From positions 4,464,001 to 4,528,000 of the forward strand of contig NZ_CP130713.1 in NCBI RefSeq assembly GCF_030553055.1: a stretch of 64,000 bases of DNA, written 5' to 3'. Under the pieces are notes generated by a model. That model worked only from the letters and a program-made list of their open reading frames with translations, made no database searches and was not told the DNA's origin. Source of the stretch: Streptomyces sp. XD-27 (GTDB taxonomy: Bacteria; Actinomycetota; Actinomycetes; Streptomycetales; Streptomycetaceae). Positions 1 through 64,000 of this stretch are shown piece after piece; position 1 is the first letter of the stretch; each line of letters starts with the position of its first letter. The translations under genes and the position numbers were made by a program.

Positions 1-1605
1 GGTGTTGCGCTGGAACGCGCTCACTCCGCCCAGCAGTTGGCTGCCCCCCGGCGGGGCGGACGCGGCGGGGCGGGTGCAGTGGTGGTTGCGCCAGGGCGTC
101 CAGGGGCGGCACGCATGGGCGCTGGCGGGCTCCGCGATCGGACGGCCGGCGCGCCCGCTGACGGTGACCCACCCCTTGTGCGCGCGATGGGAGTTCGACC
201 ACGACTGCAATGCGTCGTACGCGGCATGGTCCATGAAGGATCCGCCCAGCTCCACCACGACGTTCGTGCCCGGCGGCACCTGCGCCAGGGCCCTGGTCAG
301 CCGCGGCACGGCCAGGAAGGTCAACTGACCGTCGACCCGCACCCGGTGGCCGCCCGCCTCCTCGGTCACGGTGATGCGGGTGTGCGTGAGATGGCGAAGC
401 GCCGTGAGGACGGCGACAGCGATGCCAATGGCCACTGCCGTCAGCACTCCGAGCAGGACGACGGCGCCAAGCGTGGCCGCGTACACCGGGAACTCGCGGT
501 GCCGCTGCACATGCTTGATATGGGCGAAGCTCACCATCTTCACCCCGACGACCATCACCAGCGCGGCAAGCGCGGCGAGCGGGATCAGCTCCAGCACCCC
601 TGCCAGGAGTCCGGCGCACAACACCACCCAGATTCCGTGCAGAACGGTGGAACGGCGGCTTCGGGCCCCGGCCCTGACGTTCGCCGAGCCGCGGATCGCC
701 CCGCCTGCCACGGCCAGGCCGCCCAGCAGCCCGGAGACGATGTTGGCGGCACCCTGGCCGGCGAGCTCGCGGTCCAGGCGGGCGGCCGGAGCGCGACGCA
801 TGTCCGGCCGACCCGCCTGCAACCGGTCGATGGCGACGGCGGACAGCAGGGACTCCATGCTCGCGACGAGGGTCACCGTGAGCACGGCCGCGATCAGCCC
901 GAGAACCGGCTCGTCCGGCAGTCCGGGGACCGCGTGCAGCCGCCAGGACGGCAGGTCCACGCGCGGTACGGACATCCCTGTGCCGGCGGCGGTGGCGGCG
1001 GCCACGGCGGCCAGAGGCGCCGGGACCGCGCGAGCCCGTCGCCCCGCGTCGCCTGGGAGCCGCGGCCAGACGGCGAGCACCCCGACGGTGACCGCGCCGA
1101 TCAGGAGCGCACTCATATGCGGGTGCTGCAACTCGCCTGGCAGCGCGGCGAGGTTGCTGACCGCCGAGCTGCCGGGTTGCTCACCCAGCAGCACGTGCAA
1201 CTGGCCGATGGCGATGACGACGCCGATGCCCGCGAGCAGCCCGTGGACGATGGCCGGGCTGATCGCCAGCGCCGCGCGCGCCACTCTCAGTGCCCCGAGC
1301 GCGAGTTGCGTCACGCCGGCCAGCACGGTGATCGCGCATGTCGTGCGCCAGCCGTACCGCTGGATCAGTTCGGCGGTCACCACGACAAGGCCGGTGGCCG
1401 CCCCGCTCACCTGCAAGGGAGCGCCGCCGAGCAGGCCGGCGACGATCCCGCCCACTGCTGCCGCCACCAGTCCGGCCTGCGCTGGGGCGCCGGTGGCCAG
1501 GGCGATGCCGAGCGACAGTGGAATGGAGATCAGAAAGAGGACGATCGAGGCGGAGAGATCCCGGCGCCAGGTGGGCCTGTCGATCCGGGTCAAGAGCTGG
1601 AACAT
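1..1605 (-). CDS. SulP-family anion transporter with carbonic anhydrase fusion, 3' end missing
   Basis: Reads leftward off the window edge; 535 codons are visible with no stop. ATG at 1605 follows a GGAGGAG ribosome site. Residues 1 to about 405 are hydrophobic with SulP features (N-terminal FLISIPLSLGIALATGAPAQ-like core, repeated glycine/alanine helices). Residues about 408-500 form a STAS-like domain. The last visible residues, GVSAFQRNT, match the usual beginning of the beta-carbonic anhydrase module in bifunctional SulP/carbonic anhydrase proteins, so the gene probably imports bicarbonate or sulfate and couples it to CO2/bicarbonate conversion at the membrane. The fusion is inferred because the zinc ligands lie outside the window. 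The frame is open to base 1. Confidence 0.85.
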   Translation of the reverse strand, partial: MFQLLTRIDRPTWRRDLSASIVLFLISIPLSLGIALATGAPAQAGLVAAAVGGIVAGLLGGAPLQVSGAATGLVVVTAELIQRYGWRTTCAITVLAGVTQLALGALRVARAALAISPAIVHGLLAGIGVVIAIGQLHVLLGEQPGSSAVSNLAALPGELQHPHMSALLIGAVTVGVLAVWPRLPGDAGRRARAVPAPLAAVAAATAAGTGMSVPRVDLPSWRLHAVPGLPDEPVLGLIAAVLTVTLVASMESLLSAVAIDRLQAGRPDMRRAPAARLDRELAGQGAANIVSGLLGGLAVAGGAIRGSANVRAGARSRRSTVLHGIWVVLCAGLLAGVLELIPLAALAALVMVVGVKMVSFAHIKHVQRHREFPVYAATLGAVVLLGVLTAVAIGIAVAVLTALRHLTHTRITVTEEAGGHRVRVDGQLTFLAVPRLTRALAQVPPGTNVVVELGGSFMDHAAYDALQSWSNSHRAHKGWVTVSGRAGRPIAEPASAHACRPWTPWRNHHCTRPAASAPPGGSQLLGGVSAFQRNT

Positions 1606-1762
1606 ACCCGTCTCCTCCGGGGCTGCGCGGCCGCTGACCTGGTCACTTCGGACTGGGCTCGGCCGTGTGTCACGGTGGGTGATGGTTCGGTAACTCTCAA
1701 GCGCTGGTAAATGAAGAGTAATGCCGAGTAAAGCCGGCGGGAAGCTTTTTGATCAATCGGTC

Positions 1763-1784
1763 CACTTGTTCCATCGAACGAGTG
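1763..1784. promoter_or_regulatory. Inverted repeat upstream of the SulP gene
   Basis: CACTTGTTC, a 4-base spacer, then GAACGAGTG: nine-base arms with one mismatch, in an AT-richer patch about 160 bases before the SulP start. This is the only strong symmetric site in the 313-base gap 1606-1918 apart from the terminator at 1864-1898. It could be an operator; no regulator can be named. Confidence 0.3.
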
Positions 1785-1863
1785 AATCCTCTGAAGGTGC
1801 AGGGAGAGGGCCGGTGCGCACGCAGGAGACGGAGGGGCGGCGCGGAGGGGCGGCACATGGCAG

Positions 1864-1898
1864 GGCGCCCGGCCATGCTGATCAGCCGGCCGGGCGCC
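1864..1898. terminator. Strong hairpin terminator
   Basis: GGCGCCCGGCC at 1864-1874 pairs perfectly with 1888-1898 across a 13-base loop, 21 bases past the stop of the leftward ATPase gene. No T run follows on the minus strand, which is normal for high-GC actinobacteria. Confidence 0.7.
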
Positions 1899-1918
1899 TT
1901 TGTGGTGATCGGTTCCGG

Positions 1919-2908
1919 TCAGGCCGGCTGAGGGGTGGCCAAGGCTCGTTCGTCGAGGACGAAGGCGGGGTCGACCTGGGCGGCCAGGTCGACGCCCGTC
2001 CGCTCGTTGCCCCAACTCGCCGCGTTCTTCAGGTGGAAGTGCACCATCTGGCGGCTGTACCGCTGCCAGTCCCGCTGCGCGTACGACGCGTCCACCGTCT
2101 CGTTCAGGGTCCGCAGAGCGCGCCGGTTGGTCTCCTCCAGCCGGTCGAAGGGGAGTGGGCGGCCCTTTTCCATGGCGCGTACCCAGTCGGAGTGGCCCAC
2201 CGTGACCAGGAGGTCCTCGCCCACCTCTTCGCGCAGGAAGTCGAGGTCGTCTGGGCCCTGCACCTTGTTGCCGACGACGCGCAACGCGACGCCGAAGTCC
2301 CGTGCGTACGCCTTGTACTGGCGGTACACGGCGATGCCCTTGCGGGTGGGCTCGGCGACCAGGAAGGTCATGTCGAACCGGGTGAACATGCCGGACGCGA
2401 ACGAGTCGCTGCCCGCCGTCATGTCGACGACCATGAACTCGCCGCGGCCGTCCACCAGATGGTTGAGGCAGAGCTCGACCGCTCCGACCTTGGAGTGGTA
2501 GCAGGCGACGCCCAGGTCGGATTCGGTGAAGGGGCCCGTGGCCATCAGCCGGACCTCTCCGTCGTCCAGGCGCACGGTCCGCGCGCACGCCTCGTACACC
2601 GGGTTGTCCTCGGCGATCCGCAGCAGCCGCGACCCGGCGCCCGGCGGGGTGGTCTTGATCATCGTCTCGGCGGAGGCGATACGGGGGTTCGAGCCCCGCA
2701 GGTAGTCCTTGATCAGTGGAAGATGGGCGCCCATCGCAGGGAGAGCGGCGGCTTCCGCCTCGTCGAGTCCGAGGGCCGCGCCGAGGTGCTGGTTGATGTC
2801 CGCGTCGACGGCGATGACCGGGGCGCGGGTGGCGGCGAGGTGGCGGATGAACAGAGAGGACAGCGTCGTCTTGCCGCTGCCGCCCTTGCCTACGAAAGCG
2901 ATCTTCAT
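1919..2908 (-). CDS. CooC/MinD-like P-loop ATPase
   Basis: A 329-residue cytoplasmic protein of the deviant Walker-A (SIMIBI) class. It begins MKIAFVGKGGSGKTTLS, with the P-loop at residues 8-15, followed by VDADINQHLGAALG, the switch region typical of CooC-like nickel/metallocofactor ATPases and other MinD relatives. DMTAGSDSFASGM near residue 160 fits Walker B and neighbouring loops. ATG at 2908 was chosen because homologues start at MKI. There is no Shine-Dalgarno; TAGTCT eight bases upstream suggests a leaderless transcript. No cofactor-insertion partner lies nearby, so the target is unknown. Confidence 0.85.
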   Translation of the reverse strand: MKIAFVGKGGSGKTTLSSLFIRHLAATRAPVIAVDADINQHLGAALGLDEAEAAALPAMGAHLPLIKDYLRGSNPRIASAETMIKTTPPGAGSRLLRIAEDNPVYEACARTVRLDDGEVRLMATGPFTESDLGVACYHSKVGAVELCLNHLVDGRGEFMVVDMTAGSDSFASGMFTRFDMTFLVAEPTRKGIAVYRQYKAYARDFGVALRVVGNKVQGPDDLDFLREEVGEDLLVTVGHSDWVRAMEKGRPLPFDRLEETNRRALRTLNETVDASYAQRDWQRYSRQMVHFHLKNAASWGNERTGVDLAAQVDPAFVLDERALATPQPA

Positions 2909-3010
2909 GTTCAGGAAGACTAGTAGGAAGGGGGCGCCGCGGGACGGGGACGCGTGAAGAACACCACTCCAAAGGAGGGTGGGGCCGCCTGGGTGCGTAG
3001 TGTCATACCC

Positions 3011-3835
3011 ATGAGTAGTGCGACAGCTGATCCGCTCGCCGCCCTTGGCACTCTGCCCGGCGTGGCCGATGCCGTGGACGCCGTGCGTATGGCGGTGGAC
3101 CGGGTCTACGGTCACCGGGTCATGCGCCGCCGCAGCAACGAGGTGACCTCCGAGGCCGCGCTGCGCGGCGCGCGCGGTTCGGCGGCCCTGGCGGGGGCTG
3201 ACTGGGTGCTCGAAGAGGTGCGCCGCCGTACCGATTTCGGGGCGGAGGGCGAGCCGCGGACGGTGGGGGCCGCGCTGCGTCTGACCGCCGAGGCCGGGCA
3301 GCTGCTGAGCGTGTGGCGGCAGTCGCCACTGCGGGTGCTGGCGCGACTGCACCTGGTGGCGGCGGGCGGCGCCGAACCGAACGACGCCGTCGGGCGACCG
3401 CGGTTGGCGGGCGAATCGGTCGACGAGCCGTTGATCGCGCTGCCGCTGCCGGGCGCGGACGAGGTGGCGGGACGTCTGGACGGTCTGGCGCGGCTGCTGC
3501 TGGCCGGTACGTCCGCGCCGGCGCTGGTCAAGGCGGCCGTGGTTCATGGCGAGCTGCTCGCGCTGCGGCCGTTCGGCTCCTGCAACGGGCTGGTCGCCCG
3601 GGCCGCGGAGCGCGTCGTGCTGGTCGACAGCGGCCTGGACCCCAAGTCGATCTGCCCGGCGGAGGTCGGTCACGCGGAGCTGGGCCGCGATGCCTATCTG
3701 GCCGCGCTCGACGGCTATGTCTCGGGGACCCCCGATGGCGTCGCCGCGTGGATCGTGCACTGCGGGCGGGCGGTCGAACTCGGCGTCCGGGAGAGCACGG
3801 CCGTCTGTGAGGCCCTTCAGCGCGGCGCCGCCTGA
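3011..3835 (+). CDS. Fic-like protein with degenerate core motif
   Basis: A 274-residue soluble protein whose C-terminal half carries VVHGELLALRPFGSCNGLVA, resembling the Fic signature HPFxxGNGRxxR. The catalytic histidine position is arginine and the GNGR segment reads CNGL, so AMP transfer is doubtful. Relatives are often labelled 'oxidoreductase' without evidence. Start ATG 3011 has TAGTGT seven bases upstream and no ribosome site, consistent with a leaderless mRNA; an upstream start at 2954 is possible but its codons look non-coding. It lies between the ATPase and the HAD phosphatase upstream of the tad operon. The 296 bases after it (3836-4131) show no gene. Confidence 0.7.
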   Translation: MSSATADPLAALGTLPGVADAVDAVRMAVDRVYGHRVMRRRSNEVTSEAALRGARGSAALAGADWVLEEVRRRTDFGAEGEPRTVGAALRLTAEAGQLLSVWRQSPLRVLARLHLVAAGGAEPNDAVGRPRLAGESVDEPLIALPLPGADEVAGRLDGLARLLLAGTSAPALVKAAVVHGELLALRPFGSCNGLVARAAERVVLVDSGLDPKSICPAEVGHAELGRDAYLAALDGYVSGTPDGVAAWIVHCGRAVELGVRESTAVCEALQRGAA

Positions 3836-4131
3836 CAACAGGTTGCGGCGGTACCCACCATCTCGGTACCGCCGCTGGCATGTCCGCCGGGTTACCAAGC
3901 GTCCTCGAAAGTTGCCCATCAGGTCGGGAACTCAGCCCGTCACCTGGTGCGGCTGGCCCGTAATCGACGGGTCGACGTCGCGTGGGTGCTCGGCTTTCAC
4001 ACTCGGTCCGTGGGGCCTTGGTGCGTTCGAGGGATCCTCCCGGATTCCCCTGGTCTCGCGGGCCGTCAACTCCTTTCTACCTCAGTCATGGGTGAATCGG
4101 AAGTGTTCACCGTGGATAGCTGTATTTGGCA

Positions 4132-4968
4132 CTAAATCCGGGCATACGGCGTGCGTCGTCGGTGGGCGTACCAGACGAGCCCCGCGGCCGCGGCGGCGGC
4201 CGCCACCGCGGCGCCGGCGACCAGCACGGGGCGCGGCGGCATCGACAGAGACGGCAGGCGCTGCTTGAGCCGGACCGGCCGACTGAACGAGAGGATGGGC
4301 CAGCCCCGAGCGGCGGCCTCGCGGCGCAGCGCGCGGTCGGGATTCACCGCGTGCGGGTGGCCGACCGCCTCCAGCATGGGCAGATCGGTGGCGGAGTCGC
4401 TGTAGGCGTAGCAGCGATCCAGGTCGTACCCCTCCGACTCGGCCAGCTCGGCGATGGCTTCCGCCTTCGTCGGGCCGTACGCGTAGTACTCCACCTCGCC
4501 GGTGAAGACGCCGTCCTCGACGACCATGCGGGTGGCGACCACGCGATCCGCGCCGAGCAGCTCGCCGATCGGCTCCACGACCTCGGCGCCCGAGGTGCTG
4601 ACGATCACGACGTCACGGCCGGCGGCGTGGTGCTCCTCGATGAGCGAGGCCGCCTCGTCATAGATGATCGGGTCGATGAGGTCGTGCAGGGTCTCGGCGA
4701 CGATCTCGCGGACCTGCTGGACGTTCCAGCCGCGGCAGAGCGCCGAGAGGTACTCCCGCATCCGTTCCATCTGGTCGTGGTCGGCGCCCCCCGCGAGGAA
4801 GACGAACTGGATGTACGCGGTCCGCAGCGCGGCCCTGCGGTTGATCAGTCCGCCTTGGTAGAAGGACTTGCCGAAGGTGAGAGTGCTCGACTTCGCAATG
4901 ACCGTCTTGTCCAGGTCAAAGAACGCGGCTGCGCGAGGCAAGGAGTGGTTTTCCACGATGCTGAGCAT
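4132..4968 (-). CDS. HAD-IB family phosphatase with C-terminal membrane anchor
   Basis: A 278-residue HAD hydrolase. FFDLDKTVI near residue 16 is motif I (DxDKT), VIVSTSGAEV is motif II, and SDSATDLPMLEAVG is motif IV with its paired aspartates. A helical cap lies between, as in SerB-like class IB enzymes. The C-terminus VLVAGAAVAAAAAAAGLVW followed by YAHRRR is a single membrane helix with a basic tail, so the enzyme is probably tethered to the membrane. Substrate is unknown. It is divergent from ssd and the tad operon; the same neighbour (SerB-like) sits beside Ssd in mycobacteria. Confidence 0.88.
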   Translation of the reverse strand: MLSIVENHSLPRAAAFFDLDKTVIAKSSTLTFGKSFYQGGLINRRAALRTAYIQFVFLAGGADHDQMERMREYLSALCRGWNVQQVREIVAETLHDLIDPIIYDEAASLIEEHHAAGRDVVIVSTSGAEVVEPIGELLGADRVVATRMVVEDGVFTGEVEYYAYGPTKAEAIAELAESEGYDLDRCYAYSDSATDLPMLEAVGHPHAVNPDRALRREAAARGWPILSFSRPVRLKQRLPSLSMPPRPVLVAGAAVAAAAAAAGLVWYAHRRRTPYARI

Positions 4969-4987
4969 AGGGGCCCACCATTCGGCG

Positions 4988-4993
4988 TAAGCT
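4988..4993 (+). promoter_or_regulatory. Possible -10 box for a leaderless small ORF
   Basis: TAAGCT fits the actinobacterial TAnnnT -10 box and lies seven bases before the GTG at 5001. No good -35 is visible. Confidence 0.3.
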
Positions 4994-5000
4994 GGGGCGC

Positions 5001-5066
5001 GTGGGTTTGCCTGAGAAGGCTCTCGGGTACACCATGGAAGTCACGGATCGTTCGCGACCGTGCTAA
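5001..5066 (+). CDS. Candidate 21-residue leaderless small protein
   Basis: GTG at 5001 opens a 21-codon frame, MGLPEKALGYTMEVTDRSRP plus a final Cys, ending in TAA at 5064-5066. It sits in the gap between the HAD gene and ssd, with a TAnnnT box at leaderless spacing upstream and two GC hairpins (5072-5094 and 5103-5136) just after the stop. About 70 percent of third positions are G/C, lower than neighbouring genes. No family is recognised; it could be a leader peptide or chance. Conservation of the peptide would decide. Confidence 0.3.
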   Translation: MGLPEKALGYTMEVTDRSRPC

Positions 5067-5102
5067 CCCGGTCCGACTCCTCCCCCCCGAGTCGGCCGTG
5101 GG

Positions 5103-5136
5103 GACGACCCCCGCTCTCCCCCCGGCGGGGGTCGTC
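5103..5136. terminator. Strong GC hairpin in the ssd upstream region
   Basis: GACGACCCCCGC at 5103-5114 pairs perfectly with 5125-5136 over a 10-base loop. A smaller stem (CCGACTC/GAGTCGG, 5072-5094) precedes it. Together they look like a terminator or attenuator between the HAD gene promoter region and the tad operon. Confidence 0.55.
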
Positions 5137-5287
5137 GCATGTCCGGACGCGTTTTCGCGGTTCTCACGCGCTCTCACTCCCTCCATGCGGCCCCGGCGGG
5201 CCCGCACAGACAAGATCGTGCGACGTAACTGTGGGTAATCGCCAGAGCGCTCTCCGGAAGTCACCGGTATAGGTGATTGGGATATTC

Positions 5288-5308
5288 ACAACTGATGAGT
5301 TGTCCACA
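5288..5308. promoter_or_regulatory. Palindrome overlapping a DnaA-box-like sequence upstream of ssd
   Basis: ACAACT-GATG-AGTTGT at 5288-5303 is a perfect 6-base inverted repeat in an unusually AT-rich stretch. TTGTCCACA, the preferred Streptomyces DnaA box, overlaps its right arm at 5300-5308. A second TTGTCCACA at 8640 lies inside a gene and is probably chance. This may be the operator of the tad operon promoter. Confidence 0.3.
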
Positions 5309-5419
5309 GTTTTGAACCAAGATCAGCAAGATTTCCCGGATCACCGCATCGTGATTCCCATCAATGTCGGCGCGCGATGTTCGCAGACGTGAAAGCGCGT
5401 CACGAGATGGGGAGGGACC

Positions 5420-6529
5420 GTGCCGGGATCCATGACGCCCGAACGGCTGTCGGCCGCCGAGGGGCACCAGCCCAGGCCGCTGATCGTCACGGAGGACGAG
5501 GAACTTCTCGACGACCTGTTGCGGCTGTGCGCGGCCGCCGGCGCCGAAGCCGAGGTCGCCCACGGCGCGCCCACGCGCAGAGGCAGCTGGGAGGGCGCGC
5601 CGCTGATCCTCGTCGGCGACGATTCCGCGCGCCGCCTGCGCGGGCGCGCCCGCAGAACAGGGGTACTGCTCATCGGCAGGGACCTCGACGACCACGGCAT
5701 CTGGCAGCGGGGCGTGGAGGTCGGCGCGGACCATGTGCTCTTCCTGCCCGATGCCGAGACCTGGTTGGTGGACCGGATCGCCGACGTGGCCGAGGGCGCC
5801 GGCCCCCAGGCGGTCACCATCGGCGTCATCGGCGGCCGCGGCGGGGCGGGTGCCAGCACGCTCGCCTGCGCCCTGGCGGTGACCGCCGCCAGGACCGGTC
5901 GGCGCACGATGCTCATCGACGGTGATCCGCTCGGCGGCGGCCTCGACGTGCTCCTCGGCGGTGAGCGCGCACAGGGGCTGCGATGGCCGGCGTTCGCGGA
6001 GTCGCGTGGCCGCGTGGCCGGGAGCGCGCTGGAGGAAGCGCTGCCCGAACTGCACTCGCTGCGGCTCCTCAGCTGGGACCGCGGGGACTCGGTGATCATC
6101 GCGCCGGACGCCATGCGATCGGTCCTGGCGGCGGCCCGGCGCCGGGGCGGTGTCGTGGTGGTGGACCTGCCGCGGCGGGTCGACGAGTCGGTCGCCGAAG
6201 CGCTCGCGCAGGTGGATCTCGGACTTCTCGTCGTTCCCGCCGAGGTGCGCGCCGTCGCGGCCGCACACCGGGTGGCGTCGACCGTGGGCATGGTGCTGCG
6301 GGACCTGAGGGCGGTGGTGCGCGGCCCCTTCAGCCCGGGGCTGGACGACGAGGAGGTGGCGCGCCTCCTCCGGCTGCCCTTGGCCGGAGAACTGCCCCAG
6401 GAGCCCGGGCTCGTGGCCGACCTGGACGACGGCAGTCCCCCGGGCGGCAGCCCCCGAGGCCCGCTGGCCCGCTTCTGCACCGAATTCTGGGCCCGAGCCC
6501 TGCCCAGCGAGGGAGGTGTCGTGGCATGA
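5420..6529 (+). CDS. ssd: Ssd/CpaE-like septum site-determining protein (TadZ role)
   Basis: 369 residues. The N-terminal third is a degenerate receiver-like region (LIVTEDEELLDDLLRLCA); from about residue 133 a MinD/CpaE-type ATPase domain begins with VTIGVIGGRGGAGASTLACA, whose P-loop has alanine where the second lysine of Walker A is expected. MLIDGDPLGGGLDVLLG follows. In mycobacteria Ssd inhibits division and affects septum placement; in Tad systems CpaE/TadZ positions the secretion apparatus at the pole. GTG at 5420 is preferred over ATG 5432 because GGGGAGGG lies four bases before it. It is the first gene of a tightly overlapping tad operon. Confidence 0.88.
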   Translation: MPGSMTPERLSAAEGHQPRPLIVTEDEELLDDLLRLCAAAGAEAEVAHGAPTRRGSWEGAPLILVGDDSARRLRGRARRTGVLLIGRDLDDHGIWQRGVEVGADHVLFLPDAETWLVDRIADVAEGAGPQAVTIGVIGGRGGAGASTLACALAVTAARTGRRTMLIDGDPLGGGLDVLLGGERAQGLRWPAFAESRGRVAGSALEEALPELHSLRLLSWDRGDSVIIAPDAMRSVLAAARRRGGVVVVDLPRRVDESVAEALAQVDLGLLVVPAEVRAVAAAHRVASTVGMVLRDLRAVVRGPFSPGLDDEEVARLLRLPLAGELPQEPGLVADLDDGSPPGGSPRGPLARFCTEFWARALPSEGGVVA

Positions 6530-7710
6530 GCCCCATGAGTTCCTCCGGCCCCGCAACGCCCGCCCTGCTGGACGCGGTGCGACTGCGGCTGGCCGCGAGC
6601 GGCGCCGAGCCGACGCCCGCCCGTGTGGCGGCGGCCTTACGCGAGGAGGGACGGCTCCTCGGCGACACGGAAGTCCTCGGCGTTGTCACGGCTTTGCGAT
6701 CAGAACTGGTCGGCACCGGAGCGCTGGAGCCGCTCCTCGCCGCGCCGGACGTCACCGACGTCCTGGTCACCGCGCCTGACCAGGTGTGGGTGGACCGCGG
6801 CCGCGGGCTGGAGCGGACAGAGATCCGCTTCGCCGACGCGGCGGCCGTCCGCAGGCTCGCCCAGCGGCTCGCCGCGGTGGCCGGACGGCGGCTGGACGAC
6901 GCCCGGCCATGGGTGGACGCCCGGCTACCCGACGGGACGCGGCTGCACGCGGTGCTGCCACCCGTCGCCGTCGGCTCGACGTGTCTGTCGCTGCGCGTCG
7001 TACGGCCACGCGCCTTCACCCTCGACGAACTCGTCGCGGCCGGGACCGTGCCGCCCGGCGGCGAGCGGCTGCTCACCGACGTACTCGAGGCCCGCCTGTC
7101 GTACCTCATCAGCGGCGGGACCGGTTCGGGCAAGACGACCCTCCTGAGCACCCTGCTCGGGCTCGTGGGCGAGGACGAACGGATCGTCCTCGCCGAGGAT
7201 TCGGCCGAGCTGAGGCCGGACCATCCCCATGTCGTCCGACTGGAGACACGCCCCGCCAACCAGGAGGGCCAAGGCATGGTGACACTGCGGGACCTCGTCC
7301 GGCAGGCGCTGCGGATGCGTCCGGACCGGCTCGTCGTCGGAGAGGTCCGCGGGGCCGAGGTCACCGATCTGCTCGCCGCGCTCAACACCGGCCACGAAGG
7401 CGGCTGCGGCACTGTGCACGCCAATGCGGCGGCCGACGTGCCGGCCCGCCTGGAGGCGCTCGGCTGCACGGCCGGACTCGACCGGGCCGCTCTGCACAGC
7501 CAGCTCGCGGCCGCGCTGTCCGTGGTGATCCACCTCGTACGGGACCGGGGCGGGCGGCGCCGGATCGCAGAGCTGCACGTACTGGACCGCGATCGGGCGG
7601 GCTTCGTGACGACGGTCCCGGCCGCCGTCTGGGGCCCTGACGGCTTCGAGAGGGCGTCCGGGTGGCAGCGGCTCCAGCGCCTGTGCGTACGGGGCGGAGG
7701 AACGGCATGA
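6526..7710 (+). CDS. tadA: TadA/CpaF secretion ATPase
   Basis: 394 residues. The ATPase of a type II/IV (Tad) secretion system, powering pilus or protein export at the cytoplasmic face of the membrane. Walker A is ISGGTGSGKTTLLSTLLG near residue 200, followed by the Asp box (ERIVLAEDSAELRPDHPH), Walker B (RMRPDRLVVGEVRGAE) and the His box (NTGHEGGCGTVHANAA). ATG 6526 overlaps the ssd stop as ATGA with GGGAGG upstream. Codon 38 is TTA, the rare leucine codon read only by the bldA tRNA in Streptomyces, so translation may depend on development. Confidence 0.93.
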   Translation: MSPMSSSGPATPALLDAVRLRLAASGAEPTPARVAAALREEGRLLGDTEVLGVVTALRSELVGTGALEPLLAAPDVTDVLVTAPDQVWVDRGRGLERTEIRFADAAAVRRLAQRLAAVAGRRLDDARPWVDARLPDGTRLHAVLPPVAVGSTCLSLRVVRPRAFTLDELVAAGTVPPGGERLLTDVLEARLSYLISGGTGSGKTTLLSTLLGLVGEDERIVLAEDSAELRPDHPHVVRLETRPANQEGQGMVTLRDLVRQALRMRPDRLVVGEVRGAEVTDLLAALNTGHEGGCGTVHANAAADVPARLEALGCTAGLDRAALHSQLAAALSVVIHLVRDRGGRRRIAELHVLDRDRAGFVTTVPAAVWGPDGFERASGWQRLQRLCVRGGGTA

Positions 7711-8630
7711 CGGGCCTTGGAACGGCGCCGGGCGCACTGCCGCTGTACGCCGTGCTGCTGTGCGCGGCAGCCGCGGCCGTCTGGCTGCTCACCGGACAGG
7801 ACCAGGAACTGCGCAGGACCAGACTGCTGCTCGCCGGCGCCGGCGCGGCCGTCCCCGGATCCGCCCGGCCCCCGTGGCGTACGGCAGATACCGCGGCGGC
7901 GCTCTGGGGCCGCTGGCGGCTGAGGTACGGCCGGCGGCTGGGCCGTGAGCTGCTGTGTCTGCCGCTCGGCTGCCTCTTGGCCGCGGTCAGCTCCTCGGCG
8001 ATCCCGCTGGTCGCCGCGGCCGCCGCCGTGCCCCTGGTCGGGCGCCGGCTGCGCGCGCGGGCTCTTCGCCTGGAGCGGGAGCGGCGAGCCGAGGTCGTGA
8101 TCGAGCTGTGCGGCGTCGTAGCGGGCGAGTTGCGTGCCGGGCGGCATCCGGGCGAGGCACTGCTGGCAGCCCCCGCGCGCGGCCTGGGAGAGCGCTGGCC
8201 GCTGGTGTCCGCCGCAGCCCGCTTCGGGGACGACGTGCCGCAGGCGCTGCGCCTGGCGGCCCGCACACCCGGCTGCGAGGGGCTGACCGGCGTCGCGGCG
8301 TGCTGGCAGGTGGCGGTCGACGGCGGCGCCGGACTGGCGGCCGGACTCGACCGGGTCGGAGCGGCGCTGCGCGCCGAGCGCGATCAGCGGGAGCGGCTGC
8401 GCGCCCAGTTGGCCGCGCAGCGTGCGGCCGGAGTGGTGCTCTCCGTGCTGCCGGTGTTCGTGCTCCTGCTCGGCACCGTGCTCGGAGCCGATCCGCTGCG
8501 GGTCCTGCTGCACACACCGGTCGGCCTTGGGTGCCTGGTGCTGGGCGGACTGCTCCAGTGGGCGGGCCTCGCCTGGACCGCGCGGGTGGTACGGGGAGCG
8601 GCGCCCGATGAGACGAAGGGGGAGGGGTGA
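7707..8630 (+). CDS. tadB: TadB-like inner-membrane platform protein
   Basis: 307 residues with the type II secretion system F (GspF-like) fold pattern: N-terminal hydrophobic helix (ALPLYAVLLCAAAAAVWLLT), two further helices around residues 85-120, a cytoplasmic helical domain (EVVIELCGVVAGELRAGRHP), and two C-terminal helices (VVLSVLPVFVLLLGTVLGAD; PVGLGCLVLGGLLQWAGL). It forms the membrane platform that couples TadA to pilin extrusion. ATG 7707 overlaps the tadA stop as ATGA; the next gene overlaps as GTGA, so translation is probably coupled. Confidence 0.85.
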   Translation: MTGLGTAPGALPLYAVLLCAAAAAVWLLTGQDQELRRTRLLLAGAGAAVPGSARPPWRTADTAAALWGRWRLRYGRRLGRELLCLPLGCLLAAVSSSAIPLVAAAAAVPLVGRRLRARALRLERERRAEVVIELCGVVAGELRAGRHPGEALLAAPARGLGERWPLVSAAARFGDDVPQALRLAARTPGCEGLTGVAACWQVAVDGGAGLAAGLDRVGAALRAERDQRERLRAQLAAQRAAGVVLSVLPVFVLLLGTVLGADPLRVLLHTPVGLGCLVLGGLLQWAGLAWTARVVRGAAPDETKGEG

Positions 8631-9430
8631 GCGGCGAGGTTGTCCACAGGCTGGGGGCGGCGTCGGCCGTCGCGACGGCGGTGGCCTGGCTGGCGGCGGT
8701 GACCCATCGGGGCCGGCAGCGGCACGTGGCGCGGCGCCGGGTGGCGGCGATCCTGGGCCGGGACAGCGGCCGGCCGACGGCTCCGCACGGCCGATGGCGC
8801 CTTCACGACCGGCTTGCCGCACTGCGCAGCTGGCTGCCGCCCGCCGCTGCCATGCTCACCATGATCGTCCTCCTCGCAGGGATCCGCGGGTGCGCGGCAG
8901 GCCTTGCCGCGGCGTACGGGGCCAGGAGGTGGCAACGGTGGCGACGGACCCGTACGGAGGCGAAGCCGAGGACGGAGCAGCCCGTGGCGCCGGAACTGCC
9001 ACTGGCAGCCGATCTGCTGGCCGCATGCCTGGCTGCCGGGGCGAGCCCGAGAGAGGCCGCCGAGGCCGTGGGGAAGTCGCTGAACGGCGAGGTCGGCCGA
9101 CAGCTGAGTCGGGCGGCCACCGAACTGCGGCTCGGGGGAGCCCCCGCTGAGGCCTGGGGGCGCGTGGGGGCCCTGGCCGGAGGGGACCGGCTCGCGAAGC
9201 AACTGGAGCGCGCGGGGACCACCGGTGCTCCCGCGGTGGACGAGGTCTCCCGGCTCGCGGCCGACTGCCGTGCCGCACAGGAGCGGGCCGCCGCCGCGCG
9301 GGCCGGGCAGGCCCAGGTGCTGTCGACCGCCCCACTGGGCCTGTGCTTCCTGCCCGCCTTCCTGCTCCTGGGGGTGGTGCCGATGGTGGTCGGCCTCGGC
9401 AGCGGGCTGGCGGCCACCGACGCGTGGTGA
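8627..9430 (+). CDS. tadC: TadC-like inner-membrane platform protein
   Basis: 267 residues, the second GspF-like platform component. A membrane segment lies near residues 8-25, another near 65-95 (AAAMLTMIVLLAGIRGCAAG), a cytoplasmic helical domain (LPLAADLLAACLAAGASPRE) follows, and a C-terminal hydrophobic pair ends the protein (VLSTAPLGLCFLPAFLLLGV). GTG at 8627 overlaps the tadB stop. The pairing of TadB and TadC directly after TadA is the standard Tad order. Confidence 0.82.
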   Translation: MSGEVVHRLGAASAVATAVAWLAAVTHRGRQRHVARRRVAAILGRDSGRPTAPHGRWRLHDRLAALRSWLPPAAAMLTMIVLLAGIRGCAAGLAAAYGARRWQRWRRTRTEAKPRTEQPVAPELPLAADLLAACLAAGASPREAAEAVGKSLNGEVGRQLSRAATELRLGGAPAEAWGRVGALAGGDRLAKQLERAGTTGAPAVDEVSRLAADCRAAQERAAAARAGQAQVLSTAPLGLCFLPAFLLLGVVPMVVGLGSGLAATDAW

Positions 9431-9606
9431 CGCGAAGGACCGGATGGGTGACGCGAACGGACCGAGAGGACGAACGCATACGGGCGGCGGCGAAGGAGGG
9501 CGAGCGACGGCAGCGCCGTACGGCAATCGCGGCAACTAAGACATGCGGCAACGAAGACATGTGGCCGCGGCATGAACGAAGACATGACGACACAAGGGGG
9601 GATCTG

Positions 9607-9816
9607 ATGGTCAAGCGATGGTGGGCCCGGCGGAGGGACGCCGTAGGGGCGAGCCTGCGAGCGCGGGCCGAGGCGGGGATGTCGACCGCTGAGTACGCGA
9701 TGGGAACGGTAGCGGCGTGCGCTTTCGCCGCGGTGCTCTACAAGGTGGTGACGAGCGGCGCGGTCAGCGCCGCGCTGAGCTCGGTGATCGAGAGGGCGCT
9801 CGATGCGCCGTTCTGA
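9607..9816 (+). CDS. DUF4244 small membrane peptide, Flp-pilin-like
   Basis: 69 residues: a basic N-terminus (MVKRWWARRRDAVG), then AEAGMSTAEYAMGTVAACAF and one hydrophobic helix. A glycine followed by a Glu five residues later (G-MSTAEYA) resembles the class III/Flp prepilin processing site, so this is the likely pilin or pseudopilin of the tad operon. ATG 9607 has AAGGGGG six bases upstream. The 176 bases before it (9431-9606) hold no other gene. No prepilin peptidase gene is present in the window. Confidence 0.8.
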   Translation: MVKRWWARRRDAVGASLRARAEAGMSTAEYAMGTVAACAFAAVLYKVVTSGAVSAALSSVIERALDAPF

Positions 9817-10189
9817 GGTGCGCCGTGCGGACGCCCCGGCCGCCGACGAAGGGTCGGTCACCGCGGAGGCGGCCGTCGCCGCTCCCGTGCTGGTGCTCTT
9901 CGCCGCTGCGCTGATCTGGGGCCTGATGGCCGCGTCCGCGCAGATGCGATGCGTGGACGCGGCACGGGCCGGGGCCCGGGCGGCGGCGCGGTCGGAGACG
10001 ACGGCGGCGGCAGTGGCCGCCGCCCGGTCGGCAGCCCCGGAAGGGGCGAGCATCGTGCTGCGGCGCGAGGGCGGACTGGTGCGGGTCCGGGTGGAGGCGA
10101 ACGCCGTCGGCCCAGGGCTGCTGGGGGTCCGGCTGCATGGCGAGGCGGTCGCGCTCGCCGAGGACACCCTCGGGGAGGCGGGCAGGTGA
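9803..10189 (+). CDS. tadE: TadE-like pseudopilin
   Basis: 128 residues. A short basic N-terminus, then DEGSVTAEAAVAAPVLVLF, the TadE signature (Glu five residues into a hydrophobic helix, after a processing-type glycine), followed by a small extracytoplasmic domain (MRCVDAARAGARAAARSET). Overlaps the 3' end of the DUF4244 gene by 14 bases and the following gene by four (GTGA). A minor pseudopilin of the Tad apparatus. Confidence 0.85.
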   Translation: MRRSEVRRADAPAADEGSVTAEAAVAAPVLVLFAAALIWGLMAASAQMRCVDAARAGARAAARSETTAAAVAAARSAAPEGASIVLRREGGLVRVRVEANAVGPGLLGVRLHGEAVALAEDTLGEAGR

Positions 10190-10602
10190 GCCTCCGGGAG
10201 GACCGCGGCTCGGCGACGGTGTGGGCGGCGGTGGCGGCGACCGCCCTATGCGTGCTCTTCGCGGCGGTGTTCACGATGGGCCAGGTGATGATCGCCCGCC
10301 ACCGGGCGGGCGCCGCGGCTGACTTGGCGGCGCTCGCCGCGGCGGACCACGCGCTGGAGGGCCCCGCGGTGGCCTGCGGCCACGCCAGGCGAGTGGCCTC
10401 GGCCCAAGGGGTACGCGTGGTGCGGTGCGGGGTGCGCGGCGAGATCGCCGACGTGACGGCGCAGGCCCGTGCCGGCCCCTTCACGCCGCGAGTGCGCTCC
10501 AGAGCGGGACCGTCGGACACGCCAACGGCACCGGCGGACACGCCAACGGGATCGTCGGGCACGCCCACGGGGCCGTCGGACACGCCAAGGGCGTCCTGGC
10601 AG
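10186..10602 (+). CDS. tadG: TadG-like pilus-assembly protein, 3' end unclear
   Basis: GTG 10186 overlaps tadE as GTGA. The visible protein starts MSLREDRGSATVWAAVAATA and has one membrane helix and DLAALAAADHALEGP, the usual Tad helicase/secretion-associated TadG pattern. Homologues normally stop soon after the RSRAGP segment reached here at codon ~108. Instead four 21-base repeats encode (G/A)(P/S)(S/A)(D/G)TPT units, and no stop occurs in this frame until 12694-12696, deep inside the opposite-strand helicase. The end given is simply the last base before the helicase stop. The stop was lost by repeat expansion or by an unseen error. Confidence 0.65.
10507..10590 (+). repeat. Four tandem 21-bp repeats at the tadG 3' end
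   Basis: Units at 10507-10527, 10528-10548, 10549-10569 and 10570-10590 share the core CGGACACGCCAACG with small changes. The period is a multiple of three so the frame is kept. Confidence 0.85.
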
Positions 10603-12975
10603 TTACTCCGAGACCGGGGCGGGCGCTCCGGCGAGGAGGGTCGACAGGAGGCGGATGGCGGCCCGCTTGTCGAGAGGGTCGTTGCCATTGCCGCACTTGG
10701 GGGACTGGATGCACGACGGGCACCCGGACTCGCACTCGCAGGAAGCGATGGCCTCGCGGGTGGCGGTGAGCCAGCGCTCGGCGGTGTGGAAGGCGCGCTC
10801 GGCGAAGCCCGCGCCGCCCGGGTGGCCGTCGTAGACGAAGACGGTGGGCAGCAGGGTGTCGGGGTGCAGCGGCACCGACACACCGCCGATGTCCCACCGG
10901 TCGCAGGTGGCGAAGAGCGGCAGCATGCCGATGGAAGCGTGCTCCGCGGCGTGCAGCGCACCGCCCAGGGCCTCAGGGGTGACCCGGGCCCGGTCGAGCT
11001 GGTCCTCGGTGACCGTCCACCACACGGCGCGAGTGCGCAGCGTCCGGGGCGGCAGGTCGAGCTTGGACTCGCCCAGCACCTCACCGCTGATCAGCTTTCG
11101 GCGGAGGAAGGACACGACCTGGTTGGTGACCTCGACGGAGCCGAAGCACAGCCGCGCCTCGCCCCATGGCACCTCGGTGCCGGTCTCCAGGATGGAGATC
11201 GCGGTGGTGTCCCGGGCCGTCGTCGAATACGGGGGATCGGCCGCCGTCACCAGGGCCACCGAATCGTCGAGGTCGAGCCGCTTGACCAGGTACGTGCGGC
11301 CCTGGTGCAGATGGACGGCGCCGTCGTGGACGGTGGTGTGCGCGGCGGAGGCGTCCACGGTGCCGAGAAGCCGGCCCGTCGCCTCCTCGACGACCTGCAC
11401 GGGGCGGCCGCCCGCGCCACGGATGTCGGTGAGGTCGGCGGCGCGCTCGCGGCGGGTCCAGTGCCAGGCGGTGGCACGTCGGCGGAGCAGCCTGCGCTGC
11501 TCCAGCTGGGGCATCAGCTCGGCGGCGGCCGGGCCGAACAGCTCGGCGAGTTCCGGTTCGGTCAGCGGCAGCTCGGCGGCGGCCGCGCACAGGTGGGGCG
11601 CGAGGACGTACGGGTTGTCCGGGTCGAGCACGGTGGATTCCACCGGCTGGCGGAAGAGGGCGTCCGGATGGTGGACGAGATAGGTGTCCAGCGGATCGTC
11701 CCTGGCGACGAGGATCGCGAGCGCCCCCTCGCCCGTGCGGCCCGCCCGCCCGGCCTGCTGCCACAACGAGGCGCGGGTGCCCGGGTAGCCGGTGATGACG
11801 ACGGCGTCGAGACCGGCGATGTCCATGCCCAGCTCCAGCGCGGTGGTGGCGGCCAGCCCGAGCAGCTCGCCCGAGTGCAGGGCGCGCTCCAGGGCACGCC
11901 GCTCCTCCGGCAGATAGCCGCCCCGGTACGCCGCCACACGGGAGGGGAGGGATCGGTCCACCGCGGCCAGGTGCTCCTGGGCGATCAGGGCGATGAGCTC
12001 CGCGCCGCGTCGGGAGCGGACGAAGACGACCGTACGGACGCCCTGTATGGCGAGGTCGGTCAGCAGGTCCGCCGACTCGGCGGTGGCGGTGCGGCGGACC
12101 GGCGCGCCCCGTTCGCCGTGGAGATCCGTCAGTGGCGGCTCCCAGAGGGCGAAGACCAGCTCGCCGCGCGGCGAGGCGTCCTCGGTGACCTCCACGACCG
12201 GCAGGCCGGTCAGCCGGGTCGCGGCGTGGGCGGGCTCGGCGGCGGTGGCGGAGGCGAGGAGGAAGACGGGAGAGGAGCCGTACCGAGCGCAGACGCGGCG
12301 CAGCCTGCGCAGCACCTGCGCGACATGCGAACCGAAGACGCCCCGGTAGGTGTGGCACTCGTCGATCACGACATAGCGCAGACTGCGCAGGAAGGAGGAC
12401 CAGCGGGCGTGGCCCGGGAGGATGCCCAGATGCAGCATGTCCGGGTTGGTCAGCACGTAGTTCGCGTAGCCGCGGATCCACTCGCGCTCTTCGACCGGCG
12501 TGTCGCCGTCGTAGACGGCCGCGCGCACCGCCGTGCCGAGCGGGGCGGCCAGCTCGGCCACGGCGCGCCGCTGGTCGGCGGCCAGGGCCTTGGTGGGGGA
12601 GAGGTACAGCGCGGTGGCGCCCCGCCCGTTCGGGGCCTCCGACCCGTCCAGCAGGGCACTGAGGACCGGCGCCAGATAGGCGAGGGACTTGCCTGACGCG
12701 GTGCCGGTGGCGACCACCACGGATTCGCCGCGCAGTGCGTGACCGGCCGTACGCGCCTGGTGCACCCATGGGCGCTCGATTCCGGCGTGGCGGATCGCGT
12801 CGATCACTTCCGGCCGGATCCCGTCGGGCCACTGGGCATGGCTGCCCGCGCGCGGGGGCAAGTGCTCCGTATGAGTGATGCGTGTAGCCCGGTCCGCCCC
12901 ACCGGCGAGCCGCCCGAGTACGGTCCGGGGTGAGCGGCGTATGCCCGCATGCCGCGGGAGTTGGTTGTGGGCCAT
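10603..12975 (-). CDS. MrfA/YprA-family superfamily 2 DNA helicase with Cys-rich DUF1998 C-terminus
   Basis: 790 residues. TGTASGKSLAYLAPVLSALL is Walker A; VVIDECHTYRGVFG is the DExH box; SATAAEPAHAA is motif III; VFVRSRRGAE and QQAGRAGR (motif VI) complete the second RecA domain. The C-terminal DUF1998 region ends with CECESGCPSCIQSPKCGN, the four-cysteine cluster seen in B. subtilis MrfA, a mitomycin-repair helicase; the mycobacterial equivalent sits in the same neighbourhood. ATG 12975 was preferred over an in-frame ATG at 13056 because the extra 27 codons include TTA and have poor third-position GC. It is divergent from bldG and runs tail-to-tail into tadG. Confidence 0.88.
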   Translation of the reverse strand: MAHNQLPRHAGIRRSPRTVLGRLAGGADRATRITHTEHLPPRAGSHAQWPDGIRPEVIDAIRHAGIERPWVHQARTAGHALRGESVVVATGTASGKSLAYLAPVLSALLDGSEAPNGRGATALYLSPTKALAADQRRAVAELAAPLGTAVRAAVYDGDTPVEEREWIRGYANYVLTNPDMLHLGILPGHARWSSFLRSLRYVVIDECHTYRGVFGSHVAQVLRRLRRVCARYGSSPVFLLASATAAEPAHAATRLTGLPVVEVTEDASPRGELVFALWEPPLTDLHGERGAPVRRTATAESADLLTDLAIQGVRTVVFVRSRRGAELIALIAQEHLAAVDRSLPSRVAAYRGGYLPEERRALERALHSGELLGLAATTALELGMDIAGLDAVVITGYPGTRASLWQQAGRAGRTGEGALAILVARDDPLDTYLVHHPDALFRQPVESTVLDPDNPYVLAPHLCAAAAELPLTEPELAELFGPAAAELMPQLEQRRLLRRRATAWHWTRRERAADLTDIRGAGGRPVQVVEEATGRLLGTVDASAAHTTVHDGAVHLHQGRTYLVKRLDLDDSVALVTAADPPYSTTARDTTAISILETGTEVPWGEARLCFGSVEVTNQVVSFLRRKLISGEVLGESKLDLPPRTLRTRAVWWTVTEDQLDRARVTPEALGGALHAAEHASIGMLPLFATCDRWDIGGVSVPLHPDTLLPTVFVYDGHPGGAGFAERAFHTAERWLTATREAIASCECESGCPSCIQSPKCGNGNDPLDKRAAIRLLSTLLAGAPAPVSE

Positions 12976-12986
12976 CGACACCGAGT

Positions 12987-13009
12987 GTGTCACTGGTCTG
13001 ACGGACAAT
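12987..13009 (+). promoter_or_regulatory. Weak RecA-NDp-like promoter upstream of bldG
   Basis: GTGTCACTG-N8-GACAAT matches the spacing of the actinobacterial DNA-damage promoter TTGTCRGTG-N8-TAnnnT, with two mismatches in the upstream element and a G in place of T at the -10. It lies about 100 bases before the bldG GTG. The two better copies are at 17821 and 27923. Confidence 0.25.
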
Positions 13010-13110
13010 GGGCTCAAGGCGTCGTGCACGCCTGCTGGTAAGTGATTGAATGCCATCGCGGCTGCCGATCCATGGGGGGCGACCGCTCGATGCAAGGTGC
13101 TGGAGGATCC

Positions 13111-13452
13111 GTGGACCTGTCCCTGTCGACCCGGACCGTTGGCGACCGCACGGTCGTCGAGGTCGGTGGCGAGATTGATGTATACACCGCGCCCAAGCTG
13201 CGCGAGCAGCTGGTCGAGCTTGTCAACGACGGTAGCTACCACCTGGTCGTCGACATGGAGGGCGTCGACTTCCTCGACTCCACCGGGCTCGGCGTGCTCG
13301 TCGGTGGGCTCAAGCGAGTGCGTGCCCATGAGGGCTCCCTGCGCCTGGTCTGCAACCAGGAGCGCATTCTCAAGATCTTCCGTATCACCGGTCTGACCAA
13401 GGTGTTCCCGATTCACACCTCGGTCGACGACGCCGTTGCGGCGACCGACTGA
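13111..13452 (+). CDS. bldG: Anti-sigma factor antagonist BldG
   Basis: 113 residues, a STAS-domain protein (SpoIIAA/RsbV family). [11 protein letters not shown] places the phosphorylated serine at residue 57, as in S. coelicolor BldG, which is required for aerial growth and antibiotic production. Unphosphorylated BldG binds anti-sigma factors and frees their sigma factors. GTG 13111 has GGAGG just upstream; the larger frame from 13042 is not BldG-like before [10 protein letters not shown]. The anti-sigma gene follows after 88 bases, as in other Streptomyces. Confidence 0.96.
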
Positions 13453-13540
13453 CCGGTCTCCGCGGGAGGACCGCAGGGGGTCCCGGGTGTTCCTGCCCGG
13501 CCCCCCTGAGACGCACGCCCGTACATCCGAGGGGGATGGC

Positions 13541-13993
13541 ATGGCCACCGTCGAACTCCGCTTCAGTGCCCTGCCCGAGCACGTCAGGACCGCGCGCCTG
13601 GTCGCGGCGGCCGTGGCGCGCCGGGCCGGGGTGGACGAGGCCGTACTCGACGAGGTCCGGCTCGCCGTCGGCGAGGCGTGCACACGAGCGGTCGGACTGC
13701 ACCGGAGCAGCGGAGTCTCCGCCCCGGTGCGCGTCGCGCTGATCGAGGAGGAGAAGAAGTTCTCCATCGAGGTCGGCGATGAGGCACCCCGCAGCACCGG
13801 CGCCGGGTCGGCCACCGCCGCTGGCCACGGCGCGACCACCGGCGGCCCCGACGAGGCCGCCGCCGAGAGCGACGACGAGATGGGTCTGGCCGTCATCAGC
13901 GGGCTGGTCGACGACGTCGAGGTGTCGACGAGCGCGGCAGGCGGAGTCATCCGCATGAGCTGGCCCACCACGCCCGCCCCCGCGCTGTCGTAG
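13541..13993 (+). CDS. BldG-linked anti-sigma factor, HATPase-like with altered N-box
   Basis: 150 residues of the RsbW/SpoIIAB GHKL family. LDEVRLAVGEACTRAVGLH aligns with the RsbW N-box, but the metal-binding asparagine (ExxxN) is arginine at residue 49. DDEMGLAVISGLVDDVEV corresponds to the last glycine-box helix. A glycine/alanine/threonine-rich insertion (GSATAAGHGATTGG) sits before it. ATG 13541 follows GAGGGGG. It is co-directional with bldG and probably cotranscribed; it likely sequesters a sigma factor and is itself bound by BldG. ATP-dependent kinase activity is uncertain because of the substitution. Confidence 0.88.
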   Translation: MATVELRFSALPEHVRTARLVAAAVARRAGVDEAVLDEVRLAVGEACTRAVGLHRSSGVSAPVRVALIEEEKKFSIEVGDEAPRSTGAGSATAAGHGATTGGPDEAAAESDDEMGLAVISGLVDDVEVSTSAAGGVIRMSWPTTPAPALS

Positions 13994-14551
13994 CCGTCGT
14001 AGCCCGCGCCCTGCCTTAGCGAGCGCGCTCTCGCCGCCGTAGGCATCGCCCACGGCACGCCTGCCACTCACCTTGCCGACGCCGCTCGCCACCCACCTCG
14101 CCTACGCCGCCTGCCTGCCTGCGAACCGGCGACCGGCCCGATTCGGCCGATGCCGCCGCCTTCCCCGTGGCCTGTCCTCGCCTGCGCGGGCTGCCGCGCC
14201 CGTCCGGCGTGTCGCACCTGTCCGGCGTGTCGCACCCGTCGCGGTGCCGCTCACCGGCACCGTCCCGAACAGGTCCGTTCTTCGTTTTCCGAGATCATTC
14301 GATGATCGCTTTATGGATCACTTCGTGATCGTCAGCCGAATAGGCGCTTTCCCTCCTCCGGGGGAATTGCGGAGCCCAAACCTATTGATCTTCGCTGGTG
14401 CAGGCGAATTCCCTTTGCGGCACCCTGTTTTGATCAAGTGCGGCTCCCTACAATCCGTCCACATCTTGAGCTCAGGACGCCTGAGCGTGGCGGCTGTTCT
14501 GCCGGTCGCAGAACTGCTGCGCGCCCATGTGCCAAACGTCAAGGAGGACGA
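13994..14551 (+). other. 558-base promoter region of hppA, no gene seen
   Basis: GC-rich up to about 14260, with two near-identical GTCCGGCGTGTCGCACC segments (14201-14235). It then turns AT-rich, with two small palindromes (14293-14330). A plausible promoter has TGTTTT and TACAAT (14449-14454) separated by about 17 bases, roughly 95 bases before the hppA start. No coding-like frame was found. Confidence 0.5.
14293..14330. promoter_or_regulatory. Pair of palindromes, candidate double operator
   Basis: GATCAT-TCG-ATGATC at 14293-14307 and GATCAC-TTC-GTGATC at 14316-14330. Each has perfect six-base arms and a three-base centre; their centres are 23 bases apart, about two helical turns. This suggests two dimers of one regulator binding the same DNA face upstream of the hppA promoter. 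Confidence 0.4.
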
Positions 14552-16947
14552 ATGGCGGGGCCTCTCACCCCTCATCAGCTGGACCTACCCCCCACCCTGG
14601 CCGCCGCGGAGCTGACCGCCGACAACCGTGTGATCGTGCTGGTGATCGCGGCGGTCGCGGTGGCGGCGCTCGCCGTCGCCATGGTGCTCGTACGACAAGT
14701 GCTCGCGGCGGGCGAGGGCACGGACAACATGAAGAAGATCGCCGCGGCGGTGCAGGAAGGCGCCAATGCCTATCTGGCACGGCAGTTGCGTACGCTCGGC
14801 GGTTTCGCCGTCGTCGTGTTCTTCCTGCTCATGCTGCTGCCGGCCGACAACTGGTCGCAGCGCGCGGGCCGTTCCGCGTTCTTTTTGATCGGCGCGGGAT
14901 TCTCGGCGGCCACCGGGTATATCGGGATGTGGCTGGCGGTCCGCAGCAATGTGCGGGTGGCCGCGGCCGCGCGCGCGGCGACCCCGGCGGAAGGCGAGCC
15001 GGAGCGCGACCTGACGGCCGTTTCGCACAAGGCCATGAAGATCGCGTTCCGTACGGGCGGCGTGGTCGGCATGTTCACCGTGGGGCTGGGCCTGCTGGGC
15101 GCCTCCTGCGTGGTGCTCGTGTACGCCGCCGAGGCCCCAAGGTGCTGGAGGGCTTCGGCCTCGGCGCCGCGCTCATCGCGATGTTCATGCGGGTCGGCGG
15201 CGGCATCTTCACCAAGGCGGCCGACGTCGGCGCCGACCTCGTGGGCAAGGTCGAGCAGGGCATCCCGGAGGACGACCCGCGCAACGCCGCGACCATCGCG
15301 GACAACGTGGGCGACAACGTCGGCGACTGCGCGGGCATGGCGGCGGACCTCTTCGAGTCCTACGCCGTGACGCTCGTCGCCGCGCTGATCCTCGGCAAGG
15401 TGGCCTTCGGCGACGCCGGTCTCGCCTTCCCGCTGATCGTCCCGGCCATCGGCGTCGTCACCGCGATGATCGGCATCTTCGCGGTGGCGCCGCGCCGCAC
15501 CGACCGCAGCGGGATGACCGCCATCAACCGCGGCTTCTTCATCTCCGCCGTCATCTCGCTGGCCCTGGTGGCGGGTGCGGTCTTCGCGTATCTCCCGTCC
15601 TCGTACGCCGACTTGGACGGCGTCACGGATCAGGACATCCTCACCCACGGGGGCGACCCGCGGGTGCTGGCGCTGATCGCGGTCGCCATCGGCATCGTGC
15701 TCGCCGCCCTGATCCAGCAGCTCACGGGCTACTTCACCGAGACCAACCGGCGGCCCGTCCGCGACATCGGCAAGACGTCGCTGACCGGCCCCGCCACCGT
15801 CATCCTCTCCGGCGTCTCCATCGGCCTGGAGTCCGCGGTCTACTCGGCGGTGCTGATCGGTCTGAGCGTCTACGGCGCCTTCCTGCTCGGCGGCAGCAGC
15901 ATCATGCTCGCGCTGTTCGCGGTCGCGCTCGCCGGCACCGGCCTGCTCACCACCGTCGGAGTCATCGTCGCCATGGACACCTTCGGCCCGGTCTCCGACA
16001 ACGCCCAGGGCATCGCCGAGATGTCCGGTGACGTGCAGGGCGCGGGCGCGCAGGTGCTCACCGACCTCGACGCGGTCGGCAACACCACCAAGGCCATCAC
16101 CAAGGGCATCGCGATCGCCACGGCGGTGCTGGCCGCGGCCGCGCTCTTCGGCTCGTACCGCGACGCCATCGCCGAGGCGGTCGACGACGTGGGCGTCCAG
16201 GTCGCCGGGGAGCTGAACCTGAGCCTGGACATCTCCCAGCCGAACAACCTCGTCGGGCTCGTCCTCGGTGCCGCCGTCGTCTTCCTCTTCTCCGGGCTGG
16301 CGATCAACGCCGTGTCGCGGTCGGCGGGCGCGGTGGTCTACGAGGTCCGGCGGCAGTTCCGCGAGAAGCCCGGGATCATGGACTACACCGAGAAGCCGGA
16401 GTACGGGCGGGTCGTCGACATCTGTACCAAGGACGCGCTGCGCGAGCTGGCCACGCCCGGACTGCTCGCGGTCATGGCGCCGATCACGGTCGGCTTCGCG
16501 CTCGGCGTCGGCGCCCTCGGCTCGTTCCTGGCGGGCGCGATCGGCACCGGGACGCTGATGGCGGTCTTCCTCGCGAACTCCGGCGGTGCCTGGGACAACG
16601 CGAAGAAGCTGGTGGAGGACGGGCACCATGGCGGCAAGGGCAGTGAGGCCCACGCCGCGACGGTCATCGGCGACACGGTCGGCGACCCGTTCAAGGACAC
16701 CGCCGGTCCGGCGATCAACCCGTTGCTGAAGGTGATGAACCTGGTGGCGCTCCTGATCGCGCCGGCCGTGGTGAAGTTCTCCTACGGCGACGACGCCAGC
16801 CCCGGGCTGCGGGCCGGCATCGCCGTCCTGGCCGTCGTGATCATCGTGAGCGCGGTCTACATCTCCAAGCGGCGCGGAATCGCCGTGGGTGACGAAGGCA
16901 ACGCCGAGCGGATCGCGAAGCAGGCCGACCCGGCGGTGGTGTCGTAG
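14552..16947 (+). pseudogene. hppA: Membrane H+-translocating pyrophosphatase, frameshifted
   Basis: About 798 residues when repaired. The first frame runs from ATG 14552 (AAGGAGG upstream) to VLVYAAEAP; the second resumes at KVLEGFGLGAALIAMF, so one C is missing from the C run at 15135-15138. Everything else is intact: the pyrophosphate-binding motif DNVGDNVGDCAGMAADLFES, GNTTKAITKG (lysine marks the K+-independent class), GDTVGDPFKDTAGPAINPLL, and about 16 membrane helices. The enzyme hydrolyses pyrophosphate to pump protons across the plasma membrane. The single homopolymer deletion looks like a sequence error rather than decay. Confidence 0.93.
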
Positions 16948-16972
16948 CCGAGACGGCCCACCGGCCCTTCAA

Positions 16973-17016
16973 CGGACGGGCGGGCAGTGCGGATTGACGC
17001 ACTGTCCGCCCGTCCG
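16973..17016. terminator. hppA terminator
   Basis: A 19-base stem (16973-16991 with 16998-17016, one G-T pair) and a six-base loop, 26 bases after the hppA stop. Confidence 0.8.
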
Positions 17017-17150
17017 CATGACGAGTTCCCGGACACATCGGGCTTGGTGCAAATGGCTTCATTAGCCGCCGTACGGGACGCTCGCCCGGCGGCCTTCGTC
17101 CTTTGGGCGTGTATGTTCCGGGGCCGAGAGCCATGGAAGGGACCAATCCG

Positions 17151-17720
17151 GTGAACAAGAAGCTCGCGATGGCACTGTCCGGCGGTGCGGCACTCGTACT
17201 GGCGCTGACCGGCTGCAGCGATGACGAGGACGAAAGCAAGAAGAAGGCCGATGCCTGGGCCAAGCAGGCCTGTGACGACATGCAGCCGCAGCTGAAGAAG
17301 ATCGTGGACGCCAACGTCTCGCTCGACAAGGCCAAGCACGAGCCGGACCAGAAGAAGTACCAGAAGGTTGCGCTGACGGCCTTCGGCCAGATCTCGCAGG
17401 GGTACAGCGGTCTCTCCAAGGCGATCAAGGACGCCGGCGCGCCGCCGGTCGACGACAGCGAGAAGCTCCAGAAGGACACGATCGCCAAGCTCGACGCCGC
17501 CGCAAAGGGGTTCACGGAGCAGCGGACCGCGGTCCAGAAGCTCGACACCTCCGACAAGGGCAAGTTCGCCAAGGGACTCCAGGACATCAGCGCCAACGTG
17601 GAGGTGGTCAACAAGTCGGGTGCCGACGCGCTGAAGAAGCTTCAGGTCGGTGACCTCGGTGAGGCGATGGCGCGGCAGCCCGGCTGCCAGAAGACGGTGA
17701 CGCCGGCGCCGTCCATGTGA
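17151..17720 (+). CDS. Small secreted lipoprotein, helical, function unknown
   Basis: 189 residues. MNKKLAMALSGGAALVLALTGC is a lipoprotein signal peptide ending in an LTGC lipobox, so the mature protein is anchored to the outer face of the membrane. The rest is lysine-, aspartate- and alanine-rich and predicted helical (KKKADAWAKQACDDMQPQLK), with a second cysteine pair position near the C-terminus (QPGCQKT). GTG 17151 with GGAAGGGA eight bases upstream gives the best signal peptide; ATG 17133 is an alternative. Common in Streptomyces between hppA and the methyltransferase gene; role unknown. Confidence 0.82.
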   Translation: MNKKLAMALSGGAALVLALTGCSDDEDESKKKADAWAKQACDDMQPQLKKIVDANVSLDKAKHEPDQKKYQKVALTAFGQISQGYSGLSKAIKDAGAPPVDDSEKLQKDTIAKLDAAAKGFTEQRTAVQKLDTSDKGKFAKGLQDISANVEVVNKSGADALKKLQVGDLGEAMARQPGCQKTVTPAPSM

Positions 17721-17819
17721 CCGCCGCGCCGGCTCGTCGCGCCCGCTCGTCGCGTTCGACGCGCCCGCTCGCCGCGTTGAAGGAGTCACGCCGGGCGCGG
17801 CGGCGCGGGTGCTGCGCGG

Positions 17820-17843
17820 ATTGTCAGCGCCTGCCCTGACAAT
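17820..17843 (+). promoter_or_regulatory. RecA-NDp-like promoter and perfect inverted repeat before the methyltransferase gene
   Basis: TTGTCAGCG (17821-17829), eight bases, then GACAAT (17838-17843) fits the PafBC-dependent DNA-damage promoter TTGTCRGTG-N8-TAnnnT with two changes. The same bases form ATTGTCA-N10-TGACAAT, a perfect seven-base inverted repeat. GTG 17850 follows six bases after the -10, so the transcript would be leaderless. Confidence 0.45.
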
Positions 17844-17849
17844 GGGTCT

Positions 17850-19490
17850 GTGAGTACGCACCTGCCCAGCGGCCCGCCGACCGCCGACCCCGCCCGTACC
17901 GCCCGCCTCCGAGACGCCCTGCGTTCGGCCGACTTCACCGCCGAGGGCCTGCTCGACCTGCTCGGCGCGCCCGCCTACGCCGCCCTCGCGCGCGGGGAGA
18001 CGGTCCCCGCCGAGCGCGCCACCCGCGGGGACGGCGCCCTGGAGACGCTGGTGCGGCTGTTCCTGCTGCAGCGCCCCGTGCCGTACGGGCGGGCCCGCGC
18101 CGTGCTGCCCGTCGAGGACTGCCTCGCCGACGGCTGGCTGGTGCGGTCCGGCGCCGAAGCGGGCGGCGTCGGCGCCGTACGGTCCGGTGACGCGGAGGCC
18201 GGCCCCGTACGGACCGGTGGTACGGCAGCCGGTGCCGTACGGACCGGTGGTGCGGAAGACGCCGTGCGCGCGGTCGTGGACGTGCGGCCGTACGGCGGCC
18301 CGGAGGGCCAGGACTGGTGGATCGTCTCGGACCTGGGCTGTGCGGTCGGCGGTGCGGGCGGCATCGGCGGCCACGGCCCCACCGCAGTGGACCGCTCCCA
18401 ACTGGTCCTGGGCGTCGGCGGAGCGTCCACCACGCTGGCCGGACTGACGGTCCGTACGCCGGTGGGCAAGGCGCTCGACCTCGGCACCGGCTCCGGCATC
18501 CAGGCGCTGCACGCAGCCCAGCACGCCACGCACGTGACGGCGACGGACCTCAACCCCCGCGCCCTGCGGTTCGCGCGGCTGACGCTGGCGCTGTCCGGGG
18601 CGCCCGAGGCCGATCTGCGCGAGGGCTCCCTCTTCGAGCCGGTCGGCGACGAGACGTACGACCTCATCGTCTCCAACCCGCCCTTCGTGATCTCCCCCGG
18701 CGCCCGGCTCGTCTACCGCGACGGGGGCCTGAGCGGCGACGCGCTGTGCCGCACGCTGGTGCAGCAGTCCGCGGCCCACCTCAACGACGGCGGATGGTGC
18801 CAGCTGCTCGCCAACTGGCAGCACGTCGAGGGCGAGGACTGGCACGACCGGCTGCGGTCCTGGGTGCCGCGCGGCTGCGACGCGTGGATCGTGCAGCGCG
18901 AGGTGCAGGACATCACCCAGTACGCCGAACTGTGGCTGCGCGACGCGGGGGACCATCTCGGCGACCCCGCGCGGTATGCCGAGCGGTACGACGCGTGGCT
19001 GGCCGAGTTCGAGGCCCGCAAGACGCGGGCCGTGGGACTTGGCTGGATCACGCTGCGCAAGACCGGCTCCGACCGGCCGTCGATCACCGTGGAGGAGTGG
19101 CCGCACCCGGTCGAGCAGCCGCTGGGTCCCGCCGTCGTCGCCCACTTCGAGCGCCAGGAGTATCTGCGGACGCACGACGACGCCGCGCTGCTCGCCGCGC
19201 GCTTCCGGCTGGCCGACGAGGTGGTGCAGGAGCAGGTCGGGCTGCCGGGGGCGGAGGACCCGGAGCACGTGGTGCTCCGGCAGAACCGCGGCATGCGGCG
19301 GGCGACCAAGGTGGACACGGTCGGCGCGGGCTTCGCGGGCGTCTGCGACGGAACGCTCAGCGCGGGCCGCATCCTGGACGCCATCGCGCAGCTGCTCGGC
19401 GAGGACTCGGTGCTGCTCCGCGACCGTACGCCGGAGTCGATCCGGCTCCTGGTCGAGCAGGGGTTCCTGCTTCCGGTGACGGACGAGTAG
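17850..19490 (+). CDS. Class I SAM-dependent methyltransferase
   Basis: 546 residues. A helical N-terminal domain, then VGKALDLGTGSGIQALHAAQ (SAM-binding motif I) near residue 210 and SNPPFVISPGAR near 275. NPPF is the N-methyltransferase motif IV of HemK/RsmC-like enzymes acting on RNA, protein glutamine or DNA amino groups. The C-terminal ~200 residues form an additional domain with no identified motif. Residues 111-140 are three 10-residue repeats encoded by 30-base units, probably an expanded surface loop. GTG 17850 is probably leaderless (see the promoter entry). Target unknown. Confidence 0.85.
   Translation: MSTHLPSGPPTADPARTARLRDALRSADFTAEGLLDLLGAPAYAALARGETVPAERATRGDGALETLVRLFLLQRPVPYGRARAVLPVEDCLADGWLVRSGAEAGGVGAVRSGDAEAGPVRTGGTAAGAVRTGGAEDAVRAVVDVRPYGGPEGQDWWIVSDLGCAVGGAGGIGGHGPTAVDRSQLVLGVGGASTTLAGLTVRTPVGKALDLGTGSGIQALHAAQHATHVTATDLNPRALRFARLTLALSGAPEADLREGSLFEPVGDETYDLIVSNPPFVISPGARLVYRDGGLSGDALCRTLVQQSAAHLNDGGWCQLLANWQHVEGEDWHDRLRSWVPRGCDAWIVQREVQDITQYAELWLRDAGDHLGDPARYAERYDAWLAEFEARKTRAVGLGWITLRKTGSDRPSITVEEWPHPVEQPLGPAVVAHFERQEYLRTHDDAALLAARFRLADEVVQEQVGLPGAEDPEHVVLRQNRGMRRATKVDTVGAGFAGVCDGTLSAGRILDAIAQLLGEDSVLLRDRTPESIRLLVEQGFLLPVTDE
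18181..18270 (+). repeat. Three tandem 30-bp repeats inside the methyltransferase gene
   Basis: Units 18181-18210, 18211-18240 and 18241-18270 begin GG(T/A)CCGGTG and each encodes ten residues (RTGGTAAGAV-like). In frame, so the coding sequence is preserved. Confidence 0.85.
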
Positions 19491-19647
19491 CCGGGGCTCC
19501 GACCACCGGAGCCGGCCCGTGCCGCGCACCGATGTGGCCGGGAGACATGGCCGGGAGATGTGGCCGGGAACCGTCTGGACAGGCCGGACGCGCTTTGTTC
19601 ACCCGGGGTTCTCGCGGACGCCTTCCCCAGGTGGCATGCTCCCGCGC

Positions 19648-19845
19648 ATGGAGAGCGGACCCGCGATCTTCGCCGGTACGGCGTTCATGCTGTTCGGCCT
19701 CGGCCTGGTGCTGTGGACGGCGGTGCGCGTCCGGCTGCGCCGGCCGGTGGCGGAAGGCGCGCATCCGGTTACCGGGCCGCTTCTTTCCCTCCTCATCGGT
19801 GCCGCGGCGCTGGGCGGCGGAATCTGGTGCCTCGGCTCCGTGTGA
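19648..19845 (+). CDS. Small two-helix membrane protein
   Basis: 65 residues with two hydrophobic helices (IFAGTAFMLFGLGLVLWTAV and LLSLLIGAAALGGGIW) joined by a basic loop (RVRLRRPVAEGAHPV). ATG 19648 is about seven bases after CATGCT, a possible -10 of a leaderless message; ATG 19636 is an in-frame alternative. No family is recognised. It lies between the methyltransferase gene and topA. Confidence 0.6.
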   Translation: MESGPAIFAGTAFMLFGLGLVLWTAVRVRLRRPVAEGAHPVTGPLLSLLIGAAALGGGIWCLGSV

Positions 19846-20064
19846 CCAGGGCTCCCCACCCCGCGTGACGCGGGTCTCGTGACAGTGGTGTGCCGGTCCG
19901 GGCGGCAGACAGGACGCTTGTCGGGTTACCGTTCGAGTGGCGTTGTGGGCTTTTTCCGTTTGACACGGGGGCGGGATGTACCGTCACACTCCGCAGCGTC
20001 ACCGTAATGACACGGAGCCGTAGAGGTCCCGTTCACCGAGCGTCGACCGGAGAGAAGAGCGAAG

Positions 20065-22920
20065 TTGTCCCCGACCAGCGAGACCGCGCAGGGCGGCCGC
20101 CGACTCGTCATCGTCGAGTCGCCCGCCAAGGCGAAGACGATCAAGGGCTACCTGGGCCCTGGCTACGTCGTCGAGGCGAGCGTCGGGCACATCCGCGACC
20201 TGCCGAACGGTGCCGCCGAGGTGCCCGAGAAGTACACCGGCGAGGTGCGCCGCCTCGGCGTGGACGTCGAGCACGACTTCCAGCCGATCTACGTCGTCAA
20301 CGCCGACAAGAAGAGCCAGGTCAAGAAGCTCAAGGAGCTGCTGGCCGACTCCGACGAGCTCTTCCTCGCCACCGATGAGGACCGCGAGGGCGAGGCCATC
20401 GCCTGGCACCTCCAGCAGGTGCTCAAGCCCAAGGTCCCGGTCCGCCGGATGGTCTTCCACGAGATCACCAAGGACGCGATCCGCGAGGCCGTCGCCAACC
20501 CGCGCGAGCTGAACCAGCGCCTGGTCGACGCCCAGGAGACCCGCCGGATCCTCGACCGCCTCTACGGCTACGAGGTCTCGCCGGTGCTGTGGAAGAAGGT
20601 CATGCCGCGGCTGTCGGCGGGCCGCGTGCAGTCCGTGGCCACCCGGCTCGTCGTCGAGCGGGAGCGCGAGCGCATCGCCTTCCGCTCCGCCGAGTACTGG
20701 GACCTGACCGGCACTTTCGCGACGGGCCGGGCGGGCGACAGCAGCGACCCGGGCACCTTCGGCGCGCGCCTGACCAGCGTGGACGGCCGCCGGGTCGCCC
20801 AGGGCCGCGACTTCGGCCCGAACGGGCAGCTCAAGACCGACGTGCTGCACCTGGACGAGGCCGCCGCCCGGGCGCTGGCCGCCGCGCTCGCCGACTCGGC
20901 CTTCGCCGTCCGCTCGGTCGAGTCCAAGCCGTACCGCCGCTCGCCGTACGCCCCGTTCCGCACGACCACCCTCCAGCAGGAGGCGAGCCGCAAGCTGGGC
21001 TTCGGCGCCAAGGCCACCATGCAGGTGGCGCAGAAGCTGTACGAGAACGGCTTCATCACCTACATGCGTACGGACTCCACGACGCTGTCGGAGACCGCCG
21101 TCTCCGCCGCCCGTGCGCAGGTCACGCAGCTGTACGGGGCCGACTACCTGCCGGAGAAGCCGCGCACGTACGCCGGGAAGGTCAAGAACGCGCAGGAGGC
21201 GCACGAGGCGATCCGGCCCTCCGGCGACCGCTTCCGCACCCCGGCCGAGACCGGCCTCACCGGCGACCAGTTCCGGCTCTACGAGCTGATCTGGAAGCGG
21301 ACCGTCGCCTCCCAGATGAAGGACGCCGTCGGCAACTCCGTCACCGTCAAGATCGGCGGCCGGGCCTCCGACGGGCGGGACGCCGAGTTCTCCGCCTCCG
21401 GCAAGACGATCACCTTCCACGGCTTCATGAAGGCGTACGTCGAAGGCGCCGACGACCCGAACGCCGAGCTGGACGACCGCGAGCGGCGGCTGCCGCAGGT
21501 CGCCGAGGGCGACGGGCTCACGGCGCGGGAGATCACCGCCGACGGCCACGCCACCAAGCCCCCGGCCCGCTACACCGAGGCGTCGCTGGTCAAGGAGCTG
21601 GAAGAGCGCGAGATCGGCCGCCCGTCGACGTACGCGTCGATCATCGGCACCATCCTCGACCGCGGCTACGTCTTCAAGAAGGGCACCGCGCTGGTCCCGT
21701 CCTTCCTGAGCTTCGCCGTGGTCAACCTGCTGGAGAAGCACTTCGGCCGACTGGTCGACTACGACTTCACCGCGAAGATGGAGGACGACCTCGACCGCAT
21801 CGCGCGCGGCGAGGCCCAGGCCGTGCCGTGGCTGAAGCGCTTCTACTTCGGCGAGGGCGCGGGCGAAGGCGGCGCCGCCGAGGCCGGCAACGGCGACGGC
21901 GACCACCTCGGCGGCCTCAAGGAGCTGGTCACCGACCTGGGCGCGATCGACGCCCGCGAGGTCTCCTCCTTCCCCGTCGGGAACGGCATCGTGCTGCGCG
22001 TCGGCCGCTACGGCCCGTACATCGAGCGGGGCGAGAAGGACGCGGAGGGCCACCAGCGCGCCGACATCCCCGGTGACCTGGCGCCGGACGAGCTGACGGT
22101 CGAGCACGCCGAGGAGCTGCTGGCCAGGCCGAGCGGCGACTTCGAGCTCGGTACGGACCCGAAGACCGGCCACGAGATCATCGCCAAGGACGGCAGGTAC
22201 GGGCCGTACGTCACCGAGGTGCTGCCCGAGGGCACCCCGAAGACCGGCAAGAACGCCGTCAAGCCGCGGACCGCCTCGCTGTTCAAGTCCATGTCCCTGG
22301 AGACCGTGACGCTGCAGGACGCGCTCAAGCTGATGTCGCTGCCGCGCGTCGTGGGTGCGGACGCGGAGGGCGTGGAGATCACCGCGCAGAACGGCCGCTA
22401 CGGCCCGTATTTGAAGAAGGGCACCGACTCGCGCTCGCTGGAGAGCGAGGAGCAGCTCTTCACGATCACGCTGGACGAGGCGCTCGCGATCTACGCGCAG
22501 CCCAAGCAGCGCGGCCGGGCCGCGGCCAAGCCGCCGCTGAAGGAGCTGGGCACCGACCCGGTCAGCGAGCGTCCGGTGGTGGTCAAGGACGGCAGGTTCG
22601 GCCCGTACGTCACGGACGGCGAGACCAACGCGACGCTGCGGACCGACGACAGCGTCGAGACGATCACGCCCGAGCGCGGCTACGAGCTGCTGGCGGAGAA
22701 GCGCGCCAAGGGCCCGGCGAAGAAGACGGCCAAGAAGACCGCCAAGAAGGCGGTGGCGAAGAAGACGGCCGCGAAGAAGGCCCCGGCGAAGAAGACGGCG
22801 GCGAAGAAGACCGCCGCCAAGACGACGACCGCCAAGAAGACGACGGCGAAGAAGGCCGCGGCCAAGACCGCGGCGGCCAAGACGGCCGCGGCGGAGCCGA
22901 CGCCGGTCAACGGGGAGTAG
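20065..22920 (+). CDS. topA: DNA topoisomerase I
   Basis: 951 residues. The Toprim domain starts RLVIVESPAKAKTIKGYLG; the acidic DED-type triad is in LFLATDEDREGEAIAWHL; the active-site tyrosine is in GFITYMRTDSTTLS near residue 332. Several C-terminal repeats (YGPYI/YGPYV/FGPYV) replace zinc fingers, and the last ~70 residues are a Lys/Ala tail (AKKTAKKTAKK) as in other actinobacterial TopA, aiding processive DNA binding. It relaxes negative supercoils. The start is TTG 20065, after GGAGAG. TTGACA at 19960 could be a -35, but its -10 is poor. Confidence 0.96.
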   Translation: MSPTSETAQGGRRLVIVESPAKAKTIKGYLGPGYVVEASVGHIRDLPNGAAEVPEKYTGEVRRLGVDVEHDFQPIYVVNADKKSQVKKLKELLADSDELFLATDEDREGEAIAWHLQQVLKPKVPVRRMVFHEITKDAIREAVANPRELNQRLVDAQETRRILDRLYGYEVSPVLWKKVMPRLSAGRVQSVATRLVVERERERIAFRSAEYWDLTGTFATGRAGDSSDPGTFGARLTSVDGRRVAQGRDFGPNGQLKTDVLHLDEAAARALAAALADSAFAVRSVESKPYRRSPYAPFRTTTLQQEASRKLGFGAKATMQVAQKLYENGFITYMRTDSTTLSETAVSAARAQVTQLYGADYLPEKPRTYAGKVKNAQEAHEAIRPSGDRFRTPAETGLTGDQFRLYELIWKRTVASQMKDAVGNSVTVKIGGRASDGRDAEFSASGKTITFHGFMKAYVEGADDPNAELDDRERRLPQVAEGDGLTAREITADGHATKPPARYTEASLVKELEEREIGRPSTYASIIGTILDRGYVFKKGTALVPSFLSFAVVNLLEKHFGRLVDYDFTAKMEDDLDRIARGEAQAVPWLKRFYFGEGAGEGGAAEAGNGDGDHLGGLKELVTDLGAIDAREVSSFPVGNGIVLRVGRYGPYIERGEKDAEGHQRADIPGDLAPDELTVEHAEELLARPSGDFELGTDPKTGHEIIAKDGRYGPYVTEVLPEGTPKTGKNAVKPRTASLFKSMSLETVTLQDALKLMSLPRVVGADAEGVEITAQNGRYGPYLKKGTDSRSLESEEQLFTITLDEALAIYAQPKQRGRAAAKPPLKELGTDPVSERPVVVKDGRFGPYVTDGETNATLRTDDSVETITPERGYELLAEKRAKGPAKKTAKKTAKKAVAKKTAAKKAPAKKTAAKKTAAKTTTAKKTTAKKAAAKTAAAKTAAAEPTPVNGE

Positions 22921-23039
22921 CTCCCGGCGCCCCGCGTGTCCCGCGGTCGGCAGCGACAGCCGACCGCGGCGCGGCGGGGACCGGAACCCGGTCTTCGGGA
23001 GGTGGTGGCGCGCGGGCGCGGCATGCGGTGCGCTCGCGC

Positions 23040-23220
23040 GCCGCGTCGTACCCCGTGCCGCGTCGTACCCCGTGCCGCGTCGTACCCCGTGCCGCGTCGT
23101 ACCCCGTGCCGCGTCGTACCCCGTGCCGCGCCGTACCCCGTGCCGCGCCGTACCCGCGTGCGACGCGTGGTCGTGTGCGGCGTGTACTCGCGTACGGCGT
23201 GTACTCGCGTACGACGCGTG
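23040..23220. repeat. 17-bp tandem array plus 16-17-bp repeats between topA and tmk
   Basis: Seven direct copies of GCCGCGTCGTACCCCGT run from 23040 to 23158, the last two with CGTCG changed to CGCCG; the next 60 bases carry two copies of GGCGTGTACTCGCGTAC and related GTACGACGCGTG segments. The array fills most of the 434-base gap 22921-23354, where no gene was found. The tmk -10 box TAGGCT (23343-23348) lies after it. There are no spacers, so this is a minisatellite rather than CRISPR. Confidence 0.9.
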
Positions 23221-23354
23221 ATCGCGACGTACGGACGTACGCCCGTGGTCGGCGCGCCGCGGAAAACCACCCGTACCGCGGGAATCCACCCCGGCCCGCC
23301 TCTTTGTTCGGGCGCGACGCCCGTGGATTGACCCGATCCGGATAGGCTGGCGGG

Positions 23355-26300
23355 ATGACGCGATCCGAGCAGCCAACGGACGTGACCGCCACCTCCGGCG
23401 CCCTTGCCGCGGACTCCCGCGAGCGTGCCGTACGGGCCCTGCTGCGCTACCAGCCGCTGCGGCGACTGTGGGGCGCCCAGCTCGTCAGCACCGTCGCGGA
23501 CGCCCTGGCGGTGCTCGTCCTCCTGCTGCTGTCCCTGCAGGCCGCCGTCGCCGACGGCGCCTTCGGCGGCGGTTACCGCGGTGCGGCCTTCGCCGTCGCC
23601 ACGCTGCTCGGCGTACGGCTCTTCGCGACCGTGCTGTTCGGCGCGGTGCTGCTCGGCCCGGTCTCCGCGCTCGTCGGGCCCGCCGGCCCGCTCGACCGCC
23701 GCTGGACCATGATCGGTGCGGACGGGGTGCGGCTCGCGCTGCTCGTCATCGCACCGCTGTGGATCGACTGGGCCCCGCAGGACGCGCTCGCCTGGCTGTT
23801 GATCACGGCCTTCGTCGTCGGCGTCGCCGAGCGGTTCTGGACGGTCGCCAAGGACGACGCGGCTCCGGCGCTGCTCCCGGCCCCGCCCGCCGAGGGCGCC
23901 GCCGTCCGGCCGCTGCCGGACCACATGGACGCGCTGCGGCGGCTGTCGCTCCGCACGACGTTCGTGGCACTGCCGATCGCCGCCACGGTGCTGCTGGTCG
24001 CCACGCTCTTCGGCAACCTGCTCGGCTCCGGCATCGAGTGGTTCCACGACCACCAGGCGGCGCTCGGCTCGTATGTCGCGGCCGGGCTCTTCGCCGCCGC
24101 GGTCTCCCTCCTCGTCTTCCTCGAACTGCCCGGCGCGCAGACGCCCCGCGCGCGCTCCCCGCTGGAGGGGCTGCGCCGTCCGCGGCTCGCCTCCGGTCCC
24201 GACAAGGGCCGCACCGGCGCCCTCCCGCACCTGGTGCTGGCCTGCGCGGCGGTCGCCGGGGCCGTCGCGGCGGCGGTCGGCGTCGCCGCGCTCCAGGCCG
24301 TGGACCTCGGCGGCGGCCCGGTCGGCTTCTCGCTGCTGGTGCTGGCGCTGACCGGCGGTCCGGTGCTCGGGATCCGTACGGCACCGAAGCTGCTGCCCGG
24401 GCTCTCCCGGCGGCGGATGCTCGCGCTGTCCATCGCGCTGACGGGGCTGGCGCTGCTCGTGGCGGGCCTGGTGCACGACGCCACGACGGTGCTTCTGATC
24501 ATCGCGATCGCCGGAGTGTCCGCGGGCGTCGCGGCGCAGATCGGCCACACCTTGCTGGACCAGGAGACCGAGGAGCCGCGCAGGGTCCGCACCACCGAGC
24601 ACCTGCACGCCGTGGTCCGCGTCTTCGTCGGGCTCGGCGCGGTCGCGGCGCCGCTGCTGGCCGCCGCCATAGGGCCGCACCGGCTGGTCAACGGCGACTT
24701 CGTCTTCGCCCATGGCGGCGCGGCCTTCACGCTGATGCTCGTGGGCGCCCTGCTGCTGCCCGTCGCCGCGCTGATCCTGGGCAAGACCGACGACCGGCAG
24801 GGCGTGCCGCTCCGCCGCGACCTGCGCGAGGCGCTGTTCGGCGGCGAACCGGTCGAGGCGTCGGCCGCCACCGGCTTCTTCATCGTCCTGGAGGGCGGCG
24901 ACGGCGCGGGCAAGTCCACGCAGGTGGAGGCGCTGGCGGAGTGGATCAGGGGCAAGGGCCACGAGGTGGTCGTCACCCGCGAACCGGGCGCGACCGCGAT
25001 CGGCAAGCGGCTGCGCTCGATCCTGCTGGACGTCTCCAGCGCCGGGATCTCGCACCGCGCGGAGGCCCTGCTGTACGCGGCCGACCGCGCCGAGCACGTC
25101 GACTCCGTCGTCCGCCCCGCCCTGGAGCGCGGCGCCGTCGTCATCTCCGACCGCTACATCGACTCCTCGGTGGCCTACCAGGGCGCGGGCCGCGACCTGG
25201 CCCCGACCGAGATCGCCCGTATCTCGCGGTGGGCCACGGACGGCCTGGTGCCGAATCTGACGGTCCTGCTCGACGTCTCCCCGGAGACCGCGCGGGAACG
25301 GTTCACCGAGGCGCCGGACCGGCTGGAGTCGGAGCCCGCCGAGTTCCACCAGCGGGTACGCGCCGGATTCCTCACCCTCGCCGCCGCCGACCCCGCCCGC
25401 TACCTGGTCGTGGACGCGGGCCAGCTGCCGGAGGCCGTGACCGCGGTCGTACGGCACCGGCTCGACCAGATGCTGCCGCTGTCGGAGGCGGAGCTGAAGG
25501 CCCTGGAGGAGGCCCGCAAGGCCGCCGAGGAGGAGGCTCGCCGCAAGGCGGCGGAGGAGGCCGCGCGGAAGGCCGAGGAGGAGCGGCTGGAGCGCGAGCG
25601 CCAGGAAGCCCTGGCCAAGGCGCGTGCGGAGGAAGAGGAGCGCAAGCGCCGCGAGCTGGAGGAGGCGCGCCGACTGGAGGCCGAGCGCCAGGCCGAGGAG
25701 GCCCGCAAGCGAGCCGAGGACGCCGCCCGGCGAGCCGAGGAGGAGCGCCGGCGCATCGAGGCGGAGGACCGGGCGCGGGCCGCCGAGGAGGAGCGGCGCC
25801 GCCTTCAGGCCGAGGAGGAGGCCCGGCAGCGGGCCGAGGCGGAGGCGCGCCGCCTGGAGACCCAGCGGCAGGCGGAGGAAGCGCTGCTGCGGGCTGAGGA
25901 GGCTCGACAGGCCGAGGAGGCTCGACGGGCTGAGGAGGTTCGACGGGCCGAGGAGACGCGACGGGCTGAGGAGGCTCGACGGGCCGAGGAGAGCCGGCGG
26001 GCCGAGGAGAGTCGGCGGGCGGAAGAGCGCCGGCGGGCTGAGGAAGCGGCCGCGGCTGCGGCGGCTGAGGCTGCGGCGGGATCCGCTGCTGCTCCAGCGG
26101 CGGGTTCCGCGCCGGTGTCCTCGGAGTCCGCCGGGGTGAACCCGCCCTCCGGAGGGAAGGCGGTGTCCGCGCGGCCCGGTGCCGAGGAGACCGGGTCTGC
26201 TCGGTCGGCCCGGTGGGGCCGGTCGGCAGGGGCGGCTGACGAGACGACGGTGGAGACGCCGTCGGTGGGTACCGCGGGGCACGATGCGCGGGGAGCGGCG

Positions 26301-27416
26301 GGTGCGACGGCTGACGCCACCGAGGCGGCGGACGTGGTGGATGCGGCCGAGACCGCCGAGACCGCCAAGAGGGCCGCGGCGGCCGGGCGGCGGGATCCGC
26401 GGATCCCCGCCGACGAGGCGCCGACGGTGGAGACGCCGACGGTCGCGCCGCGGAGCGCATCGGACGCCGAGACGAGGACAGCAGAGTCGGCCGACACAGC
26501 CGAGACGGCCGACACGGCCAAGGCGGCTGGCATGGCCAAGACGGCTGGCATGGCCAAGGCGGCTGAGGAAGCGGGCCCTGCCGGTCGCGGCAGCGCGGCG
26601 GACACGGCCGACACGACGGAGACCGTCCAGACGCCGCGCGTGGATCCGCGCGCGCTGCGTGGTGACGATGCGGCGGACGGGAGCGGAGCGTCCGGGGCAT
26701 CCGGTGCGTCTGGCGGACCTGGAGCCGCTGGAGCCGCTGGAGCCGCTGGAGCCGCTGGAGCCGCCGGGGCAGCCGGTGCGGCCGGTGCCGCTGGGGCCGC
26801 CGGAGCCACCGGGGCCGCCGATGAGACCGCCGTACTGCCATCCGTAAGCCCGGAGCACGGTGGTGCGTTCGGCAGCGAGCACGCCGCAGGTCGCCCCGAC
26901 CCGGCGGAGGAGACGACGGTCCTGCCGCCGGTTCGGCCGGGGGAGACCCACGGTGACGTTCGCCCCGGCGGCGATCACGGTGGGCAGGGGTACGACGGTG
27001 CTGACGCCGAGGAGACGGCGGTCCTTCCGCAGCCTCCCGCGCCTCCCGCGCCGCCGACGGCTCCTCCGGCCGCGGGCCCTGCCGACGAGACGGCGGTGCT
27101 GCCGTCCGTGGGCCCGGACCGGCCCGCCGACCCCGCGGACCGGGTGCCGTCGTGGTTGTTCCGTCGGGAGGACGGAGCCGCCGTCCCGGCGGCAGGGGAC
27201 CCGGGCAACGAGCGCACTCGTGAGCTGCCCCACGTGGACCCGGCCCAGGCCGCCCAGCCGTACCCGGAGCCCGGACACGCCGAGCCGCAGCCCCGCGGTC
27301 GCCAGCGGCGCCGCCCGGAGTGGGCGGAGGAGACCCCGCTGGACGACCTGCCGACGCTGGCCGACGAGCTTCTCGGCCCGTACGACGACGAGGACGGCCC
27401 CCACCGCCACCGCTGA
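23355..27416 (+). CDS. tmk: Thymidylate kinase fused to a membrane domain and a long low-complexity tail
   Basis: 1353 residues. Residues 1 to about 480 resemble an MFS-type membrane domain with roughly 12 hydrophobic helices. The kinase begins with FFIVLEGGDGAGKSTQVEAL (P-loop near 515), then TREPGATAIG and VISDRYIDSSVAYQGAG (DRY motif), so it converts dTMP to dTDP. Residues about 710-900 are an uninterrupted Glu/Arg/Ala coiled coil; the remainder is Ala/Gly/Thr-rich with collagen-like GAA triplets and recurring (D/E)ET(T/A)V-x-x-P segments. Streptomyces Tmk proteins are typically near 1000-1100 residues, so this tail is long. ATG 23355 with TAGGCT six bases upstream is probably leaderless. 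Confidence 0.93.
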   Translation: MTRSEQPTDVTATSGALAADSRERAVRALLRYQPLRRLWGAQLVSTVADALAVLVLLLLSLQAAVADGAFGGGYRGAAFAVATLLGVRLFATVLFGAVLLGPVSALVGPAGPLDRRWTMIGADGVRLALLVIAPLWIDWAPQDALAWLLITAFVVGVAERFWTVAKDDAAPALLPAPPAEGAAVRPLPDHMDALRRLSLRTTFVALPIAATVLLVATLFGNLLGSGIEWFHDHQAALGSYVAAGLFAAAVSLLVFLELPGAQTPRARSPLEGLRRPRLASGPDKGRTGALPHLVLACAAVAGAVAAAVGVAALQAVDLGGGPVGFSLLVLALTGGPVLGIRTAPKLLPGLSRRRMLALSIALTGLALLVAGLVHDATTVLLIIAIAGVSAGVAAQIGHTLLDQETEEPRRVRTTEHLHAVVRVFVGLGAVAAPLLAAAIGPHRLVNGDFVFAHGGAAFTLMLVGALLLPVAALILGKTDDRQGVPLRRDLREALFGGEPVEASAATGFFIVLEGGDGAGKSTQVEALAEWIRGKGHEVVVTREPGATAIGKRLRSILLDVSSAGISHRAEALLYAADRAEHVDSVVRPALERGAVVISDRYIDSSVAYQGAGRDLAPTEIARISRWATDGLVPNLTVLLDVSPETARERFTEAPDRLESEPAEFHQRVRAGFLTLAAADPARYLVVDAGQLPEAVTAVVRHRLDQMLPLSEAELKALEEARKAAEEEARRKAAEEAARKAEEERLERERQEALAKARAEEEERKRRELEEARRLEAERQAEEARKRAEDAARRAEEERRRIEAEDRARAAEEERRRLQAEEEARQRAEAEARRLETQRQAEEALLRAEEARQAEEARRAEEVRRAEETRRAEEARRAEESRRAEESRRAEERRRAEEAAAAAAAEAAAGSAAAPAAGSAPVSSESAGVNPPSGGKAVSARPGAEETGSARSARWGRSAGAADETTVETPSVGTAGHDARGAAGATADATEAADVVDAAETAETAKRAAAAGRRDPRIPADEAPTVETPTVAPRSASDAETRTAESADTAETADTAKAAGMAKTAGMAKAAEEAGPAGRGSAADTADTTETVQTPRVDPRALRGDDAADGSGASGASGASGGPGAAGAAGAAGAAGAAGAAGAAGAAGAAGATGAADETAVLPSVSPEHGGAFGSEHAAGRPDPAEETTVLPPVRPGETHGDVRPGGDHGGQGYDGADAEETAVLPQPPAPPAPPTAPPAAGPADETAVLPSVGPDRPADPADRVPSWLFRREDGAAVPAAGDPGNERTRELPHVDPAQAAQPYPEPGHAEPQPRGRQRRRPEWAEETPLDDLPTLADELLGPYDDEDGPHRHR

Positions 27417-27570
27417 GCGGCAGCGGCCTCCGCCCGGCCTCGGGGTTTCCGTCGCCCTGGCCAACCTCCCGGACCCTCCCGGACCCTCCCGGACCGGCTC
27501 CGGGGCGCCCTCGAGCCCCCGGTGGGCGGGGCTCGTATGACGCCGCAGGTCGGCGGTGTGGCCGGGCTGC

Positions 27571-27765
27571 GGAGCCCGGCCACCAGGCGTAACCCGGCCA
27601 CGCGGAGCCCGGCCTCCACGCGTAATCGGGCCGCGCGGAGCCTCGCCGCCACGGGTAACCCGGCCACGCGGTGCCTGGCTGCCACGCGTAACCCGGCCAC
27701 CACGCGAAATCGGGCCATGCTGAGCCCGGCTGCCACGCGTAATCGGGCCCACACCGAGCCCGGCC
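27571..27765. repeat. Degenerate 33-bp tandem repeats between tmk and holB
   Basis: Units start at 27571, 27604, 27637 and 27670, and about two more worn copies follow. Each reads roughly GAGCCCGGCC-n-CCACGCGTAA-CCGGGCC. They occupy much of the 590-base gap 27417-28006. The multiple-of-three period keeps several frames open, but no start, ribosome site or codon bias supports a gene. Confidence 0.8.
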
Positions 27766-27922
27766 GCCATCCGGTGGAGACCCGCCAGAGGGTCTCCCCT
27801 CTCCCACTCAGGGCGCCGGTGCTGGGGCGGCGGCGCCCGGACCGCGCGTCCAGCGCGACCCCTCCCGCGCACGGCCCAGCGCGGGCCCGCCGCGCGGGTG
27901 GCCGCACACCGTCCGGCCGGTG

Positions 27923-27945
27923 TTGTCAGTGCCGTGCCCCACAAT
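27923..27945 (+). promoter_or_regulatory. RecA-NDp-like DNA-damage promoter upstream of holB
   Basis: TTGTCAGTG (27923-27931) matches the conserved upstream half exactly; eight bases later comes CACAAT (27940-27945), close to TAnnnT. In mycobacteria this TTGTCRGTG-N8-TAnnnT element is recognised with PafBC after DNA damage. It lies 62 bases before the holB start. Confidence 0.5.
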
Positions 27946-28006
27946 GGAGATCCCCGCGGGACGACCGTGCGGGAATGACCGCGAGAACGCCATGCGGGAG
28001 GCGACG

Positions 28007-29340
28007 ATGGCCGTGTGGGACGACCTGGTCGGGCAGGACCGGGTGGCTGTCCAGCTCACCGCTGCCGCGCGGGACGCGGACGCGTTGGTCACCGCTGCGG
28101 CGACCGCGGCGGCCGAGGGGGCAGGTTCCCGCGAGGGGGCGGGTTCCCGCGCGCCCATCGCCGCGGGCGTTTCCGCGGCCACCGGCACACCAGGTGCGAC
28201 CACCTCCGGGCCCGACGCACACGCCGCCCCCACCACCGCCCCCACCGCGTCCAAGATGACGCACGCCTGGCTCTTCACCGGCCCGCCCGGCTCCGGGCGG
28301 GCCACCGCCGCCCGGGCGTTCGCCGCCGCGCTGCAGTGCGTCAGCCCGGACCGGGCCCTCGGCGGGGTGCCCGGCTGCGGGTTCTGCGACGGCTGCCACA
28401 CCGCCCTGGTCGGCACGCATGCCGACGTGGAGGTCGTCCGTACCGATCTGCTCAGCATCGGCGTCAAGGAGACCCGGGAGCTGGTGCGCCGCGCCCAACT
28501 CTCCCCGGCGGGCGGCCGCTGGCAGGTCATCGTCCTGGAGGACGCCGACCGGCTGACCGAGGGCGCGGCCAACGTCCTGCTGAAGGCCGTCGAAGAGCCC
28601 GCGCCCCGCACCGTGTGGCTGCTGTGCGCGCCGTCTCTCGAAGACGTCCTGCCGACGATCCGCTCCCGGTGCCGCCACCTCACGCTCCGTACGCCTCCGG
28701 TCGGCGCCGTGGCGGACGTCCTGGTCCGTCGCGACGGCATCGCCGCGGACCTCGCCGCCACTGTCGCCCGCGCCACCCAGGGCCACATAGGACGGGCCCG
28801 CCGCCTCGCCACCGACGAGCGGGCACGGTCCCGCCGGGCGGCCGTCCTCAAGCTGCCGTTGCGCGTGGACGACGTGGGGGCTGCCTGAAAGCGGCGCAGG
28901 AATTGATCGACGCGGCGTCCGAGGACGCCAAGCAACTCGCGGAAGAGGTCGACACGAAGGAGACCGAGGAACTGCGCGCCGCCCTGGGCGCCGCCGCCGG
29001 CCCCGGCGGGCGGCTCCCGCGCGGCACGGCGGGGGCCATGAAGGAGCTCCAGGACCGGCAGAAGCGCCGCGCGACCCGTACGCAGCGCGACACCCTCGAC
29101 CTCGCGCTGACCGACCTGACGGGCTTCTACCGTGACGTGCTGGCGCTCCAGCTCGGCTCGGAGGTGGCGATAGCCAACGCCGACGTGCGCGACGCGCTGG
29201 AGCGGGTGGCGCGCGAGTCGCGGCCGGAGCGGACACTGCGCCGTATCGAGGCGGTGACCGCGTGCCGCCAGGCTCTGGACAGCAATGTGGCGCCGCTGCT
29301 GGCGGTGGAGGCGATGACGATGGCCCTGCGGTCAGGCTGA
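28007..29340 (+). pseudogene. holB: DNA polymerase III subunit delta', frameshifted
   Basis: About 444 residues when repaired. MAVWDDLVGQDRVAVQLTAA is the usual start (ATG 28007, GGGAGGCG upstream). A low-complexity insertion (residues ~38-80) precedes the AAA+ core: WLFTGPPGSGRATAARAFA (Walker A with Arg for Lys, normal for delta'), a cysteine cluster GCGFCDGCH, and DADRLTEGAANVLLKAVEEP. The frame breaks at the five-G run 28876-28880 (VDDVG then a stop); reading resumes as CLKAAQELIDAASEDAKQ to the stop at 29340. One missing G restores it, so an assembly error is likely. It is part of the sliding-clamp loader. Confidence 0.9.
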
Positions 29341-29572
29341 CGCACCACCGGGACCGGGTCTCCCCAACTCATTCCGCTTCCCGCTTCCCGCTTCCCGTTC
29401 CCCTCCCGACCGCGTCCCGATGTGCGCGTCCAGGACGGGATCGGGGCGGCCTGTCACCCGTACGGGTGCCTGTCCCCCGTACGGGTGGGTCCGTTTGCAC
29501 ATGGAGCGTAGTTGCCCGGATACGCTCCGCACAGCCGATGCCGCGCAGTGACGGACCGAAGGGCGCCGATCG

Positions 29573-31113
29573 ATGGACATCAGCCGCAGACTCCGCAGCA
29601 CCGGCACGGTGCTGGCGGCAGCGGCCCTGCTGATTTCGGGGTGCACGTCGGAGGACTCCGGCGACCCCTCGGGCACGAGCCGAGGCGCCGAGGCGGGCCC
29701 TCCGGCCGCTCTCAAGCGCTACTACGAGCAGAAGCTGAACTGGCACGCCTGCGAGGCGACCGGCTTCGAATGCGCCACCCTCAGGGCCCCCTGGACTACA
29801 ACCGGCCCCGGGCCGCCGACGACCTGAAGCTGGCGGTCTCCCGCAAGAAGGCGACGGGGCGCGGCAAGCCGATCGGTTCCCTGCTGGTCAACCCGGGCGG
29901 ACCGGGCGGCTCCGCCATCGGCTATCTGCACGGTTACGCGGGTGCCAGCTATCCGGCGCCGGTGCGGGCCCGATACGACATGGTGGCCATGGACCCGCGC
30001 GGCGTGGCGCGCAGCACCCCCGTGGAGTGCCTCACCGACCGGCAGATGGACGCGTACACCCAGACCGACCAGACCCCGGACAACGGGGCCGAGGTCGACC
30101 GGCTGGTCACGGCGTTCAGGGACTTCGCGGGCGGCTGCGAGCGGCGCAGCGGCGAACTCCTCGGCCATGTCTCGACGGTCGAGGCGGCCCGCGACATGGA
30201 CGTCCTGCGGGCGGCGCTCGGCGACGAGAAGCTGACGTACGTGGGCGCCTCGTACGGCACCTTCCTCGGGGCCACGTACGCCGACCTCTACCCGGCCCGG
30301 GTCGGCCGGCTCGTCCTCGACGGCGCGATGGACCCCTCCCTGCCCGCCGAGCGGGTGAACCGCGACCAGACCGCGGGTTTCCAGACGGCGTTCACGGCTT
30401 TCGCCGAGGACTGCGCGAAGCAGGAGGACTGCCCCCTGGGCACGGACGGCCCGGCGACCGCCGCTTCCCGTCTCACCGCCTTCTTCGACCGGCTCGACCG
30501 CGCGCCGGTGCCGACCGGTGACGGCGGCCGCGACCTCGGGGAAGCGCTGGCCACCACGGGGGTGATCGCCGCGATGTACGACGAGAGCTCCTGGCCCCAG
30601 CTCCGCTCGGCCCTGCGAGCCGCCATGAACGGCGACGGCGCCCCCCTCCTCCAGCTCGCCGACCTCTACTACGAGCGGAAGGACGGCAAGTACGCCAACC
30701 TCATGTACGCCAACTCCGCCGTCAACTGCCTCGACCTGCCCCCGTCCTTCCGCACCCCCGGCGAGGTGCAGAAGGCCCTCCCCGCCTTCCGCGAGGCATC
30801 CCCGGCCTTCGGCGAGGGGCTGGCCTGGGCCTCGTTGAACTGCTCCGCGTGGCCCGTCCGCTCCACCGGCGCCCCGCACGCCCTGCACGCCAAGGGCGCC
30901 GCCCCCATCCTGGTCGTCGGCACCACCCGCGACCCGGCCACCCCGTACCGCTGGGCCAAGGCCCTGTCCGCCCAACTCGACTCCGGCACCCTGCTGACGT
31001 ACGACGGCGACGGCCACACCGCATACGGCCGCGGCAGCGACTGCGTCGACAAGGCGATCAACACCTACCTCCTCGAGGGCACCCCGCCACCCCCAGCCAG
31101 CCGCTGCTCCTGA
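29573..31113 (+). pseudogene. Secreted S33/TAP-like peptidase lipoprotein, frameshifted
   Basis: About 514 residues when repaired. The first frame (ATG 29573) encodes a lipoprotein signal peptide with lipobox ISGC and continues to FECATLRAP; the second resumes at LDYNRPRAADDLKLAVSRKK, so one C is missing from 29787-29791. The rest is a typical alpha/beta-hydrolase of the tripeptidyl aminopeptidase family: VNPGGPGGSAIGYL, the nucleophile elbow VGASYGTFLG and a C-terminal TAP-like domain with catalytic His in YDGDGHTAYG. It would trim peptides outside the cell. Same error type as hppA and holB. Confidence 0.88.
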
Positions 31114-31181
31114 CCAGATCCCTCCTGACCTGCACGGACATCCGGCGCGGCGCCCCGTACGGAGCGCCCCCGGAAACTGTG

Positions 31182-31187
31182 TAGACT
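31182..31187 (+). promoter_or_regulatory. Likely -10 box of the tRNA-Thr gene
   Basis: TAGACT fits TAnnnT; the mature tRNA begins 41 bases downstream. The intervening leader can fold as GCTGCGG/CCGCAGC (31195-31225). Confidence 0.4.
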
Positions 31188-31227
31188 TGGCGGCGCTGCG
31201 GCTGCCAGTCTGGTCATTCCGCAGCAT

Positions 31228-31301
31228 GCCGCCTTAGCTCAGTTGGCCAGAGCGACGCACTCGTAATGCGTAGGTCAAGGGTTCGATTCCCTTAGGCGGC
31301 T
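31228..31301 (+). tRNA. tRNA-Thr (anticodon CGT)
   Basis: 74 bases. The acceptor stem GCCGCCT pairs with AGGCGGC, the D-arm is GCTCAGTTGGCCAGAGC, the anticodon stem is ACGCA/TGCGT with loop CTCGTAA giving anticodon CGT (reads ACG), and the T-arm contains GGTTCGATTCC. No CCA is encoded. Such tRNA ends are common integration sites; no integrase or repeated tRNA 3' end was noticed in the following sequence. Confidence 0.97.
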
Positions 31302-31307
31302 CCGAAG

Positions 31308-31340
31308 AGGCCCAGGTCAGTTACTCACTGACCTGGGCCT
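31308..31340 (+). terminator. tRNA-Thr terminator
   Basis: AGGCCCAGGTCAGT (31308-31321) pairs perfectly with 31327-31340 over a five-base loop and is followed by TTCGCTT, seven bases after the tRNA. Confidence 0.88.
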
Positions 31341-31369
31341 TTCGCTTGCTCATCGCGTCTGACGCGTGA

Positions 31370-31753
31370 TCAGCTGCCCCCTCGGTCGGCCTTCCGCGGC
31401 TGTGGCGCGTGCGTCGGCCAGTGGAGGGATATCCACGTCAGCGGGGTGTTCATGCGGTTGTGCACCACGTGCTCGCGGTGGCGGGGCAGGACCACGACGT
31501 CGCCCGCGGAGAGGGGCTCGGTGTGGGTCTCGTCGTCCGCGGACAGGTCGACGCTGCCCACGCCGTCCAGGATGATCATGACCTTGTCCTGGTCGTCGCG
31601 GCCCGGGGTGGAGCTGCCACCCGGGGGCAGGAAGCAGGCCACGGCGCCCAGCGGGGGTTCCTCCTGCTGCCCCGTCCAGGGGATGAGCCGCTGGCATGCC
31701 ATGCCGGACTCCGTGGACGCGTTCGCTTCTGCGATGCGGAACTTGGTGATCAT
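31370..31753 (-). CDS. Cupin-domain protein
   Basis: 127 residues with one beta-barrel cupin: KVMIILDGVGSVDLSADDET around the first motif and LSAGDVVVLPRHREHVVHN in the second (histidines that could bind a metal). ATG 31753 has GACGAGGA about six bases upstream. It could be a small dioxygenase, isomerase or sugar/ligand-binding protein; nothing nearby names a substrate. It is divergent from ogt and converges on the tRNA terminator. Confidence 0.8.
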   Translation of the reverse strand: MITKFRIAEANASTESGMACQRLIPWTGQQEEPPLGAVACFLPPGGSSTPGRDDQDKVMIILDGVGSVDLSADDETHTEPLSAGDVVVLPRHREHVVHNRMNTPLTWISLHWPTHAPQPRKADRGGS

Positions 31754-32062
31754 GAATCCTCGTCGGCTTGATGGTGCGTGTTGCGGGGTTCCTCTGCCGG
31801 GCCGCGGCAGCCCGATCCGTGACCGTAGTCGCGCACACGCCCCGGAGCCGTCCACTCGGCGCGATGTCCGCGCATGCTGGCAGGTTGATGCCACGGCGGG
31901 CCGGGAGTTCCTGTCATGGCGATGGGCCGCCGCACCCGCGCGAGGTCCGGCACGCGATGTCCGATTCCCGCCAGCGCGCGTCGGCGCGGAGTCGGAGACT
32001 GGAGTCGGGAAGAGCGAAGAGATCCGCCACGAGGTCGGTGGCGGCCGTGGGAGGAAACGATC
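31754..32062. other. 309-base divergent gap between cupin gene and ogt
   Basis: Should hold the promoters of both genes. No strong inverted repeat, tandem repeat or convincing -35/-10 pair was seen, and no additional gene. Confidence 0.4.
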
Positions 32063-32581
32063 ATGACGGTCTATACGACGGTGGACAGCCCGCTGGGCGA
32101 GCTGCTGCTCGTGGGGGAGGAGTCGCCGAGCGCGGCGGGCGGGGTCGCGCTGGCCTCGCTGTCGATGCCGGAGCAGAAGGGCGCGGCCGTCGTGCGGGAG
32201 GGGTGGCGGCGGGCCCCCGACGCGTTCGCGGAGGTCACGCGGCAGCTGAACGCGTACTTCGACGGCACGCTGACCCGTTTCACCCTCACCTGCACCGAGC
32301 AGGGGACCGACTTCCAGCGGAAGGTGTGGGCGGCGCTGGAGGGCGTTCCGTACGGCACCACCACCAGTTACGGGGAGCTCGCCGACCGGGCCGGCATCGC
32401 GCGGGCGGCCGTGCGGGCGCTGGGGACCGCGATCGGGGCGAACCCGCTGCTGCTGGTGCGGCCGTGCCACCGGGTGATCGGCGCGGACGGCTCGCTCACC
32501 GGCTACGCGGCCGGCCTCGAGCGCAAGCGGCAGCTGCTGGCGCACGAGGGGGCCCGGGCAGTGCCCGCCGGGCGAGCCTGA
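32063..32581 (+). CDS. ogt: Methylated-DNA-protein-cysteine methyltransferase
   Basis: 172 residues. LLLVRPCHRVIGADGSLTGY contains the acceptor cysteine (PCHRV, near residue 135) and VPYGTTTSYGELADRAG the helix-turn-helix with RAVRALGTA recognition helix. It transfers the methyl group from O6-methylguanine to itself, a suicidal repair step. ATG 32063 follows GGGAGGA. alkB begins 16 bases after its stop, making a two-gene alkylation-repair operon. Confidence 0.94.
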   Translation: MTVYTTVDSPLGELLLVGEESPSAAGGVALASLSMPEQKGAAVVREGWRRAPDAFAEVTRQLNAYFDGTLTRFTLTCTEQGTDFQRKVWAALEGVPYGTTTSYGELADRAGIARAAVRALGTAIGANPLLLVRPCHRVIGADGSLTGYAAGLERKRQLLAHEGARAVPAGRA

Positions 32582-32597
32582 GGGGGAGGACGAGGGA

Positions 32598-33358
32598 ATG
32601 CCCGGCACCCGTAAGGACTGTGCGGAGATCGCCCCCGGTGTCGGTCACGTCCGTGGGGACGCTGCCTCCGGCCCGGCCACGCCCCTGCCGAGACCGTTCC
32701 CGGTCTCGACCACGTCCGTACCGAGATCGCCCCCGGCGCCGTCCACCTGTCGCGCTGGCTCGGCCTCGACCAGCAGCGCCGGCTGGTCGAGGCGTGCCGC
32801 GGCTGGGCCGCCGGTCCCGTGCCCATGCGGCATACCAGGCTGCCGCGCGGCGGGGTGATGTCCGTGCAGACAGTGTGCGTCGGCTGGCACTGGCAGCCGT
32901 ACCGCTACAGCCGCACCGCCGACGACGTGAACGGCGGGCGGGTTGCGGCCTTTCCTGGCTGGCTGGCGGAGCTGGGCCGCCGCGCGCTCGCCGACGCGTA
33001 CGGGGACCCGGCCGCGGGCGAGGCGTACGCCCCCGACACCGCCCTGGTCAACTTCTATGACGGGCAGGCCAGGATGGGCATGCACCAGGACAAGGACGAA
33101 CGGTCCGCGGCGCCCGTGGTCTCCCTCAGCATCGGCGACACCTGCGTCTTCCGGTTCGGCAACCCCGACAGCCGGGGCAAGCCGTACTCCGACATCGAAC
33201 TGCGCTCCGGCGACCTGTTCGTCTTCGGCGGACCGGCACGCTTCGCCTACCACGGCGTGCCCAAGGTCCGGCCGGGCACGGGTGGCCCCGCCACCGGCCT
33301 CGCGGCCGGTCGCCTCAACATCACCCTGCGGGTCACCGGCCTCAGCGATCCGGCATGA
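32598..33358 (+). pseudogene. alkB: AlkB-like DNA/RNA dealkylase, frameshifted near its 5' end
   Basis: About 253 residues when repaired. The C-terminal part is clear: LGWHWQPY-like GWHWQPYRYSRT, LVNFYDGQARMGMHQDKDER (the HxD iron ligands), and RLNITLRVTG with the 2-oxoglutarate arginine. Coding sequence continues upstream of the first in-frame start in that frame (GTG 32819), reading RTEIAPGAVHLSRWLGLDQ, with no ATG/GTG before an in-frame TAA at 32610. ATG 32598, right after ogt and with a strong GGGGAGGACGAGG site, lies one frame away. One missing base between about 32613 and 32720 joins them. EIAPG occurs in both frames, hinting at a small duplication too. Confidence 0.82.
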
Positions 33359-33368
33359 CGTCGTTCCG

Positions 33369-33824
33369 CTAGAGGTCGAACTCCTCCGGCTTGATGCCCA
33401 CCGCGAAGCACACCTCGCGCACGAGCTCCTGCTCCGTCTTGTCGAAGTCGCCGTCCGCGCCGCCGATCACGATGCCGATCTGGACCACGGCGCGCGCCTC
33501 GGTGGGCTTCTTCTGCACCTTGCCGATCGTCTGCATGACGCTGACCTTTCCGAGCGAGAAGTCGGCGGTCAGCTTGCCCAGGTAGTCGTCGAACCGCCGC
33601 TGCAGATCGTCGGCGGGAAAGTTCCGCAGCACGTCGTTGCTGGTGATCAGCGAGGCCACCCGCTGCCGCTCCGACGGGTCGACCTGGCCGTCGGCGGCCG
33701 CGATGAGGGCGCACATCGCCATGCTCGCGTCCCGGAACGCCCCGCTCGTGAGCTCGTTCTTCTTCGCCTCCAGCTGGGTCTGCATCGTCTGGGCCGAAGC
33801 CCTCAGCCGGTCCCACAGAGCCAT
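33369..33824 (-). CDS. TerB-family tellurite-resistance-like protein
   Basis: 151 residues. TSGAFRDASMAMCALIAAAD and GIVIGGADGDFDKTEQELVR are the paired helical acidic motifs of TerB, which probably bind divalent metal (aspartates in ADGQVDPSE and ADGDFDKTE). No terC/terD partner lies beside it, so a role in metal or stress response is only inferred from family. ATG 33824 follows GAGGAGA. Converges on alkB. Confidence 0.87.
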   Translation of the reverse strand: MALWDRLRASAQTMQTQLEAKKNELTSGAFRDASMAMCALIAAADGQVDPSERQRVASLITSNDVLRNFPADDLQRRFDDYLGKLTADFSLGKVSVMQTIGKVQKKPTEARAVVQIGIVIGGADGDFDKTEQELVREVCFAVGIKPEEFDL

Positions 33825-33909
33825 GCGATGTCTCCTCGTGTACGACGTGAACTAGCGGTGCACACCCAATCAACCGCCGTGACGGGTAAAGAAGTTCCCA
33901 TAGCGGCAC

Positions 33910-34938
33910 TCAGACCGACAGCGCCTCCAGGTGCAGCGGCAGCACCCGTCCCTCCAGCATCGCGCCAAGACCCTCCACCGCGCACACGTCAGGCTCGTCG
34001 GCGACGTGCACCGGCATCCCGGTCGCCTGCCGCAGCAGCGTGTCGAGGCCGGGCAGCATCGCGCTGCCGCCCGCCAGCATGATGCCGCGGTCGGCGAGAT
34101 CGGCCACGAGATCGGGTGGGCAGCGCCGCAGCACGATGCCGATGGCGTCGATCACCCCCGTCATCGGGCCGTACATGACGGCCCGCAGGCCCTCCGGGTC
34201 GATCCGCACCGACCGGTGCGAACCGGTGGCGGCGTCCCGTCCGTGCACCACGGCGGGCGGCCCCGCGTCGGGACCGCCCAGTTCCACGTGGAGCGGGCGG
34301 CGCACGTCCGGCCCGGCCAGCACCAGCTCGTGCTCGTTCCGCAGATACTGCATCACCACCCGCTCGATGGTGTCGCCGCCCAGCGGCACCGTCTCGGCGG
34401 CCACGATCGCGCCCAGCGACAGCACCGCCACCTGTGTCGTCGTCGCCCCGCAGATCACGATCATCGTGGCCTCGGGCTGTTCCACCGGCAGCCCGCAGCC
34501 CACCGCGGCGGCCACCAGCGTGTCCACCAGCTCCACGCGCCGCGCGCCGAGACCGGTGAGGGTCTCGACGGCGGCGGTCTGCGCGAGCGGATGGGCGTCG
34601 AAGGGCGTGCAGACGGCGGCGCGCAGCAACGGCTTGCGGCGCCACGCCCGCCGCACCTTGTCCCCCACGAACTGCCGCAGCATGCGCTGCGCCATGGCGA
34701 TGTCCACCACCGCGCCGCCGGAGATGGGCCGCACCACCACGATGTGGCCGGGCGTACGGCCCGCCATCCGCTCGGCCGGCGAACCGACCGCGATCAGCCC
34801 ACCCGTACGCATGTTCACCGCGGCGACACTCGGCTCGTCCACGATGCGCCCCGCGCCCTTGAGGTAGACGCGGGTCCGCGCGGCGCCGAGGTCGACGGCG
34901 ACGGAGCAGCGACGCAGCTGCGCAAGGCTGAGGGTCAT
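33910..34938 (-). CDS. MreB/Mbl-like bacterial actin
   Basis: 342 residues with the actin-fold signatures: phosphate 1 (VAVDLGAARTRVYLKGAG), connect 1, phosphate 2 (MIVICGATTTQVAVLSLGAI), adenosine loop (GIMLAGGSAMLPGLDTLLRQ). MreB relatives form membrane filaments; in Streptomyces, MreB and Mbl act mainly on spore wall synthesis. It is slightly short and isolated from mreC/mreD, and substituted in usually invariant positions, so it resembles the divergent Mbl rather than MreB. ATG 34938 follows AGGAGTAA. Confidence 0.82.
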   Translation of the reverse strand: MTLSLAQLRRCSVAVDLGAARTRVYLKGAGRIVDEPSVAAVNMRTGGLIAVGSPAERMAGRTPGHIVVVRPISGGAVVDIAMAQRMLRQFVGDKVRRAWRRKPLLRAAVCTPFDAHPLAQTAAVETLTGLGARRVELVDTLVAAAVGCGLPVEQPEATMIVICGATTTQVAVLSLGAIVAAETVPLGGDTIERVVMQYLRNEHELVLAGPDVRRPLHVELGGPDAGPPAVVHGRDAATGSHRSVRIDPEGLRAVMYGPMTGVIDAIGIVLRRCPPDLVADLADRGIMLAGGSAMLPGLDTLLRQATGMPVHVADEPDVCAVEGLGAMLEGRVLPLHLEALSV

Positions 34939-35301
34939 GGCGCGTTACTCCTGTGATGGGCGGTCGCGGACCGCCCGCCCGGCGGTCCACCGCCATCGTG
35001 TGCGCCATGACGCGGCGGCGCCCGCCAAGCGCCGCCGGTCGGGTGATGGAGCGTCAGCCCCGTGCCTCCGGGCGGGCGCGGAGGGCCGACGCGAGGCCGC
35101 CCCGCGTCCGTCACGGCCGCTGCCCCGCCCGCCCGGAAGAGTTGCGCGGGCGGAGACGGGCACCCCCGTCGTCCGTCTCCGCCGTCGCTCATCTCCTGTA
35201 CGGGAGTGTGGCAGGAGGGTCTGACAACGCCCCGGCGCGCGCCGCGGCCCCGGGTCCGGCGCGCGCCGGGGTCCCGCCCTGCATGGCGGCGGGCGACCAA
35301 T

Positions 35302-35324
35302 GTAGAAATGGGATCCATTTTCAT
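35302..35324. promoter_or_regulatory. Zur-like operator upstream of rpmF
   Basis: On the minus strand the site reads TGAAAATGGATCCCATTTCT, a near-perfect palindrome that matches the second site at 37604 in 19 of 23 positions and resembles the Streptomyces Zur box (TGAAAATGATTTTCA). TATAGC at 35323-35328 may be the overlapping -10 of the rpmF promoter. It sits in the 468-base gap 34939-35406, which otherwise holds no gene; outer arms GGCGACC/GGTCGCC flank the site. Confidence 0.8.
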
Positions 35325-35406
35325 ATAGCGTGGGTCGCCGTCCTCTGACCCTGCCCCGGCACGTCACTCCGGCACGTCACCCCAGCACGCACGAAAGGCC
35401 CGCCCC

Positions 35407-35577
35407 ATGGCAGTCCCCAAGCGCAAGATGTCCCGCAGCAACACCCGCCACCGCCGCGCCCAGTGGAAGGCGAACCCGGCCGCGCTGGTGACCATCACCG
35501 TCGAGGGGCGCACCCTGCGGGTCCCGCAGCGCCTGGTGCGCGCCTACGAACGCGGCCTGCTGCGCCCCGAAGGCTGA
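35407..35577 (+). CDS. rpmF: Ribosomal protein bL32, zinc-independent paralogue
   Basis: 56 residues: [20 protein letters not shown] and a C-terminal half ([20 protein letters not shown]) with no cysteine, whereas zinc-type L32 has four. Such C-minus copies replace zinc-binding ribosomal proteins when zinc is scarce, releasing metal. It follows a Zur-like box and is seven bases before the COG0523 gene, so the two are probably one transcript. Confidence 0.93.
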
Positions 35578-35584
35578 CCGCGGC

Positions 35585-36787
35585 ATGACCACCGGTATGA
35601 CCACCGGCATGACCACCGGCCAGGCGGTTCGGCGGCCCCGGCTCCCGGTGACGGTACTCTCCGGGTTCCTCGGGGCCGGTAAGACCACGCTCCTCAACCA
35701 CGTGCTCGGCAACCGCGACGGACTGCGCGTGGCCGTCATCGTCAACGACATGAGCGAGGTCAACATCGACGCCGCGCTCGTGCGCGACGGCGGCGCCGCG
35801 CTGTCCCGCACCGAGGAACGGCTCGTGGAGATGACCAACGGGTGCATCTGCTGCACCCTCCGCGACGACCTGCTGGAGGAGGTCGACCGGCTGGCCCGAG
35901 AGGGCCGCTTCGACTACCTCCTCATCGAGTCCAGCGGGATCTCCGAGCCCATGCCGGTCGCCGCCACCTTCGCCTTCCCGCGCGACGACGGCGCGACCCT
36001 GGGCGACCTGGCCCGGCTGGACACCATGGTCACCGTCGTGGACGCCGCCAATTTCGCACGCGAGCTGGACAGCGGCGACGAGCTGGTGGAACGCGGCCTC
36101 GACCAGTACGAGGACGACGAGCGCACGGTCAGCGATCTGCTCATGGACCAGGTCGAGTTCGCCGACGTCATCGTCGTGAACAAGCTCGACCTGGTGGACG
36201 ACGCCGCGGCGGCCCGCCTCCAGGCGATGCTGACCCGGCTCAACCCGGCCGCCCGGATCGTGCCCGCCCGGCACGGCCGGATCGCCCCGGCCGACATCCT
36301 CGGCACCGGCCGCTTCGACCTCGAACGCGCCCAGCAGGCGCCGGGCTGGGTCATGGAGCTCAACGGGGACCACGTGCCGGAGACCGAGGAGTACGGCATC
36401 TCCTCCACCGTCTACCGCGCGGACCGCCCCTTCCACCCCGGGCGGTTGTGGGACCTCGTCACCGGCGGCCTGGACAGCGGGGCGTACGGCAGGGTGCTGC
36501 GCTCCAAGGGCTTCTTCTGGCTCGCCTCACGCCCCCGCGTGACCGGCCTGTGGTCCCAGGCGGGCGCCGTCGCCCGCTTCGAGCCGTCCGGCGTACGGGA
36601 GCCGGGGCCGGGCGCGCAGGGACAGGAGCTGGTCTTCATCGGGACCGGGCTGCGCGCCGCCGAGCTGCGCGCCGCGCTGGACGCGTGCCTGCTCGCCGAC
36701 GGGGAGCCGACCGGCGATGATCCCTTCCCGGACTGGGACGCGTACGGCGTCGACGACGCCTGCGAGCACGAGCACGGGCCCGCGTAA
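35585..36787 (+). CDS. COG0523 (CobW/ZNG-type) GTPase, zinc metallochaperone
   Basis: 400 residues from the first of three in-frame ATGs (35585, 35597, 35609) created by a 12-base repeat encoding MTTG three times; the true start is uncertain. P-loop GFLGAGKTT at 27-35, switch (NDMSEVNID), CxCC metal site [12 protein letters not shown] at 87-90, ESSGISEP, and NKLD. A C-terminal CobW_C domain begins near [11 protein letters not shown]. The protein likely delivers zinc to essential enzymes during starvation. Placed directly after the Zur box and rpmF. Confidence 0.9.
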
Positions 36788-36905
36788 GGGCACGGGTCCG
36801 CGTACGAGCACGGGTCCGCGTACGGGCACGGGTCCGCGTACGGGCACGGGTTCGCGTACGGGCACGGGCCCGCGTACGAGCGCGAGCCCGCGTACGGGCA
36901 GGGCC
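36788..36905. repeat. 18-bp tandem repeats after the COG0523 gene
   Basis: About six to seven copies of GGGCACGGGTCCGCGTAC-like units directly after the stop codon; later copies drift to GGTTCGCGTACGGGC and GAGCGCGAGCCCGCG. The region lies between convergent operons. Confidence 0.85.
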
Positions 36906-36965
36906 GTGAAGACGCTGCCTGACGCACCTGCAAAGCGCTCGCGTACGCCTCCCATACGCGCGAAA

Positions 36966-36996
36966 ACCGCAGGCCGCCCCCACGGCGGCCTGCGGT
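36966..36996. terminator. Bidirectional terminator between convergent zinc-response operons
   Basis: ACCGCAGGCCGCC at 36966-36978 pairs with 36984-36996 over five bases. On the minus strand a TTTT follows, so it also ends the rpmB-rpsN transcript. Confidence 0.85.
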
Positions 36997-37039
36997 GCTT
37001 TCGTCTCCCGGCGCTCCGCCGGCGGCGCCGGGAAGCCGG

Positions 37040-37345
37040 CTACCAGCTCGACTTGGTGACGCCCGGCAGATAGCCGGCGTGCGCCTGCCCGCGCAGGTTG
37101 ACCCGGGACAGGCCGAAGGCGCGGAAGTAGCCGCGCGGCCGGCCGTCGACGCTGTCCCGGTTGCGCACCCGGGTCGCGCTGGCGTCGCGGGGCTGGCGGT
37201 TCAGTTCCCGCTGCGCGGCGATCCGCTCGTCGTCGGAGCTGGCGGGGTCGCGGATGATCTCCTTCAACTCCGCCCGGCGGACGGCGTAGCGGGCGACGAC
37301 GGCCCGCCGCTGCTCGTTCTTCGCGATCTTGCTCTTCTTCGCCAT
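37040..37345 (-). CDS. rpsN: Ribosomal protein uS14, zinc-independent long form
   Basis: 101 residues starting [20 protein letters not shown] and containing [20 protein letters not shown]. No cysteines; zinc-type actinobacterial S14 is about 61 residues with a CxxC pair. ATG 37345 overlaps the rpmB stop as TGATG, so the genes are translationally coupled. Confidence 0.93.
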
Positions 37346-37581
37346 CAGACACGCTCCCCGCGGGCGCGGATCCGGGCCACGGCCGCCTCGATGCCCAGGG
37401 TGTCCACGGTCTTGATGCCCTTGGCGCTCAGGGTCAGCCGGACGTACCGGCCCTCGCTCGGCAGCCAGTAGCGCTTCTTCTGGATGTTGGGGTCGAAGCG
37501 GCGCGAAGTGCGCTTGTGGGAATGGGAGATGGAGTTGCCGAAACCGGGCTTGCGGCCGGTCAGCTGGCAGTGGGCGGACAA
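37345..37581 (-). CDS. rpmB: Ribosomal protein bL28, zinc-independent paralogue
   Basis: 78 residues: [20 protein letters not shown], then [19 protein letters not shown]. Only one cysteine remains, at the position where zinc-type L28 has a CxxC. The start is TTG 37581 with GAGGAGG upstream; homologues begin at the same residue. Divergent from rpmG across a shared Zur-like site 23 bases upstream. Confidence 0.92.
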
Positions 37582-37603
37582 GGTCAGGACCTCCTCGGCT
37601 GAA

Positions 37604-37630
37604 TGAAAATGGAAACCATTTCTGTATAGT
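37604..37630. promoter_or_regulatory. Zur-like operator in the divergent rpmB/rpmG promoter
   Basis: TGAAAATGGAAACCATTTCT at 37604-37623 is palindromic and nearly identical to the site at 35302. The rpmG -10 TATAGT (37625-37630) adjoins it, seven bases before the rpmG ATG, so repressor binding would block that promoter and, on the other strand, rpmB-rpsN. Confidence 0.85.
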
Positions 37631-37637
37631 AGCTCGT

Positions 37638-37802
37638 ATGGCCCGCAACGAACTACGCCCCGTGATCAAGCTCCGGTCGACCGCCGGCACCGGCTACACG
37701 TACGTGACCCGCAAGAACCGCCGGAACGACCCGGACCGCATGGAGCTGCGCAAGTACGACCCCGTCGTCGGCCGCCACGTCACCTTCCGAGAAGAGCGCT
37801 GA
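37638..37802 (+). CDS. rpmG: Ribosomal protein bL33, zinc-independent paralogue
   Basis: 54 residues: [20 protein letters not shown], with [20 protein letters not shown]. No cysteines, whereas zinc-type L33 has two CxxC pairs. Probably leaderless from TATAGT. First gene of rpmG-rpmE-COG0523-rpsR. Confidence 0.94.
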
Positions 37803-37836
37803 CAAGCGCAGAGGAACGCTGAGGAGCCCTACGCCC

Positions 37837-38121
37837 ATGAAGCCCGGCATCCACCCGCCCTACGGCCCCGTCGTCTTCCGCGACCGGGCCGCCGACTTCG
37901 CCTTCCTGACCCGGTCCACGGCCACCAGTGACAAGACGGTGGAGTGGGAGGACGGCAACACCTACCCCGTCATCGACGTCGAGATCTCCTCGGCGAGCCA
38001 CCCCTTCTACACCGGTACGGCGCGCGTGCTGGACACCGCGGGCCGCGTCGAGCGCTTCGAGCGCCGTTACGGGCGCCACGGCCGGCGCGGGGGCGAAGCG
38101 GCCGACAAGGAGACCCGGTGA
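37837..38121 (+). CDS. rpmE2: Ribosomal protein bL31 type B, zinc-independent
   Basis: 94 residues: [20 protein letters not shown], then [20 protein letters not shown] and [20 protein letters not shown], the type B L31 sequence lacking the CxxC of type A. The stop overlaps the GTG of the next gene (GTGA). Confidence 0.94.
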
Positions 38122-39293
38122 GCGGCCCGGAGTCGCTGCCGGTCGCCGTGGTCGCCGGGCTGCACGCCGACGCCCGGCGGGCGGTGGTCGACCGGCTGCT
38201 GGCGACGGTGCCCGGCAGCGTGGCCCTCCACCACGACCTCGCGTCGGCCGCCGACGGCACGGTGCGCAGGACCGTGCGGGACGCCCGGGAACTGCTGGAC
38301 GAGGGCGAGGCCCCGCTGGTCAACGACTGCGCGTGCTGCGCCCTGCGTGAGGACCTGGTCCCCGAGCTGATCCGGCTGGCCGGCTCGGGCACCTGCCGGC
38401 TGGCCGTCGTCGAGCTGTGGGACTCGGTCGAGCCGCAGGCCATGGCCGAGGTGGTGGCCGCGCACGGCGGCGAGGAACTGCGGCTGGGCGCGGTGCTCAC
38501 CGCCGTGGACCCGGCGCTGGTGCTGCCGTACCTCTCGTGCGGCGACGATCTGGCCGAAACCGGTCTGGCCGCCGCGACGACCGACCAGCGCACGGTCGCC
38601 GACACCTTCGCGCGCCAGCTGGAGTACCCGCCGGTGCTCGTCCTGGCCGAGGCGGGGCCCGCCGAGGGCGCGGAGGCCGCGGACGACGCCGACTTCGCGC
38701 TGCTGGCCCAGCTGCACCCCACGGCGCGGCAGGTGCGGGTCGACGCGGCGGAGGAACTGGCCGCCGTGGCGGTGGCGGGCTTCGACGTCGAGGCGGCCGC
38801 GTCCCGGCAGCACCCGGCCTGCGCGCTGCTGCCGCAGGCGGCGGACGCCGCGGGGGTCACCACGGTCGTCTGGCACCGGGCCCGTCCGTTCCACCCGGGC
38901 CGGCTCTACGCCGCCCTGGAGGACCTGACCTGCGCCGCCGCCCGCAGCCGCGGCCGGTTCTGGCTCGCCGACCGGCCCGACACTCTCCTCTCGTGGGACG
39001 CGGCGGGCGGCGCGCTGTGCGTGGAGAGCGCCGGGCCCTGGCTCGCCTCGCTGCCGGACGCGGCCTGGGAGATGGTGCCGCCTATCCGGCGGGTGGCCGC
39101 CGCGCTGGACTGGGACGCCGAGCACGGGGACCGCGCCCAACACCTCACCTTCACCTCCCCGGGCCTGGACGGCGACGGGCTGCTGTCGCTGCTGGAGTCC
39201 TGTCTGCTGACCGACGCGGAATACGCGGCGGGGCCCGAGGCGTGGCGCGAACTGTCCCGCGCCTTCGACGAACTGCTCAACCCTGTCTCCTGA
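38118..39293 (+). CDS. COG0523-like protein that has lost its P-loop
   Basis: 391 residues, similar in layout to the COG0523 protein at 35585: a CxCC site ([16 protein letters not shown] near residue 72), [12 protein letters not shown] in place of ESSGISEP, and a C-terminal [12 protein letters not shown] domain. The N-terminus reads [20 protein letters not shown] where GFLGAGKTT is expected, and the NKxD guanine motif is absent. It therefore probably cannot bind or hydrolyse GTP normally, but keeps the metal-binding segment. GTG 38118 overlaps rpmE2. Confidence 0.85.
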
Positions 39294-39320
39294 GCTCCTG
39301 AGCTCCTGAGCTCCTGAGGT
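39289..39320. repeat. 8-bp microsatellite after the second COG0523 gene
   Basis: TGAGCTCC is repeated about four times across and just past the stop codon; ACACCCCGAG also repeats twice at about 39380-39400. Confidence 0.75.
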
Positions 39321-39416
39321 TCCTGGGCTTCCCGGGCCTCCTGAGTCGTTTCGTTTCACGAGATCCGCATCACATCCCGAACACCCCGAGACACCCCGAG
39401 AGAAAGGGAATTCGCC

Positions 39417-39653
39417 ATGCCGCGGAATGCTGCATCCCGGAAAAATTTGAAGCCGCGACCGAACCCGTTGGACGTGGCAGGCGTCACTTATATCGACTAC
39501 AAGGACACGGATCTGCTGCGGAAGTTCATCTCCGACCGGGGCAAGATCCGGAGTCGGCGGGTCACGCGCGTCACCGTCCAGCAGCAGCGGCAGATCGCGC
39601 GTGCGATCAAGAACGCCCGGGAGATGGCACTGTTGCCGTACGGCTCGCGGTGA
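39417..39653 (+). CDS. rpsR2: Ribosomal protein bS18, zinc-independent paralogue
   Basis: 78 residues: [20 protein letters not shown], then [20 protein letters not shown] and [19 protein letters not shown]. No cysteine. ATG 39417 follows AAAGGGAA. Last member of the predicted Zur-controlled set. Confidence 0.93.
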
Positions 39654-39670
39654 TCAATCCGACACGCCGC

Positions 39671-39693
39671 GTGCACGTGCATCAGCTCATGCA
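39671..39693 (+). promoter_or_regulatory. Shared element upstream of the DUF397 gene
   Basis: GTGCACGTGCATC followed by AGCTCATGCA. The same 23-base pattern, with three mismatches and reverse orientation, lies at 40706-40728 before the ATPase gene. TATGAT at 39712-39717 is a likely -10. Candidate operator of the XRE regulator. Confidence 0.55.
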
Positions 39694-39757
39694 GTGGCAC
39701 ATGAACGGGGTTATGATCCGGGTCAGTTGACAGCTGCACCAACCACCGGAGAGCCCT

Positions 39758-40000
39758 GTGCGTCACCACCCGTACAACGGCATGGCGGCATCGGACCTCC
39801 ATGACGTCGTCTGGCAGAAGAGCCGGCACAGCAACTCGCAGGGCTCCTGTGTCGAATTCGCGAAACTGCCGGGCGGGGATGTCGCCGTTCGGAATTCCCG
39901 CTTCCCGGACGGGCCGGCGCTCGTCTACACCCCGGCGGAGATCGAGGCGCTGCTGCTGGGTGCGAAGGACGGGGAGTTCGACCACCTTGTCGGGGGCTGA
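39758..40000 (+). CDS. DUF397 protein
   Basis: 80 residues: VVWQKSRHSNSQGSCVEFAK and VAVRNSRFPDGPALVYTPAE are the DUF397 hallmarks (WxKSxxSxxxGxCVE). DUF397 proteins pair with XRE regulators in Streptomyces, many of which control development or antibiotics (for example the BldB/WhiJ-like systems). GTG 39758 follows GGAGAG. The XRE and ATPase partners are adjacent. Confidence 0.9.
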   Translation: MRHHPYNGMAASDLHDVVWQKSRHSNSQGSCVEFAKLPGGDVAVRNSRFPDGPALVYTPAEIEALLLGAKDGEFDHLVGG

Positions 40001-40020
40001 GCGCCCGCGGGTTGGCCGGG

Positions 40021-40100
40021 GGTGGGCGTACGGGGGCTCGGCGTCCGGGACCTGGGCGTACGGAGGCTCAGCGTCCGGGACCTGGGCGTACGGGGCGCTC
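40021..40100. repeat. 30-bp tandem repeats between DUF397 and ATPase genes
   Basis: Units 40021-40050 and 40051-40080, with a partial third, share TGGGCGTACGG-GGCTC-GCGTCCGGGA. Confidence 0.85.
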
Positions 40101-40608
40101 AGCCGCGGGGCAGCCGGAACAGCGCCCAGACCACCTTGCCGCGCAGCGGCCCGGCGAGCGGGTGCCAGCCCCAGCAGTCGCTGAACGACTCCACGAGGTA
40201 GAGCCCTCGGCCCGACTCCTCGCAGAAGTCCGCCTCCCCGGCGACCGGGCTCTCCTCGCTGGGGTCCCGTACCGCGCACACCAGGCGGGAGGGGCAGCGC
40301 ATCAGGTGGAGCCGTACCGCCGCCTCCTGGTCGGCACGCTCGCCGCCCGCCGCCGGCTCCGGCGGGCCGGGCGGCAGCGCGTGCCGCAGGGCGTTGGTGA
40401 CGAGTTCGGAGACGACCAGGGCCACGTCGTCGAAGAGGTCGGGCAGGCCCCACTGTTCGAGCGTGGCGCCGGTGAAGTGCCGGGCGCCTTTGACCGCTTC
40501 GAAGCGGGAGGGGAGCGCGCGGGAGGCGGAGCCGGACATGGCTGAGGGGTCCACGGGCGGGAGTTCCCGCCACAAGGGCTCCAGCATGGTCGAGCCGTTG
40601 GTCCCCAT
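40099..40608 (-). CDS. RsbW-like ATP-binding protein (GHKL)
   Basis: 169 residues. DDVALVVSELVTNALRHALP has an intact N-box (ExxxN), DPSEESPV the D-x-S-x-x-x-P box and ESGRGLYLVESFSDCWGW the glycine box. Stand-alone proteins of this family act as serine kinases or anti-sigma factors and commonly sit beside XRE/DUF397 pairs in Streptomyces. ATG 40608 with AGGAG upstream is preferred to starts further out. The 304-base gap 40609-40912 to the XRE gene holds both promoters and the shared element. Confidence 0.9.
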   Translation of the reverse strand: MGTNGSTMLEPLWRELPPVDPSAMSGSASRALPSRFEAVKGARHFTGATLEQWGLPDLFDDVALVVSELVTNALRHALPPGPPEPAAGGERADQEAAVRLHLMRCPSRLVCAVRDPSEESPVAGEADFCEESGRGLYLVESFSDCWGWHPLAGPLRGKVVWALFRLPRG

Positions 40609-40705
40609 GCGAGCACTCCTGCATTTGTGGCCGTGATGATCCTGGCTGGATCTCATACGAGCGTGCATGTGCGCGATGCCCATCGTTCCGAATGCGCGGA
40701 GCGGA

Positions 40706-40728
40706 TGCAAGGGCAGATGCACGTGCAC
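40706..40728 (-). promoter_or_regulatory. Shared element upstream of the ATPase gene
   Basis: On the minus strand GTGCACGTGCATC followed by TGCCCTTGCA; 20 of 23 bases match the site at 39671. A related GTGCATGTGC lies nearby at about 40664. Probably an operator in the divergent ATPase/XRE region. Confidence 0.55.
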
Positions 40729-40912
40729 GGAGGCGATTTGGTCATTCCTGGCGTCATTCGCACCTGATTCTTCCTACGCACTCTTGTGTACGCATCGCAC
40801 ATGAGTGACGACTTGTGCACAGCGCGGAGCCCGAAAGTGGCAGACTGCGCGGCCGGGGGCGACGGGGGCCGGCCCCCGGAAGGGTGCGTTCCGTACAGGG
40901 AGGGTCACGGAA

Positions 40913-41776
40913 ATGACCGCAAGCGAGTCGGGCGGGTCAGTGGTGCGCCGTATTCTCCTGGGCTCTCAGCTCAGGCGGCTGCGCGAGTCGCGCGGCATCA
41001 CGCGTGAGGCGGCCGGCTATTCGATCCGCGCCTCCGAATCGAAGATCAGCCGCATGGAGTTGGGCAGGGTCAGCTTCAAGGCACGCGACATCGAGGATCT
41101 GCTCACCCTGTACGGAGTCCTCGACGAGGCGGAGCGCGCGGCGCTGCTCGGGCTCGCTCGCGAGGCCAACGTCACCGGCTGGTGGCACAGTTACGGCGAC
41201 GTGCTGCCCGGCTGGTTCCAGACGTACGTCGGGCTGGAGGGCGCCGCGTCGCACATCGCCTGCTACGAGGTGCAGTTCGTGCACGGCCTGCTCCAGACCG
41301 AGGGATACGCGCAGGCCGTGGTCACCCGGGGCCAGCCGACCGCCTGCGACTCCGAGGTGGAGCGTCGGGTGGCGCTGCGCCTGGAGCGGCAGAAACTGCT
41401 GGTCTCCGAACGGGCCCCGGAGTTCCACGTGATCATCGACGAGGCCGCGCTGCGTCGCCCCTACGGCGGGCCGCAGGTGATGCGGACCCAGCTCCAGCAC
41501 ATCATCGACGTGTCCGAGCAGTCGAATGTGACGCTCCAGGTGATGCCGTTCGAGTTCGGCGGGCACGCGGGCGAGAGCGGGGCCTTCACCATGCTGCGCT
41601 TTCCGGAGTCCGACCTGCCCGACGTGGTCTATCTGGAACAGCTCACCAGCGCGCTCTACCTCGACAAACGCGATGAGGTGGCGCAGTACGGGCGGGTGCT
41701 GGACCGGCTGAGCGCCGACGGCCTGCCACCCGCGAAGAGCCGGGATCTGCTCCGGCGACTTGCAAACGACATCTGA
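40913..41776 (+). CDS. XRE-family regulator with DUF5753 ligand-type domain
   Basis: 287 residues. GSQLRRLRESRGITREAAGY and IRASESKISRMELGRVSFKA form the helix-turn-helix; the remainder (LPGWFQTYVGLEGAASHIAC, FVHGLLQTEGYAQAV, VTLQVMPFEFGGHAG) is the DUF5753 domain typical of Streptomyces WhiJ-like regulators. ATG 40913 follows GGGAGGG. It probably controls the DUF397 and ATPase genes. Confidence 0.92.
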   Translation: MTASESGGSVVRRILLGSQLRRLRESRGITREAAGYSIRASESKISRMELGRVSFKARDIEDLLTLYGVLDEAERAALLGLAREANVTGWWHSYGDVLPGWFQTYVGLEGAASHIACYEVQFVHGLLQTEGYAQAVVTRGQPTACDSEVERRVALRLERQKLLVSERAPEFHVIIDEAALRRPYGGPQVMRTQLQHIIDVSEQSNVTLQVMPFEFGGHAGESGAFTMLRFPESDLPDVVYLEQLTSALYLDKRDEVAQYGRVLDRLSADGLPPAKSRDLLRRLANDI

Positions 41777-41892
41777 CGGGGCATCCCAACTCAACTAACT
41801 CATCAGTACGATGACGGAACATCAGGAGCACACCAGGAGCCCCACGGCACGCGTGGGTGCCATGAGCACCCCGTCCTCCAGATAGGGATCGC

Positions 41893-43350
41893 ATGTCCTA
41901 CTTCTCCGAGTTGGCGTTTCAGTACATCGACGGCGAATGGCGGCCCGGGACCGGGTCCTGGGACATCGTCGATTTCAATCCGTACAACGGGGAGAAGCTC
42001 GCTTCCATTACCGCGGCATCGGCCGACGAGATCGACCAGGCGTACCGCGCCGCCGAGCGCGCCCAGCCCGCATGGGGCGCCACCAATCCCTACACCCGGC
42101 GGCTGGTGCTCGAGCGCGCGCTGCGCATCGTCGAGGACCGCGAGGAGGAACTGACGGAGGCGATCGTCGCCGAGGTCGGCGGCACGCTCCTCAAGGCGGC
42201 CTTCGAGCTGCATCTGGCCAAGGAGTTCCTGCGGGAGGCGATACAGCTCGCGCTGCGGCCGGAAGGAAGGATTCTCCCGTCGCCCGGCGACGGCAAGGAG
42301 AACCGGCTCTACCGGGTGCCGGTCGGGGTCGTCGGGGTGATCAGCCCCTTCAACTTCCCGTTCCTGCTGTCGCTGAAGTCGGTCGCCCCCGCGCTGGCGC
42401 TGGGGAACGCGGTGGTCCTCAAGCCGCATCAGAACACCCCGATCTGCGGCGGCGGCCTGGTGGCGAAGGTCCTGGAGGACGCCGGGCTGCCGCCCGGTCT
42501 GCTCAACGTCGTGGTGACCGACATCGCCGAGATCGGCGACGCGCTCATCGAACACCCGGTGCCGAAGGTCATCTCCTTCACCGGCTCCGACCGGGTCGGC
42601 CGGCATGTCGCGACGGTCGCGGCCTCCCACTTCAAGCGCACCATCCTGGAGCTCGGCGGCAACAGCGCCCTCGTCGTCCTGGACGACGCCGACCTCGACT
42701 ACGCGGTGGACGCGGCCGTCTTCAGCCGCTTCGTCCACCAGGGCCAGGTCTGCATGGCCGCCAACCGGGTGCTCGTGGACCGCAAGGTCGAGCGGGAGTT
42801 CACCGAGAAGTTCGTGGCGAAGGTGCGGTCGCTGACGGTCGGCGACCCCGGCGACCCCGCCACGCACATCGGCCCGCTGATCAACGAGGGGCAGGCCGAG
42901 GCCGTCACCTCGCTGGTCGACCAGACCATCGCCGAGGGCGCCACGGCCCTGGTCCACGGGCGGGCCCAGGGCGCCCTGGTCGGGCCGACCGTGCTCACCG
43001 GCGTCGCGGAGGACTCCGCGGTGCTGCGGCAGGAGATCTTCGGCCCGGTCGTCCTGCTGATCCCGTTCGACGGCGACGACGAGGCCGTCCGCATCACCAA
43101 CGCCACGCCGTACGGGCTCAGCGGAGGCGTCCACACCGGCGACATCGAGCGCGGCGTCCGCTTCGGGCAGCGCATCGAGACCGGGATGTTCCACGTCAAC
43201 GACGGTACGGTCCACGACGAGCCGATCGTGCCGTTCGGCGGCGAGAAGCGCTCGGGACTGGGGCGGCTCAACGGCGAGTCGATGGTGGAGGCCTTCACCA
43301 CGACGAAGTGGATCTCCATCCAGCACGGGCGCACGCAGTTCCCGTTCTGA
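41893..43350 (+). CDS. NAD(P)-dependent aldehyde dehydrogenase (benzaldehyde/vanillin type)
   Basis: 485 residues. SPFNFPFLLSLKSVAPALAL, the glutamate motif ILELGGNSALVVLDDADLDY and the catalytic cysteine in FVHQGQVCMAANR (near residue 287) are standard for the ALDH superfamily; EIFGPVVLLIPF and PFGGEKRSGLGRLNG follow. The closest general pattern is the aromatic aldehyde (vanillin/benzaldehyde) dehydrogenases that turn aldehydes into acids. Substrate not determined. Confidence 0.9.
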   Translation: MSYFSELAFQYIDGEWRPGTGSWDIVDFNPYNGEKLASITAASADEIDQAYRAAERAQPAWGATNPYTRRLVLERALRIVEDREEELTEAIVAEVGGTLLKAAFELHLAKEFLREAIQLALRPEGRILPSPGDGKENRLYRVPVGVVGVISPFNFPFLLSLKSVAPALALGNAVVLKPHQNTPICGGGLVAKVLEDAGLPPGLLNVVVTDIAEIGDALIEHPVPKVISFTGSDRVGRHVATVAASHFKRTILELGGNSALVVLDDADLDYAVDAAVFSRFVHQGQVCMAANRVLVDRKVEREFTEKFVAKVRSLTVGDPGDPATHIGPLINEGQAEAVTSLVDQTIAEGATALVHGRAQGALVGPTVLTGVAEDSAVLRQEIFGPVVLLIPFDGDDEAVRITNATPYGLSGGVHTGDIERGVRFGQRIETGMFHVNDGTVHDEPIVPFGGEKRSGLGRLNGESMVEAFTTTKWISIQHGRTQFPF

Positions 43351-43368
43351 TCTCTCTCGCTCCGGAGC

Positions 43369-43427
43369 GGTTGAGGACAGAGAGGTTGAGGGCGAGAGGT
43401 TGAGGACAGAGAAGTTGAGGACAGAAG
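43369..43427. repeat. 15-bp direct repeats between ALDH and DinB genes
   Basis: Four imperfect copies of GAGGTTGAGGACAGA, in the 148-base gap. Confidence 0.8.
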
Positions 43428-43498
43428 CTGTCCGCAAGGGTACGTAGCGTCGGAGACGTCGAGAGAGCGAACGAACCGGCGCGAAAGGCAGGACCCCC

Positions 43499-44050
43499 AT
43501 GCCCACATTGGTGAACCAGGAAGCCCACGGCGACGAGGCGGGCGCCCTCCTGGGATTCCTGGAGGCGCAGCGCGGCGCGATCCGCCGGACGCTGCACGGC
43601 CTGACCGACGAGCAGGCGCGGCGGAAGCCCTCCGCGAGCGAACTGTCGCTGGTCGGCGTGGTCAAGCATGTCGCCGAGGCCGAGCAGAGCTGGGTCGAGG
43701 ACGCCAAGGGCGTGCCGCACGCCATCCCACGGGACCACACCAACTGGCACCTCAGTTTCGAGCTGGAGGAGGGCCGGACCGTCGCCGACGTCCTCGCCTT
43801 CTGGGACGGCGTGGCGGTGGAGACGGAGCGGTTCATCCGCTCCCTGCCCGATCTGAACGGGACGTTCCCGCTCCCCAGGGTGCCGTGGTTCCCCGAGGGC
43901 AGCGTGCGGTCGATGCGCTTCCTGCTGCTGACGCTGATCCAGGAGATGGCGCGGCACGCGGGCCACGTGGACGTCATCCGCGAGTCGCTGGACGGGAAGA
44001 CGGCGTTCGTCCTGATCGACGAGACGGGCGCCGAGACGGGCGCCGCGTAG
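43499..44050 (+). CDS. DinB/DUF664-family protein
   Basis: 183 residues. A four-helix DinB-like fold: LGFLEAQRGAIRRTLHGLTD, VGVVKHVAEAEQSWVED with the first histidine ligand, and LTLIQEMARHAGHVDVIRES with the paired histidines. The family contains mycothiol- or bacillithiol-dependent transferases; the target here is unknown. Confidence 0.85.
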   Translation: MPTLVNQEAHGDEAGALLGFLEAQRGAIRRTLHGLTDEQARRKPSASELSLVGVVKHVAEAEQSWVEDAKGVPHAIPRDHTNWHLSFELEEGRTVADVLAFWDGVAVETERFIRSLPDLNGTFPLPRVPWFPEGSVRSMRFLLLTLIQEMARHAGHVDVIRESLDGKTAFVLIDETGAETGAA

Positions 44051-44139
44051 CCGCCTCCCGGCGCGGGGCTGGCCGGGGTCCTGCGGCCCCGTGGCTCCCG
44101 TGGCCCCGCGGGGCTCCTCTCCAGGAATGACGGGACCCG

Positions 44140-44171
44140 TCTAACCTGGGCCGCATCTAACCTGGGCCGCG
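44140..44171 (+). promoter_or_regulatory. Tandem 16-bp duplication carrying two -10-like boxes before the PadR gene
   Basis: TCTAACCTGGGCCGCA at 44140-44155 is repeated at 44156-44171. Each copy contains TAACCT, a TAnnnT box. It could provide two start sites or a doubled regulator half-site. Confidence 0.35.
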
Positions 44172-44198
44172 GCGCAGGTCGGGCGGAATGAGGAGACG

Positions 44199-44831
44199 AT
44201 GTCAGCGATCCGGCTGCTGGTGCTGGGCGCGGTCCGCCAGCACGGGCGGGCGCACGGCTACCAGGTCCGCAACGACCTGGAGTTCTGGGGCGCGCACGAG
44301 TGGTCGAACGCCAAGCCCGGGTCGATCTACCACGCGCTCAAGCAGATGGCCAAGCAAGGGCTGATGATCGCCCACGACGTCGCGCCGAGTACGGCGGGCG
44401 GCCCGCCCCGTACCGAGTACGAGCTAACCGACGCCGGCGAGGCGGAGTTCTTCCACCTGCTGCGGCAGGCGCTGGCGCGCCACGACAACAAGATCGACGA
44501 GCTGACGGCCGGGGTCGGCTTCATCGTCGATCTGCCGCGCGCCGAGGCCATCGCGCTGTTGAAGGAGCGGGTCGCCGCGCTGGAGCGGTGGCGGGCCGAG
44601 GTGACCCGGCACTGGATGCCGCCGGACGGCGGCCCCGGGGAGTGGGGCCACATCGGCGAGATCATGAAGCTCTGGGTGCACTCCTCCGACAGCGGCGCGG
44701 AGTGGACGCGTGGGCTGATCGAACGGCTGGAGGCGGGGGCGTACGTCATGGCGGGGGAGGGCGAGCGCTCGGTGGAGGTGCTGCCGGACGGCGTCCGGAA
44801 CCCGTTCGCCGACGGCGGGACGCCTCGCTAG
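44199..44831 (+). CDS. PadR-family transcriptional regulator
   Basis: 210 residues. The winged helix is RLLVLGAVRQHGRAHGYQVR, WSNAKPGSIYHALKQMAKQG and RTEYELTDAGEAEFFHLLRQ; a C-terminal helical dimer domain follows (ALLKERVAALERWRAEVTRH). ATG 44199 follows GAGGAGA. Local repressor for an unknown, perhaps transport-related, target. Confidence 0.9.
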   Translation: MSAIRLLVLGAVRQHGRAHGYQVRNDLEFWGAHEWSNAKPGSIYHALKQMAKQGLMIAHDVAPSTAGGPPRTEYELTDAGEAEFFHLLRQALARHDNKIDELTAGVGFIVDLPRAEAIALLKERVAALERWRAEVTRHWMPPDGGPGEWGHIGEIMKLWVHSSDSGAEWTRGLIERLEAGAYVMAGEGERSVEVLPDGVRNPFADGGTPR

Positions 44832-44834
44832 TCG

Positions 44835-44925
44835 GGTTCGAGGCGTACGGGCTTCTTCGAGGTGTGCGGGTGCCTTCGAGGCGTACGCGTCTTCGAGGTG
44901 TGCGGGTGTCTTCGAGGATTGCGTG
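44835..44925. repeat. Degenerate TTCGAGG repeats after the PadR gene
   Basis: Five TTCGAGG(C/T)GT(A/G)CG(G/C) elements at irregular 18-25 base steps in the 304-base gap 44832-45135; no gene seen there. Confidence 0.65.
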
Positions 44926-45135
44926 CGTCGGTCTTCCCGCTCGCCGCTCGCCGTACGCCGTATGCCGGTTCCGGCGGCTGGGGCGGCGGGCGGGGCGCCG
45001 ATGTGACGGGAGTGGCGGCGGTGAACGGGCGGCTACGGACGGGGCGGCGCGGAGCTCGGAGGGCGGCCACGAGTACGTCCCGTACTGTCGCGCAGGCCGC
45101 AGCGCCGCCGCCGACTACCGGATACCGTGGCTCAT

Positions 45136-47355
45136 ATGGCGATCAACAGAGCGGGAACGGCAGGCGAGCCCGGCTACGCCCTGCTCATCGCCGCCGGGCC
45201 CAGTGACAAGCACGGCAAGCAGCGCGTCATGGACGCGACGGCCGCACTGCCCCAACTCGCGGCCGTCGCCCCGGCCGTACTGCTGGGCACCCCGGCCGGG
45301 GCGAGCGTGGTCCAGCTCGTGGACCCGGCCGACCCGCAGACCGTGCTGACCCACCTGCGGACCGCGGCGGCCCACTCGGGCCCGGTGCTGGTCTACCTCG
45401 CGGGGCAGTTGACCCTGGACGCCAAGCAGCGGATGCCGCACCTGGCACTGGCCCGCACCACGCCCAGGACGGCCCGGTACACCGCGCTGCCCTGGCACTG
45501 GATCGCCGCCGAGCTGGGGCGGCGGCCGGCGGGCGGCACGACCCTGATCGCCGACCTGGTGGGCGACGAAACGATCTGGCCGCAGCTGGCCGAGCTGGGC
45601 GGCCCGGCGGTGGCGCACCACCTCGCCGCCGGGCTCGCGCTGTACGGAACGATCGCGCCCGTACCGCCCAAGCGGCAGCTCGCGACGCCGCACTACAGCC
45701 GGGCGCTCGCCAGCCTGCTGCGGGGCGCGGCGGAACGCCCGCAGCCCGCGCACCTGCACGAGCGGGCGGCCCTGGAGGCGGGCCTGGGAGCGGGCCCGGA
45801 ACTCCTGCTGGCGGTGGGGCCGATGGGGGAGGGCGCGGGGCTCGGTGGTGTGGAGGCGGTGCCGTCCGATACGCCGTACTTCGGCGCGGGGCCGGAGCCG
45901 TCCGATACGCCGTACTCCGGTGCGGCGTTCCCTGGCATGGGGTCGATGCCTGCCGGGGCGGGGTTCGCCGGTGGGGAGGCGGCGCCCGCCGGGGCCGCGG
46001 TGCCCCGTGGTGCGGCGTGGCCGCCTTTCCCCGCCCCGCCCCTTTCGGGCGGCATACGGCAGGGCTTGCCCGCCCCCGGGGCGGGCACGGACGCGCCCGT
46101 AGCGGACTCGCTGATACCGGGCGGGGCGCCCGCCGTCCCGCCCGCGTCCGCGTCCGCGTCTGAGTCTGCGTTCCCGTCCGCACCTGGCACGGGCACGGGT
46201 TCGGCTCCGATGAGCGCCCCGGACGCGACCCCGATCGCGGGGCAGGACCCGGACGCGACCCCGGGTCAGGATCCGGAGCCGGGCCGCGAATCGGGGCTGG
46301 ACCGGGAGCCGGAGGAGGGCCGCGCACCGGGGCCGGACCGAGAGCCGGACGGGGGCCACGAAACGGTGCCGGGCCGGGAAGCCATACCGGGCCGGGAGCC
46401 CGCGCCGGAGCGGGGACCCGCGCCGGACGGGGAAGCTGCGCCGGGCCGGGAGCTCGCGCTTGAGCGGGAATCTGCGCCGGAGCTCGCGCCCACGCAAGCC
46501 CCGGTGCCCGGACCTGTTCCCGCGTCCGAGCCGGAACTGGGACCCGAGCCGGTCCCTGCGCCCGCGCTGGACCCTGCGCCCGCGCCGGACCCCGCGATTG
46601 TCGGAGACGTCCCGCCCGTTGAAGACGCCCAGTTCGCCGCACCAGCCCCCTCCGCTGTACCGGCGCCTTCCGCCGGGGCTACCCCTTCCCCCGCGCCGGC
46701 GCCCTCCGCCGGAGCTGCCCCATCCGCTGTACCGGCGTCCTCCACCGCACCGGCGTCCTCAGCCGCACCAGCCCCCTCCGTCGGAGCCGTCTCCTCTGCT
46801 GAGCCCGGCCCCTCCGCCGGGCCCAGTCCCTCCGCTCCGTTCCCGCCTCCGCCGCCCCGGCCGCCTCACCCGCCCCAGCAGCATCTGCCCCCGCAGCCAC
46901 GGCCGGTCCCGCAGCCGCCGGACGAGCGGCACGCCGCGATCCTCGAAGCCGCGCGTGCCGGGCGGCACAGCGAGGCCGCCGCCATGGCCGCCGCATGGGA
47001 GCAGGAGGCGATGCGCGCGTCAGGGCCCAGTTCGCCGGAGACGGTCCACTGGCTGGAGGTACGGGCCGACCTCGCCCGGCTCGCCGACGACCCCGCGCGC
47101 GCCTGCGAGTTGTGGATGGCCGCGGCCCGGATCCGGCTCGGCAACCATCAGCATCCCGGTGACCCGGACGTCGAGGGCGCCGTGGACCGCGCCCACCACC
47201 AGTGGCAGCAGGTGCAGGACCCGGTGCGGGCCGGTGCGCTGGCCCCGGCGCTGGTCGAACTGCGGACGCGGGTGCCCGGCCGCCGCCCCGGCGCGCTGGC
47301 CGCGGCGCGGCGCCGGGCGGAGATCCTCCGGGTCCAGACCCTGCGTACGGGCTGA
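45136..47355 (+). CDS. Large Streptomyces protein of unknown function with proline/glutamate-rich linker
   Basis: 739 residues. The N-terminal ~220 residues look like a compact alpha/beta domain (YALLIAAGPSDKHGKQRVMD, SGPVLVYLAGQLTLDAKQRM), possibly caspase-like or effector-associated in layout but with no certain catalytic pair. Residues about 230-600 are low-complexity: first Gly/Ala, then PGREPAPERG-type charged repeats, then (A/S)APAPSA repeats. The last ~140 residues are helical and TPR-like (ILEAARAGRHSEAAAMAAAW; ARACELWMAAARIRLG). ATG 45136 with TACCGT seven bases upstream; GTG 45127 is possible. Function unknown. Confidence 0.8.
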   Translation: MAINRAGTAGEPGYALLIAAGPSDKHGKQRVMDATAALPQLAAVAPAVLLGTPAGASVVQLVDPADPQTVLTHLRTAAAHSGPVLVYLAGQLTLDAKQRMPHLALARTTPRTARYTALPWHWIAAELGRRPAGGTTLIADLVGDETIWPQLAELGGPAVAHHLAAGLALYGTIAPVPPKRQLATPHYSRALASLLRGAAERPQPAHLHERAALEAGLGAGPELLLAVGPMGEGAGLGGVEAVPSDTPYFGAGPEPSDTPYSGAAFPGMGSMPAGAGFAGGEAAPAGAAVPRGAAWPPFPAPPLSGGIRQGLPAPGAGTDAPVADSLIPGGAPAVPPASASASESAFPSAPGTGTGSAPMSAPDATPIAGQDPDATPGQDPEPGRESGLDREPEEGRAPGPDREPDGGHETVPGREAIPGREPAPERGPAPDGEAAPGRELALERESAPELAPTQAPVPGPVPASEPELGPEPVPAPALDPAPAPDPAIVGDVPPVEDAQFAAPAPSAVPAPSAGATPSPAPAPSAGAAPSAVPASSTAPASSAAPAPSVGAVSSAEPGPSAGPSPSAPFPPPPPRPPHPPQQHLPPQPRPVPQPPDERHAAILEAARAGRHSEAAAMAAAWEQEAMRASGPSSPETVHWLEVRADLARLADDPARACELWMAAARIRLGNHQHPGDPDVEGAVDRAHHQWQQVQDPVRAGALAPALVELRTRVPGRRPGALAAARRRAEILRVQTLRTG

Positions 47356-47438
47356 GCACGCCTTTCCGTCAGCCCGGTGGCCGGACGAGCCCCGAGCCCC
47401 GGTGAGGGCGCACCCCACCCGCAGGCGCATCCTCGGGT

Positions 47439-47512
47439 GCCGGACACGTTCCAGGTGGGGGCGCGTCCTCCGCGCGCCGGACACGCCCCAGGTGGGGGCG
47501 CGCCCTCCGCGC
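47439..47512. repeat. Two tandem 37-bp repeats before gadB
   Basis: GCCGGACACG-CCAGGTGGGGGCGCG-CCTCCGCGC at 47439-47475 and 47476-47512 with three differences. Confidence 0.85.
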
Positions 47513-47598
47513 GTCATCGGCGAACCTTCCGGGCGCGGCAGCGGCGCCTCTGGTCCTCGGCGCGGCAGCGGCCTCTGGTCCTCCGCGCGGGCCGCGCC

Positions 47599-49016
47599 TC
47601 AGTGATGGAAAGCGGTAGCCGCCGCGCGCGGCCCGTCCGACGGCCGCTCCTGCTGCCGCAGTTCGGGCAGCAGCCGCGTCAGGTCGTCGAGGAGCATGTC
47701 GGCCAGGTCCGCCGAGAACCCGTTGCGGCACACCACCCGCAGCACGGACAGGTCCTGCCGGCGCGGCGGGAAGGTGTAGGCCGGCACCAGCCAGCCCGCC
47801 TCGCGCAGCCGCCGCGAGACGTCGAAGACGTCGTACGCGTCGACGCCGTCCGCCGTCGTGAAGGCGAACACCGGCAGTTGGTCCCCGCGCGTCAGCAGCC
47901 GGAAGTCGCCCAGCGCCGCGATCCGCTCGGCCAGCGAGCACGCCACGTCCCGCGCGGTCTGCTGCACCGCGCGGAAGCCGTCGCGGCCGAGCCGCAGGAA
48001 CGTGTAGTACTGGGCGGCCACCTGCGCTCCGGGCCGGGAGAAGTTGAGCGCGAAGGTCGGCATGTCGCCGCCGAGGTAGTTCACCCGGAAGACGAGCTCT
48101 TCCGGCAGGTCGGCGGCCGTACGCCACAGGGCCCACCCCACCCCGGGTACACCAGCCCGTACTTGTGCCCGGAAGTGTTGATGGACGCGACGCGCGGCAG
48201 CCGGAAGTCCCACTCCAGGTCCGGGTCGAGGAACGGCGCCACCATCGCGCCGGACGCGCCGTCGACATGCACGGGTACGTCGAGCCCCGTACGCTCCTGG
48301 AGCGCGTCGAGCGCCGCGCACACCGCGGCGACCGGCTCGTAGGACCCGTCGAAGGTGGAGCCCAGGACGGAGACGACGCCGATGGTGTTCTCGTCGCACA
48401 GCTCGGCGGCGGCCTGCGGATCGAGGTGGAAGCGCTCGCCGTCCATGGGCACCTGCCGGGCCTCGACCTCCCAGAAGGTGCAGAACTTCTCCCAGCAGAC
48501 CTGGACGTTCACGCCCATCACGAGATTGGGCCGGGCGGTGGCCGGATAGCGGTCGGTGTTCTTCCGCGCCCAGCGGCGTTTGAGCGCCATTCCCGCGAGC
48601 ATGCACGCCTCGCTGGACCCGGTGGTGGAGCAGCCGACGACGCTGTCGGGGTCGGGCGCGTGCCACAGGTCGGCGAGCATCGCGACACAGCGCCGCTCCA
48701 GTTCGGCGGTGCGCGGGTACTCGTCCTTGTCGATCATGTTCTTGTCGCGGCACTCGGCCATCAGCACGTCCGCCTCCGGCTCCATCCACGTGGTGACGAA
48801 GGTGGCGAGGTTCAGCCGTGCGTTGCCGTCGAGCATCAGCTCGTCGTGGACGCAGCGGTACGCCGCCGACGGCGGCATCGGCCCGTCGGGGAGCCGGTGG
48901 CGGGGCGGCGGACCGGACAGGCCGCCGACCGGATCGGCCGTGCCGTAGAACGGGTTGACGGACAGATCGCGTGGTCCGGCCGGACCGCCGGCGCCGGCGC
49001 CCTTATGGAGTGACAT
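47599..49016 (-). pseudogene. gadB: Glutamate decarboxylase, frameshifted
   Basis: About 473 residues when repaired. The first frame covers NPFYGTADPVGGLSGPPP through the PLP lysine segment ASINTSGHKYGLVYPG; the second resumes at VGWALWRTAADLPEELVFRV to the end (AAATAFHH). One G is missing from the run at 48141-48144 (plus coordinates). The PLP enzyme would make GABA from glutamate, consuming a proton. ATG 49016 with TATTGT six bases upstream is probably leaderless. The gene's second half is complete, so this is likely an assembly error. Confidence 0.9.
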
Positions 49017-49082
49017 GCCGTGACAATACGGGCATAGTTCCCATGAGGTCCGTGGTGTGCGGCGCTCGTGTCGTCTCCGCCG

Positions 49083-49829
49083 TCAGCCCGCGCTGCTGAG
49101 CGACAGCTTCGCCGCGAAGCCCAGGAACGCCGTACCCGCCGTGGCCGACAGCGCCGCCGTCAGCCGCTTGCGGCGCCGGAAGGTCGCCGCCAGGAACGAG
49201 CCGCTGAAGATCAGGATCGTCAGATACGTGAGGCTGAACAGCTCCGCCCAGGCGCCCAGCACCACGAACGACAGCGCCGGATGCGCGTACTCCGGGTCGA
49301 CGAACTGCACGAAGAACGAGATGAAGAACAGGATCGCCTTGGGGTTCAGCAGGCTGATCACCAGCGCGCGGCGGAACGGGCGCTCCGCCGCCTCCTTGAT
49401 CCCGGTGGTCAGCGCGCTCTCCTCGCCGTCCGCGGCTCGCCGGGCCGTTCGCGCGCCGTCCCCGGCTTGCTCGGCCGTTCGCGCGCTGTCCCCGGCCCGC
49501 TCGGCCGTCCGTGCGCCGCGCCCGCGCCCGCGCCACAGCGCCCACGCCCCGCGCAGCATCCCCACCGCGAGCCACGTCAGATAGCCCGCGCCCGCGAACT
49601 TCACCACCGAGAACAGCACCGGGCTCGCCGTCAGCAGCGACGCCACCCCGCCCGCCGACAGCGCCATCAGCACCGCGTCGCCGCACAGCACGGCGCAGGC
49701 GGCGCCGTAGGCCGCGCGAGGCCCGCGGCGGGCCGCGACCGACACCACGTACAGCGAGTTCGGCCCCGGCAGCAGGATGATCAGGGCGAGTCCCGCCAGA
49801 TACGTCGAGAGATCCGTTATCCCCAGCAT
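49083..49829 (-). CDS. LysE/LeuE-family amino acid exporter
   Basis: 248 residues, six predicted helices: LAGLALIILLPGPNSLYVVS (the LysE PGP motif), ACAVLCGDAVLMALSAGGVA, FAGAGYLTWLAVGMLRG, ALVISLLNPKAILFFISFFV and two at the end. The central cytoplasmic loop contains three 10-residue repeats (ARTAERAGDS-like) from 30-base units at 49434-49520. Exports amino acids, most like leucine/hydrophobic types. Convergence or coupling with gadB suggests amino acid homeostasis, but this is inference. Confidence 0.87.
   Translation of the reverse strand: MLGITDLSTYLAGLALIILLPGPNSLYVVSVAARRGPRAAYGAACAVLCGDAVLMALSAGGVASLLTASPVLFSVVKFAGAGYLTWLAVGMLRGAWALWRGRGRGARTAERAGDSARTAEQAGDGARTARRAADGEESALTTGIKEAAERPFRRALVISLLNPKAILFFISFFVQFVDPEYAHPALSFVVLGAWAELFSLTYLTILIFSGSFLAATFRRRKRLTAALSATAGTAFLGFAAKLSLSSAG
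49434..49520 (-). repeat. 30-bp repeats in the LysE-type exporter loop
   Basis: Three imperfect in-frame copies of a GCTCGGCCGTTCGCGCG-containing unit encode AR-TAE-AGD segments. Confidence 0.75.
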
Positions 49830-49885
49830 GCGTCGCAGAATGCCAGCGGCGTGCCGGGCGGCACGGCGATTTCCGCGATGTGGAC

Positions 49886-49916
49886 TTGCACCTCACGCGG
49901 CGTGAGGAAGGACGGT
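49886..49916 (+). promoter_or_regulatory. tipA-type promoter with palindromic operator
   Basis: TTGCAC (-35, 49886-49891), a 19-base spacer and GACGGT (-10). The perfect palindrome CCTCACGC-G-GCGTGAGG (49891-49907) fills the spacer. The layout and sequence follow the Streptomyces ptipA promoter, which TipAL activates by re-aligning over-long spacing. Confidence 0.88.
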
Positions 49917-49947
49917 GGAGCGCGTACCAGGAAGGGAGCGGACCGGC

Positions 49948-50706
49948 ATGAGCTATTCCGTGGGACAGGTCGCGGACTTCGCGGGCGTCACGGTGCGCAC
50001 GCTGCACCACTACGACGAGATCGGCCTGCTGCGGCCGGGCGCGCGCAGCGGCGCCGGGCACCGGCGGTACGACGACGCCGATCTGGACCGGCTGCAGCAG
50101 ATCCTGTTCTACCGGGAGCTCGGCTTTCCGCTCGACGAGGTGGCGGCGCTCCTGGACGACCCGGACGCGGACCCGCAGGAGCACCTGCGGCGCCAGCACG
50201 AGCTGCTGACCGCGCGGATCGAGTCGCTCCAGAAGATGGCCGCCGCCGTCGAACACGCCATGGAGGCACGGAAGATGGGCATCAACCTCACGCCGGAGGA
50301 GAAGTTCGAGGTCTTCGGCGACCACGACCCCGACCAGTACGCCGAGGAGGTCGAGCGCCGCTGGGGCGACACGGAGGCGTACCGCGAGTCCCAGCGCAGG
50401 GCGGCCTCGTACACCAAGGAGGACTGGCTGCGGATCAAGGCGGAGGGCGACGACTGGACCCGCCGGATCGCGGCGCTGATGGAGTCCGGGGCGGAGCCGG
50501 AGTCGGAGTCGGCCATGGAGCTGGCGGAGGAGCACCGGCAGCAGATCTGCCGCCACCACTACGCGTGCACGTACGAGATCCACACCGGGCTCGCCGAGAT
50601 GTTCACGACGGATCCGCGGTTCACCGCCACGTTCGAGGCGGTCCGGCCGGGGCTGGCCGCGTACCTGCGGGAGGCCATCCTGGCGAACGCGGCCCGTCAG
50701 ATGTGA
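49948..50706 (+). CDS. tipA: TipA-like MerR-family activator with thiopeptide-binding domain
   Basis: 252 residues. The MerR helix-turn-helix is YSVGQVADFAGVTVRTLHHY and LDRLQQILFYRELGFPLDEV; a coiled coil (LLTARIESLQKMAAAVEHAM) joins a C-terminal TipAS domain (MGINLTPEEKFEVFGDHDPD, WTRRIAALMESG, HHYACTYEIHTGLAEMFTTD). TipA captures thiopeptide antibiotics covalently and turns on its own gene. ATG 49948 follows AAGGGAG. The promoter at 49886 supports autoregulation. Confidence 0.92.
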   Translation: MSYSVGQVADFAGVTVRTLHHYDEIGLLRPGARSGAGHRRYDDADLDRLQQILFYRELGFPLDEVAALLDDPDADPQEHLRRQHELLTARIESLQKMAAAVEHAMEARKMGINLTPEEKFEVFGDHDPDQYAEEVERRWGDTEAYRESQRRAASYTKEDWLRIKAEGDDWTRRIAALMESGAEPESESAMELAEEHRQQICRHHYACTYEIHTGLAEMFTTDPRFTATFEAVRPGLAAYLREAILANAARQM

Positions 50707-50711
50707 CCGAA

Positions 50712-50765
50712 CCGTCGTCTGTGACGGACCCGTCGTCTGTGACGGACCCGTCGTCTGTGACGGGT
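50712..50765. repeat. Three tandem 18-bp repeats after tipA
   Basis: CCGTCGTCTGTGACGGAC at 50712-50729, 50730-50747 and 50748-50765. Each unit contains GTCGTCTGTGAC, itself nearly palindromic. Confidence 0.88.
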
Positions 50766-50770
50766 CTCTC

Positions 50771-50805
50771 GACCGCCCGGCCGGCGCCTGACCGGCCGGG
50801 CGGTC
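50771..50805 (+). terminator. tipA terminator
   Basis: GACCGCCCGGCCGG pairs perfectly with 50792-50805 across a seven-base loop. Confidence 0.85.
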
Positions 50806-50949
50806 GGCCTGTCCGGCGGTCATCTGGAACCAAGCGTCCGCACGGGGCGTTGATAGCTTTGGTCGGCACACTGCACTCATGTCCGTCCACTCACCTGCGG
50901 CCGGGCCTCGCACAGAGCCTGCACCCCTCGACCCAGGAGCCTGTCACCC

Positions 50950-51675
50950 GTGACCACTCTCGCGCTCGGACCCAGCTGGCTGGACCCGGACCATCTGATC
51001 AACACCTTCGGCCCGCTCGGCGTGATGGCGATCGTCTTCGCGGAGTCCGGGCTGCTCATCGGCTTCTTCCTGCCGGGCGACTCGCTGCTGTTCACCACCG
51101 GACTGCTGATCACCACCGGGAAGCTCGACCAGCCGCTGTGGCTGGTCTGCGTCGGTGTGGTGGCAGCGGCGATCATCGGTGACCAGGTGGGGTACCTCTT
51201 CGGCCGGAAGGTCGGACCCGCGCTGTTCCGGCGGCCCGACTCCAAGCTCTTCAAGCAGGAGAACGTCGAGAAGGCCCACGAGTTCTTCGAGAAATACGGG
51301 CCGAAGTCCCTGGTCCTGGCCCGCTTCGTGCCCATCGTCCGTACGTTCACGCCGATCATCGCGGGCGTGAGCCGGATGAACTACCGCTCCTTCATCACCT
51401 TCAACGTGATCGGCGGCACGCTGTGGGGCGCGGGCGTCACCCTGCTCGGCGCCTGGCTCGGCAAGATCGATTTCGTGCACAAGAACATCGAGGCGATGCT
51501 CGTCGGCATCGTGCTGCTGTCCGTGATCCCGATCGCGATCGAGTTCCTGCGGGCCCGCAGCCAGGCGAAGAAGGCCGCGGCGGCCGGGGGCCAGATCGCC
51601 GCCGGCGGCGCCGCGCCGCAGGCCCCGCAGCCGCCGCAGCCGCCGGCCGGGCGGGGCCGCCACGCCAAGCGCTGA
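50950..51675 (+). CDS. DedA-family membrane protein
   Basis: 241 residues. FAESGLLIGFFLPGDSLLFT and the amphipathic re-entrant segment with VLARFVPIVRTFTPIIAGVS (the DedA FxRxxPxxR-type signature) are typical; four to five helices. DedA proteins help recycle undecaprenyl phosphate or other lipids across the membrane and influence proton motive force. The C-terminal tail is Ala/Gln/Pro-rich ending GRGRHAKR. GTG 50950. Confidence 0.92.
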   Translation: MTTLALGPSWLDPDHLINTFGPLGVMAIVFAESGLLIGFFLPGDSLLFTTGLLITTGKLDQPLWLVCVGVVAAAIIGDQVGYLFGRKVGPALFRRPDSKLFKQENVEKAHEFFEKYGPKSLVLARFVPIVRTFTPIIAGVSRMNYRSFITFNVIGGTLWGAGVTLLGAWLGKIDFVHKNIEAMLVGIVLLSVIPIAIEFLRARSQAKKAAAAGGQIAAGGAAPQAPQPPQPPAGRGRHAKR

Positions 51676-51707
51676 CCTCACACCGGGCGGGGCCGCCACG
51701 CCAAGCG
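51647..51707. repeat. 36-bp tandem duplication across the dedA stop codon
   Basis: The 25 bases at 51647-51671 (encoding the end of DedA) recur exactly at 51683-51707, after the stop. Confidence 0.85.
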
Positions 51708-51821
51708 GTGGCCTCGCGCTCCACGTGACCGCGTCCCGAGACGGGCTTGCCTTGGCCACGGCCGCCATGGATCGTGCATGGTTGCTGTGACACGTGGGAG
51801 GCCATTTTCGAGGAGTGAGCG

Positions 51822-53498
51822 GTGACCGATCGGCAGCGCACTGGTGGAGCATCGGAACCAGAGGCTCCGGAAGACCGCAAGCCGCAGTCGGACGAGGCGC
51901 ACAGCGCCTTCACACCACCGCTGGGCGTGCCGCTGCCCGCGCCGCCCGAGGACGAGCACCCGACCTCCGAGTTCGCCGTCCCCGAGGGACTGAGCACCGA
52001 GCCCACAAACGAGCCCGAGGGCTCGGCGTTTGTCCCGCCGCCCGGAGTCACCACCGGTGGGACCGCGGACAGCGGCGCCATCCCGGTGTTCACGCCCGCG
52101 AACGGCATACCGACGGTCAGCCTGATCAAGGAAGCGCCGTGGCAGGACCGCATGCGCACGATGCTGCGCATGCCGATCGGCGAGCGCCCGGCGCCGGAGC
52201 GCATCGACCGGTACGGCGACGTGGGCCCCGCCGTCCCGCGCGTCCTCGACCTGACCCTGCGCATCGGCGAGCTGCTGCTGGCGGGCGGGGAGAACGCCGA
52301 GGACGTCGAGGCGGCGATGTTCGGCGTGGCGCACGCCTACGGGCTGGCCCGCTACGAGCCCACCGTCACCTTCACCCTGCTGTCGGTGTCGTACCAGCCC
52401 TCGCTGGTGGACGACCCGGTGACCATCAGCCGCACGGTGCGGCGCCGGGGCACCGACTACAACCGGCTGGCCGCCGTCTTCCGGCTCGTCCACGACATCA
52501 CCTCGCAGGACGTGACGCTGGAGGAGGCGTACGGGCGGCTCGCCGAGATCCGCCGCAACCGCCACCCGTACCCCGGCTGGGCGCTCACCGTGGCGGCGGG
52601 CGTGCTCGCGGGCGCGGCGAGCATGCTGGTCGGCGGCGACTGGCCGGTGTTCTTCGCGGCGGCGGTCGGCGCCATGCTCGGCGACCGGCTGGCGTGGCTG
52701 GCGTCGGGGCGCGGGCTGCCGGAGTTCTACCAGTTCGTGGTGGCCGCGATGCCGCCCGCCGCGATGGGGGTCGCGCTCAGTGTCGCGGACGCCGGGCTCC
52801 AGGGGTCCGCGGTGATCACCGGTGGGCTGTTCGCGCTGATCCCCGGGCGGGCGCTGGTCGCGGGCGTCCAGGACGGGCTGACCGGCTACTACATCACCGC
52901 CTCCGCCCGGCTGCTGGAGGTCGGCTATCTGATCGTCGGCATCGTCTGCGGCGTGCTGACGGTGCTCTACGGCGGTCTGCAGCTCGGCGCCAAGCTCAAT
53001 CCCGAGGTGGCGCTGCGCCACGTGGAGCGGCCGGTGGTCCAGACGTTCTCGGCGATGGTGCTCGCGCTGGCGTTCTGCGTACTGCTCCAGCAGGAACGTC
53101 ACACCGTGCTCTACGCGACGCTCAACGGCGGGGTCGCCTGGGTGACGTACGGGGCGCTGGCCGACACCGCCGGGGTGCCTCCGGTCGCGGCCACGGCGGT
53201 CGCGGCGGGCCTCGTCGGCCTCTTCGGGCAGCTGCTGTCCCGATACCGGTATGCGTCCGCGCTGCCGTACGTCACGGCGGCCATCGGGCCGCTGCTGCCC
53301 GGTAGCGCCACGTACTTCGGGCTGCTGTCGCTGGCCAAGAACGACATGGACCGGGGGATCGCCCACCTCACACAGGCGGCGGCCCTGGCGCTTGCGATCG
53401 CGATCGGGGTGAACCTGGGGGGCGAGGTGGCGCGGCTGGTCATCAAGGCTCCGCGGGCGGCGACCCGGCGCGCGGCCAAGCGCACCCGCGGCTTCTGA
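51822..53498 (+). CDS. ThrE-family threonine/serine exporter
   Basis: 558 residues, with the fused ThrE layout: an acidic, proline-rich N-terminal region (~110 residues), a conserved cytoplasmic domain (LRIGELLLAGGENAEDVEAA), then about ten helices in two sets (WALTVAAGVLAGAASMLVGG ... ALPYVTAAIGPLLPGSATYF). Members export threonine and serine using the proton gradient. GTG 51822 follows GAGGAG. Converges with ppa. Confidence 0.9.
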   Translation: MTDRQRTGGASEPEAPEDRKPQSDEAHSAFTPPLGVPLPAPPEDEHPTSEFAVPEGLSTEPTNEPEGSAFVPPPGVTTGGTADSGAIPVFTPANGIPTVSLIKEAPWQDRMRTMLRMPIGERPAPERIDRYGDVGPAVPRVLDLTLRIGELLLAGGENAEDVEAAMFGVAHAYGLARYEPTVTFTLLSVSYQPSLVDDPVTISRTVRRRGTDYNRLAAVFRLVHDITSQDVTLEEAYGRLAEIRRNRHPYPGWALTVAAGVLAGAASMLVGGDWPVFFAAAVGAMLGDRLAWLASGRGLPEFYQFVVAAMPPAAMGVALSVADAGLQGSAVITGGLFALIPGRALVAGVQDGLTGYYITASARLLEVGYLIVGIVCGVLTVLYGGLQLGAKLNPEVALRHVERPVVQTFSAMVLALAFCVLLQQERHTVLYATLNGGVAWVTYGALADTAGVPPVAATAVAAGLVGLFGQLLSRYRYASALPYVTAAIGPLLPGSATYFGLLSLAKNDMDRGIAHLTQAAALALAIAIGVNLGGEVARLVIKAPRAATRRAAKRTRGF

Positions 53499-53547
53499 GC
53501 CTGCTGCCAGCCCACCGTTCCGGCGCCGCCCATACGGGTGGATCTCC

Positions 53548-53644
53548 ACGCGGATCGAACCGCGGATCGGGAACCACGGATCGGAACCGCGGATCGGGAA
53601 CGACGGCGGGGCGGGGCACCTTCGCGGTGCCCCGCCCCGCCGTC
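53548..53644. terminator. Repeats and bidirectional terminator between thrE and ppa
   Basis: Four CGGATCGG(A)AACC(G)-type units (53548-53600) are followed by a perfect 19-base stem: 53602-53620 with 53626-53644, loop TTCGC. Confidence 0.88.
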
Positions 53645-53662
53645 ACGCGCTGCGCCGCAGGC

Positions 53663-54160
53663 TCAGTGGTGGGCGCCGCCCGCCGCCTCCAGGCGCTTGA
53701 TCGACGCCTCGACCTCGGCCTCGGCCTCGGCGCGGCCGACCCAGTTCGCGCCCTCGACCGACTTGCCCGGCTCCAGGTCCTTGTAGACCTCGAAGAAGTG
53801 CTGGATCTCCAGGCGGTCGAACTCGGAAACGTGGTGGATGTCCCGCAGGTGCTCCACCCGCGGGTCGGACGCCGGCACGCACAGCAGCTTGTCGTCGCCG
53901 CCCGCCTCGTCGGTCATCCGGAACATGCCGATCGCCCGGCACTTGATCAGGCAGCCCGGGAAGGTCGGCTCGTCAAGGATCACAAGCGCGTCCAGCGGGT
54001 CGCCGTCCTCGCCGAGGGTGTTCTCGACGAAGCCGTAGTCCGCGGGGTAACTGGTCGAAGTGAAGAGTCGACGGTCAAGGCGGATACGGCCCGTCTCGTG
54101 ATCGACCTCGTACTTGTTCCGCGAACCCTTCGGAATCTCGATGGTGACGTCGAACTCCAC
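53663..54160 (-). CDS. ppa: Inorganic pyrophosphatase
   Basis: 165 residues of the soluble family I enzyme: [40 protein letters not shown] (active-site aspartates DGDPLD) and [12 protein letters not shown]. It hydrolyses pyrophosphate, complementing the membrane pump hppA. GTG 54160 ([12 protein letters not shown]) with GGAGGAG five bases upstream fits homologues better than the longer frame to 54184. Confidence 0.95.
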
Positions 54161-54246
54161 GGGAGGCTCCTCCATGATCAACACATAGGTCTGGTGATTA
54201 AGTGTCCCCCACGCAGGTGTGTGGTGGCGAAAGGGGCTGGTCCTAG

Positions 54247-55788
54247 GTGCCTGAGGCCAGATCGTGGCAGGTCAGGCGGTGGCGCGACGCCGCCCGGGCG
54301 CGGTGGCGCGCAGCCACCCGAGCGCTGGGGGCACCTCCCGGCATGAGCTCGGGGAAGGAGACATGGCGGCTGACGGCGCTGGCCGCCGCGGTCGGGCTCG
54401 CGGTCGCGGCCGGCTCCGTGGCCGCGGCCGGGCCGTGGGACTCCGGCCAGCGTACGGCCGAGCGCGCCCGCGCGGCGGCCCAGGAGCGGCGCCCGGGGGG
54501 CGCACAGCACGCCGGGCCGGAGCCCGGAGCCGCCGCCCCCGTCCTGGCGGCGCTCGGCGCGCCCACCGGCTCCGGGACCCCGGGGACCGGCGAGGACGCG
54601 GTGCCGCCGCCCACCGCGTCCGGCCTGGCCGACGCGCTCGAACCGCTGCTGGACGACCAGGCCCTGGGCCCGGTGCGGACCGCGTCCGTCGTCGACGCGG
54701 CCACCGGCCGCCAGGTCTACGGCGCCGGCGCGGGCACCGGGGCCACCCCCGCCTCGGTCATCAAGCTGGCCACCGGGGCCGCGGTGCTGTCCGCGCTCGG
54801 CCCGGAGCACCGGCTCAGCACCCGTGTCGCCGACGGCGGCAAGGGGCGCGTCATCCTGGTCGGCGGCGGCGACCCGACGCTCACCGCCCGCGCCGTCCAG
54901 GGCGGCGACCACCCCGCCAGCCTGCGCGAGCTCGCCGACGACACGGCCCGCGCGCTCAAGAAGCGCGGCACGCGGCGGGTGTCGCTCGGCTTCGACACCT
55001 CGCTGTACTCCGGCACCGTCCAGCACCCGATCGGGCCCAACGAGAACATCTCGCCCGTCACCCCCCTGATGGCCGACGAGGGGCGCCTGGACGAGAGCGA
55101 CCACGGCCCGGCCCCGCGCAGCGGCGACCCGGCCGCCGACGCGGCCCGTACGTTCGCGGCGATGCTGCGGGACCGGGGTGTCGCGGTCAAGGGCGAGCCG
55201 AACGGGGCCAAGGCGGCCAAGGACGCCGACGTACTCGCCACCGTCCGCTCCCAGCCGCTGTCCGCGCTGGTCGAGCGGATGCTGACCACCAGCGACAACG
55301 ACATCGCCGAGGCGCTCGCCCGGCACACCGCGCTCGCCGCCCACCGGCCCGCGAGCTTCACGGGCGCCGCGCGGGCCGTCACCGACCGGCTGAAGAAGCT
55401 CGGCGTGCCGGTCACCGGGGCGAAGATCGCGGACGGCAGCGGCCTGGACCGCGCCGACCGGGTGTCCGCCGGGCTCCTGTCGCAGGTGCTCGTACGGGCC
55501 GCCGACGGCGAGCACCCCGAGCTGCGCCCGGTCATCACCGGCCTGCCGGTCGCCGGCTTCACCGGTACGTTGCGCGGCCGGTACGCACAGGACGCGGTGG
55601 GGCGCGGCGTGGTGCGCGCCAAGACCGGCACCCTGACGGGCGTCAACACGCTGGCGGGCACGGTCGTGGACGCCGACGGCCGACTGCTGGTGTTCGCGTT
55701 CATGACGACGGGGACGACGGACGCGCTGGGTGCCCAGCGGGCCCTGGACCGCCTCGCCTCGGCGGTCGCCAACTGCGGCTGCCGTTAG
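54247..55788 (+). CDS. dacB: D-alanyl-D-alanine carboxypeptidase (PBP4/DacB type)
   Basis: 513 residues. An N-terminal membrane anchor ([20 protein letters not shown]), a linker, then the S13 penicillin-binding domain: SVIK near residue 171 (nucleophile serine), SDN near 348 ([14 protein letters not shown]) and KTG near 459 ([16 protein letters not shown]). Trims pentapeptides or cleaves crosslinks in peptidoglycan. GTG 54247; little ribosome site, so possibly leaderless. Confidence 0.94.
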
Positions 55789-55905
55789 GGCGCGCCCGGC
55801 GCACGTCGGGGCGGGCCGGGGCGCGCCGTGGCGGCGCGCGCGGCGGGAGAGGGCAACCCTGCGCCACCGCGCCCGCGGGGCTCCCGCGGCACGTACCGTG
55901 AACCC

Positions 55906-57030
55906 ATGACGAGCATCGGTGGTGCCGAGATGGTCGACTGGAAGCTCGCGGTGGCGACCGCGAGCCGACTCGTGCGGCCCGGGCCGGAGGTGAGCCGGGA
56001 CGAGGCGCGGGCCGTCGTCGCCGAGCTGCGGCGGCACGCGAAGTCGTCGGAGGAGCACGTCCGCGCCTTCACGCGGATGGCTCCGGTCGGCGCGGCGGCC
56101 GACACCCCCGTGCTGGTCGTCGACCGCACCGGCTGGGTCAAGGCCAACGTCGCGGGGTTCCGCGAGCTCCTGCGGCCGCTGCTGGGCAAGATGCAGGAGC
56201 GCCGCGGCGGCGTGCCGGGCGGCGCCGTGCTCGGCACGGTCGGCGGCAAGGTGACCGGCGTGGAGCTGGGCATGCTGCTGTCCTTCCTCGCCTCCCGGGT
56301 GCTCGGCCAGTACGAGACGTTCGCCCCGCCCACCCGCGAGCTGCCCGCCGCCGGGGCCGGGGGCGGGCGGCTGCTGCTCGTGGCGCCCAACATCGTGCAC
56401 GTGGAGCGCGAGTTGGACGTGGAGCCGCACGACTTCCGGCTGTGGGTGTGCCTGCACGAGGAGACGCACCGTACGCAGTTCACCGCCGTGCCCTGGCTGC
56501 GCGACCACGTCGAGTCGGAGATCCAGGCGTTCCTCGCCGAGACCGACGTGGACCCGGCGACGCTGCTGGAACGGTTCCGCGAGGCCGCCCAGTCGCTGAC
56601 CGGCAACCGGCCCGAGGGCGAGGAGGAGGGCGGCCGCAGCATCGTGGAGCTGGTGCAGACCCCCGTCCAGCGCGAGATCCTCGGCCGGCTGACCGCTGTG
56701 ATGTCCCTGCTGGAGGGGCACGCCGACTACGTGATGGACGGGGTCGGCCCGGCGGTCGTGCCGTCGGTGGCGGAGATCCGGGAGAAGTTCCAGAAGCGGC
56801 GGGCGAGCGGCGCGGGCCGCCTGGATCTGGCGCTACGCCGGCTGCTGGGGCTGGACGCGAAGCTGCGGCAGTACCGTGATGGAGAGCGGTTCGTGCGGGC
56901 CGTCGTGGACCAGGTCGGTATGGACGGTTTCAACCGGGTATGGACCTCGCCGAACACCCTCCCGACCAAGTCGGAGATCAGCAAACCCGCCGAGTGGGTC
57001 GCGCGGGTGCACCGTACGGCAGAGTCGTGA
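55906..57030 (+). CDS. DUF2342 zinc-dependent metalloprotease-like protein
   Basis: 374 residues. LWVCLHEETHRTQFTAVPWL holds HExxH (near residue 184). The family is often called 'coenzyme F420 biosynthesis-associated' for its position, but nothing here supports that role. ATG 55906 with TACCGT six bases upstream looks leaderless. It precedes tilS in the conserved dacB-DUF2342-tilS-hpt-ftsH order. Confidence 0.9.
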   Translation: MTSIGGAEMVDWKLAVATASRLVRPGPEVSRDEARAVVAELRRHAKSSEEHVRAFTRMAPVGAAADTPVLVVDRTGWVKANVAGFRELLRPLLGKMQERRGGVPGGAVLGTVGGKVTGVELGMLLSFLASRVLGQYETFAPPTRELPAAGAGGGRLLLVAPNIVHVERELDVEPHDFRLWVCLHEETHRTQFTAVPWLRDHVESEIQAFLAETDVDPATLLERFREAAQSLTGNRPEGEEEGGRSIVELVQTPVQREILGRLTAVMSLLEGHADYVMDGVGPAVVPSVAEIREKFQKRRASGAGRLDLALRRLLGLDAKLRQYRDGERFVRAVVDQVGMDGFNRVWTSPNTLPTKSEISKPAEWVARVHRTAES

Positions 57031-57248
57031 GCCCGGCACCCGCCATGGCAGATGAACGCCCTCGGTATCACCCGTCCGAGGGACCGTGGCGGAAGGGTGG
57101 GCGTGCGATGCTCGGGTAACAGCTCACTTCTGTCACCATCGACGTACTCAGCGTGACGAAGTGAAGTGTTCATACGCCCCGAGAAGAGCCATACGCCCCG
57201 AGGCAGCCCCTCCGAGGCGCCCCCTCGATTGACAGATGGGAAACGGAC

Positions 57249-58436
57249 ATGGGTCCCCATCCTGCGGTCGCCGCGATACGCCTGGCGGTCCGCCGCGTGC
57301 TCCACGACGTCCTTGTCGACCGCCCCGACGCCGACCGCCCCGACGCGCTCGGCGAGCACTCCGACGTGCTCGTCGGCCCCGGCGGCCCGGTGCTCGGCCA
57401 CCCCGGCCCGGCGGTCGCCTCCGCCGCGCCGGCCGCCGCGCCCGGCGCCCCGGCGCCCGCCCGCGGCGGGTCCGCCGCGGGGTCCGCCCCGCCGCTGGTC
57501 CTCGTCGCCTGCTCCGGCGGCGCCGACTCCATGGCGCTCGCCTCCGCCGTCGCCTTCGAGGCCCCCAAGCTCGGCATCCGCGCCGGCGCCGTCACCGTCG
57601 ACCACGGCCTCCAGGCCGGGTCCGAGGTGCGCGCCGCCGAGGTCGCGGACCGCCTCCGGGCACTGGGGTTCGACCCCGTCGAGACCGTCGCCGTGACCGT
57701 CGGCCGCGCCGGCGGCCCCGAGGCCGCCGCCCGCGACGCCCGCTACCGGGCGCTGGACGCCGCCGCCGAGCGCCACGGTGCCGCCGCCGTGCTGCTCGGG
57801 CACACCCGCGACGACCAGGCGGAGACGGTGCTGCTGGGCCTGGCCCGCGGCTCCGGGATCCGCTCCCTGTCCGGGATGCCCGCCATCTCCCAGGGGCCGG
57901 GGCCCTACGGCCGCTACCGCCGCCCCTTCCTCCAGCTGGACCGCCAGACCGCCCGCCGCGCGTGCCTGGCCCAGTCCCTGCCCGTCTGGGACGACCCGCA
58001 CAACACCGATCCCGCCTACACCCGCTCCCGGGTCCGGCACGAGGCCCTGCCGATGCTGGAGAAGGCGCTGGGCAAGGGCGTCGTCGAGGCGCTCGCCCGC
58101 ACCGCCCAGCTCTCCCGCGACGACGCCGACGCGCTGGACGCCTGGGCGGCCCGCGCCGAGGCCGACGTGCGCGCCGCCGACGCGGACGCCGCCGACGCCG
58201 CGGCCGGCATCCAGCTCGACGCCGCCGCCCTGCACGCGCTGCCGCCCGCCGTCCGCCGCCGGGTGCTGCGCCGTACGGCCATCGCCGCGGGCGCACCGGC
58301 CGGTTCCCTCTTCGCCCGGCACCTGGAGGAAGTGGACCGGCTGCTGACCGGATGGCGGGGCCAGCGGGCCATCAACCTGCCCGGCCGGGTCGAGGCGCTC
58401 AGGCAGGGTGGCAGACTGGTCATCCGGCAGGGCTGA
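57249..58436 (+). CDS. tilS: tRNA(Ile)-lysidine synthase
   Basis: 395 residues. The PP-loop [18 protein letters not shown] sits near residue 88, [20 protein letters not shown] is the second motif and [16 protein letters not shown] the third. It converts C34 of tRNA-Ile2 to lysidine so that AUA is read as isoleucine. An alanine/proline-rich stretch (residues about 45-80) before the PP-loop is longer than usual. ATG 57249; the preceding 218 bases hold a short CATACGCCCCGAG direct repeat but no gene. Confidence 0.95.
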
Positions 58437-58470
58437 CCGCCCGAGCCGACGAGCCGGTTCAGAGACGAAA

Positions 58471-59034
58471 GTGGCGCGGGTGGACGACAAGGACATGGGT
58501 ACCGACCTCAAGTCGGTCCTGATCACCAAGGAAGAGATCGACGCGAAGCTGGCCGAGCTGGCCGCGCGGATCGACGAGGAGTACGCGGGCAAGGACCTGC
58601 TGATCATCGGAGTCCTCAAGGGCGCCGTGATGGTCATGGCGGACCTGGCCCGGGCCCTGTCCACCCCCGTCACCATGGACTGGATGGCCGTGTCCTCGTA
58701 CGGGGCGGGCACCCAGTCCTCCGGTGTGGTGCGGATCCTCAAGGACCTGGACACCGACATCAAGGGCCGGCACGTCCTGATCGTCGAGGACATCATCGAC
58801 TCCGGTCTGACGCTGTCCTGGCTGCTGTCGAACCTGGGTTCGCGGGAGCCGGCCTCTCTGAACGTGTGCACGCTGCTGCGCAAGCCGGAGGCGGCCAAGG
58901 TCGCGATCGACGTCAAGTGGGTCGGCTTCGACATTCCGAACGAGTTCGTCGTCGGCTACGGCCTGGACTACGCGGAGAAGTACCGGAACCTGCCCTTCGT
59001 CGGGACGCTGGCCCCGCACGTCTACGGCGGCTGA
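58471..59034 (+). CDS. hpt: Hypoxanthine phosphoribosyltransferase
   Basis: 187 residues. The PRPP-binding motif is [40 protein letters not shown] and [12 protein letters not shown] complete the purine PRTase fold. It salvages hypoxanthine/guanine to IMP/GMP. GTG 58471 was chosen; GTG 58480 and ATG 58495 are alternatives. It follows tilS by 34 bases, so the two are probably cotranscribed. Confidence 0.94.
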
Positions 59035-59142
59035 CGCCAGGCCGGGTACCGGCGGCCCCGTACCGACCCTGGTACCGGCGGCCGGTACCGTGCGGGAACC
59101 TCCCGGGGGTTCCCGCCGTTGGAGCATGGGAGGACGGTTGTG

Positions 59143-59173
59143 TTGACCGTCCACAGCGGCGTCGAGTGACAAT
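59143..59173 (+). promoter_or_regulatory. Possible ftsH promoter
   Basis: TTGACC (59143-59148), 19 bases, GACAAT (59168-59173). GGACGGT/ACCGTCC forms a small inverted repeat over the -35. The 224-base gap contains no gene. Confidence 0.4.
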
Positions 59174-59309
59174 GCTGGGGTACCGTCCGAAGGTCAGTCT
59201 TTTTCAGGCCGAGTAAGACACCGCACGCACAGGCAGCCATCGGAAGTGTTCGAACAGGTTGCCGTGCCTCACTGTGGCAGGAGGGACGGGGCGGCTCCGC
59301 CCCGTATGG

Positions 59310-61346
59310 ATGGACGTGAAGCGCTACTTCCGTGGGCCAGTCATGTGGATCGTGCTGGCCGTCCTCGCCGTGGTCGTGTTGATGCAGGTCGTCGGCTCGT
59401 CCGGCGGCTACAAGTCGGTGGACACCAGCCAGGTCGTCGAGGCGATCGACAAGAACCGGGTCAAGTCGGCCGAGATCACCACTGGCGACGAGCGCAAGAT
59501 CAAGATCAAGCTCAAGGACGACGCCGAGAAGATCTCGGGCAGCGACAAGCTCCAGGCCACCTACATCGGTGACTACGGGGTGGACATCGCCAAGACCCTC
59601 CAGGCCAACGCCGAGAAGGGCCAGCTCCCCGACGGGTACGACGTCTCGGTCTCGAAGCAGAACCCGTTCATCAGCGTCCTGCTCTCGCTCCTGCCGTTCG
59701 TGCTGATCGTGGTCGTCTTCCTGTTCCTGATGAACCAGGCGCAGGGCGGCGGCTCCCGGGTGATGAACTTCGGCAAGTCCAAGGCCAAGCTGATCACCAA
59801 GGACACGCCGAAGACGACCTTCGCCGACGTGGCCGGGTCGGACGAGGCGGTCGAGGAGCTCCAGGAGATCAAGGAGTTCCTCCAGGAGCCGGCGAAGTTC
59901 CAGGCCGTGGGCGCCAAGATCCCCAAGGGTGTGCTGCTGTACGGCCCGCCCGGTACGGGCAAGACGCTGCTCGCCCGCGCCGTCGCGGGTGAGGCGGGCG
60001 TGCCGTTCTACTCGATCTCCGGTTCCGACTTCGTCGAGATGTTCGTCGGTGTCGGTGCCTCCCGGGTCCGCGACCTGTTCGAGCAGGCCAAGGCCAACGC
60101 CCCGGCGATCGTCTTCGTCGACGAGATCGACGCCGTCGGCCGCCACCGCGGCGCCGGCATGGGCGGCGGCCACGACGAGCGCGAGCAGACGCTGAACCAG
60201 CTGCTGGTCGAGATGGACGGCTTTGACGTCAAGGGCGGCGTCATCCTGATCGCCGCCACCAACCGCCCGGACATCCTGGACCCGGCGCTGCTGCGCCCCG
60301 GCCGCTTCGACCGGCAGATCGCCGTCGACCGCCCGGACATGCAGGGCCGCCTGGAGATCCTCAAGGTGCACCAGAAGGGCAAGCCGGTCGCCCCGGACGT
60401 CGACCTCTCGGCCGTCGCCCGGCGCACCCCCGGCTTCACCGGTGCCGATCTGTCGAACGTGCTGAACGAGGCCGCGCTGCTCACGGCCCGCAGCGACAAG
60501 AAGCTGATCGACAACCACTTCCTGGACGAGGCGATCGACCGTGTCGTGGCCGGCCCGCAGAAGCGGACCCGGATCATGAGCGACAAGGAGAAGAAGATCA
60601 CCGCGTACCACGAGGGCGGTCACGCCCTGGTCGCGGCGGCCTCTCCGAACAGCGACCCGGTGCACAAGGTCACGATCCTCTCCCGCGGCCGGGCCCTGGG
60701 CTACACCATGGTCCTGCCGGACGAGGACAAGTACTCGACCACGCGCAACGAGATGCTGGACCAGCTCGCCTACATGATGGGCGGCCGCGCGGCGGAGGAA
60801 CTGGTCTTCCACGACCCGACCACCGGCGCCTCCAACGACATCGAGAAGGCGACCGCGACCGCCCGCGCCATGGTCACGCAGTACGGCATGACCGAGCGGC
60901 TCGGCGCGATCAAGTTCGGCTCCGACAACTCCGAGCCGTTCCTGGGCCGCGAGATGGCGCACCAGCGCGACTACTCCGAAGAGGTCGCCGCGCTGGTCGA
61001 CGAGGAGGTCAAGAAGCTCATCGAGGCCGCGCACAACGAGGCCTGGGAGATCCTCGTCGAGAACCGCGATGTGCTGGACAACCTGGTCCTGGCGCTGCTG
61101 GAGAAGGAGACGCTCAACAAGGAGGAGATCGCCGAGATCTTCGCCCCGATCGTCAAGCGCCCGGCCCGCCCGGCGTGGACCGGCTCCTCGCGGCGTACGC
61201 CCTCCACCCGCCCGCCGGTCACCTCGCCGAGGGAGCTGGCGGTGGCCAACGGCACGCAGCCGCAGGCCCCGGCGCTGGCCAAGAGCACGGCCGAGGACAC
61301 CGCCGCCGTGGAGCGGCCGGAGGAGTCCACCGGCGAGAGCAGCTGA
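59310..61346 (+). CDS. ftsH: ATP-dependent zinc metalloprotease FtsH
   Basis: 678 residues. Two N-terminal membrane helices ([40 protein letters not shown]) flank a periplasmic domain; the AAA+ module has Walker [19 protein letters not shown] near 211 and Walker [14 protein letters not shown]; the protease motif [11 protein letters not shown] is near 434. It degrades membrane and regulatory proteins. ATG 59310 ([10 protein letters not shown]) was chosen over a TTG at 59259. Confidence 0.95.
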
Positions 61347-61352
61347 CACCGA

Positions 61353-61382
61353 GCCGTACGGGGCCCCAAGGCCCCGTACGGC
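61353..61382 (+). terminator. ftsH terminator
   Basis: GCCGTACGGGGCC (61353-61365) pairs perfectly with 61370-61382 over CCAA, seven bases after the stop. Confidence 0.88.
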
Positions 61383-61477
61383 CCCGGAATGAATGCCGCG
61401 GCACCCAGGTTCTAGCCTGGTGACGCGGCATTCCGCATGTGTAGGCACATGTGCAAGTAAAGGAACGAGGCACTTCC

Positions 61478-62083
61478 ATGACCGATCCCGTGACACTGGA
61501 CGGCGAAGGCCGCATCGGCGTGTTCGACGAGAAGCGGGCGGAGAACGCGGTCAGGGAGCTGCTCATCGCGGTCGGGGAGGACCCGGACCGCGAGGGCCTG
61601 CGGGAGACGCCGGCCCGGGTCGCCCGCGCGTACCAGGAGATCTTCTCGGGCCTGTGGCAGGAGCCGGAGGACGTCCTCACCACGACGTTCGACCTCGGTC
61701 ACGACGAGATGGTGCTGGTGAAGGACATCGAGGTGTACAGCACCTGCGAGCATCACCTGGTGCCGTTCCAGGGTGTCGCGCACGTCGGATACATCCCGTC
61801 GCACGACGGGAAGATCACGGGTCTGTCGAAGCTCGCCCGCCTCGTCGACGTCTACGCGCGGCGGCCCCAGGTCCAGGAGCGGTTGACCACGCAGATCGCC
61901 GAGTCGCTGGTGCGGATCCTGGAGCCGCGCGGGGTGATCGTGGTCATCGAGTGCGAGCACATGTGCATGTCGATGCGCGGGATACGCAAGCCGGGCGCCA
62001 AGACGATCACCTCGGCGGTGCGGGGCCAGCTGCGTGACCCCGCCTCCCGCTCCGAGGCGATGAGCCTGATCATCGGGCGCTGA
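61478..62083 (+). CDS. folE: GTP cyclohydrolase I
   Basis: 201 residues. [20 protein letters not shown] provides the zinc Cys/His ligands; [20 protein letters not shown] and [20 protein letters not shown] complete the family signature. First step of folate (dihydroneopterin) synthesis. ATG 61478 with AGGAACGAGG upstream; the frame extends to 61451 but MTDPVTLDG matches homologues. Confidence 0.95.
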
Positions 62084-62091
62084 GGCCCACC

Positions 62092-62117
62092 GGTTCCGCC
62101 GGCCCCCCGGCGGAACC
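62092..62117 (+). terminator. folE terminator (convergent with the esterase gene)
   Basis: GGTTCCGCCGG pairs with CCGGCGGAACC over four Cs, then TTT. Confidence 0.85.
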
Positions 62118-62136
62118 TTTCGGCAGGGCCCCGGCG

Positions 62137-63324
62137 TCAGGAGCGCTGCGCCGGAGGCTTGGGGGCCTTGTGCGCCGGGGGCTTGGGTGCCTCAGGGGCC
62201 TCGAGCCGGTTGCTCAGCCACTCCAGGCAGCCGGGGATCTCGCGCTTCCAGGTGTTGAAGTTGTGCCCCCCGCTTTCGAGGATCATCGACGAGATGCGGG
62301 TGGGCGCACCCTGGCGGTTCAGCTTGATCACCTTGTCGATGAACTTCTCGGTCTTCTTGTGGAGCTTCTCGCCGTGCTTGCTGCTGGTGACCAGCAGCGA
62401 GACCGGCGGGGCGGGCTTGTGGTCCAGCCGCCACATCAGGTTGTTCTCCCGCCGGACCTGGGCGCTGCCGCCGAACAGGTCGCCGGTCGTCGCGTCCTTC
62501 GGCGCCTCGTACGCGGGCGACAGCCCGACGCCCACGGAGAACGCCTTCGGGTGGCGCATCGGCATCTTCAGCGCGCAGTAGCCGCCGGTCGAGTTGCCCA
62601 TGACGCCCCAGTTCTGAGCCTTGTCGCCGACCCGGTAGTGGGCGGTGACCGCGTTCCGTACGTCCTGGGTGAAGTAGGTCTCGGTCTGCGGGCCGCCGGG
62701 CACGTCCATGCACTCGGTGTCCCGCGGCGGCTTGACGGTGGGCCGCATCATCACCAGCACCATCGGCGGCATCTTGCCGTCCTTGACCAGCTTGTGCGCC
62801 GTCTGCGGGTACTTGAGCCCGTACATCAGCGCCTCGGTGGTGCCCGGGTAGCCGGTCAGCACCAGGGCGGCGCGGAACCTGTGGTTCTTGTACTCCTCCT
62901 GGAAGTACTCCGGCGGCAGGTAGACGTACGCCTTGCTGGCGATCCGGGACTGCGGGCCCTGGATCGTCACCTTCTCGATCCGCCCGGCCACGGTGGCCTG
63001 GTGGCTTCCCGGAACGTTCACCTTCTGGACGCCCTGGACCTGCACCTGCTTGCTCAGCGGTGTGTCATGATCGACCACGACCCCCGGAGTGTCCTCGGTG
63101 CCGAGCAGATCCGCCCAGGAGCCGTAGAAGCCGAACGACTGGTTGGCCCAGAGGCCGACCGCGGCGAACAGCGATATCTGGGCCAGGAGCAGAGTTCCTA
63201 TTCGGCCCAGTACAGCCTGTACGCTGCGGCCCGCGAGCTTCGGCCATAGCCAGATGGTCGCGGCGAACAGCAGCACCGCCACAAGGACGGCGAGCAGCAC
63301 GGTTTTCGTGGCGGTGAGACCCAT
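62137..63324 (-). CDS. Membrane-anchored esterase, antigen-85/EstD-like
   Basis: 395 residues. Three hydrophobic N-terminal helices (TVLLAVLVAVLLFAATIWLW; GTLLLAQISLFAAVGLW) precede an extracytoplasmic alpha/beta-hydrolase domain with nucleophile GVMGNSTGGYCAL near residue 241 and catalytic His in ESGGHNFNTW. Related Streptomyces proteins are called putative esterases; the Antigen 85 relationship suggests acyl transfer or hydrolysis at the cell surface. Lysine/proline-rich tail. ATG 63324; divergent from the next gene across 146 bases. Confidence 0.85.
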   Translation of the reverse strand: MGLTATKTVLLAVLVAVLLFAATIWLWPKLAGRSVQAVLGRIGTLLLAQISLFAAVGLWANQSFGFYGSWADLLGTEDTPGVVVDHDTPLSKQVQVQGVQKVNVPGSHQATVAGRIEKVTIQGPQSRIASKAYVYLPPEYFQEEYKNHRFRAALVLTGYPGTTEALMYGLKYPQTAHKLVKDGKMPPMVLVMMRPTVKPPRDTECMDVPGGPQTETYFTQDVRNAVTAHYRVGDKAQNWGVMGNSTGGYCALKMPMRHPKAFSVGVGLSPAYEAPKDATTGDLFGGSAQVRRENNLMWRLDHKPAPPVSLLVTSSKHGEKLHKKTEKFIDKVIKLNRQGAPTRISSMILESGGHNFNTWKREIPGCLEWLSNRLEAPEAPKPPAHKAPKPPAQRS

Positions 63325-63470
63325 CACAGTCTTTCTGTCGGGCGGTCGGTCATCCCCCGTGCCGCGCGATGGAACCCCATGCCCATGAACGCCGTCTTGG
63401 AAGGCGCAAATTGTCCAGGTGCCGCGTCCGCGGGACGCAGATCCTCACGACAGGGGCGACGGGAAAGCAA

Positions 63471-64000
63471 ATGTCTGAAATGCAAGATGGCGAAAAGTCC
63501 GGGGTGGTTCCTCCGCGGCTGCGGCGCCTGATGCGCGGACCACGTCCGGAGACCATCCCCACGGTCGTCGGCACGGCCTGCATGCTGATCGGGCTGCTCA
63601 ATGTTGCATCCGGCATTTTCCCACGCTTCCGACACAGCAAGTTCCACACCTTCACCGAGGTGTTGCCCGGAGCGGTGAGCCCGCTGGCCGCCGCCTCCTC
63701 CATCGTCGTCGGCCTGCTGCTGCTGATGCTCGCGCACGGGCTGAAGCGGCGTAAGCGGCGTGCCTGGGTGGCCGCGGTGGGGCTGCTGCCGATCGGGGCG
63801 ACCGCACAGCTGATGTACCGGGACTCGGTCTGCGGCGCGCTGCTGTCGCTCGCGCTGCTGGCGCTGCTGATCTGGCGCCGCGAGGAGTTCTTCGCCCTGC
63901 CGGACCCGCGCAGCCGCTGGAAGGCGCTGGCCAGCTTCGTGGTGCTGGGCGGGGTCAGCCTGGGCCTGGGCTGGCTGATCGTCGACGGGCACCCGGACAA
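63471..64000 (+). CDS. MprF/LysX-like membrane protein, 3' end missing
   Basis: 176 codons are visible. Several helices (VVGTACMLIGLLNVASGIFP; AAASSIVVGLLLLMLAHGLK; LLPIGATAQLMYRD; LLSLALLALLIWRREEFFAL) form the membrane half of phosphatidylglycerol lysyltransferase-type proteins; REEFFALPDPRSRWK before a further helix is typical of that group. The catalytic aminoacyl-transfer domain would lie beyond the window. ATG 63471 has GGGAAAG upstream. Confidence 0.78.
   Translation, partial: MSEMQDGEKSGVVPPRLRRLMRGPRPETIPTVVGTACMLIGLLNVASGIFPRFRHSKFHTFTEVLPGAVSPLAAASSIVVGLLLLMLAHGLKRRKRRAWVAAVGLLPIGATAQLMYRDSVCGALLSLALLALLIWRREEFFALPDPRSRWKALASFVVLGGVSLGLGWLIVDGHPD

Follow-up and report, generated by a model that had tools for sequence, protein, structure and literature searches.

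Single-base breaks near G/C runs in otherwise intact genes of Streptomyces sp. XD-27: probable consensus errors of the assembly

Broken genes in the window

The DNA analysed here (the window) is a 64-kb stretch of the genome of Streptomyces sp. XD-27, a single contig of 7.55 Mb (7.549 Mb) with 72% GC. Four genes within it, and probably alkB as a fifth, are read as shifted open frames, as follows (window coordinates).

14438..15370, + strand: hppA (H+-pyrophosphatase), N-terminal open frame, matching PF03030 at profile positions 1-137
15135..15138, + strand: hppA break interval CCCC, placed by the relatives' alignment, with a frame-model switch at 15136
14527..16947, + strand: hppA, C-terminal open frame, coding from about 15137 (PF03030 profile 143-645; model segment 15137-16941)
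27920..28888, + strand: holB (DNA polymerase III delta'), N-terminal open frame (PF13177 15-159)
28876..28880, + strand: holB break interval GGGGG, placed by alignments of relatives and proteins
28015..29340, + strand: holB, C-terminal open frame (PF09115 43-99, slightly below the cut-off; model segment 28907-29329)
29787..29791, + strand: break interval CCCCC of an S33/TAP-like alpha/beta hydrolase, placed by nucleotide and protein alignments
29512..31113, + strand: S33 peptidase, main C-terminal open frame (PF00561, PF08386; the relative in Streptomyces sp. P1-3 has 513 aa, 91% over 83%)
32598..33358, + strand: alkB (2OG-Fe(II) oxygenase), ATG 32598 in one frame and domain frame from about 32706 (PF13532 26-194 in 32819-33358; model segment 32706-33348)
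32620..32736, + strand: 33-bp imperfect tandem repeat of 3.6 copies covering the alkB 5' end (Tandem Repeats Finder)
48081..49016, - strand: gadB (glutamate decarboxylase), N-terminal open frame (PF00282 17-272)
48141..48144, - strand: gadB break interval, CCCC in + strand letters, placed by proteins and by the relative G082
47599..48789, - strand: gadB, C-terminal open frame (PF00282 273-372 at 47860-48144; G082 protein residues 289-470 at 47602-48147)

To the breaks, 82 relative sequences (L003-L082, G082 and G093) were offered for nucleotide comparison, and the counts below refer to those that aligned; for HolB, GadB and the S33 peptidase, the best-listed 120 homologues each were compared as proteins. 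G082 is the best listed match to the XD-27 genome (94%), and in the compared stretch no genome nearer than 86% was found among the matches listed (275 genomes of the genus were scored, 49 were not).

In hppA, the PF03030 match passes from one frame to the other near 15130, a net additional base lies within 30 nt in all 60 aligned relatives, and hppA has no second match. The holB break is equally consistent, with one more base in 73/73 aligned relatives; the HolB proteins take a -1 step there in 109 of 120 cases (one with two such steps) and a step of -19, equal modulo 3, in the other 11. The split holB is the sole holB found in the genome, the only other PF13177 match listed being at 4424400, within a 728-aa frame. 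Agreement is less uniform for the S33 peptidase: of the 71 relatives that aligned, 30 show a net +1 and 33 a net -2, which makes 63 in agreement modulo 3, and eight misfit (seven at 0, one at +6), while the proteins take a -1 step in 106 of 120, most frequently at 29782-29794, a +29 step (equal modulo 3) in four and no step in ten. In gadB, the PF00282 match is divided precisely at 48144, G082 as the sole aligned relative carries the additional base (1/1), and a -1 step falls at 48135-48147 in 118 of the 120 proteins, two having none. The frame 47369-48268, considered as a piece of gadB, has no family match; the correct frame is 47599-48789. Thus, of five single-base deletions claimed in the initial annotation, those in hppA, holB, the S33 peptidase and gadB were confirmed at the coordinates listed above by comparison with relatives, G082 included, and that in alkB is probable only.

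For alkB, the gene was found in 2 of 113 searched sequences. The domain frame contains no ATG, GTG or TTG from its upstream stop to 32819, and the ATG at 32598 starts a different frame. As the 5' ends of both relatives cannot be aligned and the domain frame has no start codon, we grade a break by single-base loss as probable from the reading of the frames. Two starts of repeat copies were counted by eye to be 65 bases apart, one short of 2 x 33.

In several of the relatives displayed, the G/C run at a break is interrupted by another base, so the lost base is not necessarily one of the run itself.

Frameshift-like switches across the genome

A codon-frame model trained on 277 genes of G082, in which we set the thresholds for gap, segment length and natural overlap ourselves, was run over three blocks of the XD-27 genome (1,004,000 bp, or 1.004 of 7.549 Mb; 834,920 coding bases). 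Similar frameshifts recur: 33 switches in the sample, 28 of them -1 (p 6.6e-5) and five +1, spread over all three blocks, versus 8 in 858,214 coding bases of 12 relatives (rate ratio 4.2, p 3.9e-5). The ratio drops to 2.7 when four further genomes, G103, G268, G075 and G405, are added to the 12. XD-27 is not unique in switch density, since about 4.0 switches per 100 kb of coding sequence compare with 7.7 in G268, 3.0 in G093 and 2.4 in G405, the last three resting on small counts (6, 2 and 2). A stricter filter leaves 30 switches in XD-27, 4 in the 12 relatives and 13 in all 16; the unfiltered counts were used because this filter loses holB, which has a stop within 12 nt of its break. Extrapolated from the sample, roughly 250 switches would be present genome-wide.

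The -1 sites are strongly associated with G/C runs. Of the 28, 22 have a run of 4 or more no farther than 15 nt away (background 22.9%, p 7e-10), as have 18 of the 24 outside the window; six of the 28 have none. Within the block at 4.0-4.6 Mb, G082 carries one more base at all nine of the 13 -1 sites that could be aligned to it, the remaining four being without alignment. Of the three +1 switches in this block, two lack a G082 alignment and the third is unsupported by G082. As for sequence motifs at the -1 sites, the top 6-mer, GGGGAG/CTCCCC, occurred at 5 of 28, and we claim no motif because this count pooled G075 with XD-27 and was uncorrected for the number of 6-mers.

In the window, the frameshift-like calls are precisely the four confirmed sites, and the model calls no second such switch in the four broken genes. 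Four switches against 1.97 expected from the remaining sample is no significant local excess (P 0.14), so the window is not regarded as a hot spot.

These calls might instead reflect chance or mis-modelling, in which overlapping neighbour genes or high-GC open frames are taken for broken genes. Frame overlaps are indeed frequent, 111 of 144 frame switches in the XD-27 sample being classed as natural, and some events in control genomes resemble overlaps with TTG starts. Nevertheless, homologues cross the junctions at four window genes, and the same model made fewer calls in G082 (2 in 580 kb). This explanation, to which we assign a negligible probability as a general account, is already contradicted at hppA, holB, the S33 peptidase and gadB, and could apply to alkB and to some sites outside the window.

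Broken genes and rRNA copies outside the window

A Pfam scan covered 20 of the sites outside the window, all from among the 24 -1 switches there. At 11 of the 20, both pieces match one family (seven sites) or two families of one architecture (four sites), which further argues against mis-modelling; rpsF, lexA and an amidase are among the genes that continue across the break, and the split rpsF is the sole rpsF found in the genome. In the block at 2.0-2.2 Mb, three of the -1 sites coincide with prophage-like genes, which could be genuinely decaying. At one of these, unrelated families stand on either side (M78 peptidase and integrase), so that the site may represent two adjacent genes, a point in favour of mis-modelling.

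Comparison of rRNA copies within the assembly revealed the same kind of loss. Of the six 23S rRNA genes of XD-27, four carry single-base losses, five in total, each of which falls in a G/C run of 4-6, and there are no insertions; among the four affected columns, one is short in two copies. All seven 23S copies of G082 are identical. The six 16S copies of XD-27 are identical as well, with 0 losses (20 runs x 6).

Origin of the missing bases

Taken together, these results indicate that the breaks are very probably consensus errors of the assembly near G/C runs, a reading that rests on sequence comparison. The pattern agrees with that of omission errors at such runs in single-base loss relative to intact relatives (alkB excepted), in deletion bias (28/33), in location at homopolymers (22/28 -1 sites) and in a spread regardless of gene function that extends over three blocks and 23S rRNA, 16S not being affected. 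We propose that long-read base-calling or polishing dropped single bases in or beside G/C runs of about 4-6, and that intact genes are consequently read as two overlapping frames. The missing bases would then be present in the DNA of the organism, and the assembly would derive from long reads of an error-prone platform that were incompletely polished. Since not all 23S copies that share a run are short at it, the errors seem partly stochastic, closer to what PacBio CLR or low coverage would give than to errors set entirely by context.

True recent deletions, giving new pseudogenes by replication slippage at G/C runs, would produce a similar picture, as slippage likewise favours single-base losses at runs. 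Decay is also normal in prophage-like genes, at which some of the sites lie. Streptomyces sp. P1-3 was the nearest in the protein search for GadB (95% over 95%) and the S33 peptidase, and both of its proteins are of normal length and rank first among the listed homologues; its HolB is not among the 120 listed (of 8000 scored), so a holB break shared with P1-3 may exist. However, real mutation would require that the sole rpsF and holB found be broken simultaneously, that like losses occur in single 23S copies, and that roughly 250 new lesions arise within one strain, and the absence of further model calls in the four broken window genes also speaks against it. We therefore consider this explanation very unlikely.

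Programmed frameshifting or transcriptional slippage could rescue full proteins from frames broken at the DNA level. Mechanisms of this kind have been described (PMC3711429), and runs are present at the break sites. Slippage sequences, as far as described in that source, are often homopolymers of at least 8, or two shorter ones combined (PMC3711429), but in the window the break sites have runs of just 4 or 5. Moreover, the split frame is not conserved, because relatives carry a single uninterrupted frame, and unrelated genes and rRNA are affected; such a rescue is thus extremely improbable. Hardly more credible is a broader version, in which the DNA is truly short at many G/C runs (those of S6, HolB, LexA and some 23S copies) and the strain is either a recent slippage mutator or corrects its frames by transcriptional or ribosomal slippage.

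Precedents and detection

In favour of assembly error, published PacBio assemblies of Streptomyces carry the same error type, and undercalling, which the initial annotation put forward as the cause, is supported by the -1 bias, the G/C-run enrichment, the hits in single-copy core genes, the 23S losses and published precedents. For Streptomyces leeuwenhoekii C34, assembled from PacBio reads, C or G was reported as omitted in runs of at least 3, and 2934 bases were inserted using Illumina data (PMC4487206). Like XD-27, C34 has a single-contig, high-GC chromosome with frameshifts visible in frame plots, but the roughly 250 switches of XD-27 are an extrapolation from the assembly alone. According to the respective reports, S. 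albus SM254 had 205 indels, nearly all at G or C homopolymers (PMC4832174), and three soil Streptomyces assemblies had 70, 295 and 335 differences, of which the great majority were single bases inserted in homopolymers on correction (PMC6923854). These densities are of the same order as our estimate for XD-27, although they were obtained via Illumina reads and ours from the assembly. The Kastor paper places deletion errors of long-read assemblies mostly after 4-5 identical bases, with many false pseudogenes, in a genome of 59% GC where A/T runs are commonest, whereas the runs considered here, at 72% GC, are G/C (PMC12007338).

Because base dropping at G/C runs is a known long-read error, the feature is best regarded as a warning about data quality and not as biology. 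Automated annotation can be expected to label holB, hppA, gadB, rpsF, lexA and others as pseudogenes or split genes, which would mislead comparative studies of gene loss, essentiality or pathways that use this genome. Counting switches with the frame model and comparing rRNA copies within an assembly are inexpensive, read-free means of detecting such assemblies. Genome completeness was rejected as a proxy for frameshift density: G103 (one contig, 78%), which was expected to be full of frameshifts, had none in 100 kb by the frame model, and G268 (97%) had six, G405 (98%) two and G075 (98%) one. A simple nucleotide walk, with 27 events in XD-27 versus 25 in G082, did not by itself separate the genomes, and many of its events appear to be ends or starts of genes or antisense frames. 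The tblastn comparison gave 21 events in XD-27 versus 11 in G082.

Single-base losses in the window

The initial annotation had read five one-base losses in the window as homopolymer undercalling in the assembly rather than gene decay, and assembly error is supported by comparison with relatives, by the count of frameshifts in the genome, by the G/C runs at the breaks and by losses in the 23S rRNA copies. The genome, G000 (window G000:C1:4464001-4528000), is a single contig of 7,549,390 bases with a completeness of 96.92 and a GC content of 72.1% in the sampled sequence. Matches to its topA region came from many Streptomyces species, and G082 was the best listed match (94% over 896 of 902 bases) among the 391 other genomes of the genus searched. 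The losses in hppA, holB, the S33 peptidase gene and gadB were borne out by relatives or homologues, while that in alkB is likely only, and the runs of four or five G or C described at the four breaks are present:

15135-15138, CCCC, break in hppA
28876-28880, GGGGG, break in holB
29787-29791, CCCCC, break in the S33 peptidase gene
48141-48144, CCCC, break in gadB (minus-strand gene)

For the nucleotide comparison, 82 relative sequences were offered and the net length difference was scored within 30 nt of the run. All 60 relatives that aligned at hppA, all 73 at holB and the single one at gadB had a net gain of one base relative to the window. At the S33 peptidase gene 71 relatives aligned; the difference was +1 in 30 of them and -2 in 33, values that are equal modulo 3, leaving as misfits seven at 0 and one at +6. 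Because another base interrupts the run in several printed relatives, the identity of the missing base is not readable from the alignments. Among the 120 best-listed homologues of about 8000 scored in each protein search, a -1 step at the break was found in 109 for HolB (-19, or -1 modulo 3, in the other 11), in 118 for GadB (none in two) and in 106 for S33 (+29, again -1 modulo 3, in four; no step in 10). The Pfam domains PF03030 (hppA) and PF00282 (gadB) are cut cleanly at the breaks.

HolB is normally essential, and PF13177 has one other listed match in the genome, in a 728-aa frame taken to be dnaX. Streptomyces sp. P1-3, the top hit for GadB and S33, was absent from the 120 best-listed HolB hits of about 8000 scored; the P1-3 assembly may itself carry a split holB. 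Elsewhere in the window, a 6C RNA (RF01066) at 5067-5140 scored 48.8 bits, barely above the gathering score of 47.

The 5' end of alkB

The alkB oxygenase domain is intact in the frame from 32819 (PF13532 26-194). No ATG, GTG or TTG occurs in this frame between the preceding stop and 32819, and the ATG at 32598 opens a different frame. Two features adjoin here:

31916-32581, O6-methylguanine-DNA methyltransferase gene, directly preceding the repeat
32620-32736, imperfect tandem repeat with a 33-bp unit (3.6 copies), covering the alkB 5' end

By hand count on the printed sequence, repeat copies 1 and 2 start 65 bases apart, two periods minus one. An alkB gene was found in two of the 113 sequences searched (G082 and one further stretch, L012), and the N-termini of both failed to align with the window. 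A one-base loss in alkB is likely.

Frameshifts across the genome

Similar frameshifts occur elsewhere in the genome. A seven-state codon-frame model, trained on G082 genes, was run on three blocks of G000 totalling 1,004,000 bases and on relatives; switches were counted between frames of one strand, and were deemed natural when an upstream stop lay within 40 nt with a downstream ATG or GTG nearby. After removal of natural ones, 33 switches were left in G000 (16 from the 604-kb block, 11 and 6 from the two 200-kb blocks), 28 being -1, the step expected from one lost base, and 5 being +1. Relatives had 2 in 580 kb (G082), 2 in 80 kb (G093) and 4 in 400 kb of ten other single-contig genomes together. 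Thus, 33 in 834,920 coding bases of G000 compare with 8 in 858,214 of the relatives (ratio 4.2, p 3.9e-5), and extrapolation gives about 250 frameshift-like switches in the whole of G000. Within the window, the model's frameshift-like calls were the four sites in hppA, holB, S33 and gadB and no others, an excess over the rest of the sample that is not significant (P 0.14).

Four added genomes had 0 (G103), 6 (G268), 1 (G075) and 2 (G405) switches per 100 kb; with these included the ratio falls to 2.7 (p 3.9e-4), and therefore some other assemblies seem to be affected too. The six in G268:C1:4000001-4100000, a single contig, comprise three of each sign, and this assembly is perhaps also error-bearing. 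G103:C1:4420001-4520000 is likewise from a single contig, with a low listed completeness of 78%, which may have a cause other than frameshifts.

Genes affected outside the window

Both pieces were scanned against Pfam at 20 of the 24 -1 sites outside the window. The same family lay on both sides at seven (DUF5819, PASTA kinase, ribosomal protein S6, HerA, PQQ-repeat kinase, PhzF and amidase), and four (SARP-type regulator, phage terminase, LexA and TetR regulator) carried two families of one architecture, pairs that are known to belong together. S6 is split at 1-41 and 39-90, with no further match in the genome. A match on one side only was obtained at five sites, including IPP transferase (miaA) and a sigma factor, and on neither side at three; the remaining site, with unrelated families (M78 peptidase and integrase), may represent two genes. 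At 2.10-2.13 Mb of G000, prophage-like terminase, minor capsid and integrase genes lie at three -1 switches of the block, and some of these switches may reflect genuine decay or two neighbouring genes.

Sequence context

Among random coding positions 22.9% have a G/C run of at least four within 15 nt, whereas 22 of the 28 -1 sites do (p 7e-10), as do 18 of the 24 outside the window. The block at 4.0-4.6 Mb has 13 -1 sites, of which nine align to the close relative G082, which is one base longer at all nine. It also has three +1 sites; two were unaligned to G082 and the third was unsupported by the alignment.

Such errors have parallels in published reports. PacBio-Illumina differences in S. 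leeuwenhoekii were mostly a C or G missing from a run of at least three, visible as frameshifts (PMC4487206). In S. albus SM254, 205 indels had to be corrected, almost all of them within homopolymers of G or C (PMC4832174), and three further strains had 70, 295 and 335 differences (PMC6923854). In the Kastor report, deletions are most frequent after runs of four to five (PMC12007338).

Ribosomal RNA copies

The six 23S copies of G000 differ at 42 substitution columns and four indel columns, the latter holding five single-base losses in four of the copies, all in G/C runs of 4-6, and zero insertions; the seven G082 copies are identical. As rRNA has no reading frame, these losses are not explicable by lost protein function. 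At each column the base is kept by other copies, and therefore the errors look partly stochastic rather than fixed by context; one column, short in two copies, could be a real shared variant. With 33 runs x 6 in 23S and 20 runs x 6 in 16S, there are 318 copy-runs and five losses among them, a test of limited weight because the six 16S copies are identical. The 23S substitutions fall largely in blocks, one set being confined to a single copy (L239) and another common to L243 and L245, a pattern that looks like true heterogeneity among the rRNA operons.
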